Of a stretch of 64,000 bases of DNA, positions 1-64,000 are shown piece by piece. Under the pieces are notes generated by a model. That model was not told the DNA's origin, made no database searches, and saw only the letters and a list, made by a program, of their open reading frames with translations. The DNA is from Carboxylicivirga sediminis (GTDB taxonomy: Bacteria; Bacteroidota; Bacteroidia; Bacteroidales; Marinilabiliaceae): positions 248,001 through 312,000 of the forward strand of contig NZ_JAGTAR010000001.1 of the NCBI RefSeq assembly GCF_018156225.1, written 5' to 3'. The number at the start of each line of letters is the position of its first letter. The first letter of the stretch is position 1. The translations under genes were made by a program, and so were the position numbers.

Positions 1-2167
1 CGTTAAAGTTGTTACTCTTTTCCCAGGTTAAGTCAGGATTACCACGTGAGCTAAACACAACTGCTGCCTGACCACCTACATCTCTTACCACATACTGGTC
101 GTCGTAACCATACCAGGTACCAATGTTATCGTTACCTTGCGTACCGTAACTGGTTCTCAATTTCAGATTATTGACAAAAGAAATACCTTTCATAAAGTCC
201 TCTTCAGAGATGCGCCACGACGCACCTGCCGACCAGAAATTACCCCAGCGACTATCCGGGTGGAAAACAGACGAGCCATCGCGACGGAAGCTGGCCGACA
301 GATAATACTTATCTGACAAATCATACTCTACACGACTCAGGTACCCTTCCAATGCATACTCGCTATAACCCGATGTCAGGCTTCGGTATGATGATGCGTT
401 GGCAAACTCAGGATTCGATGGATCGAAAAAGTTAGCCATATTACCCGACAGGTTGTTGTTTTTATTGGTCTTGGTTTCGTGCCCTAATAAGGCTTTAATG
501 GTATGAGCGCCAAAAGACTTGCTGTAGTTCAACAACTGGTTAAAGTTGGTGGCTGTGTAACGTTGTGATGTTTTATAACCCAAACCGCCAGCAGCTGCTG
601 CATCGCCTCCAAGCGGCGTTAAAAAGCTGGAATAAGTATTAAAATACAAGTCATACGCCCCGTTTACGGTTAAGGTTAAACCCTCAATAATGTTAAAGTC
701 TACCGAGCCACGTAAATTAAAATTATCGGCTTTATTATCGTTGATATTGGCTTTAGTTGTAGCCACCGGGTTAGCCATGGTTCCAAACGGACGCCCTGTT
801 TGTTCACCATAATCATAAACAGGATTGCCATTGTGGTCCAGCTGTTTTTCGCCGGTATTTAAATCGTACATATACACCGGATAGATAGGTGCAACCATCT
901 GTGTAAACATAAAAACATTACCCTGGCTGGCTCCACTGGCCGAAACAGAGTTCTGTATGGTTCCGGTATAAGCCACATTACCTGATAATTTGAGCCACTT
1001 ATTAAAACGCTGATCCACCTGCAAACGTGCATTTAGGCGGTCAAACTCCGATCCGTCAACAATGCCTTTATCAGACAGGTAGCCAAATGAGGCGTAATAA
1101 GTTGAGCGCTCGGTACCACCACTAAAGCTCAGGTTATACTCTTCACGAATACCCGAGTTAAAAGGTTCTGTTTCCCACTCATTGCCCCATTTTTTATCGG
1201 TAGCTGCCGGATTAATGCGCCCGGTGAAAGGGTCAATCAATTCGTTATCAGCTACACCGCGATAGACGTTGTATCTTAAACTATTGGCGATTAAATCATT
1301 AGAAGCAGTAATCCCTGCCTGTGCATAGCCCAGATGCCCCAGGTAACTATTGCGCAAGCCTTCCCAGCTTAACTCGTAATACTCAGCCGGATTGGTAACA
1401 ATATCGTAATTAGGCACACCGCGCGTATTAACCCCATAACGCGAATCGAAGTTAATCCGGAAGTCGCCTGCTTTACCTTTTTTAGTAGTAATTAAAATTA
1501 CACCATTAGCTCCACGAGCACCATACATAGAGTTAGCTGCTGCGTCTTTTAGTACCGACAGGTTATCAATATCCTGAGAAGGTATTGAATTCAATGATCC
1601 TTCATATGGTACACCATCCAATATTATAAGTGGCTCCTTTGATGCTGAAATAGAACCTAAACCACGCACAATAATCTGCCCACCTGCCCCTGGCTGACCA
1701 GAGCTTTGCGTAATCTGCACACCTGCCAGGCTTCCTTCGAGTGACTTGGCGAGGTTGGCCGATTGCATTTTTGTCAAACTTTCGCCTTTAACCGTACTGG
1801 CGGCTCCGGTAAACGAACTCTTCTTGGTGGTTCCATAGGCCACAGCTATCACCTCATCCAACCCAATCATCTCATTTTCGAGGTAAATAGTATAATGATT
1901 GGCTTGACCAAGTGTAATGATTTGTGTTTGCATACCGATAAAGCTCACCTGAATACTGCTCACATCGGTCCCGATGGATAAGGTAAATGCCCCGTTCATA
2001 TCGGTAACGGTTCCCGTGGTTGTACCAGGTACCACCACTGTTACCCCTGGCATTCCAAAGTCGGATCCTTGCTCAAACACATTACCGGTAATGGTTCGTT
2101 CCTGCGCAAAGCCAACAGCTATACAGAAGGTAGTGAATACCCAAAATAATATTAATATCTTTTTCAT
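1..2167 (-). CDS. SusC/RagA-family TonB-dependent outer-membrane receptor (3' end outside window)
   Basis: About 722 N-terminal residues of a SusC-type receptor are visible; the gene runs off the left edge. The start ATG at 2167 gives a signal peptide (MKKILILFWVFTTFCIAVG, cleaved near FAQ). It is followed directly by a carboxypeptidase-regulatory-like beta-sandwich (about residues 25-100) and the TonB plug (about 115-230), with the family-typical segments LKDAAANSMYGARGANGVIL and VRGLGSI. The beta-barrel then begins. No STN secretin-like domain is present, so this copy is not built for FecR/sigma signalling, unlike the receptor at 18289-21615. SusC proteins form the outer-membrane channel of a SusCD pair that imports oligosaccharides or peptides; the SusD partner should lie to the left. 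The secreted protease gene lies just upstream on the same strand. The substrate cannot be told from this part. Confidence 0.95.
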   Translation of the reverse strand, partial: MKKILILFWVFTTFCIAVGFAQERTITGNVFEQGSDFGMPGVTVVVPGTTTGTVTDMNGAFTLSIGTDVSSIQVSFIGMQTQIITLGQANHYTIYLENEMIGLDEVIAVAYGTTKKSSFTGAASTVKGESLTKMQSANLAKSLEGSLAGVQITQSSGQPGAGGQIIVRGLGSISASKEPLIILDGVPYEGSLNSIPSQDIDNLSVLKDAAANSMYGARGANGVILITTKKGKAGDFRINFDSRYGVNTRGVPNYDIVTNPAEYYELSWEGLRNSYLGHLGYAQAGITASNDLIANSLRYNVYRGVADNELIDPFTGRINPAATDKKWGNEWETEPFNSGIREEYNLSFSGGTERSTYYASFGYLSDKGIVDGSEFDRLNARLQVDQRFNKWLKLSGNVAYTGTIQNSVSASGASQGNVFMFTQMVAPIYPVYMYDLNTGEKQLDHNGNPVYDYGEQTGRPFGTMANPVATTKANINDNKADNFNLRGSVDFNIIEGLTLTVNGAYDLYFNTYSSFLTPLGGDAAAAGGLGYKTSQRYTATNFNQLLNYSKSFGAHTIKALLGHETKTNKNNNLSGNMANFFDPSNPEFANASSYRSLTSGYSEYALEGYLSRVEYDLSDKYYLSASFRRDGSSVFHPDSRWGNFWSAGASWRISEEDFMKGISFVNNLKLRTSYGTQGNDNIGTWYGYDDQYVVRDVGGQAAVVFSSRGNPDLTWEKSNNFN

Positions 2168-2275
2168 CTGTTTATATTTATCGTCTATGGTCAGAAGAAA
2201 CGTCGATGCATCTTAAGCATCTGCATCTCTACAAATGAGTAAAGAGACATAGTTATTTATACTGCCATAGATTAT

Positions 2276-2305
2276 AAATATGCATCCCTTGCGGGATGCA
2301 TATTT
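2276..2305 (-). terminator. Hairpin terminator after the subtilase gene
   Basis: A perfect 13-bp stem (2276-2288 with 2293-2305) closes a 4-nt loop just behind the protease stop codon and before the SusC start. The T tract on the minus strand is short, so read-through into the SusC gene is possible. Confidence 0.6.
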
Positions 2306-2312
2306 TAGATCG

Positions 2313-5300
2313 CTATAGTTTTGTAAACTTTTTGATAACTGACAGTTCGTCTGAAGATAACTCCAGCATATAAAGCCCTTTTCTCAATGAAGACACTTCA
2401 ATGTTAGTATTCAGACTACCAGCACGAATGATACCATTCTTAACAGACTCACCAGTCACTGACAAAATTCTGTAGTTAAGCTCTTCTGACAGTACCATGT
2501 TTGAATTGATAGTGAGTACATCGCTTACCGGGTTTGGATAAATACCTATTTGTGCATCTTCCACATCATCAATACCAACGCGTACTACCAGATCAATGGT
2601 TGCCTCAGACACCAGGCGGGCACCATGCGGATCTTCTGAAAGAATTGTAAGCGTTGTTACTCCTAATTCCAGTGGCTTAATGATTAAACCATTACCGCTA
2701 TGGTACATCTCAACTTTATCATTATCCTTAGTAACAGTATACGTTACGGCCTCACCATCAGGGTCAGCAATGTACTCGGATAAATCAATAGTGTACTGCA
2801 AGTGCTTATCCACCTCATATCTGAAATACAAATCCTGTATTTCAACAGGAGCCCTGTTCACATTATTAATACGAACAATAAAGGTGTACTTATTAATAAG
2901 CCCTTTAGAATCCTCTCCTTCAACCACCACACGGTATAGCCCTGCACTATTATAGTCAGGTGCAAAATGCAGCTTCATATTCTGCCCATCGAATTCACCG
3001 CTCACAAACGGATAGTCATCTGCCAAACGCAAGGTGTACTCCAGTCCACCTAAGTGAGAAGCGTATAAGATGAAATCAAAGGTTTCGTTCTCGTCCAGCT
3101 CAATAACAAAATTCTGATCGATGCCATACGTTGGTCCGTTGTTCTTAATCAACTCAGCGGCAACTCGCGCCTGCTTGTTTTTGGGATCGTTGGATTGAAT
3201 GTAAACCTTTGCTTTGTTGGTGGTATTGAATACCCTTGAGCCAAACAGCTCGAAATCAATATCCATCGACTCTCCAGGAGCAACTGTACCTTCCCATACT
3301 GATGGCACTAACCATTCAGGACTGATTTTTTCTGTTTCAATGGCTTTGATCATCCAGCCAATTTCTGGTACTCCCAGTTCTGAAACACCCCTGTATATAA
3401 CACCCTTCGAACCAAACAGGTTACCTTCCTCATCTTCAGGAGCAATACGTCCAAGTGCTGCAGGCGATATCATCTCCTGAGCATATATGATACGGATATA
3501 GAAGGTTTCTCCCCCATGAATCATAACTGGCTTCTCCAGTTCTACTAGTTCTTTAACTGTTTGGTTGTTGTAAAGTGGTTTGTCGTAGCTATAGTTAATG
3601 CGCTGGCTGTAAATCAGACCTGTCTTCAGGAAATCATCATCTCCGGCAAACACCTGTACGGTATAGTAGCTCTCCAACGTATTACGGTATGTATAGTAAT
3701 GCTCCAGCTGACTAAAACAGAAGCCATCCTCGGGTGCCACCAGTCGGGTAACAGTATGCACTTCGGCATCAGGTGTTCCCCAGCCAAAGGTATGTAACAC
3801 TTCATCATCAAGCAGCTGCGTTAAAACCCGGCTCTCATTGCTGGCTTTGAGTCGCTTAGACTTTAATTTACCGGCAGTTTCCAGCTGTGCATTATATTCT
3901 GCTGAATTATCAGAATAAGTACTTACATTATCAGTTGCATAAGTATCTGACAATGACAAATAAATGTACTCATAGTTAATGTCCAAAGAAAAACGCAAGT
4001 CGTATTTTCCATCTACATTGCTGATATTAAGCGTTTCGTTACCAATAAATGAATCATCAAGTGCATAAGCTGTAATAGCATCCTTGTCCAGTTTCATATC
4101 AGGTGCTTCAACCTGTGAGGCTTTAAAGGCGATTCGTATCTTATGTTCCTCGGCTATATCTGACTCCAGCAGGGCGTCTTTCTCAGCAATTGTGAGGTCT
4201 TTAACAGCCTCAAAATCTACCAACACAATTTCACCAGACAGGTCCTTGATGATTGTTGGTGAATTGAACAAATAAACCCAGCCATCCAGTTTTCCTTTGG
4301 CGGGAATCAACAATGGCATTTCTTCCTGACCTGTTGGCCCCCAATAAATATGAGGAAGAAATTGTACGTCAGTGTAGACATAATCGAAGTCACCCATTCG
4401 CCCTGATACCAAAGCATTAAAGTTTACCCTCAGATCATCACCTTGCCCCAATCCATTAGCGAAAATTTTTCCAATTCTAAAAGCCTTAGTACCATTGTTA
4501 ATGAATTCAAAATCCAGCACCCAGCTTTCATCATCTGGATCATGTGGGCTATTAATTTTTTCGTAGTCTACAACAAATATCTCACCCATATCAACTGTTT
4601 CCGGAATATCTAAATCGATATTACCATCTACATACAGGTTAAATGGTACTTCGTAAAGACCATTGGCCACTGTATTGTTTATGATCGTTACCGTTTCGGT
4701 ATACTCTCCTGCATAAATATTGGTCGCATCCGCTACGAAATTATGTGTCGCACTTTCACCCGGATTAAGAATTTTCTTCTCAAACGGATAGAATTCAATA
4801 GCCGTATCATCATTGATATAAGTCGAATTGAATGCTACTGTTATACCATCTGTTCCTGTTTCATTTTCAATACCAATAGCTGATACACCCGGTGCCATTG
4901 AGAAGAGCTCATCATTAAAGTTATACTGGAACTTAAATGAACCATCCTGACGGAAAATAACCTGCCATGATATAGGTCCTGTTGACATACCAAATCCATC
5001 AGTAAAACCTTGATATTGAACTACAAATTCTTCATCAAAAGCCTGGTAATAAACACCCGCATTTTTATCATTGTACAAATCATTGTATACAAAACCAAAC
5101 ATTGGTGCAATCAGGTTGTTGGGACCGTCTTCAGATGGTACCATAATGCCACCTCTGGTATAAGCCTCTTCATATTCGGTAAATGATATCACACCACAAT
5201 AACCGACATGCATAGTATTATAGTCATTACCATAATAGTTAAAGGTCCAAGGTAACTCAACAGTATTCCAGAAGTCATTCTGGGTAGCTAAATCCATTGA

Positions 5301-8300
5301 TTTGAGCTTGGTTCCGGTAGTAGAAATATCGAACCACTCGTAATGCACATTTGGATTACTTTTCTGATGAAACGCCTGATACTGAAAATCCTTAATAGTT
5401 GTGCCTGACTTAAGTGCAGGCTCATCCAAATGCACCAAGCTTGTGCCTTTAATACCGTACTCCAATACATTTAGACCACTGTTGGTTACTGTTAATGAGG
5501 CAGATGCTTTTTCACCCGACATCACATTAACATCAACACTTGTTTTATCTGTCGAGATAAGTGGTGCATCAATTATTGTACTTGTCAACGGTATTGTAAT
5601 CACTTCCGTATCATTAAACGTTATTTGCAACTCTGCTTCGTATGTACCAACTAGATCAGATACAGCCTTCACTACAAATGTTTCAATCACCTCAGGTTTT
5701 AACTCGTATGGGAAAGTTTGTTCCGTAATTAGTTCAAACTTATCGGCATTTGTGCCAGCGATAACAATATCTGTTATCATACCTGGTGCACGCCCATCAT
5801 TTCTAATTAATAGGTTCTGCATGAGGGTACTCAACTGATAATTCTCTCCAAAATCGAAAGAAGTAGCATCTGTTTTCAGGTCAGGCTCACCCCCTGCTGT
5901 CACATTGATATCGGCTCTGAAATTAAAGAATGGCTTACCGGGTTCATTAGTTAACACAGGCAAGTATTCAGTGTACATTTCTTCATTCAGAATATCGGTT
6001 GACATGGTGTAGTTAATATCAACCGATTCGCCTTTAAGTAATACCCCAGCCGGCTCGCTTACCGATTTAAACAATCCTAAGCCTGGGTTAATAAACTTGA
6101 TGACAGTGCCTTGGTTAATGGTAGTTTGTCTTGCTTGAAAATAATTCCCAATAATGGCATCGTTCTGCTCATTATCGTGCGCCCAAACTGACCACCATTT
6201 TGTATTTGTAAAACCATCCAAATCATGGTAACGAACTTCCATGTTACCATTGCGGAATAATACCAGCTGGAAAACAAGTTTATGCTGATTAATCGTTAAG
6301 TCTTCCTCATTTAAGCTGCCCATTGGCATATCCTGGTATTGTACCACAAAGCGATCGCCAAAATCCTGATAGTAGATGGTACTATTAATATTCGGGTCAA
6401 ACATAAATGGTTCGCCAAGACCACAAAATGCGCGTGTTGGACTATATTCATTCAAAGGAGCCATTGGAAACTGGTTAAACGCACCATCCTTTGTGAAGGC
6501 CAGCAAGCCAAAAGGTGAGATATACACTTTGCGTTCAGTTTTTCCGAAGAATGGAAATCCGAAGCTTAGCTCCACCTCATGAACACGTCTAACATCATTA
6601 TGATGCCCGGTCAGATCCGGAGCTACACTACCCGTTGTTGATATTTCATCCCAGTCACCCCAAGATTTCTCCTCACTGAAATAGCCAAACTGACTAACAT
6701 TGGCTTCCACATCTTCAAAGTCACCAGGTTTATTGGCAAACTTAGGCATGTAATAGTGCAATGGGTAATCTCCATCATTCTGAATGGTGAATGTTCCACT
6801 TAACTCGTCACCAATGGTCACATTATCAAAAGTCTCAGACTCGGGCAATAATGTGCCTACCGGAGGATTAATCGCATAACCGGTTACTTTAATCGTATAT
6901 TCTTCTGTGCCATTACTATTGTAAAAACGAATGTAGTTATCAAAAACACCAGGTGTACTTGGCTTATAGCCTAAATTAAAGTAAACAGAAGATAATGCTT
7001 CAATTGTTTTAGGGGACGAATACGAGCTTGAGCTCCCATTAAATAATATCTCCTTAGTGTTGCCACCTCGCTCGCTACGATTTAAAACAAAATTACCTAG
7101 TCCGGTATTGGTAATGTATGCTTCAATATGCTTCTCTTTACCAATAACTACCCTTCCAAAATCAATTAACGTAGTACCTGAAATTACAGGTTGATGACCA
7201 TCAATGATTGTCGTCATTCGGTAACTCAGCAACTCATTGTTATGATCATTTGTAGTCGTATTAATATTAAAATGGTAGGTTCCATTAATAATGTTACTGG
7301 CGTCAATATCATACATTATAGTTTCATCTCCATCTGCCAATATGCGTCCTTCATCCTGTTGCAGAGTAACAAAGGTGTTGGCAGGTGACAGATAGCTAAT
7401 GGCCTCTACCATAAAGGAAAAACCGTCCATATACACATCAGCCAGAGAATTCCATGATTGTCCGCGATTTGAACTGTAGTAGCAATTCTCTCTTCCCCAT
7501 CCTTTGTCTTTCTCAAAAGCAATAGCTAATGGATATTTATGTCCGGTTGGCGGATGAATTACTACCCAGAAGTAACTGCCCTCTTCAAAAAACAATTGTG
7601 TATTTAAAGCATGCTTATAGGTATGGTTTAATGTATTCTCTTTTAATGCCTGACGATGACGTAGCTTTGCCGAGTGAATATCACGCCCCTCAAATATCTC
7701 CAATAGAATCTCCTCGTTCGCATCTAACTCAACATTAAGGCGGGTAGCTATATGCGTCAGGTTAAAACCATAACCAGGTTCTGTATTAGTACCTGTCTGC
7801 ACGCGGTAGCGTGTTGCCGAAGAGCTGGGATCTTCAGGAGAAGCTTCGCCAATATAATAATATGAGGATGCATTTAAATACCCTTTAAATAGAGCCGTAT
7901 CGGGCACTTGATTATATTCAACAACAGTTTGGTATGGTGATGCCGCAAATACTGAAGGTTTAGTGCCTGAGCTGAAGACTGTGGCTCCTTTTAACCCTGG
8001 TAATGGTTCACTCCACTCCTTATCTGTTGTAAAATCGATATTAGTCAGCCAGTTAAGGATGCCTTCGCCCTTGTTATATAATTTAAATTGTCCTGATGCC
8101 TTTGCTGACACATTTGCGTCAATCATATGCTCAACCGTATGCTGATCAGGATATGTATAATCCACCTCTAATACAGCCTCCGGTCCGGCGGTTGTTTGTC
8201 CATCAACTAAATTTGACAAAAGGGATTTGTTTCCCCACTTATCAACCGACACCACGCCCACGTAATAGTGAGTTAATGGCTGCAGGTTATCTAATTCATA

Positions 8301-10067
8301 TGTGGCTAGTTCATCTACCACATCTTGTTTAGCTGCAATTGTTTTTCTCGAAACCATCCCTAAGTTACTATCAGAGAATGGCTGCTCGGAATAATAGATC
8401 TCATATGATTGCGGAGCACGCCCATAGCCTGTAGCAGGCACTGAAAACTCAAGCATGAACAAATCCTGACTGGCTACATTAATAGCTAAATTAGTAATAG
8501 CTGCAGGACCGGCATTCGTTTTTTCATCAAGTGCATAAAGTGCATTAATCAAACCTTTACCTAACTTATTATAATGCTTATGGTCTTCTGGAAATTCCCC
8601 ATAGATATTATCTACCGAACCTTCCAGAATCGAAAATAGCTCTTTATTGGTCAGGCCTTTATTTTTCATGTGCGAAACCACCAATGCCGCTACTCCTGAA
8701 ACATGAGGCGTAGCCATACTCGTACCTTCGAGCCAACCGTATGAATCAACAACAGTACTAAAAATTCCATGGTGCATCGGATACTCTTCTTCCTCCGGCG
8801 TTAGTAACTCATCATTATCCATATCCCCACCAGGAGCAGAAATATTGATCCAGTTACCATAATTGGAGTAGCCAGCTTTCTCTTCTTTATAATGAATGGC
8901 AGCTACTGTTAACACCTCAGATAGATATCCCGGATACAGCTCATCATCCATATTAGAATTACCTGCTGCAAAGATGACAATTCCTCCCTTTAATGGACTA
9001 CCAGCATATCCCCCAGCTTCCTCAATAAAATAGCGAATACCTGCTTCTACAGCTTCTTCTCTAACACCTGGATTAGGATACCCCCAACTATTTTGAGAAA
9101 TAACAGCTCCATTATCGGCTGCATATACAAATGAGTTGGCAATTCCACCCTGGCTATTTCCATCAAAAATCTGGCAACTCATCAAACGTACACCATCGTC
9201 ACTACCCGAACCACCAGCAATACCAGCTATACCAACCCCGTTGTTATTGACTGCCCCAATGGTTCCGGCTACGTGAGTGCCATGGTTGCCACCACTGATA
9301 TAGCCTGTGTTAGATGCAAAGTTATAACCGTATTTATCGTCGACATAACCATTAAAATCACTGTCCTTTCCTTCTGTACCATTTATTTCCGACTCGTTTC
9401 TCCAGATATTAGCTTCCAAATCAGGGTGCCTGATATCAATTCCCTGATCATGAACTGAGACAACAACCGAGCGGTCACCTGTATTCTTCTTCCAGGCCTC
9501 AAATAAGTTAATATGTGCCAGATCGAAACGATCTAATAAACCGGTTGGTGCATAGTGGTAACATTGCTCCAAATAAGGATCATCAAATATAAACTCATTG
9601 TTTGTTGCCTTTAGTTTTGAACTGGATTTACCTGTCTCATATGGCACAAACTTATATGTGTGCAGACTTTTCTCTCTTATCTTCTCGGCGCTTTCAATCA
9701 CTGCCAAGCTGGCAAATGAGCTAACAACCTCATTTAATTCTGCTTCCGATGAATAATCAATTTCATACCACAGGTGTAAACCGTGCTTGCGATGCTTAGC
9801 ATCATGTTGCTCACTGTAAGGAAACACACGACGCATTTTCGTGGCGCGATAGTGTGTTAGTGCATTATCCATTTCAACAATACCCACCTTAGGTGTATCA
9901 CCTGATGTGGAGGCTGATTTTAGCATTACCAGCTCAACCTCGGGTTTGACTTTTACCCGAAAAGTTCCTTGCAGGTGCCCCTCTTTAAATAACTGCTGTG
10001 CGTTAGTAGCTAAAGCAGTGATTAAAAAGATAAGTCCTACTAAATAGTACTTTAGAATTTTGCTCAT
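2313..10067 (-). CDS. Giant secreted S8 subtilisin-family protease with T9SS sorting domain
   Basis: A 2584-residue secreted serine protease. A signal peptide (residues 1-24, ending NAQ) is followed by a pro-region and a subtilase domain (about 195-480). Catalytic Asp207 lies in SVHDQG, His262 in NHGTHVAG, the oxyanion Asn370 in FAAGN and Ser450 in GTSMATPH, so the enzyme looks active. A fibronectin-III-like domain follows (about 505-610), then a long series of beta-sandwich modules. Two of these are divergent copies of one module (about 1125-1290 and 1575-1750). An Ig/cadherin-like domain lies near 2400-2490. The last about 80 residues are a type A Por secretion sorting domain (IGIYPNPVSDVLTI to the basic end KKFTKL), so export is by the type IX system and the mature protein is probably anchored at or released from the cell surface. 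The substrate is unknown; the downstream SusC gene suggests possible peptide scavenging, which is inference. Confidence 0.93.
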   Translation of the reverse strand: MSKILKYYLVGLIFLITALATNAQQLFKEGHLQGTFRVKVKPEVELVMLKSASTSGDTPKVGIVEMDNALTHYRATKMRRVFPYSEQHDAKHRKHGLHLWYEIDYSSEAELNEVVSSFASLAVIESAEKIREKSLHTYKFVPYETGKSSSKLKATNNEFIFDDPYLEQCYHYAPTGLLDRFDLAHINLFEAWKKNTGDRSVVVSVHDQGIDIRHPDLEANIWRNESEINGTEGKDSDFNGYVDDKYGYNFASNTGYISGGNHGTHVAGTIGAVNNNGVGIAGIAGGSGSDDGVRLMSCQIFDGNSQGGIANSFVYAADNGAVISQNSWGYPNPGVREEAVEAGIRYFIEEAGGYAGSPLKGGIVIFAAGNSNMDDELYPGYLSEVLTVAAIHYKEEKAGYSNYGNWINISAPGGDMDNDELLTPEEEEYPMHHGIFSTVVDSYGWLEGTSMATPHVSGVAALVVSHMKNKGLTNKELFSILEGSVDNIYGEFPEDHKHYNKLGKGLINALYALDEKTNAGPAAITNLAINVASQDLFMLEFSVPATGYGRAPQSYEIYYSEQPFSDSNLGMVSRKTIAAKQDVVDELATYELDNLQPLTHYYVGVVSVDKWGNKSLLSNLVDGQTTAGPEAVLEVDYTYPDQHTVEHMIDANVSAKASGQFKLYNKGEGILNWLTNIDFTTDKEWSEPLPGLKGATVFSSGTKPSVFAASPYQTVVEYNQVPDTALFKGYLNASSYYYIGEASPEDPSSSATRYRVQTGTNTEPGYGFNLTHIATRLNVELDANEEILLEIFEGRDIHSAKLRHRQALKENTLNHTYKHALNTQLFFEEGSYFWVVIHPPTGHKYPLAIAFEKDKGWGRENCYYSSNRGQSWNSLADVYMDGFSFMVEAISYLSPANTFVTLQQDEGRILADGDETIMYDIDASNIINGTYHFNINTTTNDHNNELLSYRMTTIIDGHQPVISGTTLIDFGRVVIGKEKHIEAYITNTGLGNFVLNRSERGGNTKEILFNGSSSSYSSPKTIEALSSVYFNLGYKPSTPGVFDNYIRFYNSNGTEEYTIKVTGYAINPPVGTLLPESETFDNVTIGDELSGTFTIQNDGDYPLHYYMPKFANKPGDFEDVEANVSQFGYFSEEKSWGDWDEISTTGSVAPDLTGHHNDVRRVHEVELSFGFPFFGKTERKVYISPFGLLAFTKDGAFNQFPMAPLNEYSPTRAFCGLGEPFMFDPNINSTIYYQDFGDRFVVQYQDMPMGSLNEEDLTINQHKLVFQLVLFRNGNMEVRYHDLDGFTNTKWWSVWAHDNEQNDAIIGNYFQARQTTINQGTVIKFINPGLGLFKSVSEPAGVLLKGESVDINYTMSTDILNEEMYTEYLPVLTNEPGKPFFNFRADINVTAGGEPDLKTDATSFDFGENYQLSTLMQNLLIRNDGRAPGMITDIVIAGTNADKFELITEQTFPYELKPEVIETFVVKAVSDLVGTYEAELQITFNDTEVITIPLTSTIIDAPLISTDKTSVDVNVMSGEKASASLTVTNSGLNVLEYGIKGTSLVHLDEPALKSGTTIKDFQYQAFHQKSNPNVHYEWFDISTTGTKLKSMDLATQNDFWNTVELPWTFNYYGNDYNTMHVGYCGVISFTEYEEAYTRGGIMVPSEDGPNNLIAPMFGFVYNDLYNDKNAGVYYQAFDEEFVVQYQGFTDGFGMSTGPISWQVIFRQDGSFKFQYNFNDELFSMAPGVSAIGIENETGTDGITVAFNSTYINDDTAIEFYPFEKKILNPGESATHNFVADATNIYAGEYTETVTIINNTVANGLYEVPFNLYVDGNIDLDIPETVDMGEIFVVDYEKINSPHDPDDESWVLDFEFINNGTKAFRIGKIFANGLGQGDDLRVNFNALVSGRMGDFDYVYTDVQFLPHIYWGPTGQEEMPLLIPAKGKLDGWVYLFNSPTIIKDLSGEIVLVDFEAVKDLTIAEKDALLESDIAEEHKIRIAFKASQVEAPDMKLDKDAITAYALDDSFIGNETLNISNVDGKYDLRFSLDINYEYIYLSLSDTYATDNVSTYSDNSAEYNAQLETAGKLKSKRLKASNESRVLTQLLDDEVLHTFGWGTPDAEVHTVTRLVAPEDGFCFSQLEHYYTYRNTLESYYTVQVFAGDDDFLKTGLIYSQRINYSYDKPLYNNQTVKELVELEKPVMIHGGETFYIRIIYAQEMISPAALGRIAPEDEEGNLFGSKGVIYRGVSELGVPEIGWMIKAIETEKISPEWLVPSVWEGTVAPGESMDIDFELFGSRVFNTTNKAKVYIQSNDPKNKQARVAAELIKNNGPTYGIDQNFVIELDENETFDFILYASHLGGLEYTLRLADDYPFVSGEFDGQNMKLHFAPDYNSAGLYRVVVEGEDSKGLINKYTFIVRINNVNRAPVEIQDLYFRYEVDKHLQYTIDLSEYIADPDGEAVTYTVTKDNDKVEMYHSGNGLIIKPLELGVTTLTILSEDPHGARLVSEATIDLVVRVGIDDVEDAQIGIYPNPVSDVLTINSNMVLSEELNYRILSVTGESVKNGIIRAGSLNTNIEVSSLRKGLYMLELSSDELSVIKKFTKL

Positions 10068-10444
10068 TTTTGCATAATTTTGAATAAACGTTGATTAAGT
10101 ATAGATTCGATTCCCAAATAGTTTTGACACTAATCGGATACGCTTAAAGTACCTCGAATAGCTAGCTACAAAAGAGGCTTAATGGGAGGGGAAACCAAAG
10201 AAACAGACCATAGGAGAACCTCACAAAGCTTCAATAAAACCTCAGCATATCTTATTATCAAATTCAAAACAACCTCTCTACCCAAATTTTATTACATTGA
10301 TTATTAGGATACATCAACCTCTCATTTTTGACTTACCTTGAAATATGCCCTGCTGTTAATAAAAATGAGTTCCCTAAGAACAATTGGTCATGTTCTAGTA
10401 CTTTTGGGTAAACAAACCTATGCACCAAAAACCAATTCGTACTT
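10068..10444. other. Divergent intergenic region
   Basis: A 377-bp AT-rich region between the protease gene (minus) and the TPR regulator (plus). Apart from one plus-strand TAnnTTTG box at 10399-10406, no clear promoter, repeat or small gene was found. No convincing minus-strand promoter for the protease could be placed. Confidence 0.5.
10399..10406 (+). promoter_or_regulatory. Candidate -7 box (TACTTTTG) for the TPR regulator
   Basis: TACTTTTG matches the Bacteroidota -7 consensus TAnnTTTG and lies 38 bp before the ATG. No good -33 TTTG is found at the usual spacing, so support is limited. Confidence 0.35.
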
Positions 10445-12073
10445 ATGATTCATTGTCACTATTCTTTTAAAGAATGTATCCTTATTTTTATTCTATCATC
10501 TGTATTTATAAATACAACTGCTACCTCAAAAGAAGATAATTTGGTATTTGCATTGAGTAATGCTAAAACAGACAAAGAACGTTATGAGTTACTGAATAAA
10601 CTTATTTCGCATACACGACAATATGACTATAAGAAATCGGCCTTATATGCTACACAGGGCGAACTATTGGCAAACAATAACAGTAACCTAAAATGGCGAG
10701 CTAAATTTCAATTTGAAAGTGCGATTACTCATTATTATATATCGGCATATGACAAAGCGCTGGCAAAATACATAAGTGCCACCAATATATACCAGGAACT
10801 TGGCGATGGCTTAAACATGCTCAAATGTTATAACAATACTGGTATGATTTACGATCGCATTGAGAAATATGACAAAGCCATTGAATATTATCAACATGCT
10901 TACAATGAATATCAGCAGCTTGACAATGAAATAAAGGAAAATTACAGCCAGTTTCTGCCTCAACACTATAATAATATTGCCAGCGCGTATAACAAACTGA
11001 ATCAAACAGAAAGGGCTTTAGAGTATTATCAATTGGCACTCGATAAAGCCATTGAAATCGATTTCAGGTACATATTGGGGTCCATTTATACCAACCTTGG
11101 TATTATAGAAATGGAGCAAGGTGCTTATAACAACGCAAGAAGTTATATTGATAAAGCTATTACAATACGAAAGGAAGATGACGAAATTATTGGCTTAGCT
11201 AATTCATATTACTTATTATCACGCTATTATTACCTTAACAACCAACTTGACAGTGCAGTTGCTACTACACAAAAAACGCTTTCCATAGCTAACTCCCGCA
11301 GCTTACTACAATTACAACGCTCGTCCTATTTCCTGCTTTTCGAGATATTTCAAAAGCAAGAATTACTCAACAAGGCACTTGATGCTTATATCAGTTATAA
11401 CCAGATCAATGATAGCATCTTTAATCATCAAAAGATGAACCGTCTCAACCAGCTGGAGATTGCGCAGGAAGTTGGCAAAATAGAGACTGAAAACACAAAT
11501 AAAATAGCAGAATTAAAGCATCGCCATACTATATTTATTCTACTCCTGTCGTCTTTGGTCATCATATTTTTTCTAATAGGCCGGTTGTATCAAACACAAA
11601 AGAAGAGACTAAAACTGGAGTACTCAAAACTTGAGCTCGACATTGATACACGTAATCGGGAATTAACCACCAACGTGATGCAACTGATTCAAAAGAATCA
11701 ATTGATTAACGATGTAGTCAAGCAATTACTAATGCTTAAAGAAGAAATTAATAAACAATCGCAAAAAACTTTACATCGGGTTATATTAAACCTGCAATCG
11801 CAAACTAACAGAGAAATATGGCAGGAGTTTGAAATGCGGTTTAATAAAGTACACAATGAGTTTTATACACGATTGCTTAAAAAACATCCAACCCTAACCT
11901 CCTCTGAAAAACGCCTATGCGCGCTACTCCGGTTAAATATGACATCGAAAGAAATAGCGGCCATAACCCATCAGACATTAAGAGGAGTTGAAGTGGCGAG
12001 AAGCCGCTTAAGAAAACGCCTTGGGTTAACAGGTAAAGACATTGGACTAAATTGCTATCTGGAAACATTTTAG
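10445..12073 (+). CDS. Membrane-bound TPR protein with C-terminal LuxR-like helix-turn-helix
   Basis: A 542-residue protein with a signal peptide or N-terminal membrane anchor (first about 27 residues). An array of tetratricopeptide repeats follows (about 60-330, for example the repeated A-LEYYQLALD type helices). A single membrane segment lies near 359-380 (FILLLSSLVIIFFLIG), followed by a coiled coil and a helix-turn-helix (about 486-535: LTSSEKRLCALLRLNMTSKE then a recognition helix). This architecture is common in Bacteroidota: a periplasmic TPR sensor linked through the membrane to a DNA-binding domain. The regulated genes are unknown. The divergent protease gene is the nearest candidate target, which is inference only. 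The start is the first ATG of the frame and gives a proper signal segment. Confidence 0.8.
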   Translation: MIHCHYSFKECILIFILSSVFINTTATSKEDNLVFALSNAKTDKERYELLNKLISHTRQYDYKKSALYATQGELLANNNSNLKWRAKFQFESAITHYYISAYDKALAKYISATNIYQELGDGLNMLKCYNNTGMIYDRIEKYDKAIEYYQHAYNEYQQLDNEIKENYSQFLPQHYNNIASAYNKLNQTERALEYYQLALDKAIEIDFRYILGSIYTNLGIIEMEQGAYNNARSYIDKAITIRKEDDEIIGLANSYYLLSRYYYLNNQLDSAVATTQKTLSIANSRSLLQLQRSSYFLLFEIFQKQELLNKALDAYISYNQINDSIFNHQKMNRLNQLEIAQEVGKIETENTNKIAELKHRHTIFILLLSSLVIIFFLIGRLYQTQKKRLKLEYSKLELDIDTRNRELTTNVMQLIQKNQLINDVVKQLLMLKEEINKQSQKTLHRVILNLQSQTNREIWQEFEMRFNKVHNEFYTRLLKKHPTLTSSEKRLCALLRLNMTSKEIAAITHQTLRGVEVARSRLRKRLGLTGKDIGLNCYLETF

Positions 12074-12159
12074 GAGCCAATAGTAACGTCTCCTCTCATA
12101 TGCCTTCTTATAACAGGTAAATCTGCTATCTTCGTTTTGTAATCTTAACCAGCAGCACT

Positions 12160-12993
12160 ATGATTAACGAGATTCACCCACATAAACTTGATCTTCTATA
12201 CGACAGTAGTAAAACCGTTGATGATAAGGCTTATATACTCATCTATTCTGAACGTTCTATCCTATTGAAGGGTAATGACAGCTTAGCTAACATTCCGCAA
12301 TGGGAAGATTTGTCGATGCACCTTAACCAGAAAAACCTCATCTACTTGTTTTGTCTAAATGGCACCAATTGTTTCTTACACAAACAGGCAATAAGCGCAC
12401 TCCCGAACGGACAACACTACCATAGCATTGACATCTTCAGAACAATGCCCCAGGAACTTGGCTGGATAACTATTCTGGGCTTCCAGATTTACAATTGGTA
12501 CCTAAGCAATAAATACTGCGGACGATGTGGAGCGGCTACTGAGCCAGGCTTAAAAGAAAGAGCTATTATTTGTAAAGCATGCGACACAACTGCTTATCCC
12601 ACTATATCACCAGCTATTATTGTGGCTATCACTTGCAAAGATAAAATTCTGTTGGCAAGGGGTAATCATTTCCCGCCGGGCCGTTACTCGCTGGTAGCTG
12701 GTTATGTTGATGTGGGTGAAACACTTGAAGAAACGGTTATCCGCGAGGTAAAAGAAGAAGTAGGCCTGGATGTCAACAACATACGCTATTACAAGAATCA
12801 TCCATGGCCTTTGTCCGGCTCACTAATGGTGGGTTTTATAGCTGAGGCGGATGACCAACAAGCTATCGAGATTGATCACCACGAGATTGCAGAGGCTGCC
12901 TGGTTCAGCCGCGATAATATTCCGGATCATTATTCAGCTAACATCAGTATTTCAGGTGAGATGATTGACAAATTCAGAAAAGGTGAGTTATAG
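12160..12993 (+). CDS. nudC: NADH pyrophosphatase / NAD-capped RNA decapping Nudix hydrolase
   Basis: A 277-residue Nudix enzyme of the NudC type, which cleaves NADH to NMNH and AMP and can remove NAD caps from RNA. The zinc ribbon is complete (Cys120, Cys123, Cys138, Cys141). The Nudix box at about 181-203 fits GX5EX7REUXEEXGU without loss of catalytic residues. Behind it the segment NHPWPLSGSLM corresponds to the NudC signature SQPWPFPxS in a somewhat divergent form. The N-terminal domain (1-115) is the usual NudC dimerisation/substrate domain. The gene stands alone; a near-consensus -7 box (TATCTTCG) lies about 30 bp before the start. Confidence 0.88.
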   Translation: MINEIHPHKLDLLYDSSKTVDDKAYILIYSERSILLKGNDSLANIPQWEDLSMHLNQKNLIYLFCLNGTNCFLHKQAISALPNGQHYHSIDIFRTMPQELGWITILGFQIYNWYLSNKYCGRCGAATEPGLKERAIICKACDTTAYPTISPAIIVAITCKDKILLARGNHFPPGRYSLVAGYVDVGETLEETVIREVKEEVGLDVNNIRYYKNHPWPLSGSLMVGFIAEADDQQAIEIDHHEIAEAAWFSRDNIPDHYSANISISGEMIDKFRKGEL

Positions 12994-13127
12994 GCAAATT
13001 TATGCCTAAGCACTGTTTTATAATGGTATCATAAGCTTGATATACATACTTCTTACTATTGCCACATTAATAAAAACTACTAATTTGTACTGGTAAACAT
13101 ACCTTACAACTTCAAATACTTGACACA

Positions 13128-14252
13128 ATGATCTACAAACAAAGCCTTTTAACCGCTCTATTGCTACTGCTATTTTCAGTAGCTCATGGGCAGTTTGACC
13201 TCAACCACCAGACCAATAACCTGTTTATTAAACCCCAGGTGCGCCAGCAGATACTGATACCCGATATATCGGGGTATAAAACCTTGAAGGGCGACTTTCA
13301 CATTCACACGATTTTTTCCGACGGCTCAGTATGGCCAAATGTCCGCGTTGAGGAAGCCTGGCGCGAAGGACTGGATGTGATTGCGATTACCGATCACCTC
13401 GAGTACCAGCCCCACAAAGATTACACGGTTTCAGACCATAATACTGCTTATCAACTAGCACAACGAAAAGCAGAAGAGATGAATGTGATATTGGTTAAAG
13501 GGACTGAAATAACAAAAGGCGAAGTGCCTCCCGGTCATTTCAATGCCTTATTCATAGACGATGCCAATCCTATTGAAAACAAGGATGCCAGCCTCTCGAT
13601 TGAAGCAGCAGTGAAGCAAGGGGCTTTTATAATATGGAACCATCCGGGCTGGAAACGTCAACAACCTGATACTACAAAATGGTGGGATTATTACACAACT
13701 TTAAAATCTAAAAACATGCTACATGGCATTGAGGTTGCCAATTCCAATGAATGGTACCCAGTTGCACTGGACTGGTGCATTGATAAAGAACTTACGGTAT
13801 TTGGCAACTCAGATATTCATGCTCCTATCAACCTGAAATACGATCTGAGCAATCGGCATGCACACCGCCCTATCACCTTAATTTTTGCCAGGGATAAATC
13901 GATGCAAAGTGTGAAAGAAGCACTTTTTGAGGGTCGAACCATCGCCTGGTATGGCAATATAATAGCCGGGAAAGAGTCGTTGCTTAGTGAGTTGGTTAGT
14001 GCTTCTATCGAACTAAAAACAGCTTTTAGAGAAACCAAAAAGAAAGGCAATACATGGTGCTATGCTGAGCTAAATAACACTTCGGATATACCATTTGTAT
14101 TGCAGGATAAGGATGGTAATGAAATTGTACTGAAACCACTTAGCAGTGTCATAGTAAAGTTTGACAAAAAGACTGCTGCTTTAAACTACAAAGTGATGAA
14201 TGCATTCATCGGCTCTGAGCGCCGTCTGGAAATTAATATTCCATCCCTGTAG
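13128..14252 (+). CDS. Secreted PHP-domain metal-dependent phosphoesterase
   Basis: A 374-residue protein with a clear signal peptide (residues 1-21, cleaved after AHG) and a PHP domain. The first metal motif is DFHIHTIFSDG (His58, His60, Asp65), followed by ITDH (Asp89-His90), a later Glu in KGTEIT, a His in IWNHPGW and a terminal Asp-x-His in GNSDIHA. All PHP metal ligands appear present. A C-terminal beta-rich tail of about 90 residues follows. PHP enzymes hydrolyse phosphate esters or phosphodiesters with a three-metal centre; this family is exported to the periplasm in Bacteroidota. The natural substrate is not known. The gene is monocistronic, ending at a strong shared terminator. Confidence 0.82.
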   Translation: MIYKQSLLTALLLLLFSVAHGQFDLNHQTNNLFIKPQVRQQILIPDISGYKTLKGDFHIHTIFSDGSVWPNVRVEEAWREGLDVIAITDHLEYQPHKDYTVSDHNTAYQLAQRKAEEMNVILVKGTEITKGEVPPGHFNALFIDDANPIENKDASLSIEAAVKQGAFIIWNHPGWKRQQPDTTKWWDYYTTLKSKNMLHGIEVANSNEWYPVALDWCIDKELTVFGNSDIHAPINLKYDLSNRHAHRPITLIFARDKSMQSVKEALFEGRTIAWYGNIIAGKESLLSELVSASIELKTAFRETKKKGNTWCYAELNNTSDIPFVLQDKDGNEIVLKPLSSVIVKFDKKTAALNYKVMNAFIGSERRLEINIPSL

Positions 14253-14266
14253 CGTAAATCTGAAAA

Positions 14267-14321
14267 CAATAAAAGGGTCACATTATTATTTACTTGCAAT
14301 AATAATGTGACCCTTTTATTG
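14267..14321. terminator. Bidirectional terminator between convergent genes
   Basis: A perfect 24-bp inverted repeat (14267-14290 with 14298-14321) around a 7-nt loop, with A-rich start and T-rich end, sits between the convergent PHP and GH3 genes and would stop transcription from both sides. Confidence 0.9.
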
Positions 14322-14348
14322 GATAAGTTACTGATTCAAATATGCCAG

Positions 14349-16628
14349 CTATTGAATCGAGAATGTGGCTTTTTGCACTTCCTCAGAATTGGTTCCTACA
14401 TACACATTAAACTGTCCGGCCTCCACCACGTAGTCGCCATTAGGGAAGTAATAACCAAGCTCCTTTTCTGTCAGTGTAAAGGTAACCTCTTTTGTTTCAC
14501 CTGCTTTCAACAGTACTTTCTCAAAGCCTTTGAGCTCTTTAACAGGACGGGCATAGGTAGCCGCAATATCCTGAATGTAAAGCTGTACCACTTCTTCTCC
14601 ATCCACTTTACCGGCATTGGTTACCGAAACACTTACTCTTAACAGCCCATCTTTAGTAATCGTTTCCTTATCAAGTGTCATATCCGAATAACTAAAGTTG
14701 GTGTAACTCAAGCCATACCCAAATGGAAACTGGGGCGAATTAGGCGCATCGTTATAGCATGAATACAGCACCCATTCAGGTGTTTGACCAACAGGCCGGC
14801 CGGTATTTTTATAGTTGTAGAAAAGCGGACACTGTCCCACATTGCGTGGGAAAGAAACAGGCAGTTTACCCGATGGGTTGTATTTACCAAACAGCACATC
14901 GGCAATGGCATGACCACCTTCTGTGCCAGAATGCCAGGTCTCCAGTATAGCCATGGCTTTATCTGCTATTTCAGGGATAGCTAACGGACGGCCATTCATC
15001 AGTACCACCACAATATTTTTGTTCACCTTATAGATTTCATCAAACAGTTCCTGCTGAAGCCCTTTCAGCTTGATATCTGTCATGCTGCGTCCTTCGCCAC
15101 TTTGGTAGCAATCCTCACCAATGGCCAACAGCACCACCTCTGATTGACGTGCTGCAGCAATCGCCTTTCCAAAACCAGAACGATCCGTTTCATTAAAAGT
15201 CATTCTGTCACTAAAATTTCGAGTACCAATAGAAAGTGCACATCCTTGGGCATAATTCAGCTTCACAGTTGCTTGAATAGCAGCCTTAACACCTTCCAGT
15301 AATGAAACAGCCGAGTTGCTCTCAGCCTGTGCCCGCCAGTTGCCCAGCGGCGAATCCTTATCATCGGCCAGTGGGCCAATGACAGCTATGCTTTTTGCAT
15401 TTGTACTCAATGGAAGGATTTGTTTGTCATTCTTAAGCAACACCATCGATTCACGAGCCACTTTACGGGAGGCAGTACGGTGCTCATCTGTCAGAATCAT
15501 CTGCTGCTCATTCTCTTCATTGCAATATTTGTAAGGATCATCAAATAATCCTAAACGATATTTGATGCGTAACACACGACGTGCAGCATCTGTTATCAGC
15601 TTTTCATCCACTTTACTTTCTGCCACCAGTTCCTCAAGATGTGAGATATAGGCCCGGCCTTCCATATCCATATCGGAGCCTCCTTTAATCGCTCGTTCAG
15701 CACTTTCTTTAAGATTAGCTGCTGCCCCGTGTATTTCAATTTCTCCAATACTGTTCCAGTCCGATACAACAAAGCCATCGAATTGCCATGCGCCCTTTAA
15801 TAAGTCACGTTGCAGATAGCTGTCGGCTGTAACCGGTAATCCATTAATGGTATTAAAGCCATTCATAAATGTAGCCACGCCAGCTTCAGCTGCGGCTTTA
15901 AAAGGTGGTAATACAATATTGTGCAGTGTTTCATTACCTATCTCCACCGAGTTGTAGTCACGCCCCGACTCTGAAAAAGCATAACCAGCAAAATGCTTGG
16001 CACAGGCAGCTATGGTATATTCATTGCTCAAATCATCCCCCTGGAAACCATGCACACGGGCGCGTGCAAAAGCACTTCCAAGATAAGGATCTTCGCCGGC
16101 TCCTTCCATCACCCGGCCCCAGCGGGCATCGCGACCCACATCCACCATTGGAGCAAAGGTCCAGTGAAGACCTGAAACAGCCGCTTCTTTGGCAGCTACC
16201 TCAGATGACAGTCTGGCTAATTCAGGATTCCAGGAGGCCGCCTCTGCCAACGGAATTGGAAACATGGTTTTGTAACCATGAATGACATCATAACCAAAAA
16301 TGAGCGGAATTCCCAAACGGGTATTCTCCACCACAGTTTGCTGAGCTTTACGGGTAGCTTCGGCACCATTCACATTCAGCATGGAACCCACCATGCCACT
16401 CTTTAGTTGCTCCAGCAGTGCTTCGGCCCCTGCATTACCGGCAGGAGCAGGCCCGGTCATCTCCCACAGGCTGGTGTATTGATTCAACTGCCCCACTTTT
16501 TCGGCAAGTGTCATCTTCATTAAAAGATCTTCCACAAATTGGTCTTCCTCGCTCAGCGGCTTTTGATTGCCAGCACAGGAAGCCAATAGTAACATGGTAA
16601 TAAGCGCAAGTAAATTAAGGTTTCTCAT
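14349..16628 (-). CDS. GH3 beta-glucosidase, lipoprotein (BglX-like)
   Basis: Family 3 glycoside hydrolase of 759 residues, the usual length for BglX-type periplasmic beta-glucosidases. The start at 16628 is preferred over an in-frame ATG 16 codons earlier because it gives a proper lipoprotein signal (LLLASC, lipid Cys18). The upstream ATG lies next to a hairpin at 16665-16693. The N-terminal TIM barrel carries KHF (211-213) and the nucleophile Asp290 in FVVSDW; the second alpha/beta domain carries GEGRSMTD; a fibronectin-like C-terminal domain ends the protein. It would split terminal glucose from beta-glucan oligosaccharides in the periplasm after uptake by the SusCD pair encoded just upstream. 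Exact linkage preference (beta-1,3 or beta-1,4) cannot be read, though the nearby cellobiose phosphorylase favours cello- or mixed-linkage oligosaccharides. Confidence 0.92.
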   Translation of the reverse strand: MRNLNLLALITMLLLASCAGNQKPLSEEDQFVEDLLMKMTLAEKVGQLNQYTSLWEMTGPAPAGNAGAEALLEQLKSGMVGSMLNVNGAEATRKAQQTVVENTRLGIPLIFGYDVIHGYKTMFPIPLAEAASWNPELARLSSEVAAKEAAVSGLHWTFAPMVDVGRDARWGRVMEGAGEDPYLGSAFARARVHGFQGDDLSNEYTIAACAKHFAGYAFSESGRDYNSVEIGNETLHNIVLPPFKAAAEAGVATFMNGFNTINGLPVTADSYLQRDLLKGAWQFDGFVVSDWNSIGEIEIHGAAANLKESAERAIKGGSDMDMEGRAYISHLEELVAESKVDEKLITDAARRVLRIKYRLGLFDDPYKYCNEENEQQMILTDEHRTASRKVARESMVLLKNDKQILPLSTNAKSIAVIGPLADDKDSPLGNWRAQAESNSAVSLLEGVKAAIQATVKLNYAQGCALSIGTRNFSDRMTFNETDRSGFGKAIAAARQSEVVLLAIGEDCYQSGEGRSMTDIKLKGLQQELFDEIYKVNKNIVVVLMNGRPLAIPEIADKAMAILETWHSGTEGGHAIADVLFGKYNPSGKLPVSFPRNVGQCPLFYNYKNTGRPVGQTPEWVLYSCYNDAPNSPQFPFGYGLSYTNFSYSDMTLDKETITKDGLLRVSVSVTNAGKVDGEEVVQLYIQDIAATYARPVKELKGFEKVLLKAGETKEVTFTLTEKELGYYFPNGDYVVEAGQFNVYVGTNSEEVQKATFSIQ

Positions 16629-16664
16629 CTTAAATTGTTTGTGTAAATAATGTGCAAAATACAA

Positions 16665-16693
16665 ATCAAAGGCCACCTATGGCAGCCTTTGAT
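16665..16693 (-). terminator. Hairpin between SusD and GH3 genes (attenuator or processing stem)
   Basis: A 9-bp stem (ATCAAAGGC with GCCTTTGAT, 16665-16673 and 16685-16693) around an 11-nt loop, followed on the minus strand by a T-rich stretch. It may partly terminate the PUL transcript and lower GH3 expression relative to SusC/SusD. Confidence 0.5.
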
Positions 16694-16717
16694 GTTAAAA
16701 AGTCCAATAATGTAATA

Positions 16718-18271
16718 TTAATTATACCCTGGGTTCTGATCTTCCATAGATATACCTGCATTCAAATCAATTTCTTCCTGTGGAATAGGGAATATCTCAT
16801 TTTTACCAGATTGAAAACCACGTGACGCTAACTCTGTTGCAGCATCTCCCCAGCGAACCAGATCCCAGAAGCGATGTCCTTCAAAGGCTAACTCAAGTGA
16901 GCGTTCTTTCTTGATAATTTCAAAAAGTGCATCACCAGCTAAACCTTCCCAAGAAGAATGATCAGCAAAACCAGCACGTTCGCGTACCTCTTTAATCAAT
17001 GCAACTGCTTGTGCATCCTTATTATCGCGATTGTATGCTTCTGCAGCCATTAACATTACATCAGATAAGCGAATTAGTTTAAATGGCGTGTTCCAATTCA
17101 CTTCTGTCACTCCCCCCTCAGATGTTTCAGAAGGAATGGTGGAATACTTCAAACGGATATACCCTTCGTAAGCATCCCAGTTGTTATTTCCTGCCCGGTT
17201 CACCTCGCCTCCGGCGGCTACAAATTCGGCTTCAGAGATGGCAGAGGTACTATAGCGCTCATCACCAGCTTCTGTTCTTAGCAAATCACCAATTTTTTGA
17301 GTTGGCACATTAAAGCCCCAGCCATTGGTATAGCCAATCGCATCCATATTATTGAAAGAATTATCACCACGTGGACCGCAAAGCTGAACTATAAAATTAG
17401 ACTCGGCTGTTCCATCCCATGGTCCACCCCAGTCGTGAGCATTCTTACTTGAATACAATACTTCAAATATTGATTCAGAGCCTGCACGTTCTTCTCTTAG
17501 CCAAATAGTACTATAGTCTTCTACCAACTCATAGCTATCGTCATCCAATACATTTTGAAGCATCTGATGAGCATTGGCATAGTCTTTCTGATACAAAAAC
17601 ACTTTACCCTTAAGCGCCTGGGCAGCACCCTTTGAAATTCTGAACTTCATGCCGTCCGCAAGGTTACTTTTCACGGGCAATACTGCAATCGCCTCATCCA
17701 AATCCTTGTGAATCTGAGTGTAAATAGTCGCCTTACTCTCACGCGGATTGTTTACGCTAATTTCTGTGGTATTCTCCAAATAAAAAGGCACATCGCCCCA
17801 CATGGTTACCAACTCAAAATAGGCATAAGCCCTAAAAAATTTCGCCTCAGCAGCTACTTGCTCTGCATTGCTCAGTTCAGGAGACAAGGTATTTAATATG
17901 GCATTTGAGGCATTCACTATTTTATAAAACGAGTGCCATACATCCTTAATAGCCGGATTATCGTACTCATAAGTAAAATTACTTAGCTGCTGCAGCTTAG
18001 GCTGGTCAGCCGAAGAGCCTCCTCCAGGATTCAGATCATCGCCCTGTAAGCCTTTCACAAAGAAAATACTTGACCAGTCGCCATAGTTATTGTAACCTAT
18101 TTGCAGATAATCATACACTCCGATAATGGCTGCTTCAGCCTCTTCTTCAGTTGTGAGGTAATCATCACTGTTGAACTTTCCTATTGGTGTTTTATCCAAT
18201 ACACTGTCAGCGCATGCTCCAAAAGCAAGTACCAGCAGTAAAGTATATATGCTATATATTAGTTTTTTCAT
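16718..18271 (-). CDS. susD-like: SusD/RagB-family glycan-binding lipoprotein
   Basis: A 517-residue SusD-type surface lipoprotein with signal peptide and lipobox ending at Cys20 (LAFGAC). The N-terminal SusD-like domain has TPR-type helices (about 25-230). The C-terminal SusD/RagB domain contains the family-typical VALIKEVRERAG and ELAFEGHRFWDLVRWGDA segments and the end motif GKNEIFPIPQEEIDLN. It forms the lid of the SusC transporter encoded 17 bp upstream and captures oligosaccharides at the cell surface. Its ligand is inferred from the GH3 and GH94 neighbours to be a beta-glucan fragment. Confidence 0.95.
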   Translation of the reverse strand: MKKLIYSIYTLLLVLAFGACADSVLDKTPIGKFNSDDYLTTEEEAEAAIIGVYDYLQIGYNNYGDWSSIFFVKGLQGDDLNPGGGSSADQPKLQQLSNFTYEYDNPAIKDVWHSFYKIVNASNAILNTLSPELSNAEQVAAEAKFFRAYAYFELVTMWGDVPFYLENTTEISVNNPRESKATIYTQIHKDLDEAIAVLPVKSNLADGMKFRISKGAAQALKGKVFLYQKDYANAHQMLQNVLDDDSYELVEDYSTIWLREERAGSESIFEVLYSSKNAHDWGGPWDGTAESNFIVQLCGPRGDNSFNNMDAIGYTNGWGFNVPTQKIGDLLRTEAGDERYSTSAISEAEFVAAGGEVNRAGNNNWDAYEGYIRLKYSTIPSETSEGGVTEVNWNTPFKLIRLSDVMLMAAEAYNRDNKDAQAVALIKEVRERAGFADHSSWEGLAGDALFEIIKKERSLELAFEGHRFWDLVRWGDAATELASRGFQSGKNEIFPIPQEEIDLNAGISMEDQNPGYN

Positions 18272-18288
18272 TGCTTTTTGTTTTTGGA

Positions 18289-21200
18289 TTAGAAATTAAC
18301 ATTTAAACCAAACATCACTTTCTTGGTCGTTGGATACAGACCTTTATCAATACCCTGACGGTTATCTTCGCTAGAACCAGCTTCAGGATCCATTCCCTCA
18401 TATTTTGTAAATGTGAAGAAATCATCGAGAGATACGAAAGCTCTGACACGTTGCAGCTTGATTTTTTCCGACAATGATTTTGGTAATGTATAACCCAGCT
18501 GAATTTGCTTGATGCGCATATATGACGCATCCTGAACCACCAAATCACTACGGTAAATATAGTCGCTGGTATTATCGGGTTTAGGCATGCTGGCATTATC
18601 GCCAGGTCCTGTCCATCGGTCAGTAAAGAAGAAGGAAGGTTTGTTACTCAATTTTCGGTCGGTGCGGAACCAGGCCATAAACACATCATTGCCCGACATA
18701 CCTTGCATAAACAGGTTGAAATCGAAGTTTTTATACTCCATGTTAAAAGTGGCACCATATAACAGATCCGGATGAGGACTACCAATATTTGTTTGATCCG
18801 ATGCGGTGATTTCACCATCATCATTTACATCAACAACAATTGGCGCGCCTGTTTCTGGATCAATCCCTGCCGTTTTGTATCCTTTGAAGTAATAAATCGG
18901 ATACCCCTCTTCAAACCAGGTCATGTTATAACCACGCACATTGGCACCAGGCTGAGGTGTGTCATCCTTTACTTCAGTTACTTCATTCTTAAGTGTACTC
19001 AGGTTCAGATTTACTCCATATTTTAAACCAAATGATGTTGTATTTCTCCAACCTAATTCGAATTCAAAGCCAGAGTTTTTAACCGTACCCAGGTTAGCTG
19101 ACACATCTTCTCCGAAACCAGCTGAAGGAGCCATCTTATTAGGTTTGATGAGTCCATCGGTCAATTTTTCGTAGTAATCAACCGAAAAGTTAAGCTTGCT
19201 ATTAAACACTCTTAAATCTAATCCAACGTTGGTTTGTTCAGACGTTTCCCACCCTAAAGCAGGGTTTGTTGGGCGCGGACTGCGCGAACCACCTGATAGT
19301 ACTTCATCCTCATTGGGGTAATTAATGTTTTGTGATGTCCAGAAAGCTCTGTCGGCAAAAGGCACCACATTAAAGATGCTACCATTCTGTCCCCAGCTGG
19401 CACGTATCTTCAGGTAATCAATGGCTTCCACATTCCAGAAGTCCTCCTGCGAAATCAACCAACCGGCAGACACAGCAGCAAATGAAGCCCAGCGATTATC
19501 AGTTGGCAATACACTGGCTCCATCACGACGAAGCGAACCTTCTAACATGTATTTGCCAGCATAATTGTAGCTTAGACGTCCGAAATAAGATACTTTCGTA
19601 TTCTCTTCCATGTTACCACCCACCATGTTATTATCTCGATCTGCATAATAATCATGATAGGCATATTGAGAGCCTTCTTTTGGCATTTCCGATTTCAGGT
19701 AATAATTAGGATGTGTATAATCTTCATATGACATACCAGCTAATAGAGTGAAATCATGCTTATTGATCTTCTTATTGTATGAGGCGAAGTTTTCCCAAAG
19801 GGCTTTGTAATACTTATCTACCCAGTCCTGCGCAACATTAAGACTGTTAGATCGCTCCGATGAGAAGTAGTATTTTGGTGACCATTCTTTGCGAGTAATA
19901 TAAGTTAGCTCCAATCCAATACGTGAAGTAATATTCAAGCCTTTCAGTGGTTTTAAAGTACCATAGAACGAGGCCAGCAACTTATCCATAATCTGCTCAT
20001 TATGGGTATTTTCCATAAAAGCAACCGGGTTGGCAGTTTCACCGGTTACAAAACGATTCATTCCGTAATAATCACCATTTGAATTTTGCAATGGTGTATT
20101 GCCATCTGCAATAATGGCATCGATACGGCTCATATCCGATTCTATGACCGGCGTATAAGGATCAAGCAGTAAAGCACTGTTGACAATTGAGCGGTACTCA
20201 TCATCTTCAGGCAAAATTTTCCTATTGGAGTGAGAGAAGTTCAGGTTATTACCCACCTCTAACCAATCGGCCATCTCGTTTTTAGTATTAATACGAAAAG
20301 TATAGCGTTCAAAACGCGCATCCTCGCCACCAATGGCACCATCCTGCTTAAGATATGAACCTGATAGCAGATAAGTTGATTTTTCATTACCCCCGGAGAA
20401 GCTAATACTATGACGTTGCATTGGAGCAGCCTCAGAAATTTCGTCCAACCAATCGGTATCATAATTTTCGCCTGCAGGTGGGGTAATAGTCTCACCCGCT
20501 TCTTCCATAAACTGCTTGTATTGAGCAGCGTTCATCATCTCGGCATTGGTCGATAAAGTTTGTATACCATACTGGAAGTTATACTCAATACGCGATTTTC
20601 CTTTGGTACCGCTTTTGGTGGTGATTAATACCACACCATTAGCACCTTCTGTACCATAAATAGCGGCTGAAGCAGCATCCTTTAGGATTTCCATGGAGGC
20701 AATATCATTCGGGTCCAGATCATCAATACCACCGGTTTTCATCCCATCTACAATGTATAACGGATTACTGTTACCATTGGAACCGGTACCACGTATACGT
20801 ATTTTCACGCCGGCTCCTGGTGCACCCGATGTTGGTAATACGGCCACACCTGCTGTACGCCCCTGTATAGCATGCTCAACACGACCGTTCGATACTTTTT
20901 CGAGTTCCTCGGCTTTAACCGATGAAATAGCAGCTGTCACAACACTTTTGCGTTGCACACCATAACCCACCACAACTACTTCATCCATATCAATGGCTTC
21001 CTCCACCATGGTAATGTCAACCGTTGGCTTACTGGCCACCTGTATGATTTGAGGTTCAAATCCTACAAAAGAAAAACTAATGGTTGCATCAGGCGAACCA
21101 AGCGAAAGTGTATAGGTACCGTCAATTGCTGTGATAGTTCCGTTACTTGGATTGGTTTGCTCAACCACAGTTACTCCAGGAATCGGGTCGCCATTAACAT

Positions 21201-21615
21201 CGGTTACAACACCTTTTACTGTATGCTCTTGTTGCATTAACGTTATCGCTTCCTGCTTTTTGGTTAAAACAATTTGCTTATCAATCACCCGATAATTCAC
21301 ATCAGTTGATGCAAAAAGCTTATCCAATGCATCAAATAAATCTTCATTGCTTAAATTAACTGACACATTGCTGATGCCCTCAATTAACTGTTGGTTGTAT
21401 AGAAAGGTGTAGCCTGTTTGTTGTTCAATTGCATCAATCACCTGTTCTATTGATGCATTATTCTTTCGTAAAGAAAGCGTAGAACCTTGTGAGTAGGAGT
21501 TGGTTGCCCACATTTGTGATGCTCCAACCAGTAAAAGAATAGCCAATATTCTCATACGTCTGTAGATTTTTTGTAAGGCATAGGAATCCCATACCTCAAA
21601 TGGATTTTTTTTCAT
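18289..21615 (-). CDS. susC-like: SusC-family TonB-dependent transporter with N-terminal STN signalling domain
   Basis: An 1108-residue outer-membrane importer. After an extended N-terminus and signal peptide (ending near NSYSQG) it carries an STN domain (about 50-115, with the QVIDAIEQQTGYTFLYNQ segment), a carboxypeptidase-like sandwich (about 130-205), the plug (about 215-340, LKDAASAAIYGTEGANGVVL) and the barrel, ending in the aromatic residue of GLNVNF for BAM recognition. The STN domain is the part that touches a FecR anti-sigma factor, and a FecR gene lies immediately upstream. Transport of substrate would therefore activate its own operon through the ECF sigma factor at 22863-23429. 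Pairs with the SusD downstream. Confidence 0.96.
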   Translation of the reverse strand: MKKNPFEVWDSYALQKIYRRMRILAILLLVGASQMWATNSYSQGSTLSLRKNNASIEQVIDAIEQQTGYTFLYNQQLIEGISNVSVNLSNEDLFDALDKLFASTDVNYRVIDKQIVLTKKQEAITLMQQEHTVKGVVTDVNGDPIPGVTVVEQTNPSNGTITAIDGTYTLSLGSPDATISFSFVGFEPQIIQVASKPTVDITMVEEAIDMDEVVVVGYGVQRKSVVTAAISSVKAEELEKVSNGRVEHAIQGRTAGVAVLPTSGAPGAGVKIRIRGTGSNGNSNPLYIVDGMKTGGIDDLDPNDIASMEILKDAASAAIYGTEGANGVVLITTKSGTKGKSRIEYNFQYGIQTLSTNAEMMNAAQYKQFMEEAGETITPPAGENYDTDWLDEISEAAPMQRHSISFSGGNEKSTYLLSGSYLKQDGAIGGEDARFERYTFRINTKNEMADWLEVGNNLNFSHSNRKILPEDDEYRSIVNSALLLDPYTPVIESDMSRIDAIIADGNTPLQNSNGDYYGMNRFVTGETANPVAFMENTHNEQIMDKLLASFYGTLKPLKGLNITSRIGLELTYITRKEWSPKYYFSSERSNSLNVAQDWVDKYYKALWENFASYNKKINKHDFTLLAGMSYEDYTHPNYYLKSEMPKEGSQYAYHDYYADRDNNMVGGNMEENTKVSYFGRLSYNYAGKYMLEGSLRRDGASVLPTDNRWASFAAVSAGWLISQEDFWNVEAIDYLKIRASWGQNGSIFNVVPFADRAFWTSQNINYPNEDEVLSGGSRSPRPTNPALGWETSEQTNVGLDLRVFNSKLNFSVDYYEKLTDGLIKPNKMAPSAGFGEDVSANLGTVKNSGFEFELGWRNTTSFGLKYGVNLNLSTLKNEVTEVKDDTPQPGANVRGYNMTWFEEGYPIYYFKGYKTAGIDPETGAPIVVDVNDDGEITASDQTNIGSPHPDLLYGATFNMEYKNFDFNLFMQGMSGNDVFMAWFRTDRKLSNKPSFFFTDRWTGPGDNASMPKPDNTSDYIYRSDLVVQDASYMRIKQIQLGYTLPKSLSEKIKLQRVRAFVSLDDFFTFTKYEGMDPEAGSSEDNRQGIDKGLYPTTKKVMFGLNVNF

Positions 21616-21648
21616 AAATTTGAAATGTTTAGTGAAACAAACTTTTTT

Positions 21649-21683
21649 AGGAGAGTTAGTAAGGTGGTGCTTCTGACTCTCCT
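21649..21683 (-). other. Inverted repeat in the susC leader
   Basis: AGGAGAGTTAG (21649-21659) faces CTGACTCTCCT (21673-21683), an 11-bp stem with one mismatch, in the 82-bp gap between fecR and susC. It lacks a T tract on the minus strand, so it is more likely a leader structure or binding site than a terminator. The ECF-sigma-dependent promoter of the PUL would be expected in this gap. Confidence 0.45.
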
Positions 21684-21697
21684 ATCTTTTTATCTAT

Positions 21698-22726
21698 TCA
21701 TTGCTTATTGACTGTTAGGGTTACCTTCATTTTATTTCTGCCATTTAGTTTTTTCTGCTTCGGTTCCGTTATCTGATAATTAATTGGTGCTGTTAATTTC
21801 ATCAGTTTCAACACCTCCTCAATGCTTTCATCTTTGAATGTGGCTCGGAATAGATAATCCTCAGGACATTCACCTTGTAATACAACATCCACATGATACC
21901 ATTCACTCAACTTTTCAGCCACCTTTTTAAGGTTATCACCTCTAAACACCAAAACACCGTCCACCCAATCCTGTATGATCTCTGGTTCGATGGTTTCAAC
22001 CATCACCCGGCGACTTACCTTTTGATAAAGCAGTCGTTCTCCAGGATTCAGAGTAGTTGGCTGGCTATTATTTGGCACAAACTTTACTTTACCACTCTCC
22101 AAAACAACTTCGGTTGTGCTATTATCTGGCCACATATCAGCAGTAAAACGCGTGCCCAACACAACAATTTTTGAGGCACTGCCAATCACCTCAAAAGGAT
22201 GCTCCTTATCATGTGCTACATCAAAATACGCTTCTCCACTTAAGCTGACATGCCTTTGTTTAAAAAGCGTCTGATAACTTAATTCAGAGCCACCTTTCAG
22301 CCAGCCTTTTGTGCCATCGGGCAAAGTAAAGGCCACTTTTGTACCATGCATTGCCTGAATGGTTGTTAATGTCTGGGTAGATTTCACGTAGTCGCTGTTC
22401 AGGTTTCTAACCACAAATAATATGGCCAATGGCAACAGTAAGATAGCAGCTACGCGTGCATAAACTTTATACAAACGCACCATCTTGCCAGCTTTCTCAA
22501 CTGGCCTTATTTGCTCATGAATCGCTTTCAGAACATGCGTCAGACTGTGATTAGAATGTTCATTCGAACTACTTTCCCAGTCTTCCTCCAAAACACTCTT
22601 CAATTCAACTTCAGCCTTATCATCATTAAACAGTCTGGTAACATAGCGTTCATCTTTCACAGTGCAATTACACGATGTATATCGTTTTAGTATGTCTTTC
22701 TTAATCTCTGTCATTCTGTTATTCAA
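21698..22726 (-). CDS. fecR-like: FecR-family anti-sigma factor
   Basis: A 342-residue single-pass inner-membrane protein. A cytoplasmic N-terminal sigma-binding region (about 1-85) leads to one membrane helix (about 90-108, VAAILLLPLAILFVV). The periplasmic FecR domain follows (about 130-225, with the LPDGTKGWLKGGSELSY and GEAYFDVAHD hallmarks). A C-terminal DUF4974-like domain lies at about 255-325 (LKKVAEKLSEWYHVDV), the part that receives the STN signal. It holds the ECF sigma factor inactive until SusC binds substrate. A terminator separates it from the sigma gene upstream. Confidence 0.93.
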   Translation of the reverse strand: MNNRMTEIKKDILKRYTSCNCTVKDERYVTRLFNDDKAEVELKSVLEEDWESSSNEHSNHSLTHVLKAIHEQIRPVEKAGKMVRLYKVYARVAAILLLPLAILFVVRNLNSDYVKSTQTLTTIQAMHGTKVAFTLPDGTKGWLKGGSELSYQTLFKQRHVSLSGEAYFDVAHDKEHPFEVIGSASKIVVLGTRFTADMWPDNSTTEVVLESGKVKFVPNNSQPTTLNPGERLLYQKVSRRVMVETIEPEIIQDWVDGVLVFRGDNLKKVAEKLSEWYHVDVVLQGECPEDYLFRATFKDESIEEVLKLMKLTAPINYQITEPKQKKLNGRNKMKVTLTVNKQ

Positions 22727-22795
22727 ATTGCTAATTGTAATACCACTCGTTTAGCATTGGATTAATCAGCCTTTATTAGTTATATCCTGTAAAAC

Positions 22796-22827
22796 AAAAA
22801 ATCTCCCTTCGAAAAAGGAGATTTTTT
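22796..22827 (-). terminator. Terminator between the ECF sigma and fecR genes
   Basis: AAAAAATCTCC pairs with GGAGATTTTTT around a 10-nt loop, flanked by A and T tracts, 36 bp behind the sigma gene stop and before fecR. It fits a rho-independent terminator in either direction. It suggests the sigma gene is a separate unit from fecR. Confidence 0.75.
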
Positions 22828-22862
22828 TAATATTTTTCTTTAAACAACTCTAATAGTGTAAA

Positions 22863-23429
22863 TTAGTACATCATAAAAATCATCAAAACAACTGCTATAT
22901 CGCTTATGTCCACCCGTTCTTTCAGGTAATGAATCACCTCCGAAATTTGATTATCTACTGTTTTAGGTGCCAGACCTATATTTTTAGCAATTTCTTTGGA
23001 TGGCAATCCCTGGAAGCGACTCATCTCAAATATTTTTCGCTTTTTCTCGGGTAGCTCATTCAATAAGTCAATCACCTGGTGTAAAATTGAACGATAAAGA
23101 ATTCCTTTCTCGGTGGAATCATCAGCAATATCAGGTGCCAACACATCCACCATATTATGAATTACCTGTCTTTTTTCAAAGTGCTTTTTTACCTGGTTAA
23201 AAGCGATGGTAAACAAATAGGAATGGAAAGATTTATCAGCGTTCAGCTGTTGACGCTTATTCCATATTTTAATGAAAACTTCCTGCACCAGACCTTCTGC
23301 CTCCACCTCCGATTTCAGGTACTTGAAAGCAAATGCATACAATCGTTGGCTGTATTGCTCAAACAGCTGATCAAATGCTCTGATATCGCCTTTGGCAAGC
23401 TTATTAACCAATGCCTTATTTGCTTTCAT
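22863..23429 (-). CDS. ECF-type RNA polymerase sigma factor (Bacteroidota PUL type)
   Basis: A 188-residue ECF sigma factor. Region 2 lies at about 15-80 (AFDQLFEQYSQRLYAFAFKY and VQEVFIKIWNKR). Region 4 lies at about 115-170, with a helix-turn-helix around FQGLPSKEIAKNIGLAPKTV. No extra domain is present and the C-terminus ends in a short hydrophobic tail. It should direct transcription of the downstream SusCD-GH3 operon when released by FecR. Its own terminator and separate transcription allow sigma levels to be set apart from anti-sigma levels. Confidence 0.93.
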   Translation of the reverse strand: MKANKALVNKLAKGDIRAFDQLFEQYSQRLYAFAFKYLKSEVEAEGLVQEVFIKIWNKRQQLNADKSFHSYLFTIAFNQVKKHFEKRQVIHNMVDVLAPDIADDSTEKGILYRSILHQVIDLLNELPEKKRKIFEMSRFQGLPSKEIAKNIGLAPKTVDNQISEVIHYLKERVDISDIAVVLMIFMMY

Positions 23430-23503
23430 TGATGATGGATAAAGATGTTTAAAGGTATAAACTTATATGTTTAAATAGCAAATATTAATCACTACAACAA
23501 TGC

Positions 23504-23527
23504 CAGATACCCATTTAAGGATATCTG
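23504..23527 (-). terminator. Weak terminator after the cellobiose phosphorylase gene
   Basis: CAGATACCC (23504-23512) pairs with GGATATCTG (23519-23527) with one wobble pair in the minus-strand RNA, around a 6-nt loop, directly behind the GH94 stop. The T tract is poor. Confidence 0.45.
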
Positions 23528-23537
23528 ACAAAGCAGA

Positions 23538-25973
23538 TTATCCCATCGTTACAAGCACTTCATGCGTACCTTCATCGAATAACGGCACTGTATTTCCCTT
23601 CTGCTTCACTCCGTCAACTTCAAGACTTGCAATACCTTTATTAACGCCTGCTGAATTAACTACGCGAATATTGTACTCGGCTCCTCTGAACTGTCGTTTT
23701 ACCGCAAACTCTTTCCAATCGGCAGGAATACAAGGCTCAATCTTTAAGCCATCGTAATCGGGCTGAATACCCAGAATGTATTGAGTAACTGCATAAAAAT
23801 TCCAGGCTGCGGTACCTGTCAACCACGAATTTTTGGCCTCACCGGGCTTGTAAGCATCCTTACCCGCAATCATCTGTGCATATACATACGGTTCAGTTTT
23901 ATGCAAGTCACTGATATCCTCAAGGTAAGCCGGACATATTTTTTTATAATATTCCCAGGCTTTCTCTCCGCGACCAATCACCGTTTCACCAATCATTATC
24001 CATGGATTATTATGACAGAAAATACCCGCGTTTTCCTTATATCCGGCCGGATAAGTAGATATTTCACCATACTCAATCACGTATTTAGTAAAGGCCGGAT
24101 TATTCAGTACAATACCGTAATCGCAGTCCAGACGTTCTTTAACCGAATCCAGAGCCTTTTCACACAAGCCTTCCTCTTTTCCAATACCAGCCATGGTACA
24201 CCAGCCCTGAGATTCGATAAAGATTTTACCTTCCTCGTTTTCATCACTACCCACCTTGTTACCGTAGAAGTCATAAGCACGTAAGAACCACTCGCCGTCC
24301 CAGCCTTTTGACTTAACGGCCTCAATCATTTTATTCACCTCTGTTTGTGCACGTTCAGCCTCATCCACTTTGCCAATTCGCTTGCTCAGCTCCACATACT
24401 CCTGTCCGTAAACCACAAACAATCCGGCTATCATCACCGACTCTGCCTTTGAGCCTTCTGTATTGTTTTCTGTTGTTTGAAACGACTCGTTTGGATCGCT
24501 TGAGAAACAGTTCAGATTCAAACAATCATTCCAGTCGGCCCGACCAATTAACGGCAATCCGTTAGGTCCCAAATTATTCACCACATGGTTAAAGGATATA
24601 GTCAGATGATCGTACAGCGTTTGTGCAAGGCTCATATCATTATCGAATGGCACCATTTCATCCAAAATACTGAAATCGCCTGTTTCTTTGATATAGCTAA
24701 CAACACCCAAGATCAACCACATTGGATCATCATTAAATCCACCCCCAATGGCATCGTTACCGCGTTTGGTCAATGGCTGATACTGATGGTAACAGCCCCC
24801 ATCAGGAAACTGGGTAGATGCAATATCAATAATGCGCTGGCGGGCACGCTCTGGCACCTGGTGAACGAAGCCAATCAAATCCTGATTAGAATCACGGAAG
24901 CCCATGCCCCGGCCAATACCCACTTCGAAGAATGAAGCGGAACGTGACATATTAAAGGTAACCATACATTGGTACTGATTCCAGATATTAACCATCCGGT
25001 TAAGCTTATCGTCACCACTTTCCAATACAATCTTACCTAAAAGGGTATCCCAATACAAGCGCAACTCATTCAGAGCTGCTTCCACTTTCTCAACCGTATT
25101 GAATCGTTCAATTACGGCTTCAGCGGGTTGCTTATTAATAACATTTTTAGTTTCCCACTTGTCCTCTTCCTTATTCTCAATGTAACCAAGTACAAATATA
25201 AACTCCTTCGACTCGCCGGGCTGCAGCTCCACTTCAATGTAATGAGAAGCCACCGGCGACCAACCATGCGCTTCTGAATTCGTTGCCCGCCCTTCGATGA
25301 CAGCTTTTGGCTCCGAGAACTCATTGTATAAACCTACAAACGATTCACGATCCGTATCATACCCATCAATGGCCGTATTAACATGGTAAAAAGCATAGTG
25401 GTTACGCCTTTCCTTATACTCTGTTTTATGGTAGATGGTTGAGCCTTTCACTTCTACCTCGCCCGTTGACAGGTTTCGCTGCAGGTTATTCTGATCATCT
25501 TCAGCATTCCATAAGCACCACTCCATAAACGAGAACAGCTTAATCTTTTTAACATCGGAGGTGGTATTGGTCAACTTCACCTTTTGCACTTCGGCCCACG
25601 TTTTTAGTGGAATAAAGAACAATGTTTCAGCTTCAATGCCATTTTTAGCACCTGTTATTTGTGTGTAGCTCATACCGTGGCGACACTCATACTTATCCAG
25701 TTCGGTTTTACAAGGTTTCCAGCCTGGTGACCAGACGGTTCCGCCATCATTGATATAAAAATAACGCCCGCCATTATCCATTGGCACATTATTGTACCGG
25801 TAGCGCGTTAGTCGTCTGAACTTAGCATCTTTATAAAATGCATAGCCACCAGCAGAGTTTGATACCAATGAAAAAAAGTCCTCATTGCCTAGATAGTTGA
25901 TCCATGGCCACGGTGTTTGTGGGTTGGTAATCACATACTCTCTTCTCTCGTCGTCAAAATATCCGTACTTCAT
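23538..25973 (-). CDS. GH94 cellobiose phosphorylase
   Basis: An 811-residue cytoplasmic enzyme without signal peptide, the usual length for cellobiose phosphorylase. It converts cellobiose plus phosphate to glucose-1-phosphate plus glucose, saving one ATP per disaccharide. Hallmarks include the N-terminal [37 protein letters not shown], the [20 protein letters not shown] segment, and the catalytic-acid region [10 protein letters not shown] (Asp residues about 480 and 483). The start at 25973 is chosen because characterised relatives begin at this MKxGxFDD; an in-frame ATG seven codons earlier is possible. It sits downstream of the GPH transporter and Nudix regulator, matching import of intact cellobiose followed by phosphorolysis. 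A closely related beta-glucoside specificity is possible but less likely. Confidence 0.92.
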
Positions 25974-26083
25974 CCTTTTTAGTTTTATCTTCATTTGTCA
26001 GATGGAACTCCTGATTCATCCTAATCATCCACACGCGCGCCTTCAGATTATTAAGATGTTAGCCTCCTGTTCATCCCATCCTT

Positions 26084-27700
26084 TTATCCCTGATTCTCTA
26101 AAATCAGTTCGTTATTTCTTTTTTCGCTAAGCTCTTGTGTTATTTGGGTCATTTTAGTTTGATTAAGAGGATATAGAACCATTACGCCGGCAGCAACAAT
26201 GGCCACAATGGCCGGAATCCAGCTCATCAGCATAATGATGCCCGGCACCGCTCCCTGAATGGCCACTGAATCTTGCCCATTGTACTTGAAGATGGCCAAC
26301 ACAAATCCAATAATAGCTCCTGCAATACCACCCCCAAACTTTGTAGCAAATGAACCAGCTGAATATATTAAACCAGTTGCTCTTCGACCGTTCTTCCATT
26401 CCGAATAATCGGCTGCATCCCCCAGCATCGCAAAAAACAAGGTTGGAAAAATGGCTGCAGCAAATTCAGATGCGATCCCCAAAGTAAAGATGGCGACAGT
26501 ATTATCGGGTCCGCAGAAAACAATGAGCGCATTGATAAGCCCGGAAAAGATAAGTGCATATATAAACAGCATGCGCTTCCCAACCATCCGTGCTAAAGGT
26601 GCCGTGGCCATTGCTCCGCCAATTGAAATAATCATTAAAGCAACCAAATAAGAAGCTGCCATCAACTCGTCATGCAGGTAATGTTTAAAATAAATAACAG
26701 TAATACCTTGTTTAGTAGCATTATATACATTAAACAACAGACCAACAATCAGTAAAATCAACCAAGGCTTATTTTTTAATAAATCCTTTAAATCCTTCCA
26801 AAGGTTATCTTTCTGCTTGGCCGAAGGTTTTATACGCTCTTTCGTAGTTAAAAAGGTCAGAAACATAAAACCAGCTAAAAACACCGACAACAGATAAATT
26901 GAATAGCTATATCCTTTCTTCTGATTAATGACTCTAAAACTTTCTGCTTTCAAATCACCTTCACCCTCCACCACAAATGTGTATTGGCTATCCTGCTCCA
27001 TAGCAAAACTTTTGTCCTTGGTGGGTTTATCACCAGACAATTCATCTTTCCAGGAAAAAGTAGCGATACCATTCTCTGTTTTGATATTTGCATTGGGCAC
27101 CTCGTGTGGTGACGAAACAGTCACTTCATACTTATCTGCGTTAAGCTGTGATAAATGAATTTGCGGATCCACATTTCCGAAATAAGCAACCAGGTATAAT
27201 AAGGCACCTTGCACCAGCATTCCTCCACCAAACGCACCTACCATACGGTACGATCCCAAACTGGTTCGCACCTTATCATCCCCCGTCATTACAGCCATTA
27301 AAGCTCCATATGGAATATTATTGGCTGTATATATCAGTGTAAAAAGAATGTAGGTTACATAGGCATAAATCGTTTTCCCTGTCGGTCCTAAATCAGGAGT
27401 AGTAAAAAGCAAAGACAAAATAACAGCCAAAGGTATAGCGGTCCATAATATCCAAGGGCGAAAATTGCCGTACTTCGATTTTGTTCGATCGCCAATGACC
27501 CCCATTACAACATCACTAATGCCATCGCTTGAACGAGCCACAAGCAACAGAACACCTGCTGCGGCTGGTGCTATTCCAAACACATCTGTATAAAAGATAA
27601 GTAAAAAGGTGGCCACACCTCGCCATGCAATATTGGCAGCGCCATCTCCCAATGCATATCCTATCTTTTCTTTAATTGAGATCTTTTCCTGATTTAGCAT
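26084..27700 (-). CDS. GPH-family (MelB-like) sugar symporter with periplasmic insertion domain
   Basis: A 538-residue inner-membrane MFS transporter of the glycoside-pentoside-hexuronide family (family members are usually about 450-480 residues). The N-terminal half shows GYALGDGAANIAW, DVFGIAPAAAGVLLLVARSSDG and the loop GDRTKSKYGNFRPW typical of GPH carriers. An extra soluble segment of about 87 residues (about 176-262) is inserted between TM5 and TM6. By the inside N-terminus rule it faces the periplasm. Its pattern is beta-rich and polar (SFAMEQDSQYTFVVEGEGD). It is encoded 9 bp behind the Nudix regulator and 110 bp before the cellobiose phosphorylase, so cellobiose or a short beta-glucoside imported with H+ or Na+ is the likely substrate. 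Confidence 0.85.
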   Translation of the reverse strand: MLNQEKISIKEKIGYALGDGAANIAWRGVATFLLIFYTDVFGIAPAAAGVLLLVARSSDGISDVVMGVIGDRTKSKYGNFRPWILWTAIPLAVILSLLFTTPDLGPTGKTIYAYVTYILFTLIYTANNIPYGALMAVMTGDDKVRTSLGSYRMVGAFGGGMLVQGALLYLVAYFGNVDPQIHLSQLNADKYEVTVSSPHEVPNANIKTENGIATFSWKDELSGDKPTKDKSFAMEQDSQYTFVVEGEGDLKAESFRVINQKKGYSYSIYLLSVFLAGFMFLTFLTTKERIKPSAKQKDNLWKDLKDLLKNKPWLILLIVGLLFNVYNATKQGITVIYFKHYLHDELMAASYLVALMIISIGGAMATAPLARMVGKRMLFIYALIFSGLINALIVFCGPDNTVAIFTLGIASEFAAAIFPTLFFAMLGDAADYSEWKNGRRATGLIYSAGSFATKFGGGIAGAIIGFVLAIFKYNGQDSVAIQGAVPGIIMLMSWIPAIVAIVAAGVMVLYPLNQTKMTQITQELSEKRNNELILENQG

Positions 27701-27709
27701 TTTCCTGAT

Positions 27710-28447
27710 TTAGATAGTGAAGTCAAATAGTTCTTTCTTGGTTTTGTCATACACATCGCGGCTGAAAACATATAAGCGAGCTGGCTTATGAGCTACGCCG
27801 GTCTGTTTCTCATCCAGCTGAATGAGGTATTTCATGCGTGCGACCTTTTTCCTGAAGTTGCGCTTATCGAGCTCAATGCCCCAAATAGCTTCATATACAT
27901 TTTGCAATTGTGTGAGGGTAAATTTATCGGGCAGTAGTTCAAAAGTGATTGGTTCATACTTAATACGCGTCTGCAAAGTCCTGAGCGCCTCTTCCAGAAT
28001 CAGGTTATGATCAAAGGCCAATTCCCCAACTTCGGATACAGGCACCCACCTTACATTACGCCCTTTCCACTGCAACTTAACCTTATCTGTCGCCACTAAC
28101 GAATAGAAGCCTACAGTAATAATTCGCGCCTCAGGATCTCGCCCTGTACTTTTTAACCAAAGCTGATCGTTGGGCTTTTTAAGGCGATTGGGATGTGCAA
28201 ATGTTTTAAACTGTTCAAGAAATACATTATCTAATCCCGTTAAATCAAACAATACACGATTGGCAGCATCTTCAATGGGCTCGTCTTCATACACATGATT
28301 ACCAGTAAGTGTACAATCATTAATAATTAACTCACCCGAATCAGTATCATTAAGTGTCCGGTCAACAATTAACACTTCTAATTCTAAACCATTATAACCA
28401 AATAAAACACAGTCAACTGATAAATATTGAGAAATTTGTCTTGTCAT
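27710..28447 (-). CDS. NrtR/AraR-type Nudix-domain transcriptional regulator
   Basis: A 245-residue repressor with an N-terminal Nudix domain (about 10-145) and a C-terminal winged helix (about 165-240, KFTLTQLQNVYEAIWGIELD). The Nudix box has decayed: where hydrolases have REUXEEXGU this protein has RVLFDLTGL, so the metal-binding glutamates are lost and it should bind a ligand without hydrolysing it. In Bacteroidota, relatives of this family control sugar catabolism rather than NAD metabolism. It is the first gene of a unit with the GPH transporter (9 bp away) and cellobiose phosphorylase, which points to control of cellobiose use and autoregulation. The effector is unknown; a sugar or sugar phosphate is inferred. 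Confidence 0.88.
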   Translation of the reverse strand: MTRQISQYLSVDCVLFGYNGLELEVLIVDRTLNDTDSGELIINDCTLTGNHVYEDEPIEDAANRVLFDLTGLDNVFLEQFKTFAHPNRLKKPNDQLWLKSTGRDPEARIITVGFYSLVATDKVKLQWKGRNVRWVPVSEVGELAFDHNLILEEALRTLQTRIKYEPITFELLPDKFTLTQLQNVYEAIWGIELDKRNFRKKVARMKYLIQLDEKQTGVAHKPARLYVFSRDVYDKTKKELFDFTI

Positions 28448-28451
28448 ACTT

Positions 28452-28468
28452 AGTGTTGTTTTTACACT
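28452..28468. promoter_or_regulatory. Candidate operator of the Nudix regulator
   Basis: AGTGT-N7-ACACT, a perfect 5-bp inverted repeat, lies 4 bp upstream of the regulator start codon and just downstream of the predicted transcription start. That is where a repressor would block its own operon. Confidence 0.35.
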
Positions 28469-28479
28469 TTTGATTTTGA

Positions 28480-28510
28480 CAAATGTATATGTTTTTAATT
28501 AAAATCCAAA
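28480..28510 (-). promoter_or_regulatory. Promoter of the regulator-transporter-GH94 operon
   Basis: On the minus strand, TTTG (28507-28510) and TACATTTG (28480-28487) are spaced by 19 bp, a full match to the Bacteroidota TTTG-N19-TAnnTTTG promoter. The predicted start near 28473 leaves a leader of about 26 nt. Confidence 0.7.
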
Positions 28511-28817
28511 AACAACTATAAAACCTCTATTTGACCCGAAGACTTTTACACTGATAATCAACCGGTAAACACATAGACAAAACATAACATGGAAGTATTA
28601 TAAAGCAATTAACATCCACTTAAGGCTCTGCAGTAACACAAAACCTGATGAACAAGAAAGATGCCTTATATGCACTTAATTACTGAATTATTTCGTCAAT
28701 TATTTCAACCGATTGATGGAATATTTTACATGATTCACAATAGCCAAACACCTCACTCTCCTGTACTAATGCACATTAGGCATTTTTCCAACTTTTTAAA
28801 CATACCAATCAGAAAAT
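28511..28817. other. Intergenic region without recognised features
   Basis: The middle of the 421-bp divergent gap between the Nudix regulator and the chemoreceptor. No repeat, RNA or credible small gene was seen. Confidence 0.4.
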
Positions 28818-28825
28818 TATTTTTG
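28818..28825 (+). promoter_or_regulatory. Candidate -7 box (TATTTTTG) of the chemoreceptor gene
   Basis: TATTTTTG matches TAnnTTTG and would start transcription near 28832, about 37 nt before the ATG. A clear -33 TTTG is missing. Confidence 0.4.
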
Positions 28826-28868
28826 CCCCTCAGCACACAAGTACATCTAAAGACCAAAAAAACAAATA

Positions 28869-30653
28869 ATGAAAATCTCTAACATTAGAAACCTATCTAT
28901 TCGATATCGATTAATGATGGGTTTCACCATTATGATTATCTGCGTAGCACTGGTAGGTTTGATAGGGCGTAATAGCATCAATAAAACCAGCAAAGTTGTT
29001 AAACTGGCAAACCATCTTAAACTTGCACAAACCCACCTGATGAATGCCCGAATAGGCGTCCTCTACTTTATGAAATTTACCGATGAAACCAAAGTTGAAT
29101 CAACCATTAACAATCTAAACAATGCATTATTGGAAATTGAATCAACAGACGGCCTAAACACTGTTAAAGATTTAAATACAGACTCGCTTAGACAGGCCAT
29201 CAGTAGCTATCTGAAAGCATTTAACCATTACGTTACGGTTGAAAATAATAAACAAACAACCAAGGCCAACTGGTCTAAAACCGGCACAAAAGTCGGGGCG
29301 ATTATTAGCTACGACCAACAACTCAACAAATTCAGCAAGCTATCAAAAGATGTGCTATACGCACATAGCCAGGTTAGAATGGCTGCCTGGGAATTTGTGT
29401 CAAACCCGCTTGATGCAAATGGTGATATCAATGATAATCTGGTAACAAAGGTAAAAGGCCGCTTAAATAAGTTTTACTCTGTTTTGGACGCTGCCAAACT
29501 AAACCACAACGATAAAACCATTGCATCGCTGAATAAGATTTATGACAGCTACAGAGAATATGAGAAAGCTTTTGAATCATTTGTCAGTGAAAACAAAGAA
29601 CAAGGTTTGCAGATTAAGGCAATGCAGATAGCCGGTGCCCAGGTAGCGCAATTGAGCGATTCAATTGTTGACAAAATCCACACAGAAGAGCAAGATGTAA
29701 TGCGTTCTGCATCGTTGTGGGGCAGTTCCATACTAATTGTTGCAATACTAATCGCTATCATCATCAGCCGCATAACATCGGTAAGTATCATCAAACCTGT
29801 TAACAAAGGGCTTCACCTGGCCGAATCACTGGCAAAGGGTGAGCTGTTTCACTCTTTTGAAACAACTGGTAACGATGAAATCAGTCGCTTGTTGCAAGCC
29901 ATGAAACAAATGAATAACAAATTGCAGGAAGTAGTTGCTGAAATAATGAATGGTGCCGAGCAACTAAACCTGGCAAGCGAACAGCTCAACCAAAGCTCTC
30001 AGGAGTTAACACAAGGTGCCAGTGAACAAGCTGCATCGCTCGAAGAGGTTTCCACGACCATGGAGGAGATGGTGGCAAATATTGAACAAAGCAATGCCAA
30101 TGCCGGCACTACTGAATCGCATTCAAGCCAGGCTCTTGAAGGAATCAGATTAACCGCACACGAATCGGCTAAAGCCAGCCAGGCCAACAAACTCATTACT
30201 GATAAAATATCGATTATTGAAGAGATAGCCATGCAAACAAATATATTGGCCTTGAATGCATCGGTTGAAGCAGCCAGGGCTGGCGAGCATGGCCGCGGAT
30301 TTTCTGTAGTTGCTGGTGAAGTGCGTAAGCTGGCAGAACGCAGCCAGGATGCAGCTGCTGAGATTGTAAAATATGCAGAGGAAAGCAACAATCTCTCGTC
30401 CAACTCCAACCAACAACTCAACAACATGCTGCCAACACTTGACAGCTCATATAGCTTAATTAAAGAAATATCGGCTGCCACCAGTGAGCAACGCGATGCT
30501 GTACAGCAGATAAACGCTTCTATTCAGCAGCTGAATCATACAACTCAGCTCAACGCTTCGAGCAGTGAAGAAATTGCGGCCAATGCCGAAGAACTTAATT
30601 CACAAGCAACACAGTTGAATGCACTTATTAACTATTTCAAGCTAAACAACTAA
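28869..30653 (+). CDS. Methyl-accepting chemotaxis protein
   Basis: A 594-residue transmembrane chemoreceptor. TM1 lies at about 13-35, followed by a helical periplasmic ligand-binding region of about 245 residues that looks like a helical bundle. TM2 is at about 283-302, HAMP at about 303-355, and a cytoplasmic signalling domain carries the conserved hairpin tip (about 451-480, with [20 protein letters not shown]). A QALE-type methylated helix pattern flanks the tip. No C-terminal CheR tether pentapeptide is present. It would pass ligand occupancy to CheA/CheW, none of which are in this window. The ligand is unknown. Confidence 0.93.
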
Positions 30654-30664
30654 TTATGCATAAC

Positions 30665-30701
30665 GAAAGGCCTCGATTGCTCCACGCAACCAAGGCCTTT
30701 C
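30665..30701. terminator. Terminator between convergent chemoreceptor gene and efflux operon
   Basis: GAAAGGCCT (30665-30673) pairs with AGGCCTTTC (30693-30701). An inner TTGC/GCAA pairing extends the structure. It lies 11 bp after the chemoreceptor stop. Confidence 0.6.
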
Positions 30702-30769
30702 TCATTCACAAACAAAAAATATGGAAACCTAACGCACACTTCACCATTAGGTAAAGCGTGAACTCACAA

Positions 30770-30955
30770 CTATTTTGGTACTCCAAGCTTTGTTAAAATA
30801 TCATTCAACAGGCACCACTTGGTAATTGACGACTGAATTAGATTAACAGCAACAAATCCTGCCAAAAAAAGCCAGTTTACATGAACATATATGGCTAGTA
30901 AAATACTCAGCAGAATAAGCGTTCCGGCGATTGCTCTAACAATTCTTTCTTGCAT
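30770..30955 (-). CDS. DUF2892 small inner-membrane protein
   Basis: A 61-residue protein with two hydrophobic helices, resembling the C-terminal membrane domain of YgaP (DUF2892): a short basic N-terminus with QERIVRAIAGTLILLSILLA, then LFLAGFVAVNLIQSSIT, KWCLLNDILTKLG. The Cys in the KWC motif is conserved in the family. It is the last gene of the RND efflux operon, 21 bp behind the PII-like gene. A metal, thiol or sulfur role is possible from family context but is not shown by this sequence. Confidence 0.8.
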   Translation of the reverse strand: MQERIVRAIAGTLILLSILLAIYVHVNWLFLAGFVAVNLIQSSITKWCLLNDILTKLGVPK

Positions 30956-30976
30956 AATTTTAAATATTAGATATTC

Positions 30977-31279
30977 TTAAACTCCTTTTTCAACATCAAC
31001 AACAAAAGCATTTATATTACAATGGGGCATCTCGGCCTTACATTGCAACAGGTTCTCCAGCAAACTGTCGGCCTGCTCATTACCCACAAAGGAGATAAAA
31101 GCTATATTATCCACTCCCATCGACTTTTGCCCAAACCAATTACCAAGGCGATGCTGCTTTTGCAACTTGCGCATCCCCATCATTTCAATTTCATTATAAT
31201 ACGATACCTGATGCTCACTAAAAAACTCCTGAAGGCGTTCTCTGTATTCAGCTACCGCTATGGCTATTAATAGTTTCAT
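30977..31279 (-). CDS. Small PII-like (ferredoxin-fold) protein
   Basis: A 100-residue protein with a beta-alpha-beta-beta-alpha-beta pattern: it begins MKLLIAIAVAEYRERLQEFF, has NIAFISFVGNEQADSLLENL in the middle and ends NAFVVDVEKGV. This is the layout of PII-like trimeric proteins. The start at 31279 is preferred over an in-frame ATG 12 codons earlier because the first strand begins here. Genes of this kind often sit behind heavy-metal or drug RND pumps; here it follows the pump by 75 bp. The ligand (nucleotide, metal or other) is unknown and no classical PII T-loop is recognisable. Confidence 0.65.
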   Translation of the reverse strand: MKLLIAIAVAEYRERLQEFFSEHQVSYYNEIEMMGMRKLQKQHRLGNWFGQKSMGVDNIAFISFVGNEQADSLLENLLQCKAEMPHCNINAFVVDVEKGV

Positions 31280-31354
31280 AGTTACTCTGTATAAATGATG
31301 CAAAGTGTGCAACACACATTCGACTTAAATTTGCACACTTCACATCATGTTTAA

Positions 31355-34300
31355 TTAATTGCTTGATTCAACAACTTCTTCAAGCACTTCTGAGTGATTC
31401 GATTTCACCTCAGAAGGCATATCTACAGCTGCTTTACCTTCATATCTCTTGCGCTCAGTCATGTAGTATATCAGCGGTACAATCAACAGAGTTAATACAG
31501 TTGATGCAATTGTACCTCCCATCAATGAAATAGCCAGCCCCTGGAAAATAGGATCGAAAAGAATCACTACTGCACCAATCACCACTGTTCCGGCAGTTAG
31601 TAAGATAGGGGTTGTACGCACAGCACCAGCTTCTATGACAGCTTCACGCAAGGCCACTCCTTCATTCAGCCGGATATTAACAAAATCGATGAGCAGAATG
31701 GAATTCCGCACCATGATACCCGCCAGGGCAATCATACCAATCATTGAAGTTGCTGTAAAGAAGGCATTCATCATAAAGTGCCCCAGTACAATACCCACCA
31801 ACGACAGAGGAATAGCTACCATCATTACAAACGGCACTTTCAGGTTTTGGAACCAACCTACAATCAGCATATAGATTATTACCAACACAACTGCAAAAGC
31901 CGTTCCCAGGTCGCGAAATACTTCATATGTGATTTGCCATTCGCCATCCCACTTAAGGCCGTAGTTATTCTCCACAAAAGGTTGACCGTTATAAAACTCT
32001 TCAATGTTATAACCGTCAGGCAACTGAATCTCATCCATGCGTTCACTCATATCAAGAATAGCATACACCGGACTTTCGAGCCTTCCGGCCACATCAGCCG
32101 TCACATACACAACCTGTTTTTGATTCTTCCGGTAGATACTCTTCTCTTTTTGCTGAGTGTTGATATTAACCAGGTCGCCAATGGCCACCATATCCCCCAG
32201 CTGCGATTTTAACGTTATCTTTTTCAAATCCTCAATCCCAGTGCGATTGCTTTCATCGAGTCGTAGTTTTATGCCCACCTGACGGTGATCATTTTCGGCA
32301 TACAGGTATGACACATTGGCTCCGCGCAGCGCCATGTTCATGGCCTGAATAATTTGCTGTGGCGCAATACCCGCCAGCATGGCTTTTTCTTTATCAACAT
32401 CAAAGGTATATTCTGTCTGATCATCCTCCATCATCCAGTCGATATCCACCACACTTTCGGTAGTTGCGAAGAGCTCCTTCACTTGTTGAGCCACTTCTTT
32501 CTGCGACTCATAATCAGGGCCATAAATTTCTGCCACCAAAGTTGACATTACCGGAGGTCCCGGTGGTACTTCAACCACCTTCACATTGGCATTAAACCTG
32601 GCCCCTATTTCCTGCAATCCAGGACGCAATTCCTTAGCAATATCATGCGATTGCAGGTCTCGCTCTTTTTTCGACACCAGGTTAACCTGTATATCGGCCA
32701 CATTAGAACCACGGCGTAAATCGTAATGGCGTACTAATCCGTTAAAATTGATAGGTGCTGAAGCCCCCACATAAGTCTGGTAGTTGGTCACCAACTCGTG
32801 GTTGCGTAAATAGGCGGCCAGCTCCTTGGTTACATTGGCTGTCTCCTCTAAGGTGCTGCCTTCGGGCATATCCACCACCACCTGAAACTCATTCTTGTTG
32901 TCAAATGGCAAAATTTTAACGGTTACTACTTTGAACAGGAACAAACTAGCCGATCCAATTAATAAAACCGTAACGCCTATGATGAATACCCAACGTTTCA
33001 TCGGACTTTCAATCATTGGGCGCATGGTTTTATTATATAATCTGTAGATTAAAGTTTTCTCCAACGAGTAATCCTTCTCCTTGTCATCATCATCATCGTG
33101 CTTCAGCAGGCGGTAAGCCAGCCACGGCGTTATCATAAGTGCCACAAACAAAGAGAAAATCATAGCAATTGACGCACCAATTGGCATCGGACTCATGTAT
33201 GGTCCCATCATACCAGATACAAACACCATAGGTATTACGGCTGCAATCACGGTGAATGTGGCCAAAATGGTTGGATTACCCACCTCATCAATGGAACGCA
33301 AGGCCGCCTGCCAGAAAGGCAATTGCTTCATCTTGAAATGGCGATGCATATTCTCGGCAATAATAATGGAGTCATCTACCACAATACCTGTTACAAATAC
33401 CAGAGCAAACAGAGTGATACGGTTAAGCGTATAATCTAGGAAGTAATAACTAAACATCGTTAGAGCAAAGGTGATGGGTACCGAGATAAACACCACCAAA
33501 CCACCGCGCCATCCCATGGCCAGCATCACCACCAAAGTAACGGCAATAATTGCTCCCAGCAGGTGCATCAGCAGCTCTCCTACTTTATCAGAAGCGGTCT
33601 CGCCATAATTACGAGTCACCTCCACATTTATATCAGCTGGTATGAGCTCTTCGCGCAATACTTCAATTTTTTCAGTAATACGATCAGCTAAGCGCATGGC
33701 ATCAGCTCCGCGGCGCTTAGCCACCGAAATAGTTACGGCCGGATATTCACTCTGGTAAACCTGCTTGCTTTCGCTGGCCTGACCATAGCCAAAAGCCACA
33801 TATGAACTAGGCAAAGCTGCTCCATCTTCAACATGCGCAACCTGATGCAGGTACACAGGCGAGTTTTGATAAATCCCCACCACTACATTGGCCACTTCAT
33901 CTGCATTCGTAAAAAACTCGCCAGTCCTGACGGCATACTCAGTGTTATTGCTGCTAAAACTACCAGCCGACACCTGCTGATTAGCGGCCTGCAACTGCTG
34001 GGTAATAATCAATGGATCCACCTGAAAAGCTGCCATTTTATCGCGATCTAAGACCACTTGAATTTCACGGTTACGCCCGCCTATAACTTTGGTTTCAGAG
34101 ATATCAGTAATCTTCTCAATCTCCGAAGAAAGCTCCTGGGCCACGCGCCTCAACTGGTAATCATCGTAGTTTTCGCTCCACAGCGTTAACCCCATAACGG
34201 GCACATCGTCAATCGAGCGGGTTTTAACTAAAGGCATGGTGACACCAGCAGGCATCTTATCCATGTTCTTCATTATCTCGTTGTACAATTTCACGAGGCT

Positions 34301-34624
34301 TCGTTCGATATCTTCGCCAACATAAAACTGCACAATCAGCATAGCTTGCTCTGATAATGACTGTGAGTAAACATATTCAACGCCTTTTACATTAGATACA
34401 ATCTTCTCAATTGGCGTTACTATCTTCGACTCAATCTCCTTAGGGCTGGCTCCCGGGTAGCCGATGAAAATATCGGCTATGGGAACATCAATCTGCGGTT
34501 CCTCTTCACGAGGTGTAAGGTATGAACTGTACACGCCGATAATCATGAAAGCGACCATCAATAGCGGTGTCAGTTTTGATTTTATAAACATGCGGGCTAA
34601 TGTCCCGGCAAATCCTGTTTTCAT
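31355..34624 (-). CDS. RND-family efflux pump, inner-membrane subunit
   Basis: A 1089-residue proton-driven RND transporter with the expected 12 membrane helices and two large periplasmic loops. It begins with a single helix near 12-32 (LTPLLMVAFMIIGVYSSYLT) and the porter segment IGYPGASPKEIESKIVTPIE. TM4 carries the proton-relay acidic residues in GIVVDDSIIIAENMHRHFK. The sequence is closer to the divergent HAE/heavy-metal type than to AcrB. It works with the membrane fusion protein and TolC homologue upstream to pump substrates across both membranes. The substrate is unknown; the co-encoded PII-like and DUF2892 proteins hint at metal or redox stress. Confidence 0.93.
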   Translation of the reverse strand: MKTGFAGTLARMFIKSKLTPLLMVAFMIIGVYSSYLTPREEEPQIDVPIADIFIGYPGASPKEIESKIVTPIEKIVSNVKGVEYVYSQSLSEQAMLIVQFYVGEDIERSLVKLYNEIMKNMDKMPAGVTMPLVKTRSIDDVPVMGLTLWSENYDDYQLRRVAQELSSEIEKITDISETKVIGGRNREIQVVLDRDKMAAFQVDPLIITQQLQAANQQVSAGSFSSNNTEYAVRTGEFFTNADEVANVVVGIYQNSPVYLHQVAHVEDGAALPSSYVAFGYGQASESKQVYQSEYPAVTISVAKRRGADAMRLADRITEKIEVLREELIPADINVEVTRNYGETASDKVGELLMHLLGAIIAVTLVVMLAMGWRGGLVVFISVPITFALTMFSYYFLDYTLNRITLFALVFVTGIVVDDSIIIAENMHRHFKMKQLPFWQAALRSIDEVGNPTILATFTVIAAVIPMVFVSGMMGPYMSPMPIGASIAMIFSLFVALMITPWLAYRLLKHDDDDDKEKDYSLEKTLIYRLYNKTMRPMIESPMKRWVFIIGVTVLLIGSASLFLFKVVTVKILPFDNKNEFQVVVDMPEGSTLEETANVTKELAAYLRNHELVTNYQTYVGASAPINFNGLVRHYDLRRGSNVADIQVNLVSKKERDLQSHDIAKELRPGLQEIGARFNANVKVVEVPPGPPVMSTLVAEIYGPDYESQKEVAQQVKELFATTESVVDIDWMMEDDQTEYTFDVDKEKAMLAGIAPQQIIQAMNMALRGANVSYLYAENDHRQVGIKLRLDESNRTGIEDLKKITLKSQLGDMVAIGDLVNINTQQKEKSIYRKNQKQVVYVTADVAGRLESPVYAILDMSERMDEIQLPDGYNIEEFYNGQPFVENNYGLKWDGEWQITYEVFRDLGTAFAVVLVIIYMLIVGWFQNLKVPFVMMVAIPLSLVGIVLGHFMMNAFFTATSMIGMIALAGIMVRNSILLIDFVNIRLNEGVALREAVIEAGAVRTTPILLTAGTVVIGAVVILFDPIFQGLAISLMGGTIASTVLTLLIVPLIYYMTERKRYEGKAAVDMPSEVKSNHSEVLEEVVESSN

Positions 34625-34651
34625 TCTTCTAAAAATTAAAGGTTAGGAACA

Positions 34652-35728
34652 TTAGTTTAATTGCAATTCGGCTCCATCAAACAGGCGGCCTTCAGAAGCA
34701 ACGACTAACTGGCTGCCGTCGCTTAAGCCAGACAGCACTTCTATTTTGTCGCCATATAGCTTACCCAGTCGTACCCAACGGAGTAATGCTTTGTTAGCCT
34801 GACTGACTGTCCAGACACCTTTAAGCTGGCCGCGCTCAACAATCATATCCGCAGGCACTAACAGCTTCTGTTCCTCTCCTTTCAGATGGTTTACATGAGC
34901 AAAGACGCCACTTCTAATGGCTTGCTTCTGTTCCTCTGTAGGCAAGAGACTGATGCGTGCATCAAACTGCGAACCTGAAAAACGACTGGACGGACTAACA
35001 TGTGCAATACTGCCACTAATCATCTCTTTACAAGCATCAATATGCACTTCAACCACATCTCCCTTTTCCACCTTGTATATTTCAGATTCCGGAATTTTAG
35101 CTATCACCTCAAACAGGCCTGGTGCTTCAATGGCCAGCAAAGGCATGCCTGGATTGGCCATATCACCACCATCCACAAATTTTTGGGTAATAACGCCATC
35201 GTAAGGCGCACGAATATCAGCGTATGAGAGCATTTCTACGACCTCATCCTTAGCCTTTTGCGCAGCAGCAAGCTGAGCTTTAGTCATCTTCAGATGTACT
35301 GTAATATCATCCAACTCTTTTTGCGTGGCACTTTTACTGTTGAATAAGGCCTGAATACGTTCATAATCATCTTTGGCGTGCTTGTAGGCAGCTTTGGCCT
35401 GTATAATATTAGCTTCAACCTGCTGCTCTTTGGCCTGAATATCGTTACTGCGGATTGACACCAACAACTGGCCTTTCTTAACCATATCGCCTTCGCGTAC
35501 TAACACTTGGCTTATCTGCCCCATTATGCGGGTGCTTAGCGTTGATTGGTTCACCGAAGAGACTGTTCCTGTATAATGAAACTTCTTTGGTACTGTAGTT
35601 AATTCAACCGTCTCAACTTTCGCTTTTACAGCTGGTTTAGCTTTTGCATTATCCTCGTTACTACTGCCGCATGCTTGCGTTAAAAAGGCAAAAGCAGCTG
35701 CAGCCATTAATAAGTTTACAGATTTCAT
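34652..35728 (-). CDS. RND periplasmic adaptor (membrane fusion protein), lipoprotein
   Basis: A 358-residue HlyD/AcrA-type adaptor anchored as a lipoprotein (lipobox ending at Cys20 in LTQACGSS). A barrel-sandwich lipoyl domain (GQISQVLVREGDMVKKGQLL, with its partner half near DIRAPYDGVITQKFVDGGDM) flanks an alpha-helical hairpin (about 95-160). A beta-barrel and membrane-proximal domain follow. It links the RND pump to the outer-membrane channel. The gene lies 27 bp before the pump and 38 bp behind the TolC homologue, in one operon. Confidence 0.93.
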   Translation of the reverse strand: MKSVNLLMAAAAFAFLTQACGSSNEDNAKAKPAVKAKVETVELTTVPKKFHYTGTVSSVNQSTLSTRIMGQISQVLVREGDMVKKGQLLVSIRSNDIQAKEQQVEANIIQAKAAYKHAKDDYERIQALFNSKSATQKELDDITVHLKMTKAQLAAAQKAKDEVVEMLSYADIRAPYDGVITQKFVDGGDMANPGMPLLAIEAPGLFEVIAKIPESEIYKVEKGDVVEVHIDACKEMISGSIAHVSPSSRFSGSQFDARISLLPTEEQKQAIRSGVFAHVNHLKGEEQKLLVPADMIVERGQLKGVWTVSQANKALLRWVRLGKLYGDKIEVLSGLSDGSQLVVASEGRLFDGAELQLN

Positions 35729-35766
35729 ATTTATACTATTTTTTGTTTTTCGAATGATGTAATGAA

Positions 35767-37104
35767 TTATTGCTGGTTAGTTTCCGATGCCAGCATTTGA
35801 TATTTGAACACAGCCACATTGTAGTTGTAGATGGCATTCAGCTTTTTGAGAACACTCTCTTCTGCCTTGGTTTCGGCCATCAGCAAATCTGAGGTACTCT
35901 CCATACCCTGATTATAGCGATTGGTTCTGATACGCAATGATTCGTTTGCCTCCTCAGCAGCCAGGTTGTAAGTTGCCAATTGACTCTCAGCAACTGCTAT
36001 AGCTCTGGTAGCTTTAGACAGTTCCATATTTTCTTTCTCCACATAATCTTGGTAAGACACCTGTGCTTTTTGATAATTAGCCTTGGTCTGGTTGTACTTT
36101 CCTATATTTCGTCCGCCATTGAAAATGCGCCACTGCAGCTTAATACCTACCATGTAACTATCGGCACCAAAACCACCAAAATCAGCATCATAAAGATTAT
36201 AAGAACCAAAAGCGTTGATGCGTGGAGCAAACTTCATTAGATCGCTCTTCTCCATCTTCTTTTGTGCCTCCAGGCCATATTGCATGGCCACCACATCAGA
36301 ACGATTGAAAATAGAAGTAGCATTATTAAATGAAAAGGTCACCTGCGAAATTGAATCGGTCACCTGCACAGGCAGATGAATTGCCCGACCCATTAGAAAG
36401 TTTAATGTTTCGCTCACACTCTTTACCTGGTTTTCGGCCTCCTGCACCATAGCCACCTGCTCATACTGACGCACTTTAATAGCCATCACGTCTGCTTCTT
36501 TCAGGTATCCTTGTTGCAAATTATCCTCAGCCATTTTCAAGTAGGAGTTGGTGGTGGCCTGAGCCTTTTTCATGACTTCTACACGATTTTGTGCTAATTG
36601 CAAAGCATAATATGTTTGCTTCACCAAAAACTGCACATACTCGCGTGTGTACTCTGTCTGATGCTCCATGGCTTTTACTTGCTTGCCGGCAGCTCCTTTC
36701 CCCATCCAGGCATCCACATTAATCAATGGCTGTTCAACCATTACCTGTGTAGCAAAATGATTGGTTTGTCCTGGCGCATTAATCACTGACGGATCAAAAT
36801 CAGCCATAGTCACTCCCTGCTGCTGCAGCTTAAATCCAAAAGCATAAAGTGGATCATTTGAAGTCATATAGCCACTTGACAACTCAACTGAAGGCAGAAA
36901 TGCAGCATTAGCCTGCTGATTTGCCCCCTTTGCAGCATTAACATCAGCCAGCGCCTTCTGAATTTCTCTGTTATTTTCTGACGCCAACTGCAATGCCTCA
37001 TCCAACGAAAACATCTCATTGCCCATGTTTTCCTGAGCCTGAGATGCCAAGCCTGCCAATGATATGCAGGCTATTAGAATCCCATTTAAAAAATTTCTGT
37101 TCAT
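35767..37104 (-). CDS. TolC-family outer-membrane efflux protein
   Basis: A 445-residue outer-membrane channel of the TolC/OEP family with two homologous helical halves (about 25-215 and 240-440), including FSLDEALQLASENNREIQKA near the N-terminus. The signal peptide MNRNFLNGILIACISLAG (cleaved near SQAQ) supports the start at 37104; an in-frame ATG nine codons earlier would only lengthen the charged N-region. First gene of the five-gene efflux operon. It lies behind a promoter whose -33 region overlaps a long palindrome (37175-37208). Confidence 0.92.
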   Translation of the reverse strand: MNRNFLNGILIACISLAGLASQAQENMGNEMFSLDEALQLASENNREIQKALADVNAAKGANQQANAAFLPSVELSSGYMTSNDPLYAFGFKLQQQGVTMADFDPSVINAPGQTNHFATQVMVEQPLINVDAWMGKGAAGKQVKAMEHQTEYTREYVQFLVKQTYYALQLAQNRVEVMKKAQATTNSYLKMAEDNLQQGYLKEADVMAIKVRQYEQVAMVQEAENQVKSVSETLNFLMGRAIHLPVQVTDSISQVTFSFNNATSIFNRSDVVAMQYGLEAQKKMEKSDLMKFAPRINAFGSYNLYDADFGGFGADSYMVGIKLQWRIFNGGRNIGKYNQTKANYQKAQVSYQDYVEKENMELSKATRAIAVAESQLATYNLAAEEANESLRIRTNRYNQGMESTSDLLMAETKAEESVLKKLNAIYNYNVAVFKYQMLASETNQQ

Positions 37105-37154
37105 ATGTTTTGTTTGTTTTTCCATATTCATTTACCGAAGTAAAATTTCAGGGA

Positions 37155-37185
37155 CAAACATATATCTATTTTTCTACATATACAA
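37155..37185 (-). promoter_or_regulatory. Promoter of the RND efflux operon
   Basis: On the minus strand, TATGTTTG (37155-37162) matches the -7 consensus, with a TTG (37183-37185) 20 bp upstream as the -33 element. The predicted start is near 37148, giving a leader of about 44 nt to the chosen start codon. Confidence 0.6.
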
Positions 37186-37208
37186 CTTTCTAGATGTTTG
37201 TATATGTA
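37175..37208. promoter_or_regulatory. 34-bp palindromic operator overlapping the efflux promoter
   Basis: Perfect 11-bp arms (TACATATACAA at 37175-37185 and TTGTATATGTA at 37198-37208) surround a spacer with a central TCTAGA palindrome. The left arm contains the predicted -33 element, so a bound dimer or dimer pair would block or adjust RNA polymerase. TetR- or MarR-type repressors of efflux genes use sites of this kind, but no such gene lies nearby. Confidence 0.6.
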
Positions 37209-37369
37209 AACTTTATTTTATGGCACTGATTTGCTGATACTTAAAATTAGTACCAATTTATCTTTTAATTTCAATACGCCTCAAAATGCCTATAACACTA
37301 CCCAAAATCATCGCAAGAAATAAATGAAGTTCTTAAATAATGAATAGCAAATAATGCCATACATTTACT

Positions 37370-37377
37370 TATCTTTG
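37370..37377 (+). promoter_or_regulatory. -7 promoter box (TATCTTTG) of the cvfB-like gene
   Basis: TATCTTTG is a full match to the Bacteroidota -7 box. It lies 22 bp before the chosen start codon and rules out the earlier in-frame ATG at 37354. Confidence 0.55.
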
Positions 37378-37398
37378 CACCTTGTTAAAAATATCAGG

Positions 37399-38223
37399 AT
37401 GATAGGGAAATACAATACATTAAAAGTTATTAAGACTGTTGACTTTGGCGTTTATCTGGATGGGGGCGAATTGGGCGAAATACTGTTACCAATTAGGTAT
37501 GTACCACCCGGACTAAAAGTCGACGATGACATCGAAGTATTTATTTACCTGGACTCTGAAGACCGCATTATAGCTACAACAGAAGAACCACATGCTATAG
37601 TAGGTGAGTTTGCATATTTGAAAGTTGTTTCTGTCAACAAAACAGGCGCTTTTCTTGATTGGGGTCTGATGAAAGATCTATTGGTTCCTTATCGTGAGCA
37701 GGCCGAACGCATGAAAGAAGGTGAGCGGTATGTAGTGTATGTATACCTTGACGATGAAAGCAGGCGTATTGTCGCTACATCAAAACTCAATTCAGTTTTA
37801 GATAACCTGATGCCAGAATATGAGGAAGGTGAAGAAGTGGACATCATGGTGATAGGTAAAACCGATTTAGGTTATAAGGTGGCTGTGAATAACACACACT
37901 CAGGCATGCTCTATCATAATGAGTTGTTTAAACCCATAAAAATTGGGGACAGCTGTAAAGGGTATATCAAAAAAGTAAGGGAAGACGACAAGCTGGATAT
38001 TAGCCTGGAAAAACCAGGTTACGAAAAGATTGATGGTCTGGCTGCTGACATCATTGAAAAGCTTAAAGCAAAAGATGGTCACATGGACATCTCTGACAAG
38101 AGCCCCGCTGAACTAATCTACAAAGTATTTGGAACCAGTAAGAAAAACTTTAAAAAAGCCATTGGTGCATTGTATAAGCAACGTCTTATAAAAATAGACA
38201 ATAATGGCATTTCCTTACTTTAA
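37399..38223 (+). CDS. cvfB: S1-domain RNA-binding protein, CvfB/YitL-like
   Basis: A 274-residue cytoplasmic RNA-binding protein with consecutive S1-type OB folds (about 1-70, 70-130 and 140-210; for example KTVDFGVYLDGGELGEILLP and GAFLDWGLMKDLLVP) and a C-terminal winged helix (about 220-274, AELIYKVFGTSKKNFKKAIG). This is the CvfB layout; CvfB of Gram-positive bacteria affects virulence and RNA-level regulation. The start at 37399 is used because it follows the predicted promoter and matches where the first S1 fold begins. It is transcribed alone, divergent from the efflux operon. Confidence 0.85.
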   Translation: MIGKYNTLKVIKTVDFGVYLDGGELGEILLPIRYVPPGLKVDDDIEVFIYLDSEDRIIATTEEPHAIVGEFAYLKVVSVNKTGAFLDWGLMKDLLVPYREQAERMKEGERYVVYVYLDDESRRIVATSKLNSVLDNLMPEYEEGEEVDIMVIGKTDLGYKVAVNNTHSGMLYHNELFKPIKIGDSCKGYIKKVREDDKLDISLEKPGYEKIDGLAADIIEKLKAKDGHMDISDKSPAELIYKVFGTSKKNFKKAIGALYKQRLIKIDNNGISLL

Positions 38224-38375
38224 TGGCTTAACGTTATTAAACAGGTTCTATCCTAAGTCTTAAATATTCCTAATTCTAAACTTGCAAAACAAGATTGGTA
38301 AAGTTATTGCTGGTTACCCGCATTAATTACCACCAAAGCCTGTATTAAGGCTCAGTAAAATGTAAAGGATTAAAT

Positions 38376-38999
38376 ATGAAGTTTATTTTCTCAGTGATTG
38401 TTGGGGTGTGTTGCCTTGCCAATATCAATGCGCAAGATTTTAACAGTAACTCAGGTTTTGAGAGTGTTGCAGTGGAAGACAATCAGTTTTATAATGAAAA
38501 ATCAGACGAAAAGTCTGCACATGTATTCAATTCGTTAGGTATACAATTATTTAATACAGCGGGTTATTCTGATCTGGAAGCGAGTTTTTGGGCATCAGTC
38601 AGCAAAAACTCGAAGCACAACGTCAACTTACGCCTTAGTCATAACCGCTTTGAAGGCGAATATTTCAGCGTTGGTATTGGTTATGGATATGAATTATATG
38701 CTGACAACCACCTCTTTTTACCTTACACTACCTATAATCAGGATGTAGAGACCTGGAAAAACCGAGCATTGGTAAATGGCTTGTACTACTCCTATGGTGG
38801 ACGTTTTGACTTTGCTGTTGGTACTACCACCAACTTCAATAAAGATGGTTACACAAACAACTCATTTTGGGTAGATGCCTATTATAACATCAAAGCTTTT
38901 GGTGGAATTCAGATAGGAGCTGAATATTGCATCATGAGTGATACTGGAGATGCCTATTATGGTATTATCTTTCAGAAAACACTGTGGCGAAGAAAATAA
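38376..38999 (+). CDS. Exported protein of unknown function, possible small outer-membrane beta-barrel
   Basis: A 207-residue protein with a signal peptide (MKFIFSVIVGVCCLANINAQ). The mature part has alternating hydrophobic and polar residues and many Tyr, Phe and Gly (for example YFSVGIGYGYELYADNHLFL and FDFAVGTTTNF), compatible with eight or more beta-strands of a small outer-membrane barrel. The end is basic (TLWRRK) rather than the usual aromatic last residue, which weakens the barrel reading. I do not recognise the family. It is monocistronic, ends at a strong hairpin, and has no functional neighbours. Confidence 0.6.
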   Translation: MKFIFSVIVGVCCLANINAQDFNSNSGFESVAVEDNQFYNEKSDEKSAHVFNSLGIQLFNTAGYSDLEASFWASVSKNSKHNVNLRLSHNRFEGEYFSVGIGYGYELYADNHLFLPYTTYNQDVETWKNRALVNGLYYSYGGRFDFAVGTTTNFNKDGYTNNSFWVDAYYNIKAFGGIQIGAEYCIMSDTGDAYYGIIFQKTLWRRK

Positions 39000-39009
39000 T
39001 TCAGTACAA

Positions 39010-39058
39010 ATATAATACAACAAAACCGGACGTAAAATCCGGTTTTGTTGTATTATAT
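39010..39058. terminator. Bidirectional terminator between convergent genes
   Basis: A perfect 21-bp inverted repeat around a 7-nt loop (39031-39037), with the core ACAACAAAACCGGA, between the convergent unknown gene and the acyl-CoA dehydrogenase gene. Confidence 0.9.
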
Positions 39059-39073
39059 GGAAGTCACAACCTT

Positions 39074-40600
39074 TTAAACAAAAGAGAGCCAATTAGATTG
39101 AGAACGATAATCCTCGATTACCTGCGTTTGGTTATCTGCATTATAAGCTGCCAACAGTTGCTGAATATCCTGGCGCAAATGAACAACCGCCCCATCAATC
39201 AACTCTGCTGCAAAGCCTTTGTCACCCAGCTTTAATACTTTTTCCAGGGAGATTAGACGACTGAAAATCTGACCAAATTCAACCAATTTACGCTGCGGAA
39301 TAGAGTCTTTCAATTTAAAATTGAATAAATCCTTCACAACATTTCCTGCATTTGCCGTTAGCTCAAAACCATTAATGAAATCAAGCACATTGGTATGCCT
39401 GGCTTTACGCATCAGCTTAATAATACTTTCTGCCACCTGCGAATATAGCATATCGTTAGAGCCTTCAAAAATCTGAAAGGGACGACTATCAACCGTTGAG
39501 CGCCCGGCAATATGATTGAGTTTATAGCCTTTGGCACCTACCAACTGCAATAATGTTTGCGAAGCGGCCTGCATCATATCTGTAGCAATGCTTTTAACTG
39601 CATTGGCTTCTATTCCTATAGTAGATAAGTCATTTTTCAGTCCTGCCTTTGCACTACTATTGACACAAAAAGCTGATACTGTAGTGAAGTAAGCCTGCAG
39701 CTGACTAATGCGCTGCTGCACCTGATCATAGGACAAAAGACTTTTACCGCCAACAAAGCGCTGCTGACAATGCTGTATAGCCTCATCAAGCATACGTTGA
39801 ATAAATCCGATGGCCATACCCGGAAATGACATTCGGCTTCGGTGCAATAAGTCTAGCATGAGTTTAACACCTGATTTTTCCGGCACTAACTTCTGTACAC
39901 CAGGAATCTCCACATCAATACGATTACGTCCGTATGGTATTTGATACAAACCCAGGTTATTAAAACGTTCTTCAACAACAATGCCCTGCTTAGGTTGTGT
40001 TACATCACAAATAAAGAAATCAAGATCACGTGCCAGGCTTTTACCACCCATATCTTTACGAGCGGTTAACAGCCAGAAATCGGCCCAACCCGTTAAGCCA
40101 GCCCAATGCTTTGTACCTTTAAGTTTGGCTGAATTGCCAGACTCAGTATAAGATGTCTGCATATTTAATGCATCACTACCAAAGTCAGGCTCCGTAATCA
40201 TTAATCCACCCATATTTTGTTGCTCTATAAAACGCTTCAGCACTTCCACTTTGGCCTCTGGTTGACCTGCTTTTATGACGGGCTGCAGAAATAGAGCCAT
40301 ATTAATACCAAAGGTTAGGGACAAAGCCAATGATTCGTAGGAGGCAGCCGCCATTAAGGCAATACTCTCTTTGGTGTCCCCTCCTAATCCTCCGTACTCA
40401 GTTGGAATAATGGCGGAAAAAGGATTAGTGGACATTATCTCGCGCATCACAAAAGGAGGCATACCCCGGTTAATACCAAGTTCATTAATATCACTGCGCT
40501 CATGATAAACGCTTTTCATTTTGGTTTTTAAGCGCTTCAGAATTTTTTCGAACTGTCGGTCCAGATTACTGCCTACCTCAGCTATTGATTGTATTTGCAT
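39074..40600 (-). CDS. Acyl-CoA dehydrogenase family flavoprotein
   Basis: A 508-residue FAD enzyme of the acyl-CoA dehydrogenase superfamily. The N-terminal helical domain (about 30-150, AIIPTEYGGLGGDTKESIAL), the middle beta-domain with GGLMITEPDFGSDALNM and GTKHWAGLTGWADFWLL, and the C-terminal helical domain are all present. The expected catalytic glutamate lies in FQIFEGSNDML. The last about 110 residues form an additional helical tail. It would oxidise an acyl-CoA thioester and pass electrons to an electron-transfer flavoprotein. No ETF or other beta-oxidation genes are nearby, so the substrate chain is unknown. Confidence 0.87.
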   Translation of the reverse strand: MQIQSIAEVGSNLDRQFEKILKRLKTKMKSVYHERSDINELGINRGMPPFVMREIMSTNPFSAIIPTEYGGLGGDTKESIALMAAASYESLALSLTFGINMALFLQPVIKAGQPEAKVEVLKRFIEQQNMGGLMITEPDFGSDALNMQTSYTESGNSAKLKGTKHWAGLTGWADFWLLTARKDMGGKSLARDLDFFICDVTQPKQGIVVEERFNNLGLYQIPYGRNRIDVEIPGVQKLVPEKSGVKLMLDLLHRSRMSFPGMAIGFIQRMLDEAIQHCQQRFVGGKSLLSYDQVQQRISQLQAYFTTVSAFCVNSSAKAGLKNDLSTIGIEANAVKSIATDMMQAASQTLLQLVGAKGYKLNHIAGRSTVDSRPFQIFEGSNDMLYSQVAESIIKLMRKARHTNVLDFINGFELTANAGNVVKDLFNFKLKDSIPQRKLVEFGQIFSRLISLEKVLKLGDKGFAAELIDGAVVHLRQDIQQLLAAYNADNQTQVIEDYRSQSNWLSFV

Positions 40601-40772
40601 CTACCTTATTTTACAGACAATCATAATTGGGTTTAGGTCTAAAATGCATATACTTTAACCATGTGCACCCTACTATAATTATCCAGAATGAAAACTAAAG
40701 GCACGAAAGTATCGATTAGTTTTTAATTTATATGGATTTTTGGATGTTTTTATCTTTTTATTAACCAATGAA

Positions 40773-40805
40773 CAAAAAAAACCTGATTAACAGCTATTAA
40801 TCAGG
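40773..40805 (-). terminator. Terminator of hydG
   Basis: A 9-bp stem (CCTGATTAA at 40782-40790 with TTAATCAGG at 40797-40805), followed on the minus strand by an eight-base T tract: a classic rho-independent terminator. Confidence 0.88.
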
Positions 40806-40825
40806 CTTTCAAATTTGATAAGTTA

Positions 40826-42259
40826 TTAGAAGTATAAATCTCGTTCGCCGGCTTGTATGCGCCCCAAACGCTCAACTAATTTTGTTTTGAAGCGCTCATC
40901 ATCATAGTCCTTCAAACTATCTTCAATCAGCTTGTAACCCTTTTCTTTAGTTGCAGGAGGAGCATAATCCTCAAGGTATTCAGCCAAAGTAAGTATGGCA
41001 TTGGGTTGACAAAAGCGCTTGATAAATCCGGGAACAGAAAACTCCATGAAGTGCTCACCGGTGCGGTTTAAACGATAACAGGCCGTGCAAAAAGAAGGTA
41101 TATAACCATCTTCCACCAACTCTTCCATCACCTCATTCAAGGAGCGATCGTCACAAATCTCAAATTGTTCATGATCCAAATCCTGTTGCTCCTTATGGCT
41201 GGTATATCCTTTCATCTCAATATTGGTACCGCCATCAATCTGCGACACTCCATATTGTAAAATCTCATCGCGAATATGGCCTGGCTCGCGTGCTGTTAAA
41301 ATTAAGCCTGTATAAGGCACTGCTAATCGCAATACAGCCACCAGCTTGGTAAAATCTGCATCACTTACTTCGTAGCGTTTATCTACCTCAAAGCCTGAAG
41401 CTGACTGAATACGAGGAAATGAAATGGTATGTGGCCCAACGTTATACACCGCCTCAAAATGATTGACATGGCGCAACAGCCCCAATACTTCGTATCGCCA
41501 ATCGTAAAGTCCAAACAAAGCACCAATACCCACATCATCAATTCCCGCTTCCTGGGCCCTATCCAACCCTGCCAATCGCCATTCAAAATGCTTCTTGGTT
41601 CCTTTCAGGTGTACTTTCTCATAGGTTGGTTTATGATAGGTTTCCTGAAAGATCTGGTAGGTACCTATGCCTGCTTCTTTCACAATTTTATACCCCTCAA
41701 TATCCAGCGGTGCAGCATTGATGTTAACTCGGCGGATCTCACCATTCTTATGCTTAACACCATAAACAATCTTCACAGTATCAGCTATAAACTGTGCGTC
41801 GTAACGCGGATGCTCGCCATACACGAGTATCAATCTTTTATGACCCGTATCTTCCAGAGCCACCACCTGATCAATGATATCTTGCTTGCCAAGCGTTATG
41901 CGCTCCTGTTTTTTATTGGTGGAACGAAACCCACAATAGGTACAATCATTGATACACAGGTTGCCTACATACAGCGGTGCAAACAACACAATTCGTCTGC
42001 CATACACCTGTTCTTTAAGTTGCTTGGCAGCCGACTTGATGGCATCCACCATTTCAGGTTCATTCGCATTCAATAGAATAGCCGTGTCTTGCAAACTTAA
42101 TCGCTGCTTCTGCATCGATTTGGCAATCACTTCATTAACCTTTTGAATACTTGGTTGTTGATGTGCCGCCAGAATCTCATTGATTTCTTCCGGATCAATA
42201 AAATTCTCCATTGGCTTATCGGCCAGCTTATATTTTTGCGGGGTATAAATTATTGACAT
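40826..42259 (-). CDS. hydG: [FeFe]-hydrogenase maturase HydG, radical SAM tyrosine lyase
   Basis: A 477-residue radical-SAM enzyme that splits tyrosine to give the CO and CN- ligands of the H-cluster diiron site. The SAM cluster motif CINDCTYC (Cys102, Cys106, Cys109; CX3CX2C) is present. So is the C-terminal auxiliary-cluster motif CX2CX22C (CTAC followed by a Cys in KRFCQPN), which separates HydG from ThiH. The start at 42259 is chosen because the predicted promoter start near 42297 would leave only about 11 nt before the earlier ATG at 42286. It is its own transcription unit downstream of the hydrogenase operon. HydE and HydF, also needed, are not in the window. Confidence 0.95.
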   Translation of the reverse strand: MSIIYTPQKYKLADKPMENFIDPEEINEILAAHQQPSIQKVNEVIAKSMQKQRLSLQDTAILLNANEPEMVDAIKSAAKQLKEQVYGRRIVLFAPLYVGNLCINDCTYCGFRSTNKKQERITLGKQDIIDQVVALEDTGHKRLILVYGEHPRYDAQFIADTVKIVYGVKHKNGEIRRVNINAAPLDIEGYKIVKEAGIGTYQIFQETYHKPTYEKVHLKGTKKHFEWRLAGLDRAQEAGIDDVGIGALFGLYDWRYEVLGLLRHVNHFEAVYNVGPHTISFPRIQSASGFEVDKRYEVSDADFTKLVAVLRLAVPYTGLILTAREPGHIRDEILQYGVSQIDGGTNIEMKGYTSHKEQQDLDHEQFEICDDRSLNEVMEELVEDGYIPSFCTACYRLNRTGEHFMEFSVPGFIKRFCQPNAILTLAEYLEDYAPPATKEKGYKLIEDSLKDYDDERFKTKLVERLGRIQAGERDLYF

Positions 42260-42303
42260 CTGATTTGCTTTTATGTGTTGTCCCAATCAACACTTCAATG
42301 CTT

Positions 42304-42335
42304 CAAAATTAGGTGTTTTAAGCTGATTTAAGCAA
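42304..42335 (-). promoter_or_regulatory. Promoter of hydG
   Basis: On the minus strand TAATTTTG (42304-42311) matches the -7 box, with a TTG about 21 bp upstream (42333-42335). It gives hydG its own promoter. Confidence 0.45.
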
Positions 42336-42493
42336 TATATTACCAGAATTATTAGCTGTTAAAAAACACCATTTAGCGTTATACTTATAATTAGACCTTC
42401 CACCTAAAATTTAAACTTTAATTCATAAGCTTAAACCTAACTTTCTCACTGATATATCTTTCCAGCAAGACATTTAATTACAATATAAATAAC

Positions 42494-42521
42494 AAAAAAC
42501 CGCCCCAAAAAAATGAGGCGG
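42494..42521 (-). terminator. Terminator of the hydrogenase operon
   Basis: CCGCC (42500-42504) pairs with GGCGG (42517-42521), followed on the minus strand by six T residues, 22 bp behind the last gene of the hydrogenase run. Confidence 0.7.
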
Positions 42522-42543
42522 CTCCATTATTGAAACATGTATT

Positions 42544-43020
42544 TTATTTATACTCTTCTAAAATACCTTTTACATCTTCAGCTGCTACACGACCATAAAC
42601 TTTATCGCCTACAGTAACAACTGGAGCAAGCCCGCATGCACCAACGCAGCGCAAGCAACTGATAGAGAATTTACCATCAGGTGTGGTTTCACCAACTTTT
42701 ACATCCAGATGACGCTTGAATTCGTCCAACACCTTCTCAGCTCCACGCACGTAGCATGCCGTTCCCATACAAATTGAGATAGGATGCTCTCCTTTTGGAA
42801 TCATCGAGAAGAATGAGTAGAACGTTACGACACCATAAACGTGTGCAACAGACACATTCATTTCATTTGCTACTAACTCTTGAACTTCAGCTGGCAAATA
42901 GCCAAACAATTCCTGAGCTGCATGAAGTGCATTAATCAACTCGCCTCCTTCGTTACCGAGCTTCTTACATACTTCTTTTAATTCTTCCACCTTACCGGCG
43001 GGTAATTTTATATCTGCCAT
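42544..43020 (-). CDS. hydC: NuoE-like [2Fe-2S] subunit of NAD-linked [FeFe] hydrogenase 1
   Basis: A 158-residue thioredoxin-fold ferredoxin homologous to NuoE/HndA. An N-terminal helical part (LINALHAAQELFGYLPAEVQ) precedes the fold with four cluster ligands in CMGTAC and CLRCVGAC. In bifurcating hydrogenases this small subunit carries electrons near the flavin subunit. It is the last gene of the cluster, separated from hydA1 by an 82-bp gap with an unusual repeat, and is followed by a terminator. The paralogue at 58002-58481 opens the cluster. Confidence 0.92.
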   Translation of the reverse strand: MADIKLPAGKVEELKEVCKKLGNEGGELINALHAAQELFGYLPAEVQELVANEMNVSVAHVYGVVTFYSFFSMIPKGEHPISICMGTACYVRGAEKVLDEFKRHLDVKVGETTPDGKFSISCLRCVGACGLAPVVTVGDKVYGRVAAEDVKGILEEYK

Positions 43021-43043
43021 TTTAATTTCCTTTTAAGATAAAA

Positions 43044-43099
43044 GATACAAGTATCAAGTATCAAGACTAACTTGCATCTTGATACTATAATCTTGATAC
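43044..43099. repeat. GTATCAA direct and inverted repeats between hydA1 and hydC1
   Basis: Copies of a heptamer close to GTATCAA occur at 43044-43050 (GATACAA), 43051-43057 and 43058-43064. Inverted copies CTTGATAC occur at 43078-43085 and 43092-43099. Several stem-loops with 8-bp arms can form in the intercistronic mRNA. Confidence 0.75.
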
Positions 43100-43102
43100 T
43101 AA

Positions 43103-44869
43103 CTAGATTTCAATCTTCTTTTTCTTATCGTAATAGTGCGTGTGAAGCAACTCATGCGATTTATGTCCACATGGCTCACCCAGAAATTCGCTATACAGTT
43201 TCTGAACAAATGGGTTTTCATGCGATTTACGCAGCACTTTACCTTTATCTTCCTCATAAATAGCATGCTGACGCTTCTTCAGTACTTCAACATCACCGTG
43301 GTGATATGGCTGACCACCACCACCAATACATCCACCAGGACACGCCATAATTTCAATAGCATGAAACTGTGATTTCCCGGCTCTGATATCTTCTAATAAT
43401 TTACGGGCATTTCCTAATCCGTGAGCAATACCAATATTAATTGGAAGACCATCAAAATCAATGGTTGCCGAACGAATACCTTCAAATCCTCTTAACTCTT
43501 CGAAGTCAAGTTTTGGAAGTGGCTTTTTGGTATGCACCTCGTAAGCGGTGCGCACAGCAGCTTCGATTACACCACCGGTAGTACCGAAGATAACCGCAGC
43601 ACCAGTAGACTCTCCCAGTGGCTGGTCAAAATCATCTTCTTCCAGTGCTTCGAAGTTTAAGTTGGCATTGCGAATCATCTGAGCCAACTCGCGAGTTGAA
43701 ATTGATAAGTTCACGTCTGGATCACCATCTACCTTGAACTCATCGCGTGCACACTCATATTTTTTAGCCAAACAAGGCATCACAGAAACCACAACTACAT
43801 CTTCGCGCTTCTGTTTCAGCTGGTCAGCGAAATAAGTTTTCGCAATGGCACCAAACATTTGCTGAGGCGACTTAGCTGTTGATGGAATATCTATCATATC
43901 AGGGAACTGATGCTCGAAGAAGTTCACCCACCCCGGACAACAAGAAGTTAAGATTGGTAACTTCACATCTTTATCACCCGCTAAATGCTTACCTAAACGA
44001 CCTAACAACTCGGTACCTTCTTCCATAATGGTTAAGTCAGCTGCAAAGTCAGTATCAAATACATGGTCGAAACCCAATTTGCGCAGAGCTGAAACCATTT
44101 TACCGGTCACCAAAGTACCTGCTTCCATGCCAAACTCCTCGCCTAACGCAGCACGAACAGCCGGAGCCGTCTGAACAATCACTGTTTTCTTAGGATCAAC
44201 AATTGCATCCATCACTTTAGCTGAACTATCACGCTCTGTTAAAGCACCAGTAGGACAAACAGCCACACACTGACCACAGAAAGTACAGGCCGAATGATCC
44301 AGATCCATTTCGAAGGCTGGTGCCACAACCGACTCGAAACCACGGTTAACAGCCGAAAGTACACCAACTGTCTGAACTTCGTTACAGGCAGTTTCGCAAC
44401 GGCGACACATGATGCATTTCTCCATTTCGCGCACGATAGCTGGCGACTCATCACTCTTATACGAGTTCTTCTCGCCCTGGTAACGCACTTCGCGAATACC
44501 AAGATTTTGTGCCATTGTCTGTAATTCGCAATCGCCTGACTTAGCACACACCAAACACTCAAACGGGTGATCAGATAAGATCAGTTCCATAACTGTACGA
44601 CGGGCATTTACCACACGAACAGAGTGCGTTTGAATGTCCATACCTTCTGTACACTCTGTTTTACATGCAGGTGCCAAGTTACGACGGCCTTCCACTTCCA
44701 CCACGCAAACACGACATCCGCCTGGCTTATTCTCAATGTTCATATCGTGCAGCTTCATGTGACATAAAGTTGGAATATCCACCCCGATGTTTTTCGCTGC
44801 CTCTAAGATGGTAGTGCCTTTCTCAACAACTACCTTTTTATTATCTATGCTTAATTGAACGATTTCCAT
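43103..44869 (-). CDS. hydA: [FeFe] hydrogenase 1 catalytic subunit (group A, NAD-linked type)
   Basis: A 588-residue catalytic subunit that reduces protons or oxidises H2. Cluster sites in order are: N-terminal [2Fe-2S] (Cys36, 52, 55, 69); His-ligated [4Fe-4S] (His101, Cys105, 108, 114); two [4Fe-4S] clusters (Cys152/155/158/162 and Cys195/198/201/205); then the H-cluster domain. The domain carries L1 TSCCPGW (Cys310 proton relay, Cys311 ligand by alignment to clostridial CpI), L2 MPCLAKKYE (Cys366) and L3 EIMACPGGCIGGGGQP (Cys510, Cys514). A small-subunit-like tail with SHENPFVQKLY ends the protein. Nothing essential is missing. With HydB and HydC it should form a bifurcating enzyme coupling H2 to NADH and ferredoxin, as known for such trimers; bifurcation here is inferred. 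Confidence 0.96.
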   Translation of the reverse strand: MEIVQLSIDNKKVVVEKGTTILEAAKNIGVDIPTLCHMKLHDMNIENKPGGCRVCVVEVEGRRNLAPACKTECTEGMDIQTHSVRVVNARRTVMELILSDHPFECLVCAKSGDCELQTMAQNLGIREVRYQGEKNSYKSDESPAIVREMEKCIMCRRCETACNEVQTVGVLSAVNRGFESVVAPAFEMDLDHSACTFCGQCVAVCPTGALTERDSSAKVMDAIVDPKKTVIVQTAPAVRAALGEEFGMEAGTLVTGKMVSALRKLGFDHVFDTDFAADLTIMEEGTELLGRLGKHLAGDKDVKLPILTSCCPGWVNFFEHQFPDMIDIPSTAKSPQQMFGAIAKTYFADQLKQKREDVVVVSVMPCLAKKYECARDEFKVDGDPDVNLSISTRELAQMIRNANLNFEALEEDDFDQPLGESTGAAVIFGTTGGVIEAAVRTAYEVHTKKPLPKLDFEELRGFEGIRSATIDFDGLPINIGIAHGLGNARKLLEDIRAGKSQFHAIEIMACPGGCIGGGGQPYHHGDVEVLKKRQHAIYEEDKGKVLRKSHENPFVQKLYSEFLGEPCGHKSHELLHTHYYDKKKKIEI

Positions 44870-44903
44870 TCTTCTATCTTTTACTGTTCAAAAATTAGCC
44901 TGG

Positions 44904-46697
44904 TTACTGAATGCTGATTGCACCAAACTTACATTTTTCATAACAAGCACCACACTTAATACATGTCTCCTGACTAATTAAATGAGGTTCTTTCTTATCT
45001 CCGGTAATCGCATCAACCGGACAAACGCGCGAACAAAGTGTACAACCAATACATTTCTCGGCCTCAATCACATACTGCATCAGTGACTTACACTGACCAG
45101 CCGGACATTTACCGTGGCGAACGTGTGCTTCATACTCATCAGCAAAGTTCTCCATGGTTGACAGAACCGGGTTAGGCGATGTTTGACCTAATCCACAAAG
45201 AGAAGTATCCTTAATTACATTACTCAGATTACGTAATAAAGTAAGGTCTTCTTCTGTTCCTTTACCTTCAGTCAGTTTATCAAGCATTTCGTATAAACGC
45301 TTATTACCAATACGACAAGGCGCACACTTACCACACGATTCTTCAACTGTAAAATCTAAATAGAATTTGGCTACAGAAACCATACAATCGTCTTCATCCA
45401 TTACAATCATACCACCTGAGCCCATCATTGAGCCACAAGCTAACAGGTTATCGTAATCGATTGGAATATCTAAATGCTTTTCAGTTAAGCAACCACCTGA
45501 TGGACCACCTGTCTGAACAGCTTTAAACTTCTTACCATCTTTAATACCACCACCAATATCGAAAATAACTTCGCGAAGTGAGGTCCCCATTGGCACTTCA
45601 ATCAGTCCAACATTATTTACTTTGCCAGCCAAAGCAAATACTTTGGTTCCTTTACTCTTTTCAGTACCGATACTACTAAACCACTCAGCTCCTTCGAGAA
45701 TAATAACCGGTATATTGGCATATGTCTCAACATTATTTACGTTGGTTGGCATACCTTTATAACCACTCTCTGATGGGAATGGTGGCTTCACTGTTGGCTC
45801 CCCGCGCAATCCTTCCATGGAGTGAATCAAAGATGTTTCTTCACCACAAACGAAAGCACCTGCACCATAGCGTAATTCAACATCGAAACTAAATCCTGTA
45901 CCGAAAATATCTTCACCTAATAAACCATATTCGCGGGCCTGATTAATGGCAATCTTCAAACGAGAAATAGCCAATGGATACTCAGCACGGATATAAATTA
46001 AACCTTTTGAAGCGCCGGTACAATAGCCGTTAATAGCCATTGCCTCCAATACTGCATGTGGATCTCCTTCAAGAATTGAACGATCCATAAAAGCACCCGG
46101 ATCACCTTCATCGGCATTACAAACCACATATTTTTGCTCAGCTTCCACTTTACGAGTGATGTCCCACTTTAATCCTGTTGGGAAACCACCACCACCACGA
46201 CCGCGAAGACCAGAGTCAATAATCACTTTAATAGCTTCTTCAGGCGTCAGTTCAGTTAATACTTTACCTAAAGCAGCATATCCATCACGAGCAATGTACT
46301 CATCAATATTTTCAGGATTGATAAAACCACAATTACGCAAGGCAATACGTATCTGTTTTTTGTAGAAGCCCATATCTTTCGATTCCGAAACACGTTCCTG
46401 TGTCTCTGGATCAGTATAAAGTAAGCGCTCTACTTTCCGTCCTTTTACTAAATGCTCTGATACAATTTCAGTGGCATCTTCAGGTGTTACCTGCACGTAA
46501 AAAGTATTGTCTGGTACCATCTTAACAACAGGACCTTTCTCACAGAACCCGAAGCAACCGGTTCTCACTACTTGTACTTCATTCTCAAGGCTATTCTCCT
46601 CAATTACTTTCCCAAGATTTTGTACAATTTCCTCACCTTGTGATGCACGGCAGCCAGTTCCGCCACATACAAGGATATGATTCTTATATTTAGCCAT
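44904..46697 (-). CDS. hydB: NuoF-like flavin subunit HydB of [FeFe] hydrogenase 1
   Basis: A 597-residue NADH/FMN subunit. An N-terminal thioredoxin-like [2Fe-2S] domain (about 1-95, CGGTGC and TGCFGFC) precedes the NuoF core. The core has the NADH/FMN glycine-rich loop GRGGGGFPTGLKW, the NADEGDPGAFMDR segment, an SLBB region and the [4Fe-4S] motif ESCGKCAPCRIG. Two ferredoxin-type [4Fe-4S] motifs close the protein (CIGCTLCSRVCP and CIKCGACYEKC). This full three-part layout matches HydB of characterised bifurcating trimers. It lies 34 bp upstream of hydA1. Confidence 0.95.
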   Translation of the reverse strand: MAKYKNHILVCGGTGCRASQGEEIVQNLGKVIEENSLENEVQVVRTGCFGFCEKGPVVKMVPDNTFYVQVTPEDATEIVSEHLVKGRKVERLLYTDPETQERVSESKDMGFYKKQIRIALRNCGFINPENIDEYIARDGYAALGKVLTELTPEEAIKVIIDSGLRGRGGGGFPTGLKWDITRKVEAEQKYVVCNADEGDPGAFMDRSILEGDPHAVLEAMAINGYCTGASKGLIYIRAEYPLAISRLKIAINQAREYGLLGEDIFGTGFSFDVELRYGAGAFVCGEETSLIHSMEGLRGEPTVKPPFPSESGYKGMPTNVNNVETYANIPVIILEGAEWFSSIGTEKSKGTKVFALAGKVNNVGLIEVPMGTSLREVIFDIGGGIKDGKKFKAVQTGGPSGGCLTEKHLDIPIDYDNLLACGSMMGSGGMIVMDEDDCMVSVAKFYLDFTVEESCGKCAPCRIGNKRLYEMLDKLTEGKGTEEDLTLLRNLSNVIKDTSLCGLGQTSPNPVLSTMENFADEYEAHVRHGKCPAGQCKSLMQYVIEAEKCIGCTLCSRVCPVDAITGDKKEPHLISQETCIKCGACYEKCKFGAISIQ

Positions 46698-46708
46698 AGT
46701 GCAAAAAA

Positions 46709-47116
46709 CTATTCGTTTTTATTCTCTTTTACTGTTTCGTAATTTACCGGGATGATACCATCCACCAGTTCACCTCTAATAATGTACTTCTCAATGATTT
46801 CATTGGCCTTTTTATTATCCACATGACCAAAAACCACTGGTGCACTATTGGGCAACGTGACTTCGATAGTTGGTTCTGCATAGCAGTAACCCATGCATCC
46901 GGTTTGAGTAACTATGGCATCTATTGCCTGACGATCCATTTCTTCAATCATATGGTTCATCACTTCCTTAGCTCCTGAAGCAATTCCACAGGTAGCCATC
47001 GACACTTTCACCTGAACCAGTTTATCAGGATGGTCGCTTTTCTCGCGCAAACTCACTTTTGTTTGCAGTTCATCGCGCAATTTGCGCAAATCAGCAAGAG
47101 ATTTAACTTTTGACAT
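46709..47116 (-). CDS. Thioredoxin-like [2Fe-2S] ferredoxin
   Basis: A 135-residue protein with a helical N-terminus (about 1-35) and a thioredoxin-like [2Fe-2S] fold (ligands in SMATCGIASG and TGCMGYCYAEP). It resembles the extra ferredoxin encoded with some NAD-linked hydrogenases. It lies 11 bp before hydB1 and 64 bp after the HATPase gene, linking the regulatory block to the structural genes. It probably shuttles electrons to or from the HydB flavin, or assists a sensor protein; which one is not clear from sequence. Confidence 0.85.
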   Translation of the reverse strand: MSKVKSLADLRKLRDELQTKVSLREKSDHPDKLVQVKVSMATCGIASGAKEVMNHMIEEMDRQAIDAIVTQTGCMGYCYAEPTIEVTLPNSAPVVFGHVDNKKANEIIEKYIIRGELVDGIIPVNYETVKENKNE

Positions 47117-47180
47117 AGCGATTGGTTATTATTAATTACACATTCTTTTGTTTGTCTGGTTGCCCGATTTAATCTGGCAT

Positions 47181-47726
47181 TTAATCAAATTCTATCTTTA
47201 ATTCCCTTAAATTTTCCTCAATCATTTCCTTCAAAAAACTTGTTACTTTCGGCAGACGAATGTCTACATCTCCTAATACCTCTTTAACCTCATTGGTGCT
47301 TATTGCAAACTGTTCATCTCCACATTGAACTTCAAATTGCAGATTAACACCTTCATTGCCTGTCATCATCATGGCTGCTGTGGATGCAATGTCACCCATT
47401 GGCGGCCTGTCAATGTGCTTTCGTCCAAACTGAGCAGTTAAAGTCGTACCAACACCAAGCGTCGATTCAATCTCCACATGTCCACCGGTTAGTTCTGCAT
47501 TTTGCTGTATAAGTGGAATGCCCATCCCAACCTTACGAGTAGTGCGTGATGTATAAAAAGGATCGCGCACTTTTTGTAGCGTAACCTCATCCATACCTTT
47601 CCCATCATCCTGCACCTTTATGGTCAGCCAGTATTCATCCGTCACTATGGATAGTGTTATATTTTCAGCTTTGGCTCTAACCGAGTTCTGGACAATGTCC
47701 ATGATATGCATTGATAAATCCTTCAT
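47181..47726 (-). CDS. Stand-alone GHKL/HATPase protein
   Basis: A 181-residue ATP-binding protein with a histidine-kinase-type ATPase fold: N-box around MDIVQNSVRAKA, G1 box DDGKGM, phosphate-binding FYTSRTTRKVGMGIPL. No dimerisation domain, phospho-accepting histidine or membrane segment is present. An extra C-terminal region of about 65 residues follows. Its start codon overlaps the stop of the PHP gene by one base (47726), so the two are translationally coupled. It could act as a serine or histidine kinase or an anti-sigma-like switch on a partner in this cluster. It belongs to a set of signalling genes seen next to NAD-linked [FeFe] hydrogenases in Clostridia and Thermotogae (recalled, not checked). 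Confidence 0.82.
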   Translation of the reverse strand: MKDLSMHIMDIVQNSVRAKAENITLSIVTDEYWLTIKVQDDGKGMDEVTLQKVRDPFYTSRTTRKVGMGIPLIQQNAELTGGHVEIESTLGVGTTLTAQFGRKHIDRPPMGDIASTAAMMMTGNEGVNLQFEVQCGDEQFAISTNEVKEVLGDVDIRLPKVTSFLKEMIEENLRELKIEFD

Positions 47727-48469
47727 TACCTCAATTCAATTACTCTTCTTCCTTCAACATTGTGCAATGCCTTCCGAAACTCCTCGAAACTGGGCTCTTC
47801 CATTTCTACAATGGTATAATGTGTACCTATCTGCTCAGGAAAATGAGCATCGGATGAGCGCAGCACCGTAAATTGTTTAAGCTCGGGATGCTTATTAAGC
47901 TGTTCCTCCACATTATATCGCGAGCTTATTCCAATAGCGTCGGGGGATATATCAAATGGCATAAATCCCAACTGGCTGTATACACTAAAGCTTGGTCTGA
48001 AGATGTGTGCTGGTATAAACAATCCATCCAGCTCTCTCACTTTATCCTCCACCTCATCAATCGACTGTTCAATGGCACTAATCAGTAACCGCTCTTCCTG
48101 TCCAAGTATTTCTTCATTGACATCGACCCACACCTGATGCCCAAACCGTTCTGGGTCATTGGGTATCTCAGGTAGATGCTTATCCAGATACACCTGAAAA
48201 GCGTCAAGTTTTTCAAAATTTTCAAAGAACGTTAAACAGTGTACTTCTTCTTTGGTAGTGACCTCGACTCCGCAAAACACTGTTACTCCCTTTTGCTGTC
48301 CAACTTTATACACTTCGGCACATTGCCTGGTGCTGTTATGGTCAGTTATTCCAATTATATCTATTCCCCGCTCTAATGCTTTCTCTACAATGACAACCGG
48401 ACTCATCTCTAAACTTCCACATGGAGATAAGACGGTGTGCATGTGCAAATCGGCCTTAAAGCGTTTCAT
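47726..48469 (-). CDS. Cytoplasmic PHP-domain phosphoesterase of the hydrogenase cluster
   Basis: A 247-residue protein without signal peptide. PHP metal motifs are DLHMHT (His9, His11), GITDHN (Asp43-His44), a Glu in GVEVTTKEEVH, a His in IPAHIF and the final RSSDAH. All expected ligands look present. Its product may be a protein-phosphate phosphatase or a small-molecule phosphatase; the coupling by a 1-base overlap to the HATPase gene, and the 2-bp spacing from the DRTGG gene, suggest it opposes a kinase in the same switch (inference). Confidence 0.85.
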   Translation of the reverse strand: MKRFKADLHMHTVLSPCGSLEMSPVVIVEKALERGIDIIGITDHNSTRQCAEVYKVGQQKGVTVFCGVEVTTKEEVHCLTFFENFEKLDAFQVYLDKHLPEIPNDPERFGHQVWVDVNEEILGQEERLLISAIEQSIDEVEDKVRELDGLFIPAHIFRPSFSVYSQLGFMPFDISPDAIGISSRYNVEEQLNKHPELKQFTVLRSSDAHFPEQIGTHYTIVEMEEPSFEEFRKALHNVEGRRVIELR

Positions 48470-48471
48470 TA

Positions 48472-48807
48472 CTATTCATTAAGCATTTGATACAATTTAC
48501 CGGATAACTCAAACGTCTCCATTTCACTGCTTAACAAAGGTATCCCTTCATCATTACTCTGATTAATGGTGTTCTCATCCGCCTCCAATCCTTTAACTAT
48601 AATTACAGCTGCTACCTCTTTAAGTGATGCCACTGCCATTACATTGCGGTGAGTCTGCAGGGTTATCCACACATCGCCCTCATCCACATTCCCCATTACA
48701 TCGCTCAATAAGTCAGATGTATAACCACCTGTTATTTCATTCTGAAGGCCTTCTTCGCCTCCAATTACTTTGAGATCCAGTTTTTCAATGATATCAGCAA
48801 CCTTCAT
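48472..48807 (-). CDS. DRTGG-domain protein 1
   Basis: A 111-residue single-domain protein of the DRTGG fold. It shares with the second copy at 50678-51034 a signature SDLLSDVMG (there SDLMSDVLT) and a parallel strand-helix layout ending in a short hydrophobic strand. DRTGG domains occur next to CBS and phosphotransacetylase domains and are thought to bind small ligands or nucleotides. Encoded 2 bp before the PHP gene. The function is unknown beyond association with hydrogenase signalling. Confidence 0.8.
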   Translation of the reverse strand: MKVADIIEKLDLKVIGGEEGLQNEITGGYTSDLLSDVMGNVDEGDVWITLQTHRNVMAVASLKEVAAVIIVKGLEADENTINQSNDEGIPLLSSEMETFELSGKLYQMLNE

Positions 48808-48856
48808 CTTTATATATATTTTAATGCCTCAGACATAGACCTGCGTCTCTAACTAA

Positions 48857-50251
48857 TTACATATTAGCTTCATCCTTAGCACCTTTTTTCTTACAATCTT
48901 TATCTAAACGATCTTTACCCCAGGTTTTTTCAATAATACGAATAGAATGCTGAGGATCCAGTTTCTTACTCTTTTCCATCATGCGCTGCAGAAAGACACA
49001 ATTCGACAAGTTAGCTTCTTTACGTACAATGTCTTTAGCCAAACTTTCACAATTTGGAGCACCGCAGGCTCCACAGTCAATACCCGGCAAATAGCACATC
49101 ATTCGACGAACACGTTCCATTTTCTTCAATGCAATACTCATGTCTTCGTCAAGCACCATCATCGAGCGTGGTTCAACCCTGCCAACGTAGTTATTATTCT
49201 TAATCAATTGCCTGTGAGCATCGGAGATATTCTGCACATACTTGCCAGATGCATTGATGCGTTCTGCCCTATTCTTGAGCCGTTCAACAGTTAGAAATCT
49301 GTTTTCGGTTAACAAAACACCACCGGCACAACTCTGATCACAAGCTCTCAATTCCAGAAAGTCTACATTTATAATTTCATCATTTTCAACTTTCTCTAAG
49401 AAAGAAATAACATTATGAATCTCATCTATCGCCAGGCAACGGCCTGTCATCTGACTGGCCTCTCCATCAGTAAGGCTCCAGTTGAGTCCTTTGGGAGAAA
49501 GGTAAGGCACTGTTTCTTCACATGAGAATTGGGTGTTACTGCGTGTTTTCAGCACGTGGTACACTTTATTATACAGAAAGTCCATGTTGATAACACCATC
49601 AACATTTGACATGTCATCTCCTACCGGACTCTTTACTGTTGCTATTTTGGAAGCACAGGGTGTCACATAAAATACCCCAATCTCATCGGCACTTTTTCCT
49701 TCTTCCTGAAGTAATTCGCGATAATACATAGCCGTGGTATCAATTGGCGGCTTTATAGGTATAATATTATTTACCAATCCGGGGAAACGCACCTGAATGA
49801 GGCGAACTATTGATGGACAGAAAGCACTTATCATTGGCTTGTCTCTATCCGACTTTAGTTCATCCAGCATCGATTCATTGATGACATCAACGGTAGCTTC
49901 AGCCGGCACCACATGAGTAAATCCCAGGCCTTTGAGCACATCAATGATTTCACACTCTTTTATTTGCTTAGAAAACTGACCAATAAAAACCGACGGTAGA
50001 ACAGCCACACGGTATTTAAAATTGAAGATTTTCTCGAAATCATCCTGCTCAACGTAGAAAGCATCTACCGGACATGATTTCATACATTCGCCACAGTCAA
50101 CACACCAGTTTTTTCGAATAGAGGCAATACCATCGCGGATACGAATGGCATCGGTTGGACATACATTCATACAATGGGTACATCCAAAGCATAAATCCTT
50201 ATCCACTTTTAATGCATGATAAAACTGTTGCTCGCTCATAGCCATTCTCAA
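48857..50251 (-). CDS. Hydrogenase-like iron-sulfur protein, presumed sensory [FeFe] type without PAS domain
   Basis: A 464-residue protein. Two N-terminal [4Fe-4S] clusters (Cys21/24/27/31 and 50/53/56/60) lead into a shortened H-cluster domain. The L1 equivalent is SAFCPSIV (Cys145 kept as ligand; Phe144 replaces the proton-relay Cys). L2 is VTPCASKIA (Cys199). L3 is LRACDQSCAGG (Cys304, Cys308). A C-terminal [4Fe-4S] module (Cys393, 396, 401 and 418; CGACGAPNC) follows. All four H-cluster ligands remain but the proton relay is lost. That fits a sensor with slow or no turnover, as in the group C/D hydrogenases, rather than a metabolic enzyme. It overlaps neither neighbour but directly abuts the RsbW-like gene (0 bp), its likely signalling partner. 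Confidence 0.85.
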   Translation of the reverse strand: MRMAMSEQQFYHALKVDKDLCFGCTHCMNVCPTDAIRIRDGIASIRKNWCVDCGECMKSCPVDAFYVEQDDFEKIFNFKYRVAVLPSVFIGQFSKQIKECEIIDVLKGLGFTHVVPAEATVDVINESMLDELKSDRDKPMISAFCPSIVRLIQVRFPGLVNNIIPIKPPIDTTAMYYRELLQEEGKSADEIGVFYVTPCASKIATVKSPVGDDMSNVDGVINMDFLYNKVYHVLKTRSNTQFSCEETVPYLSPKGLNWSLTDGEASQMTGRCLAIDEIHNVISFLEKVENDEIINVDFLELRACDQSCAGGVLLTENRFLTVERLKNRAERINASGKYVQNISDAHRQLIKNNNYVGRVEPRSMMVLDEDMSIALKKMERVRRMMCYLPGIDCGACGAPNCESLAKDIVRKEANLSNCVFLQRMMEKSKKLDPQHSIRIIEKTWGKDRLDKDCKKKGAKDEANM

Positions 50252-50674
50252 TTAACTTGTCAATTTAGTTGTAAGCTCAACGACTGTTCCTTCACCAACT
50301 TTACTGCTAATATCAATTACATCGGCATTTCTCTTCATATTAGGCAATCCCATGCCTGCACCAAATCCCATCTCTCTCACCATGGCCGATGCTGTTGAGT
50401 AGCCCACCTGCATGGCTAAATCAATATCAGGTATCCCTGGCCCTTCATCCTCAATACGAATATGTATTCGGCTAGGATCAATATCAACTAACACCATTCC
50501 TTTGTATGCATGAGCTACAACGTTCACTTCTCCTTCGTATAGAGCTACTACAATGCGCTTTATTATTTTCGGATCAACATTTAGCTGTTTAAGTACTTTT
50601 TTGACATTACTGGCTGCATTACCAGCCTTGGCAAAATTTCCTCCTTCAACTTCGTAGCTAAACTTCATATTCAA
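50252..50674 (-). CDS. RsbW/RsbT-like serine kinase or anti-sigma ATPase
   Basis: A 140-residue HATPase of the anti-sigma regulatory factor type: N-box in VVALYEGEVNVVAHAY, G1 box DEGPGIPD, G2 loop GFGAGMGLPNM. Such proteins phosphorylate an STAS antagonist or bind a sigma factor. No STAS or sigma gene lies in this block, so the phosphorylated partner must be elsewhere or be one of the cluster proteins. The SpoIIE phosphatase upstream is the natural opposing enzyme. It abuts the sensory hydrogenase gene and lies 3 bp behind a DRTGG gene. Confidence 0.85.
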   Translation of the reverse strand: MNMKFSYEVEGGNFAKAGNAASNVKKVLKQLNVDPKIIKRIVVALYEGEVNVVAHAYKGMVLVDIDPSRIHIRIEDEGPGIPDIDLAMQVGYSTASAMVREMGFGAGMGLPNMKRNADVIDISSKVGEGTVVELTTKLTS

Positions 50675-50677
50675 TTA

Positions 50678-51034
50678 TCAATACACAGGACTAACACCTG
50701 CATCGTGCAACATCCCAATTGTTCTGAACATCGAATACTTACATTCTATCAGAACAGTATTATTTTCACTAGCCACATCAATCATCTCAGGGGTCACCTT
50801 TTTGCCCCGCACAAACACTATACAGTTAATATCCGCCATTTCAGCAGTTCTTACAGTTTGCATATTGGTTAAGCCGGTAATCAGCACCAGGTGTTCTGAC
50901 TCAAGGGTCAAGACATCACTCATTAAATCACTGGCAAATGCATACCTCACTTCATTTTCAATAAGATCAACACCACAAACAACTTGGGCCTCCAGCAGTT
51001 CGGCTATTTTTCTTATTTTAATTGATGTCGCCAT
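50678..51034 (-). CDS. DRTGG-domain protein 2
   Basis: A 118-residue single-domain DRTGG protein, paralogous to the one at 48472-48807 (shared SDLMSDV core, similar length, divergent otherwise). It precedes the RsbW-like ATPase by 3 bp. Thus each DRTGG copy in this cluster is grouped with an ATPase gene. The ligand is unknown. Confidence 0.78.
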   Translation of the reverse strand: MATSIKIRKIAELLEAQVVCGVDLIENEVRYAFASDLMSDVLTLESEHLVLITGLTNMQTVRTAEMADINCIVFVRGKKVTPEMIDVASENNTVLIECKYSMFRTIGMLHDAGVSPVY

Positions 51035-51286
51035 ATTTGTTATTCTTAGCTAGGTTAATGTTGCTAATTATTAAAGAAATATTTCCTGATTACTACAGCA
51101 AACTAATACTAATATACCGAGAAAAAAAAGGCCAGAAGTCTGTTTTCAATAATACAGAACAAGTCTAAATTATTTCCCAACAAATCACTTGGCAGGCAGA
51201 GGAATAACTTACAATTTAAAAGCACTACTAAAAACTGAATATCAATCTAGAAGCTTTTGAAGATTCATGATTTACATCATGTTTAC
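51035..51286. other. Gap inside the hydrogenase regulatory block
   Basis: A 252-bp AT-rich gap between the SpoIIE gene and DRTGG gene 2, one of the two large gaps in the cluster. No coding signal was found. It may hold an internal promoter but no consensus -7/-33 pair was seen on the minus strand. Confidence 0.4.
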
Positions 51287-52477
51287 TTACATATATTCTA
51301 TTGTTACATCTTTCATGAATCTGACTTCCAAAAGACGCATGATGCGCTTTACAACTGTGCGCCTGATTTCCAGCTCCACAGGCAGATTAGGATCCTGATG
51401 TGCTACATTTATTCTGGTACCGTTAAGGATGTGAATGCGGTCACTTTCGAATAGCATCTTTATAATTTGGTCAGCAGGTCCCTTGGAAAGTCGTGTATTA
51501 ACCGTATAGGTTTCCAACAAACGAGCCACTTTACCCAGTGTCAGAATACCTTCTGTAACCAGGTTGATACTTTCCATGTAGGAAACGGGCGGCAATTCGT
51601 TGTCTTCCGACTCAAAACCGGCATCAAATTTTAGTGCCAGCTCACGAGCGACAATTTCAGCGGTTGTTCCGCCGGCAATAATTTTACGCCCCTTAAACTG
51701 CTTGACTTTTAAAGAGAAAGCAAAATCATTACTATCTTCAAAAGGCGGGCCAGTAATTAACAGTAACTTGCGTGGCTCCCGATAGTATATAACGCCACAT
51801 GAAGAGTCGTCTTTGGGCTTATCGCCATCATGTAACTGGGCCATATTAATAACTTTTTGCGCCAGCTTACCCGAGGATGCAAATGGGGTGTACTTCACAA
51901 TCTTTTGCACATACTCGCCTAACTCTTCTCTACCCCAACCAAAGGGGAAAGCTCTTGTGCCCATGCCAGACTGTACAATACCATCTGACCAGAAAAAAAT
52001 CCTATCCTCCAACCGGGCCTTAAACTTGCAGATACGCAGTTTCTTACCCTTATTTTGTTCTCCGTCAAGAATTAAATCTTCCCAGCCAGGATCATATTCA
52101 TCCATCCCCCTCATTATCATGCACAACGGATTATCGTATTCCACAATAGTGGTGGTTCCGTCATCCTCAATATCAATAATTGTAAAAGTGCTGTAACTAA
52201 CCTTTCGCACACTACATACCGGTAAGGTATTCATAATTATTTCAGCTGAACGGGCCACTTCCCTGTGTTCTATTGTGAAGTTCATAGCCATTGAAGCCGT
52301 TAATGTTGCCAGAACATTAGCCTTAACACCACTTCCCATACCATCGGAAAGCACTGCAATTATTCGCCCCTCCTCCTTTATCCGCCTGGAAAGAAAGACA
52401 TCGCCACAGATTATCTCACCAACATGATTATTTTGGCGACACTCAACGTCAATAAAGTATTTATTTACCGGATCCAT
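51287..52477 (-). CDS. SpoIIE/PP2C-family serine phosphatase
   Basis: A 396-residue phosphatase. The SpoIIE/PP2C catalytic domain (about 1-235) has the metal-binding aspartates in AVLSDGMGSG, FFWSDGI and KDDSSCGV. A C-terminal domain of about 160 residues without obvious family follows and could be the regulatory or partner-binding part. It should remove phosphate from a protein phosphorylated by the RsbW-like kinase. The start overlaps the PAS sensor gene by 17 bp, which predicts coupled translation and a shared complex. SpoIIE-type phosphatases next to sensory hydrogenases are known from Clostridia. Confidence 0.9.
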   Translation of the reverse strand: MDPVNKYFIDVECRQNNHVGEIICGDVFLSRRIKEEGRIIAVLSDGMGSGVKANVLATLTASMAMNFTIEHREVARSAEIIMNTLPVCSVRKVSYSTFTIIDIEDDGTTTIVEYDNPLCMIMRGMDEYDPGWEDLILDGEQNKGKKLRICKFKARLEDRIFFWSDGIVQSGMGTRAFPFGWGREELGEYVQKIVKYTPFASSGKLAQKVINMAQLHDGDKPKDDSSCGVIYYREPRKLLLITGPPFEDSNDFAFSLKVKQFKGRKIIAGGTTAEIVARELALKFDAGFESEDNELPPVSYMESINLVTEGILTLGKVARLLETYTVNTRLSKGPADQIIKMLFESDRIHILNGTRINVAHQDPNLPVELEIRRTVVKRIMRLLEVRFMKDVTIEYM

Positions 52478-54320
52478 GCTTTTCGCCTAACTGTTGCGCT
52501 TCGATTATGCTATTGAGGGTCTTCTCTGTTTTTGAGGCACTCTCGCCAAGTAAGAAAGCAATCTGCTGAACCGTTTCCAGGTTCTCCTTAATCACGTCAC
52601 GGGCCCGCTTTATTACTTCTTCCTTTCTAACCTCTGGGGTTATCAAGTCCCGTATTATTCCTCCAACTATTTCATGCCGCTTAATGGTAAAAACAGATAC
52701 ATTAATGATTGAATTGGCAAATTCAACATCACGCTCCAATACATCTTGTCCCGACTGCAAAACCGATGCAAACACCTTATGAAAATCGACCAGACTTTTC
52801 AATTCAGCCCCTTTTAAACCTGGCACTACTTCAGCTATTTCGCGTGCATCATCTCCAATCATCTCCACAAAGCGCTCATTGGCTTCAATCACATTAAGTC
52901 CTTCATCAACTATAACTACACCCGCTCTTAACTTATTTAACATGGCCGTAGTTGTTTCAGCAGCTTCACGAGCCAGTTTTTCTTCTACCCTGGCCTTCTC
53001 CTCACTTATCACTAAAGCTTCCTGCGTTTTCCTGTATTTTTCATTGGATGCATTCACTTTATTGACATATGATCGCAGCTTTTTGATCGAGAAAGTGTAG
53101 CACTGTTCATAGTCGGTTAAGCCCTGTAAGTGGGCCACTGCAAATTCTCTGCATGATGGATAGCCACAAGCACCACACCCCAACTGATCTTCTTGTTTCG
53201 ATTTACCCATATCGGCCAGAACAGCATCTATCTGTTCCTTAGATGGAATTGGCAGTCGTATATCTTTAGATTTAAAATTTCTGTTTAAATCAAGGGTTTT
53301 AAACTCTTCAATATCCAGGCGCCACTGATAGGCATCAATGGCTTTCATGCGCTTATTAACATACTTAATCACCTGCGAACGCCGGGTAAACTTCTTACCT
53401 CCCTGTGATGTACCGGGTCCTTGTATGCAACCCTTGCAATAGAACAGATCGAGGTGCTGATTAAGCTGGTTTTCCTGCTTAAATTCTTTAATTGATTGCA
53501 AAAAGTTAGTTCGACCTTCGGTGATAATGATATCTCCTTCGAGCAAACCTTGATTGATATCTACCGCTTGAAACAATCCATGGGATATAGGAAACAGTCC
53601 ACCTTTGCGGCCCAATGGCGGATCAAACTCACTAAATTCAACGGTTTTTTCAGTGATGCCCTTTTGAGCAAACAACTGCCGCAATTCAACAAACGTAAGT
53701 ACGCCATCTATATGACCATCGGTATGATAAAATTGCTTCTTTTCATCTTTAGCTGCAGTACATGCTGTGAGGTAAACGATTTTAACATCATCGCCATAGC
53801 GCTTGTGAATAATTTTTGCCATGGCAATGTATGGCGGCACAATTGGTGCCAGGTTTTCGACCAATTCCGGCTCCTGCTTCTCAATATAGCTAACTACAGG
53901 CGGACATTTGGTGGTAATATAGTGCTTACCCTGGAAACTGTCTACCAGATCCTTATATTTGTATGCCACCAAGTCAACCGCAAAAGACATTTCCGTAACA
54001 ATGTCAAAGCCAATTTCCCGAATCATTGCTACAAACTTTCGATAATCTGCCACATCTGTAAATTCGCCAGATATAGCCGGATCACAAATAGCAGCAACCT
54101 TATCATTTTGACCAATTAAACTCTTAACGATCTCTATATCGCTACGGTACTGAATAGCCTGCTGAGCACACATGGTAACGCACTGACCGCAGCCAATACA
54201 CCTGTCAGGCAGTATTTGTGCATATTTGTCAGCTATTTTGATGGCCTTGGCCGGACATACTCTAACACAAGTATAACTAAGATTACATTTATCCTTATCA
54301 GTTACAATCAATTGCCCCAT
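52461..54320 (-). CDS. hydS: Sensory [FeFe] hydrogenase with PAS domain (HydS-like, group C)
   Basis: A 619-residue cytoplasmic protein. N-terminal iron-sulfur sites (Cys12, 18, 22 and Cys41, 44, 47, 51) precede an H-cluster domain. L1 is ITTKCPPVV (Cys139 ligand; Lys138 in place of the proton-relay Cys), L2 is LTACTAAKDEK (Cys187) and L3 is YCKGCIQGPG (Cys295, Cys298; a shorter Cys-X2-Cys spacing instead of Cys-X3-Cys). Next come a [4Fe-4S] module (Cys382, 385, 390, 407), a coiled-coil linker (about 412-455) and a PAS domain (about 460-565). This is the domain order of HydS proteins that are thought to sense H2 or redox state. Its 3' end overlaps the SpoIIE phosphatase gene, the probable output. 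Confidence 0.92.
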   Translation of the reverse strand: MGQLIVTDKDKCNLSYTCVRVCPAKAIKIADKYAQILPDRCIGCGQCVTMCAQQAIQYRSDIEIVKSLIGQNDKVAAICDPAISGEFTDVADYRKFVAMIREIGFDIVTEMSFAVDLVAYKYKDLVDSFQGKHYITTKCPPVVSYIEKQEPELVENLAPIVPPYIAMAKIIHKRYGDDVKIVYLTACTAAKDEKKQFYHTDGHIDGVLTFVELRQLFAQKGITEKTVEFSEFDPPLGRKGGLFPISHGLFQAVDINQGLLEGDIIITEGRTNFLQSIKEFKQENQLNQHLDLFYCKGCIQGPGTSQGGKKFTRRSQVIKYVNKRMKAIDAYQWRLDIEEFKTLDLNRNFKSKDIRLPIPSKEQIDAVLADMGKSKQEDQLGCGACGYPSCREFAVAHLQGLTDYEQCYTFSIKKLRSYVNKVNASNEKYRKTQEALVISEEKARVEEKLAREAAETTTAMLNKLRAGVVIVDEGLNVIEANERFVEMIGDDAREIAEVVPGLKGAELKSLVDFHKVFASVLQSGQDVLERDVEFANSIINVSVFTIKRHEIVGGIIRDLITPEVRKEEVIKRARDVIKENLETVQQIAFLLGESASKTEKTLNSIIEAQQLGEKHGSGK

Positions 54321-54324
54321 ACGT

Positions 54325-54585
54325 TTACTTTTCCTTTTCTACATCGAAGTAGCTGGTTAGAATTTCATACACATTATCAACGGTCACCTGCGAAAACAAA
54401 GTCGTATCTATTTTTAATACCGGACCTTCTTCACACTTACCACCACACAAATCGCCATGGAAGAAGACCTCGGCAGATAACTGATGCTCTTTCAGAAACT
54501 CTTTCACTACTTCTAAAACATCTTTATTTCCTCTTGAGAAACATGAGCTTCCAAGACAAATAATTATTTCATGCTTAGTATCCAT
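54325..54585 (-). CDS. Small thioredoxin-like [2Fe-2S] ferredoxin (detached HydB N-domain)
   Basis: An 86-residue protein that is only a thioredoxin-like [2Fe-2S] domain: ligands in CLGSSC and DLCGGKC. It corresponds to the N-terminal domain that is fused to HydB1 but missing from HydB2, so hydrogenase 2 may obtain this centre as a separate polypeptide. It lies 4 bp before hydS, so it could serve the sensor instead. Confidence 0.88.
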   Translation of the reverse strand: MDTKHEIIICLGSSCFSRGNKDVLEVVKEFLKEHQLSAEVFFHGDLCGGKCEEGPVLKIDTTLFSQVTVDNVYEILTSYFDVEKEK

Positions 54586-54653
54586 ACTCCTAAAAACTCG
54601 TATTTCAAGTTCAAAATAGTAAAAAGAAACCGACCTAAGCCGGTTTCAGAAAA

Positions 54654-56444
54654 TTAATATCGATTTCTTTCTGTATAATGCGTATGCAATAACTTATGCG
54701 ACACATGCCCAAGAGGCTCTTTCAGAAACTCTTCATACAGATGCATCACTTCCGGATTCTCATGCGATTTTCTGATTGGTTTATGCCTATCTTCGGCATA
54801 TATGGCCTCACTCCGCTTCTTACGTATGGCTGGTGACGTAGGTATAGGCTGACCTCCGCCTCCAAGGCAACCTCCCGGGCAAGCCATTATCTCAATGAAA
54901 TGATACTCAGCTTTACCATCTCGCACAGCTTCCATTATCTTTTTAGCATTAGATAATCCATGAGCTACGCATGTTTTAAGCTCTACTCCTTCCAGAAAAT
55001 CCCACTCGGGCAATACATTCTCAATTTTAATATTGGCTTCTCTGATGCTCTCCATGCCACGAACAGGTGTTATTTCCAGGTTCTCAAATGGCACCTCACG
55101 ACCTGTAACCACCTCGTATGCAGTTCTCAAAGCAGCTTCCATCACTCCGCCTGTTGCGCCAAAAATAACAGCAGCACCACTCGACTCACCCATTATACTG
55201 TCAAACTCATCGTCGGGCAAAGAGGCAAAGTCAATACCAGCTTGCTTAATCATCAGTGCCAGCTCTCTTGTTGTTAACACATAGTCAACATCCTTATATC
55301 CGCTGCTGCGCATTTCGGGTCGATCAGCCTCATATTTTTTGGCGGTGCATGGCATTATTGACACACTCACCATATTTTCGGGTTCAACACCAATTTTATT
55401 GGCATAGAAGGTTTTTGCCAATGCACCAAACATTTGTTGCGGCGATTTAGCCGTTGACACATTTGGCAGATATTCAGGAAAAGCATGTTCGATAAACTTC
55501 ACCCAACCTGGCGAACAAGAAGTGGTCATAGGTAATTTAACGCTATCATCTTTATCTTTCACCACTTTCTTCAGCCGATGCAACAATTCATTACCCTCTT
55601 CTATTATGGTAAGGTCAGCCGTAAAATCAGTATCCAAAACCGAACTGAAGCCTAATCGACGTAGAGCAGATACCATTTTACCCGTAACAATTTCACCGGC
55701 AGGCATCCCCAGGGCTTCTCCCAAAGCAATTCTTACCGCCGGAGCAGTTTGAACAACCACATGCTTTCTATCAGAATTAAGTGAAGACCATACTTCATCG
55801 AGATATGTTTTTTCGGTTAACGCACCTGTTGGACATCGATTAACACATTGCCCACAATTTGTACAAACTACCTCAAACATCGGTTTCTCGAAGAAAGAGG
55901 ATATTTTCATATGCTCTCCTTTGTGTGCCACTGTCAAAGCACTTATACTCTGCAATTGATCGCAGGTGCGTACACACCTCTGGCAGCGTATACATTTACT
56001 GTCATCTTTAATGATAGATGGGGAAAAGTTATCTATTGTATAGCCTTTATGAGCAACAAGGTCTATAAACCCATTCTCACCAACAATATATTCTGATGCC
56101 AATTCCTGCAATTCGCATTTTCCATTCTTATAGCACCTGGTACAATCAGCCCGGTGTTCACTCACCAGCAATTCCACAATCTGCTTGCGTGCGTTGCGTA
56201 CTTTCATGCTGTTGGTATGTATCTCCATGCCTTCGGACACTGGCATGGCACAGGCAGGCAACAACCTGTCACTACCTGACTGTTCAACCACACACACACG
56301 ACAATTACCAGCGACACACAAATCCTCGTGATAGCACAATGTTGGAATACGTATATTAATTTTCCGGGCTGCTTCAAGTATTGTGGAGCCTCCATTAATA
56401 CTAACAGCTATATTATCTATTTTTAGATTAATCTTATCAGACAT
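54654..56444 (-). CDS. hydA: [FeFe] hydrogenase 2 catalytic subunit (group A, NAD-linked type)
   Basis: A 596-residue paralogue of the subunit at 43103-44869 with the same domain order: [2Fe-2S] (Cys37, 48, 51, 65), His-ligated [4Fe-4S] (His97, Cys101, 104, 110), two [4Fe-4S] clusters (Cys151/154/157/161 and 194/197/200/204) and the H-cluster domain. L2 is MPCTAKKYE (Cys366) and L3 is EIMACPGGCLGGGGQP (Cys522, Cys526). L1 reads TSCSPGW: Cys310 is kept but position 311 is Ser where hydrogenase 1 has Cys. I recall the TSCSP form from other NAD-linked hydrogenases, so the enzyme may be active. It lies between the detached ferredoxin gene and the NuoF-like gene. Confidence 0.94.
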   Translation of the reverse strand: MSDKINLKIDNIAVSINGGSTILEAARKINIRIPTLCYHEDLCVAGNCRVCVVEQSGSDRLLPACAMPVSEGMEIHTNSMKVRNARKQIVELLVSEHRADCTRCYKNGKCELQELASEYIVGENGFIDLVAHKGYTIDNFSPSIIKDDSKCIRCQRCVRTCDQLQSISALTVAHKGEHMKISSFFEKPMFEVVCTNCGQCVNRCPTGALTEKTYLDEVWSSLNSDRKHVVVQTAPAVRIALGEALGMPAGEIVTGKMVSALRRLGFSSVLDTDFTADLTIIEEGNELLHRLKKVVKDKDDSVKLPMTTSCSPGWVKFIEHAFPEYLPNVSTAKSPQQMFGALAKTFYANKIGVEPENMVSVSIMPCTAKKYEADRPEMRSSGYKDVDYVLTTRELALMIKQAGIDFASLPDDEFDSIMGESSGAAVIFGATGGVMEAALRTAYEVVTGREVPFENLEITPVRGMESIREANIKIENVLPEWDFLEGVELKTCVAHGLSNAKKIMEAVRDGKAEYHFIEIMACPGGCLGGGGQPIPTSPAIRKKRSEAIYAEDRHKPIRKSHENPEVMHLYEEFLKEPLGHVSHKLLHTHYTERNRY

Positions 56445-56461
56445 AACAATTGGATGAAAGG

Positions 56462-57709
56462 TTAGTAAATCATTTCTTCTCGGAAATTTTCCACAATGGA
56501 TGAGAATGAATTAGCGACTGATTGCCCTAATCCACATTTAGCGGTTATACGCATTGCTTCGGCTAAATCCAATAATTTATCCAAATATACAGATGGTTGC
56601 TCACCTTTTTTAACGGCCTGAATACCTAAAAGCAATTGCTGGGTTCCAACACGACATGGCGTGCACTGACCACAAGATTCCTCAACAAAGAAGTCAAGAT
56701 AATTATGCAACACGTTATACATTGAACGTGATGAATTAAAAATCATCATGGAACCACCAGTTGGAAGAGATGTTCCGCGCAATTTGCCCTGATAGCCAAT
56801 TATCGTTTTTTCAAATCGTTTGCGAGGCACACAAAACCCTGAGGCCCCACCTACCTGAACTGCTTTGGAATCACCATCACCAAAATCGTCCACAAACTTT
56901 TGCAGGGACATACCAAACTCCAGTTCATAGATGCCTGGTATGGGAGTATCGCCCGAAACAGAAAACACTTTAGAACCTCTTGAATCCTGCACACCTAAGT
57001 CTTTAAATTTTTCAGGCCCGTATTTCATTATTGAATACGTATGTGCGAGGGTTTCTACATTATTAATAACGGTTGGACGGTTCATGTATCCACAATCAGT
57101 TGGGAATGGAGGTTTATTTCGAGGTTCACCTCGCTTTCCTTCCATACTCTCAAATAAAGCACTTTCTTCTCCGCAGATGTAGGCGCCACTTCCCATAAAT
57201 ATTTCTACTCTGAAGTTAACACCACACTCATCTAGTATGCCATGAAAATCATCGATAATTTCTAAAAGCTGGCTTTTTAGGAAACTGTATTCACCCCTGA
57301 GGTAAATAAATCCTTGTTTAGCACCAATAATGTGGGCACATACTGCCATTCCTGTCAACACCTTATGTGGTACACTTGATAGAATTTCGCGATCTTTAAA
57401 AGTGCCAGGTTCACCTTCATCAGCATTACAAATCACATATTTATTCTCGGCTTCTGCTTCAGCTGCCAGTTTCCATTTTAAGCCGGTTGGGAAACCTGCT
57501 CCTCCACGCCCTTTCAAACCGGAACTGATTAAATCATTGATCACTTCATCATTGCTTCGGGCTAGTGTTTTCTTTAATATTGTTTCGGTATCGTGCTCAT
57601 TCTTAAAAATGAGGTCGAGTCGTTGTAAGTTCTTTTTCATCTGTTTAAGTTTATCTATAGTTGGCAGGTGAAACTCTCGCTGAATTTGATTCATCCTAAT
57701 GGATATCAA
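56462..57709 (-). CDS. hydB: NuoF-like flavin subunit of [FeFe] hydrogenase 2, core domain only
   Basis: A 415-residue NuoF homologue with the NADH/FMN loop GRGGAGFPTGLKW, NADEGEPGTFKDR, the SLBB region and the [4Fe-4S] motif ESCGQCTPCRVG with its distant Cys (ITAKCGLGQS). Unlike HydB1 (597 residues) it lacks both the N-terminal thioredoxin-like domain and the two C-terminal ferredoxin clusters. The 86-residue ferredoxin at 54325-54585 may supply the first. Loss of the C-terminal clusters would change the electron path, so bifurcation is less certain for this enzyme. It ends 17 bp before hydA2. Confidence 0.92.
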   Translation of the reverse strand: MISIRMNQIQREFHLPTIDKLKQMKKNLQRLDLIFKNEHDTETILKKTLARSNDEVINDLISSGLKGRGGAGFPTGLKWKLAAEAEAENKYVICNADEGEPGTFKDREILSSVPHKVLTGMAVCAHIIGAKQGFIYLRGEYSFLKSQLLEIIDDFHGILDECGVNFRVEIFMGSGAYICGEESALFESMEGKRGEPRNKPPFPTDCGYMNRPTVINNVETLAHTYSIMKYGPEKFKDLGVQDSRGSKVFSVSGDTPIPGIYELEFGMSLQKFVDDFGDGDSKAVQVGGASGFCVPRKRFEKTIIGYQGKLRGTSLPTGGSMMIFNSSRSMYNVLHNYLDFFVEESCGQCTPCRVGTQQLLLGIQAVKKGEQPSVYLDKLLDLAEAMRITAKCGLGQSVANSFSSIVENFREEMIY

Positions 57710-58001
57710 TTAGTATGATACAGTTTGCGTTCGTTTTACTTGCCTGATAATTACTTGAACGACCAAAGGTTCTAAATCAGAGTCTTTTAATATTAATCGA
57801 CCCTCAATTGGTTCGTTTAAACTATGATGTCACACTTGATAGAATACATTAAAGCTATATTGCCTTATTCTCGTAAAACCAAATGTTTAATACATAATAT
57901 GTTGAGACGCATGCCACAGTCAACAATAAATATAGACCTGGCATTGGTGTTTACAGGTTATGAACTAGGTCATATAGATAAGGTGTATTGTTGCTTTGAT
58001 A

Positions 58002-58481
58002 TTAATTAGCACTAATTTCCTTCTTCTTATAATTCATAATTACTTCGCGCACTTTTTCAGGCGTAAGCTCCGTATATGGTTCATCATTGATGAGCATTGC
58101 CGGCCCCTTATGACACTGACCTAAGCAATTGGTTTCTAACAGTGTAAATTTCCCATCATGCGTTGTTTCGCCCAGGTTAATCTTTAGTACTGTTTCTAAC
58201 TCTTTAATAATTTGATTTTTACCATGCATCATGCAGGTAATTGTCTTACAAACGCGAATAACATACTTACCCAAAGGCTTGGTGTGGAGGAAGGAGTAGA
58301 AAGTTGCAGTGCCATAAACCTGGGCTGCCGAGATATTTAATTCGCGGGCAACTTCTACCATGGCATCTTCAGAAATGTGCTGCTCTTGGTGTACAATTCC
58401 TTGAAGAATGGGTAAAAGGCTTTCCATTGTCCGGCCATGTTGGTCAGCCAATCCTTTTACCAATTGTTTAACTTCAGTCAT
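58002..58481 (-). CDS. hydC: NuoE-like [2Fe-2S] subunit of [FeFe] hydrogenase 2
   Basis: A 159-residue NuoE/HndA-type ferredoxin with the four ligands in CKTITC and TNCLGQC. It opens the whole co-directional run and is separated by a 292-bp gap (57710-58001) from the NuoF-like gene. No gene was recognised in that gap. With 54654-56444 and 56462-57709 it completes a second trimeric hydrogenase. Confidence 0.92.
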   Translation of the reverse strand: MTEVKQLVKGLADQHGRTMESLLPILQGIVHQEQHISEDAMVEVARELNISAAQVYGTATFYSFLHTKPLGKYVIRVCKTITCMMHGKNQIIKELETVLKINLGETTHDGKFTLLETNCLGQCHKGPAMLINDEPYTELTPEKVREVIMNYKKKEISAN

Positions 58482-58744
58482 AACTGTTGATTTAAGGGAT
58501 TAAAATAAACTTGGTATAAAGAATTATTTCTTTAAAAGTTAAGTTTTTTTAACACTTAATTCCATGATTTTTCTCATAATTATAGAAATTATTCGCTATT
58601 AATACTGATTCTTAATAGCTATCTATCAACATATTATTACCTATTTATGTATTTCTATTACTTTAATGGTCCACATCCAACATTTCTTCATTGAGTTTTA
58701 ATAATCAGACCAATTTTCCGATCTTTGCGCAAAATACTAGTCAA

Positions 58745-59422
58745 GTGAATCAGAAAGAACTTCAGCAAATGATCCAGGAGGGTGAGCACCAGACCCAGGA
58801 TTTTAAGTTTGCCATAACCGATACCAAAAAAATTGCCCGCTCAATAGCTGCCTTTGCCAATACAGATGGTGGCCGATTACTAATTGGCATAAAAGACAAT
58901 GGTAAAATCGCAGGCGTTGAATCAGATGAGGAATACTACATGATTGAATCGGCTGCCAAGCGCCACTGCCGCCCATCTGTTAATTTCGAAACACGAAAAT
59001 GGGAAATAGAAGGAAAAACAGTTCTGGAGATTATTATTGAAAAAAGTAGCAAAAAACCTCATTCAGCGCCAGATAAAGATGGTAAACCTACCTACTATGT
59101 CAGAGTGAAAGATCAAAATCTGGTAGCTAATCGTATCTTAACTGAGGTGTGGAAACGTGAAAAAGAGCCAGGGGGTGCCTTACTTAAAATTAAATATGCC
59201 GAAAGTAAACTATTAACTTATCTTGGTATACATGGCTATATCACCTTCTCAAAATTCTGCGGCATGGCCAATATCAGCCCACGCAAAGCAGAGAAGATTC
59301 TAATAAATCTTATCCATATGAAGGTGATTGAGATGGATATTACCGAATCTCAGATCTTTTATAAGATGAACAGCAAACCTGAATACCCAGAACCTAATCA
59401 AGGTTTGCCCGAAGATTGGTAG
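58745..59422 (+). CDS. AlbA_2/Schlafen-like ATP-binding domain protein with winged helix
   Basis: A 225-residue protein. The N-terminal AlbA_2 domain (about 1-120) has the family-typical EGEHQTQDFKF, AFANTDGGRLLIGIKDNG and AGVESDEEYYMIE segments; the C-terminal about 70 residues look like a helix-turn-helix. A GTG start at 58745 is chosen over a TTG 18 codons earlier because relatives begin at this NQKELQ sequence and because GATCTTTG, a near match to the -7 box, lies in between (58723-58730). Members are linked to nucleic-acid binding and regulation. It is divergent from the hydrogenase run. Its 3' end overlaps the convergent serine-hydrolase gene by 25 bp. Confidence 0.8.
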   Translation: MNQKELQQMIQEGEHQTQDFKFAITDTKKIARSIAAFANTDGGRLLIGIKDNGKIAGVESDEEYYMIESAAKRHCRPSVNFETRKWEIEGKTVLEIIIEKSSKKPHSAPDKDGKPTYYVRVKDQNLVANRILTEVWKREKEPGGALLKIKYAESKLLTYLGIHGYITFSKFCGMANISPRKAEKILINLIHMKVIEMDITESQIFYKMNSKPEYPEPNQGLPEDW

Positions 59423-61224
59423 CCATCAATATTTTTTAGCGCATCATAAAAAATCTGCTGTATGCGTGGCCTTACATTCATCTGGTAAATTAATGGATTA
59501 TCACGCGTTGGATACACCCGGTTAGATAAAAAAATGTAGACCAATTCATATTCAGGATCTATCCACACAAAAGTGCCTGTAAAACCGCTATGCCCATAAC
59601 TGGCTTTGCTGACACCCGGTGCCGGGTAGCTATCCTGAATTGATAACGTATCATTTCCAAACAAAGGCTTGTCAAAACCTGCTCCACGACGATTATTATT
59701 TGCCGGAAATTGCACTTTTGTAAATTCTTTAATCGTTGCCTCCGAAATATATTGAATACCCCCATAGCTGCCCTTCTGAAGGTACATCTGCATTAGTTTA
59801 GCCAAATCATCGGCACTGCTAAATAAACCAGCATTACCCGATACGCCGCCCATGACAGCTGCTGCCTCATCGTGCACCAGACCTCTAATCTGCTGTTTTC
59901 TGAAATGGTGATCATACTCTGTTGGCACAATGCGAGATGACTCGATGTATTCCAGTGGCTTATAGGTGAGTGATGACGCCCCCAAGGGTTTATAAAATTC
60001 ATTATACAGCAGAGTTTCATAATTTGTTTTATAAAGCCTGCTCAACAAATCCGGATAAATCATATACGATAAACCGCTGTATTTATACTTCGCCTCATCA
60101 AGTAGTGACGACTTACGAATAGCTTTATAAACTTCCTTTTTAAAGCTAGCTGACAAATAAAGGTGCCGATCAATTTGTAAGCTAAACCTGTCTGATTTGT
60201 TGATATCGAAATATTGCTCTTTATACATCCCATCCTTTAATAGCAGGGGATAATAGTTGATGTAAGGTGTTAGTTTGGCCTGGTGTGCCAACACATCTCG
60301 CACTGTCATTTCCTCCTTATTGGAACGGTGAAATAAACGCTTTTCCCAATCGGGCCAATAATAATAGAATGGTTGATCAAGCTCCATCAATTGCTCATCA
60401 CAAGCTTTCATGATTAATGGTAATGGGCCACTTATCTTTGTGACCGATGCCAAATCATAAACATCATGCTGCCGAACTTTAATCCGTTTATTATAGGTAT
60501 GATAGCCATAAGATTCGTTAAATATCACTACCCCTTTTAGAGCCACAAGTACCCGACAACCAGGGAATGCTTTGGCATTGATGGCTTCATAAACAACTGA
60601 ATCAACGCATGCCTTTATCTCTTGTTGATCTAAACCGAAAACTTCTGCCGACAGATGTTTCAAACGCTGATTTTTATCTGATATATTAAGCGCTTCCCCC
60701 TCAGAAGGAAGCGAAATGGCTTTATAAACAAGCTGAATGGCTAAATCTCTATTTAAAGCAGTATTTGATGAACAAAAGAGCGCATTATCCACCTTTTCTA
60801 ATTGCTCACCTGCAAGCATTAATGAATCAGCGAAATTTAACAAAGACAAAGTGAGGTTTTGGTCAACAACATCATCTAAAACCAATGAATTGCTATCATT
60901 GGTAACAACTACCAGGTGCGTGATGGCATCTGCTTCAACTTTATCTACAAAAGAAGAATCATAAGCCGAATAGACTTTAACCTGCTGATATCGATACAGG
61001 TTTGTCTCCCATTCGTCAAAATCATCGGACACTACAAAGCCGATCTTATCAGTTGTGAGATCTTGTAGCGGCATATTATCACCGGTTTGCTTGAGCCAAC
61101 TAAATTGCTTGAGAACCTCATATAATTTGATAGAATAGTCTACAGAATCGTTAAGCTGTGTTCCAGCCTTGCAGGTAAAAATCCATCCAAAAACAAGAAT
61201 AATTGCGATGATTGCTTTTTTCAT
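59398..61224 (-). CDS. Exported serine hydrolase, AmiE/beta-lactamase family, with N-terminal GH3-C-like remnant
   Basis: A 608-residue protein with a signal peptide (residues 1-20). The C-terminal about 400 residues are a class C beta-lactamase/DD-peptidase fold with the nucleophile motif SVTK (in YDLASVTK), YSG in KYKYSGLSY as the Tyr motif, and HSG in GHSGFTG. The N-terminal segment (about 30-210) resembles the second alpha/beta domain of GH3 NagZ-like enzymes, for instance DKIGFVVSDDFDEWETNLYR, but no GH3 catalytic barrel is present. In larger Bacteroidota relatives NagZ and this hydrolase are fused. It lies 8 bp behind the DUF1343 (NamZ-type) gene. In Bacillus, amiE and namZ are neighbours in a muropeptide-recycling operon, so it probably acts on peptidoglycan fragments in the periplasm. 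Confidence 0.8.
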   Translation of the reverse strand: MKKAIIAIILVFGWIFTCKAGTQLNDSVDYSIKLYEVLKQFSWLKQTGDNMPLQDLTTDKIGFVVSDDFDEWETNLYRYQQVKVYSAYDSSFVDKVEADAITHLVVVTNDSNSLVLDDVVDQNLTLSLLNFADSLMLAGEQLEKVDNALFCSSNTALNRDLAIQLVYKAISLPSEGEALNISDKNQRLKHLSAEVFGLDQQEIKACVDSVVYEAINAKAFPGCRVLVALKGVVIFNESYGYHTYNKRIKVRQHDVYDLASVTKISGPLPLIMKACDEQLMELDQPFYYYWPDWEKRLFHRSNKEEMTVRDVLAHQAKLTPYINYYPLLLKDGMYKEQYFDINKSDRFSLQIDRHLYLSASFKKEVYKAIRKSSLLDEAKYKYSGLSYMIYPDLLSRLYKTNYETLLYNEFYKPLGASSLTYKPLEYIESSRIVPTEYDHHFRKQQIRGLVHDEAAAVMGGVSGNAGLFSSADDLAKLMQMYLQKGSYGGIQYISEATIKEFTKVQFPANNNRRGAGFDKPLFGNDTLSIQDSYPAPGVSKASYGHSGFTGTFVWIDPEYELVYIFLSNRVYPTRDNPLIYQMNVRPRIQQIFYDALKNIDGYQSSGKP

Positions 61225-61232
61225 GAGTATAA

Positions 61233-62411
61233 TTAAGGATAAAGGAAGTATTGCTCTCTCAGTTTAGAATACGCGTTTAATTCTTCTTGCCAGCTTTCCC
61301 TTATTGCTTCCTCGGTCCATCCGGCTTCTATCTTCTTCAGTAAGGTATCATTTCCAGCCAGTAAGTTAAACCACCGCTTTCTGCTAATAAAGTCCTCTCG
61401 TTTACCAGACTTCTCATAGAACTCGAGCAGGTATTTTAAAGAAAAATGATGAGTCAGATTTTCATGTCGTAAATCAACACCATAACACAATTTATCTTGC
61501 TGCGGCGGATATTTGGACATCCCTTCAATACTTACAGGGGTAAACGTGAATTGCCCAAAAGTTGAGTCGGGGTAACCAATTACCTGAAAAGGCATATACG
61601 TACCACGACCAATACTCACTTCCGTAGCTTCAAAATAACAAAGAGATGGATACAGCCGTATTGATAAATCAGTAGGAAGATTAGGCGATGGCTTAACTGG
61701 TAATGAGTAAGCCATATCATGCGTATAATTAGCCATTTTAATCACCGATAAGTCACATTGCAAAGAGTCATTAAGCCAATATTCTCCATTAATCATTAAA
61801 GCCAGTTCCCCAACCGTTAAGCCATGAACTACAGGAATTGGATGCATTCCCACGAATGATTGAAACTCGTTTTGAAGAACTGGTCCATCGAAGTAATCAC
61901 CATTTGGATTAGGGCGATCAAGTACAAGCATTTTAACAGCATGCTCGGCACAAGCTTCCATCATGTAATGCATGGAGGAAATATAGGTATAAAAGCGAAC
62001 CCCGACATCCTGGATATCGAAGACAACAACATCGATTCCTTTCAAATCTTCTACTGTTGGTTTCTTATGCTGACCATACAATGAAATAATGGGCAAAGCT
62101 GTTTTGGCATCCACATTATTTTCAATAAGTTCACCTGCATCGGCTTTACCTCTAAAGCCATGCTCAGGGGCAAATATTTTCTTAACCAGAATACCTCTCG
62201 CAAGCAGCGTATCTACAAGATGGCTCTTGCCAACCAAAGATGTATGATTGACCAATAGCGCAACATGCTTACCTTCTAATAAAGGCAGGTATTTCTCAAA
62301 CTGCTCACATCCCAATCTTGATTTAGGTATATCATCTTTAACACTTAGCTTACATGAATAAGCAGAAATAAGACTAAAAACCAAAAGAGTAATCAAAATG
62401 AAATTGCGCAT
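61233..62411 (-). CDS. namZ: DUF1343 protein, NamZ-type exo-beta-N-acetylmuramidase (GH171)
   Basis: A 392-residue exported protein with a signal peptide and possible lipid Cys20. The DUF1343 domain shows LLVNHTSLVG, the FAPEHGFRGKADAGE segment, VVFDIQDVGVRFYTYISSM, LDRPNPNG and EATEVSIGRGT. This family includes NamZ, which removes N-acetylmuramic acid from the non-reducing end of peptidoglycan fragments. Pairing with the AmiE-like hydrolase points to turnover and recovery of cell-wall material. The matching NagZ activity is missing here. Confidence 0.85.
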   Translation of the reverse strand: MRNFILITLLVFSLISAYSCKLSVKDDIPKSRLGCEQFEKYLPLLEGKHVALLVNHTSLVGKSHLVDTLLARGILVKKIFAPEHGFRGKADAGELIENNVDAKTALPIISLYGQHKKPTVEDLKGIDVVVFDIQDVGVRFYTYISSMHYMMEACAEHAVKMLVLDRPNPNGDYFDGPVLQNEFQSFVGMHPIPVVHGLTVGELALMINGEYWLNDSLQCDLSVIKMANYTHDMAYSLPVKPSPNLPTDLSIRLYPSLCYFEATEVSIGRGTYMPFQVIGYPDSTFGQFTFTPVSIEGMSKYPPQQDKLCYGVDLRHENLTHHFSLKYLLEFYEKSGKREDFISRKRWFNLLAGNDTLLKKIEAGWTEEAIRESWQEELNAYSKLREQYFLYP

Positions 62412-62431
62412 TGGATTTTTTTAGTAAAAAT

Positions 62432-62459
62432 AAAAAAAACGAAGCAGTGCTGCTTCGTT
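62432..62459 (-). terminator. Terminator after the DUF3467 gene
   Basis: AACGAAGCAG (62438-62447) pairs with CTGCTTCGTT (62450-62459), followed on the minus strand by a run of T. It separates the DUF3467 gene from namZ. Confidence 0.85.
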
Positions 62460-62485
62460 CTTCCTAATTAATTAAATACATGCGG

Positions 62486-62806
62486 TTATGCTTGTCCGGC
62501 TGGTCCGAAGTTCATCGGCATCACAGGGCCCTGACCATTATTATCGGTATTCTTAATCGGACCGTGTAATGATTCGTACCGGGCAATATTATCCTTGAGT
62601 GCGTTCATTAAACGTTTGGCATGTTCTGGTGTAACAATCACACGCGATTTCACCTGTGCTTTAGGTACGCCTGGCATGATACGCACGAAATCAATAACAA
62701 ATTCAGCTGGTGAATGAGTAATTATCGCCAGATTTGAATAAGTACCCTGCGAAACCTCTTCGTTAAGCTCTATATTCAACTGATTCGGATTCTTTTTTTC
62801 TTCCAT
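62486..62806 (-). CDS. DUF3467 protein
   Basis: A 106-residue cytoplasmic protein of DUF3467: NQLNIELNEEVSQGTYSNLA, then the conserved HSPAEFVIDFVRIMPGVPKA and RVIVTPEHAKRLMNALKDNI. The C-terminus is Gly/Pro/Met-rich. The start at 62806 is chosen because an in-frame ATG ten codons earlier lies inside the rpoC terminator hairpin. It follows rpoC, which I recall as a common arrangement in Bacteroidota. The function is unknown. Confidence 0.85.
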   Translation of the reverse strand: MEEKKNPNQLNIELNEEVSQGTYSNLAIITHSPAEFVIDFVRIMPGVPKAQVKSRVIVTPEHAKRLMNALKDNIARYESLHGPIKNTDNNGQGPVMPMNFGPAGQA

Positions 62807-62819
62807 AGTTTTATTTTTT

Positions 62820-62851
62820 AAAAAAGGGGAAGTCACAATTGTGCTTCCCCT
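62820..62851 (-). terminator. Terminator of rpoC
   Basis: AGGGGAAG (62825-62832) pairs with CTTCCCCT (62844-62851), with an inner CACAATTGTG palindrome, followed on the minus strand by six T residues. Confidence 0.85.
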
Positions 62852-62876
62852 CTTCCTATTATCTCATAAAATTTGC

Positions 62877-64000
62877 TTACTCAACGTCTTCACTGGCAGT
62901 TTGCTTGCTCACCAGGCTATCGTATTCTTCTTTCGAACCTACCACAACCTTTGTGAAATTACGCACACCTGTACCAGCTGGAATTAAGTGACCACAAATC
63001 ACATTTTCCTTCAATCCATCAAGTTGGTCTACTTTACCCTGGATAGCTGCTTCATTCAGTACTTTAGTTGTTTCCTGGAAGGAAGCTGCAGACATAAAGC
63101 TCTGTGTTTGAAGAGCTGCGCGTGTAATACCTTGCAGTACCTGGCTTGATGTTGCTGGAATAGCTTCACGAGCCGTTACTAATTTAAGGTCACGACGCTT
63201 AAGCTGTGAATTCTCATCACGTAAACGACGGGCGGTGATAATCATACCAGGCTTCAATGATGTTGAATCACCGGCATCTTCTACCACTTTTTTACCCCAA
63301 ATATTATCGTTTTCTTCCATGAATTCGATCTTATCCACAACCTGCTTTTCAAGGAACTTAGTGTCTCCCGGATCAGCAATATCAACCTTACGCATCATCT
63401 GACGCACAATGATTTCGAAGTGCTTATCGTTGATTTTCACACCCTGTAAACGGTATACATCCTGTACTTCGTTTACAATGTACTCCTGAACAGCAGTAGG
63501 CCCTTTGATACTTAAGATATCATTTGGCGTAGTTGCACCATCAGAAAGTGGTGTGCCGGCACGAACATAGTCATTTTCTTGTACCAGAATCTGTTTCGAA
63601 AGCGACACAAGGTATTTCTTAACATCACCAGCTTTGGTAGTTACGATTATTTCGCGGTTACCACGTTTAATTTTACCGAATGTTACCTCACCATCCACCT
63701 CAGAAACCACAGCCGGGTTACTTGGGTTACGGGCTTCGAATAACTCAGTTACACGTGGAAGACCACCGGTGATATCACCTGCTTTACCAACTGCACGAGG
63801 AATCTTAGCAAGAATCTGACCTTGAGCCACATCATCGCCTTCATCTACAGCCATGTGAGCACCTACAGGTAAGTTGTAGTTTTTCAACACTTCACCTTCA
63901 GGGCTGACCACACGTAAGCCGGCATTCTTCGTTTTATCCCTTGTTTCAGTAATTACTTTTTCGCGGAAACCAGTTTGTTCATCCGACTCCTCCTTGTAGG
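62877..64000 (-). CDS. rpoC: RNA polymerase beta' subunit, C-terminal part (start outside window)
   Basis: About 374 C-terminal residues of beta'. The reading frame is open to the right edge. Recognisable segments include [53 protein letters not shown] and [14 protein letters not shown], all from the C-terminal jaw/clamp region. It also has the Bacteroidota-type tail with [20 protein letters not shown] followed by [20 protein letters not shown] and [11 protein letters not shown] terminator follows the stop. Confidence 0.97.

Follow-up and report, generated by a model that had tools for sequence, protein, structure and literature searches.

Two differently built NADH-linked [FeFe] hydrogenases and two sensor candidates in what appear to be three neighbouring modules of Carboxylicivirga sediminis

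The genome of the marine anaerobe Carboxylicivirga sediminis carries, at 58481-42544 of the window (the whole stretch of 64,000 nucleotides that was analysed), two hydrogenase gene sets and two genes for hydrogenase-like sensor candidates, which raises the question of whether one sensory module governs both enzymes or whether separable units lie side by side. The original prediction favoured the former, describing fifteen co-directional genes; the shared strand is confirmed, while the number comes to 16, all on the minus strand. Every component that it named was located where it had been placed, and the tight spacing that it described is borne out by overlaps of 17 bp (S1/P) and 1 bp (PHP/K) and by gaps of 0 bp (W-S2), 2 bp (R2-PHP), 3 bp (R1-W) and 4 bp (D1-S1). 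Gene content and order, read directly from the sequence, are as follows; the labels E1 to C2 are this analysis' own.

58002..58481, minus strand: E1, NuoE/HydC-like [2Fe-2S] subunit (PF01257, 163.6 bits)
56462..57709, minus strand: F1, NuoF-like subunit without the N-terminal 2Fe-2S and C-terminal 4Fe-4S domains; non-bifurcating residues
54654..56444, minus strand: A1, HydA of the first hydrogenase (NF040763, 887.6 bits, cut-off 765; P1-P3 motifs)
54325..54585, minus strand: D1, small [2Fe-2S] thioredoxin-like protein
52461..54320, minus strand: S1, HydS-type sensor candidate (2x[4Fe-4S], H-domain, FeS motif, long helix, PAS)
51287..52477, minus strand: P, SpoIIE-type phosphatase (PF07228, 34.2 bits; conserved Asp residues)
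50678..51034, minus strand: R1, stand-alone DRTGG protein (PF07085; model pLDDT 94.6, best match 2ioj)
50252..50674, minus strand: W, SpoIIAB-like GHKL ATPase (TIGR01925, 62.5 bits, under the cut-off of 135; conserved ATP-site residues)
48857..50251, minus strand: S2, hydrogenase-like sensor candidate without PAS (M2e / group D marks)
48472..48807, minus strand: R2, second DRTGG protein (DRTGG domain match)
47726..48469, minus strand: PHP, PHP-domain protein (PF02811, 43.2 bits; conserved His/Asp residues)
47181..47726, minus strand: K, HATPase_c protein (PF02518, 60.6 bits)
46709..47116, minus strand: D2, thioredoxin-like, HydD-like protein
44904..46697, minus strand: B2, HydB with N-terminal 2Fe-2S and C-terminal 4Fe-4S domains; bifurcating residues
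43103..44869, minus strand: A2, HydA of the bifurcating set (NF040763, 906.5 bits, cut-off 765)
42544..43020, minus strand: C2, HydC, NuoE-like (PF01257, 168.6 bits)
42286-40826, minus strand: hydG (HydG maturase), next gene downstream and outside the 16 (TIGR03955, 522.6 bits, cut-off 312.15)

The identical 16-gene order is found in 27 of 41 mapped family loci, spanning nine genera, and hence is not a chance arrangement, with the proviso that counts across loci include related and therefore non-independent genomes. The mapped set comprises the window and 40 loci drawn from the 66 genomes of the family in which S1 has a match of any kind; genome G069 was added later (L127, L128), four genomes in which S1 is partial or in pieces (G021, G027, G031 and G043) lie outside it, and the remaining S1-matching family genomes have weak paralogue matches only. 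In L055 and L056, scripted start-site choice produced artefactual F1 lengths and gaps; it also yielded some short A1 and D1 rows. As nine genera have the block, its recent arrival in C. sediminis is not supported, and the locus, recurring across the family and in part the order, is not confined to a single Bacteroidota member.

The two hydrogenases were compared using residue and domain criteria for bifurcating and non-bifurcating types taken from an extract of PMC7311640. B2 has the full domain series of BfuB (N-terminal 2Fe-2S, FMN, SLBB, NADH_4Fe-4S and C-terminal 4Fe-4S), with matches to PF01257, PF01512, PF10589 and Fer4 models and to PF10531 at 25.7 bits, just below the cut-off of 27. 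The window's B2 has A202, M204 and GGPSG, and among the 65 of 72 B2-assigned rows retained at >=70% of the query aligned, A is present at Tm232 in 65/65, M at Tm234 in 64/65 and the P of GGPSG in 65/65; one retained row, L100 (15347-17287), lacks the usual A-F-M motif spelling. All 59 F1-assigned rows passed the same threshold, and every one has T at Tm232, K at Tm234 and A replacing the P of GGPSG, so that bifurcating residues occur in 0/59. F1 thus shows the marks of the non-bifurcating type, which are T/S at Tm232, K/S/A at Tm234 and the absence of both GGPSG and the extra Fe-S domains. A further Phe/Tyr column is F in 64/65 B2 rows and Y in 59/59 F1 rows, at B2 position 282, which does not match the printed position of 367. 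The seven short B2 rows that were dropped include a Peptoclostridium NuoF (L111), assigned to B2 by BLAST yet with non-bifurcating residues; assignment by nearest window protein is therefore no proof of hydrogenase type on its own.

Hence E1-F1-A1 is probably a ferredoxin-independent, non-bifurcating NADH-linked [FeFe] hydrogenase, and B2-A2-C2 looks to be the only bifurcating enzyme of the two. The prediction of two differently built, NAD-linked enzymes holds, but that both bifurcate is rejected on the residues and domains of F1. Trees, as proposed with that prediction, place HydA1 and HydA2 in two separate old lineages, the clade for this test having been named after a quick tree had been inspected; a tandem duplication of HydA is rejected. 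The true start of F1 is probably the ATG near 57640, judging by the median relative of 392 aa, which would make the E1-F1 gap about 360 bp; in 11 of 14 genus loci this gap is 0-79 bp, its two zeros possibly being start-site artefacts. As for the supposed pair of small ferredoxins, D1 has four cysteines in 43/43 rows, but D2 retains only three (52, 52 and 55 of 55 rows), recalling the HydD of A. woodii, described as predicted cofactor-free in an extract of PMC6288185.

Both sensor candidates retain the cysteines expected to ligate an H-cluster. In S1, C139, C187 and C298 are present in 52/52 rows and C295 in 51/52, and with its PAS domain and Cx2Cx4Cx16C motif the protein has the marks of Group C (M2f). 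In S2, C145, C199, C304 and C308 are present in 49/49 rows, and the missing PAS, the Cx2Cx4Cx16C motif and the Ser/Thr at M353 (Thr in 46/46 rows) are those of Group D (M2e). It might be argued that S1 and S2 sense no H2 and are Fe-S relics, redox or structural in nature, to which no H-cluster binds: their PF02906 likeness to catalytic HydA is weak (123.0 bits for S1, 74.4 for S2), the third loop of S1 is CxxC rather than CxxxC, so that its H-cluster binding is not assured, and motifs are hardly detectable in some group C1 proteins (extract of PMC11406978). This seems very unlikely given the retention of the ligands, and two similarly built proteins, TmHydS and TamHydS, do bind the H-cluster (extracts of PMC10055695 and PMC8163306).

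The genes around S2 point to a possible signal output. A SpoIIE / SpoIIAB partner switch consists of a GHKL kinase, a SpoIIE phosphatase and a STAS antagonist. W and P are present, but profile matches to the 16 locus proteins include no STAS family and R1 models as DRTGG, so a STAS-type switch is rejected. No histidine-kinase acceptor domain is found among the Pfam matches of K. That the DRTGG proteins are the targets of the putative kinase and phosphatase activities is a guess.

Three signals bear on how the locus is transcribed.

54626..54647, minus strand: terminator-like hairpin after A1 (sequence scan and conservation)
51160..51172, minus strand: promoter-like TAATTTAGACTTG in the P-R1 gap (12/14 genus loci; 0.02 expected in the window)
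42496..42525, minus strand: terminator-like hairpin after C2 (15/32 loci, shuffled 0.0)

Region-wide scans found no excess of terminators (11 against 11.5 expected), and E. coli-type promoters (49 against 45.1) are uninformative alone; the two hairpins are credible solely because they are conserved across loci. Among the 22 family A1-D1 gaps of 25-700 bp, to which the scan was confined, 17 have a hairpin (shuffled 0.4) and five do not. A hairpin also follows A1 in 16 of 20 order loci (shuffled 0.2), a non-random sample chosen mainly for a second HydA near A1. The looser -7-like pattern occurs in 21/34 family gaps, a raw count without a shuffled baseline. D1 starts only 40 bp past the hairpin after A1, making read-through possible, and hydG, on the same strand, lies beyond the hairpin 3' of C2. 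These signals suggest that the 16 genes are probably not a single operon and probably form three transcription units.

The distribution of the genes likewise suggests three modules, E1-F1-A1, D1-S1-P and R1 to C2, instead of one shared block. They are separate in L061, L062, L125, L126, L112 and L110, the Clostridia being represented by plasmid-collection records (L106-L115) and papers. In L065, L078 and L085, S1-P adjoins the bifurcating set without E1-F1-A1, so S1-P may serve both hydrogenase sets. The order-wide S1 list was confined to matches past residue 600, which are present in 58 of the 90 S1-matching genomes.

The best explanation, to which we give a probability of about 0.6, is three neighbouring modules, probably three units, with the H2 level apportioning NADH between two hydrogenases. 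The first would encode an NADH-linked hydrogenase of the Syntrophomonas Hyd1ABC kind, of use at low H2. The second would couple a HydS-PAS H2 sensor to a SpoIIE-type phosphatase, as with R. albus HydS, whose unit shows 111-fold regulation (extract of PMC6776011), and Thermoanaerobacterium HfsB/HfsC. In the third, a bifurcating HydABC would come with a HydS-type sensor of its own that lacks PAS (S2), with the PHP protein, and with a pair each of GHKL ATPases and DRTGG proteins. The H2 level would most likely set the share of NADH going to H2 alone as against together with ferredoxin.

The single operon of the original prediction, in which S1-P and S2-W/K jointly govern both sets from one transcript, is unlikely. 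It gains from the common strand, the tight spacing within modules, the order kept in 27/41 loci, the hairpin in just 1/33 P-R1 gaps and the persistence of S1-P next to the bifurcating set in L078 and L085, whose genomes no longer have the other, A1-type HydA; the hairpins after HydA1 and C2, the promoter-like element before R1 and the separability of the modules argue against it. At the other extreme, the neighbourhood may reflect shared inheritance, each module being self-regulated or constitutive without common control. Such independence would fit modules that can be separated and that in other genomes lie partly at different places, and Parabacteroides has the bifurcating set without sensors. 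This is a somewhat unlikely account, as the order is held over nine genera and A1 and S2 are <=12 kb apart in 20 of the 36 order genomes with both, related genomes being counted alike.

A bolder extension of the three-module reading is doubtful: that an anaerobic Bacteroidota group fixed a two-sensor, two-hydrogenase H2-control locus, its group C sensor acting via a SpoIIE phosphatase and its group D sensor via DRTGG proteins and a SpoIIAB-like ATPase. The two sensors, set to different ranges of H2, would decide whether NADH is disposed of through the ferredoxin-independent hydrogenase or the bifurcating one. If true, group D sensors without PAS, whose manner of signal transduction is posed as a question in an extract of PMC8163306, would have in W-S2-DRTGG their missing route of output, a switch without STAS proteins. 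To the question of how [FeFe] sensory hydrogenases pass on a signal, this conserved locus, in which S2 has a SpoIIAB-like ATPase on one side and a DRTGG protein on the other in an order kept over many genera, supplies concrete candidate partners. Hydrogenases expected to suit different H2 ranges are paired here, a natural system for fermenters' choice between them, and named strains exist, e.g. C. mesophila JCM 18290.

The individual parts are already published, as is the fact that one genome can hold the two hydrogenase types together; no description of the combined locus was found in the open-access literature searched. In extracts of PMC11406978, group C3 genes usually adjoin A3 in the bfuT clusters of Hydrogenedentota and Bacteroidota, strains with non-bifurcating sub-type II nearly always have a bifurcating type too, and a single cluster holds two bfuT in each of three named Bacteroidota; both hydrogenase types around an R1-K block are not described in those extracts. 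B2-A2-C2 shares domains and residues with electron-bifurcating HydABC (Bfu family, HydDB group A3; A. woodii, T. maritima, T. kivui), the best B2 match being A. woodii HydB (7q4v_B, E 2e-261), but belongs to a 10-gene module that also includes S2, W, K, R1, R2 and PHP. Syntrophomonas Hyd1ABC and Hydrogenedentota sub-type II resemble F1, with its T, K and A at the diagnostic sites, in lacking both extra Fe-S domains; E1-F1-A1 differs in having both a sensor-phosphatase unit and a bifurcating set attached to it. D1-S1-P has the 2Fe-2S protein, HydS-PAS and overlapping SpoIIE of the R. albus hydS cluster, Thermoanaerobacterium hfsABCD and HydDB group C3 (extracts of PMC11837493 and PMC5037454), but is placed between two NADH-linked hydrogenases, and the third loop of R. 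albus HydS is CxxxC where that of S1 is CxxC. S2 is similar to TamHydS (Group D / M2e) in having no detected PAS, Cx2Cx4Cx16C, Thr at the M353 place and an adjoining HATPase gene and group A hydrogenase (extract of PMC8163306); here, by contrast, W and S2 are constant neighbours, flanked on either side by DRTGG proteins.

The arrangement is real, conserved and built from known parts. It lies in a 5.81 Mb genome and consists of the following genes, shown with their immediate surroundings.

58481 to 42544, minus strand: 16-gene locus, in order E1, F1 and A1 (NuoE-like, NuoF-like and HydA of the first hydrogenase), D1 (small [2Fe-2S] protein), S1 (HydS-type sensor candidate), P (SpoIIE-type phosphatase), R1 (DRTGG protein), W (SpoIIAB-like GHKL ATPase), S2 (second sensor candidate), R2 (DRTGG protein), PHP, K (HATPase_c protein), D2 (HydD-like), and B2, A2 and C2 (HydB, HydA and HydC of the second hydrogenase)
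57709 to 58002: E1-F1 gap
58691 to 59422, plus strand: Schlafen/AlbA_2-domain gene, divergent from E1

The next gene after the locus is hydG; hydE is some 226 kb away, within the same contig. The E1-F1 gap is unusually long in the window and in Carboxylicivirga mesophila (called at 292 and 360 bp), while measuring 0-79 bp in 11/14 genus loci.

The original prediction had treated the arrangement as that of a single Bacteroidota member, which needs correction, as it recurs across the window's GTDB family. Among the window and 40 other loci from this family (41 in all), the complete 16-gene order is kept in 27, spanning nine genera, with S1 identity as low as 63%; in the nearest named relative seen, C. 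mesophila JCM 18290 (Marinilabiliaceae), S1 is 100% identical. Six further loci (L047, L052, L064, L068, L069 and L081) are consistent up to the limit of the contig or fetched stretch, L079 matches through P, with R1 absent from its final 2 kb, and L075 matches from S1 to PHP and breaks afterwards. The remaining six deviate: L061 and L062 have only E1-F1-A1-D1-S1-P, with A2 on a separate contig; L065 runs from S1 to C2 and lacks E1-F1-A1-D1, which are partly on another contig (L122); L085 has S1-P-B2-A2-C2; L084 has S1 by itself; and in L078 mere scraps of A1 and D1 remain, the non-bifurcating set having apparently decayed. Next to these scraps (L078:4890-6413, in the orientation of S1), S1-P and the bifurcating module are intact; the genome has a single HydA match. 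Elsewhere, the B2 coding sequence is broken into two open reading frames at L066:14239-16222 and L123:6013-7973, through either sequencing error or decay.

Across 198 genomes of the order, A1-type HydA is found in 81 (identity at least 61%), S2 in 55 (1e-80) and an S1 match extending past residue 600 in 58. A1 and S2 occur together in 36, no more than 12 kb apart in 20 of these, with S2 downstream of A1 on the same strand in 17 of the 20; A1 and S1 occur together in 40, within 20 kb in nine. Eight loci (L089-L094, L096 and L097) have A1 followed by R1-W-S2-R2-PHP-K-D2-B2-A2-C2 without the intervening D1-S1-P, and in L087, L089, L095 and L100 the opposite strand carries P and S1 past C2. Given this linkage of A1 to S2 and this placement of P and S1, pairing of the two hydrogenases is common throughout the order, and having D1-S1-P in between is mainly a feature of the window's family.

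Separate origins of the two HydA proteins, a question raised with the original prediction, are upheld. In a tree of 42 rows, in which some reference rows are long and unsure in their own placement, A1 (19 rows) and A2 (18 rows, a clade taking in Parabacteroides, Cetobacterium and Acetoanaerobium) separate at 100/100 and 100/99. When 35 A1 and A2 rows (order plus Parabacteroides) are forced together, the cost is 63 log units (p-AU 0.0004). As judged from their sequences, A1 and A2 are old, separate lineages.

The proposal that both enzymes bifurcate is not supported. At the residues separating bifurcating from non-bifurcating kinds (PMC7311640), B2-type rows carry A (65/65), M (64/65) and the proline of GGPSG (65/65), against T, K and A (each 59/59) in F1-type rows. 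These counts leave out 7/72 B2-assigned rows under the length cut, one of which (Peptoclostridium, L111) has non-bifurcating residues. A Phe/Tyr column also splits the sets (64/65 versus 59/59), at a position that does not fit the printed residue number. Extra Fe-S domains are present in B2 and missing from F1; clusters B2-B5 are reported missing from non-bifurcating homologues (PMC9304861), and B3 and B4 likewise in S. wolfei (PMC11406978). The closest solved chain to B2 is 7q4v_B, HydB of A. woodii. On these features, the B2-type hydrogenase looks bifurcating and the F1-type does not.

A T-tailed hairpin follows A1 in the window. Hairpins follow A1 in 17/22 family gaps (shuffled 0.4) and lie within 160 bp past it in 16/20 chosen order loci (shuffled 0.2), with stems that differ in many, and follow C2 in 15/32 loci (shuffled 0.0); scanning the remaining 14 intergenic gaps of the locus found 0 or 1 each. 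The P-R1 gap carries TAATTTAGA[TC]TTG in 12/14 genus loci, close to the Bacteroidota -7 element TAnnTTTG. From these signals we read the locus as three putative transcription units; read-through from A1 into D1 may occur.

Both sensor candidates keep Cx2Cx4Cx16C. Conserved cysteines are C139, C187 and C298 (52/52 rows) and C295 (51/52) in S1, and C145, C199, C304 and C308 (49/49) in S2. According to PMC8163306, these features with PAS mark M2f, and without PAS but with Ser/Thr at M353 mark M2e. For S1, the sequence gives a PAS match, and the predicted structure, a model (pLDDT 80.7) that matches HydA chains, includes a PAS-like region; a domain search of S2 found no PAS, and Thr occupies the M353 place in 46/46 rows. 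By pattern, 43 of 54 rows have CxxC as the S1 third loop, three have CxxxC (R. albus, Monoglobus and the paralogue on C54 of genome G000) and eight have neither form, two of which show CxxC in another comparison. The window's S1 (52461-54320) has a third H-cluster loop one residue shorter than that of R. albus and the C54 paralogue.

NADH by itself supports only a low H2 pressure, 2.2-40.2 Pa (PMC7311640); ferredoxin should take the bifurcating type beyond this, and the balance between the hydrogenases could be set by two sensors that differ in their H-domains. Group C3 genes are reported usually to adjoin A3, non-bifurcating and bifurcating types to co-exist near-constantly, and three Bacteroidota to have two sensor genes in a single cluster (PMC11406978); group A3 enzymes of Bacteroides are also published (PMC12578642). 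No description of the combined locus was recognised in the open-access literature searched, judged mostly by titles and abstract openings.

The idea of one shared sensory block must also be revised, as the modules occur alone. L125 and L126 carry R1 to C2 but lack E1-F1-A1, and their genomes give a single HydA match (1e-100) and only weak S1 matches; in Subdoligranulum (L112) S2, W and R1 are divergent from C2-K-D2-B2-A2; and in Parabacteroides (L110) D2-B2-A2-C2 lacks any neighbouring sensor. In L119, from a different family of the same phylum, C2-B2-A2-S1 directly precedes E1-F1-A1: like parts assembled differently, with the two hydrogenase kinds paired around a sensor. In R. albus 7, genes for 2Fe-2S proteins, HydS and an overlapping SpoIIE protein adjoin a hydrogenase-like gene, adhE and Rex; a cluster of this kind in R. 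albus is reported to drop 111-fold in co-culture, with H2 sensing proposed (PMC6776011), and HfsB (PAS) and HfsC (serine phosphatase) are described in PMC11837493. On C54 of G000 (~14.2-19.2 kb; L116:6210-11161), D1-S1-P occurs a second time, with a gene for a group B monomeric hydrogenase (TIGR04105, 503.7 bits against a cut-off of 450) after it, an arrangement close to the R. albus layout.
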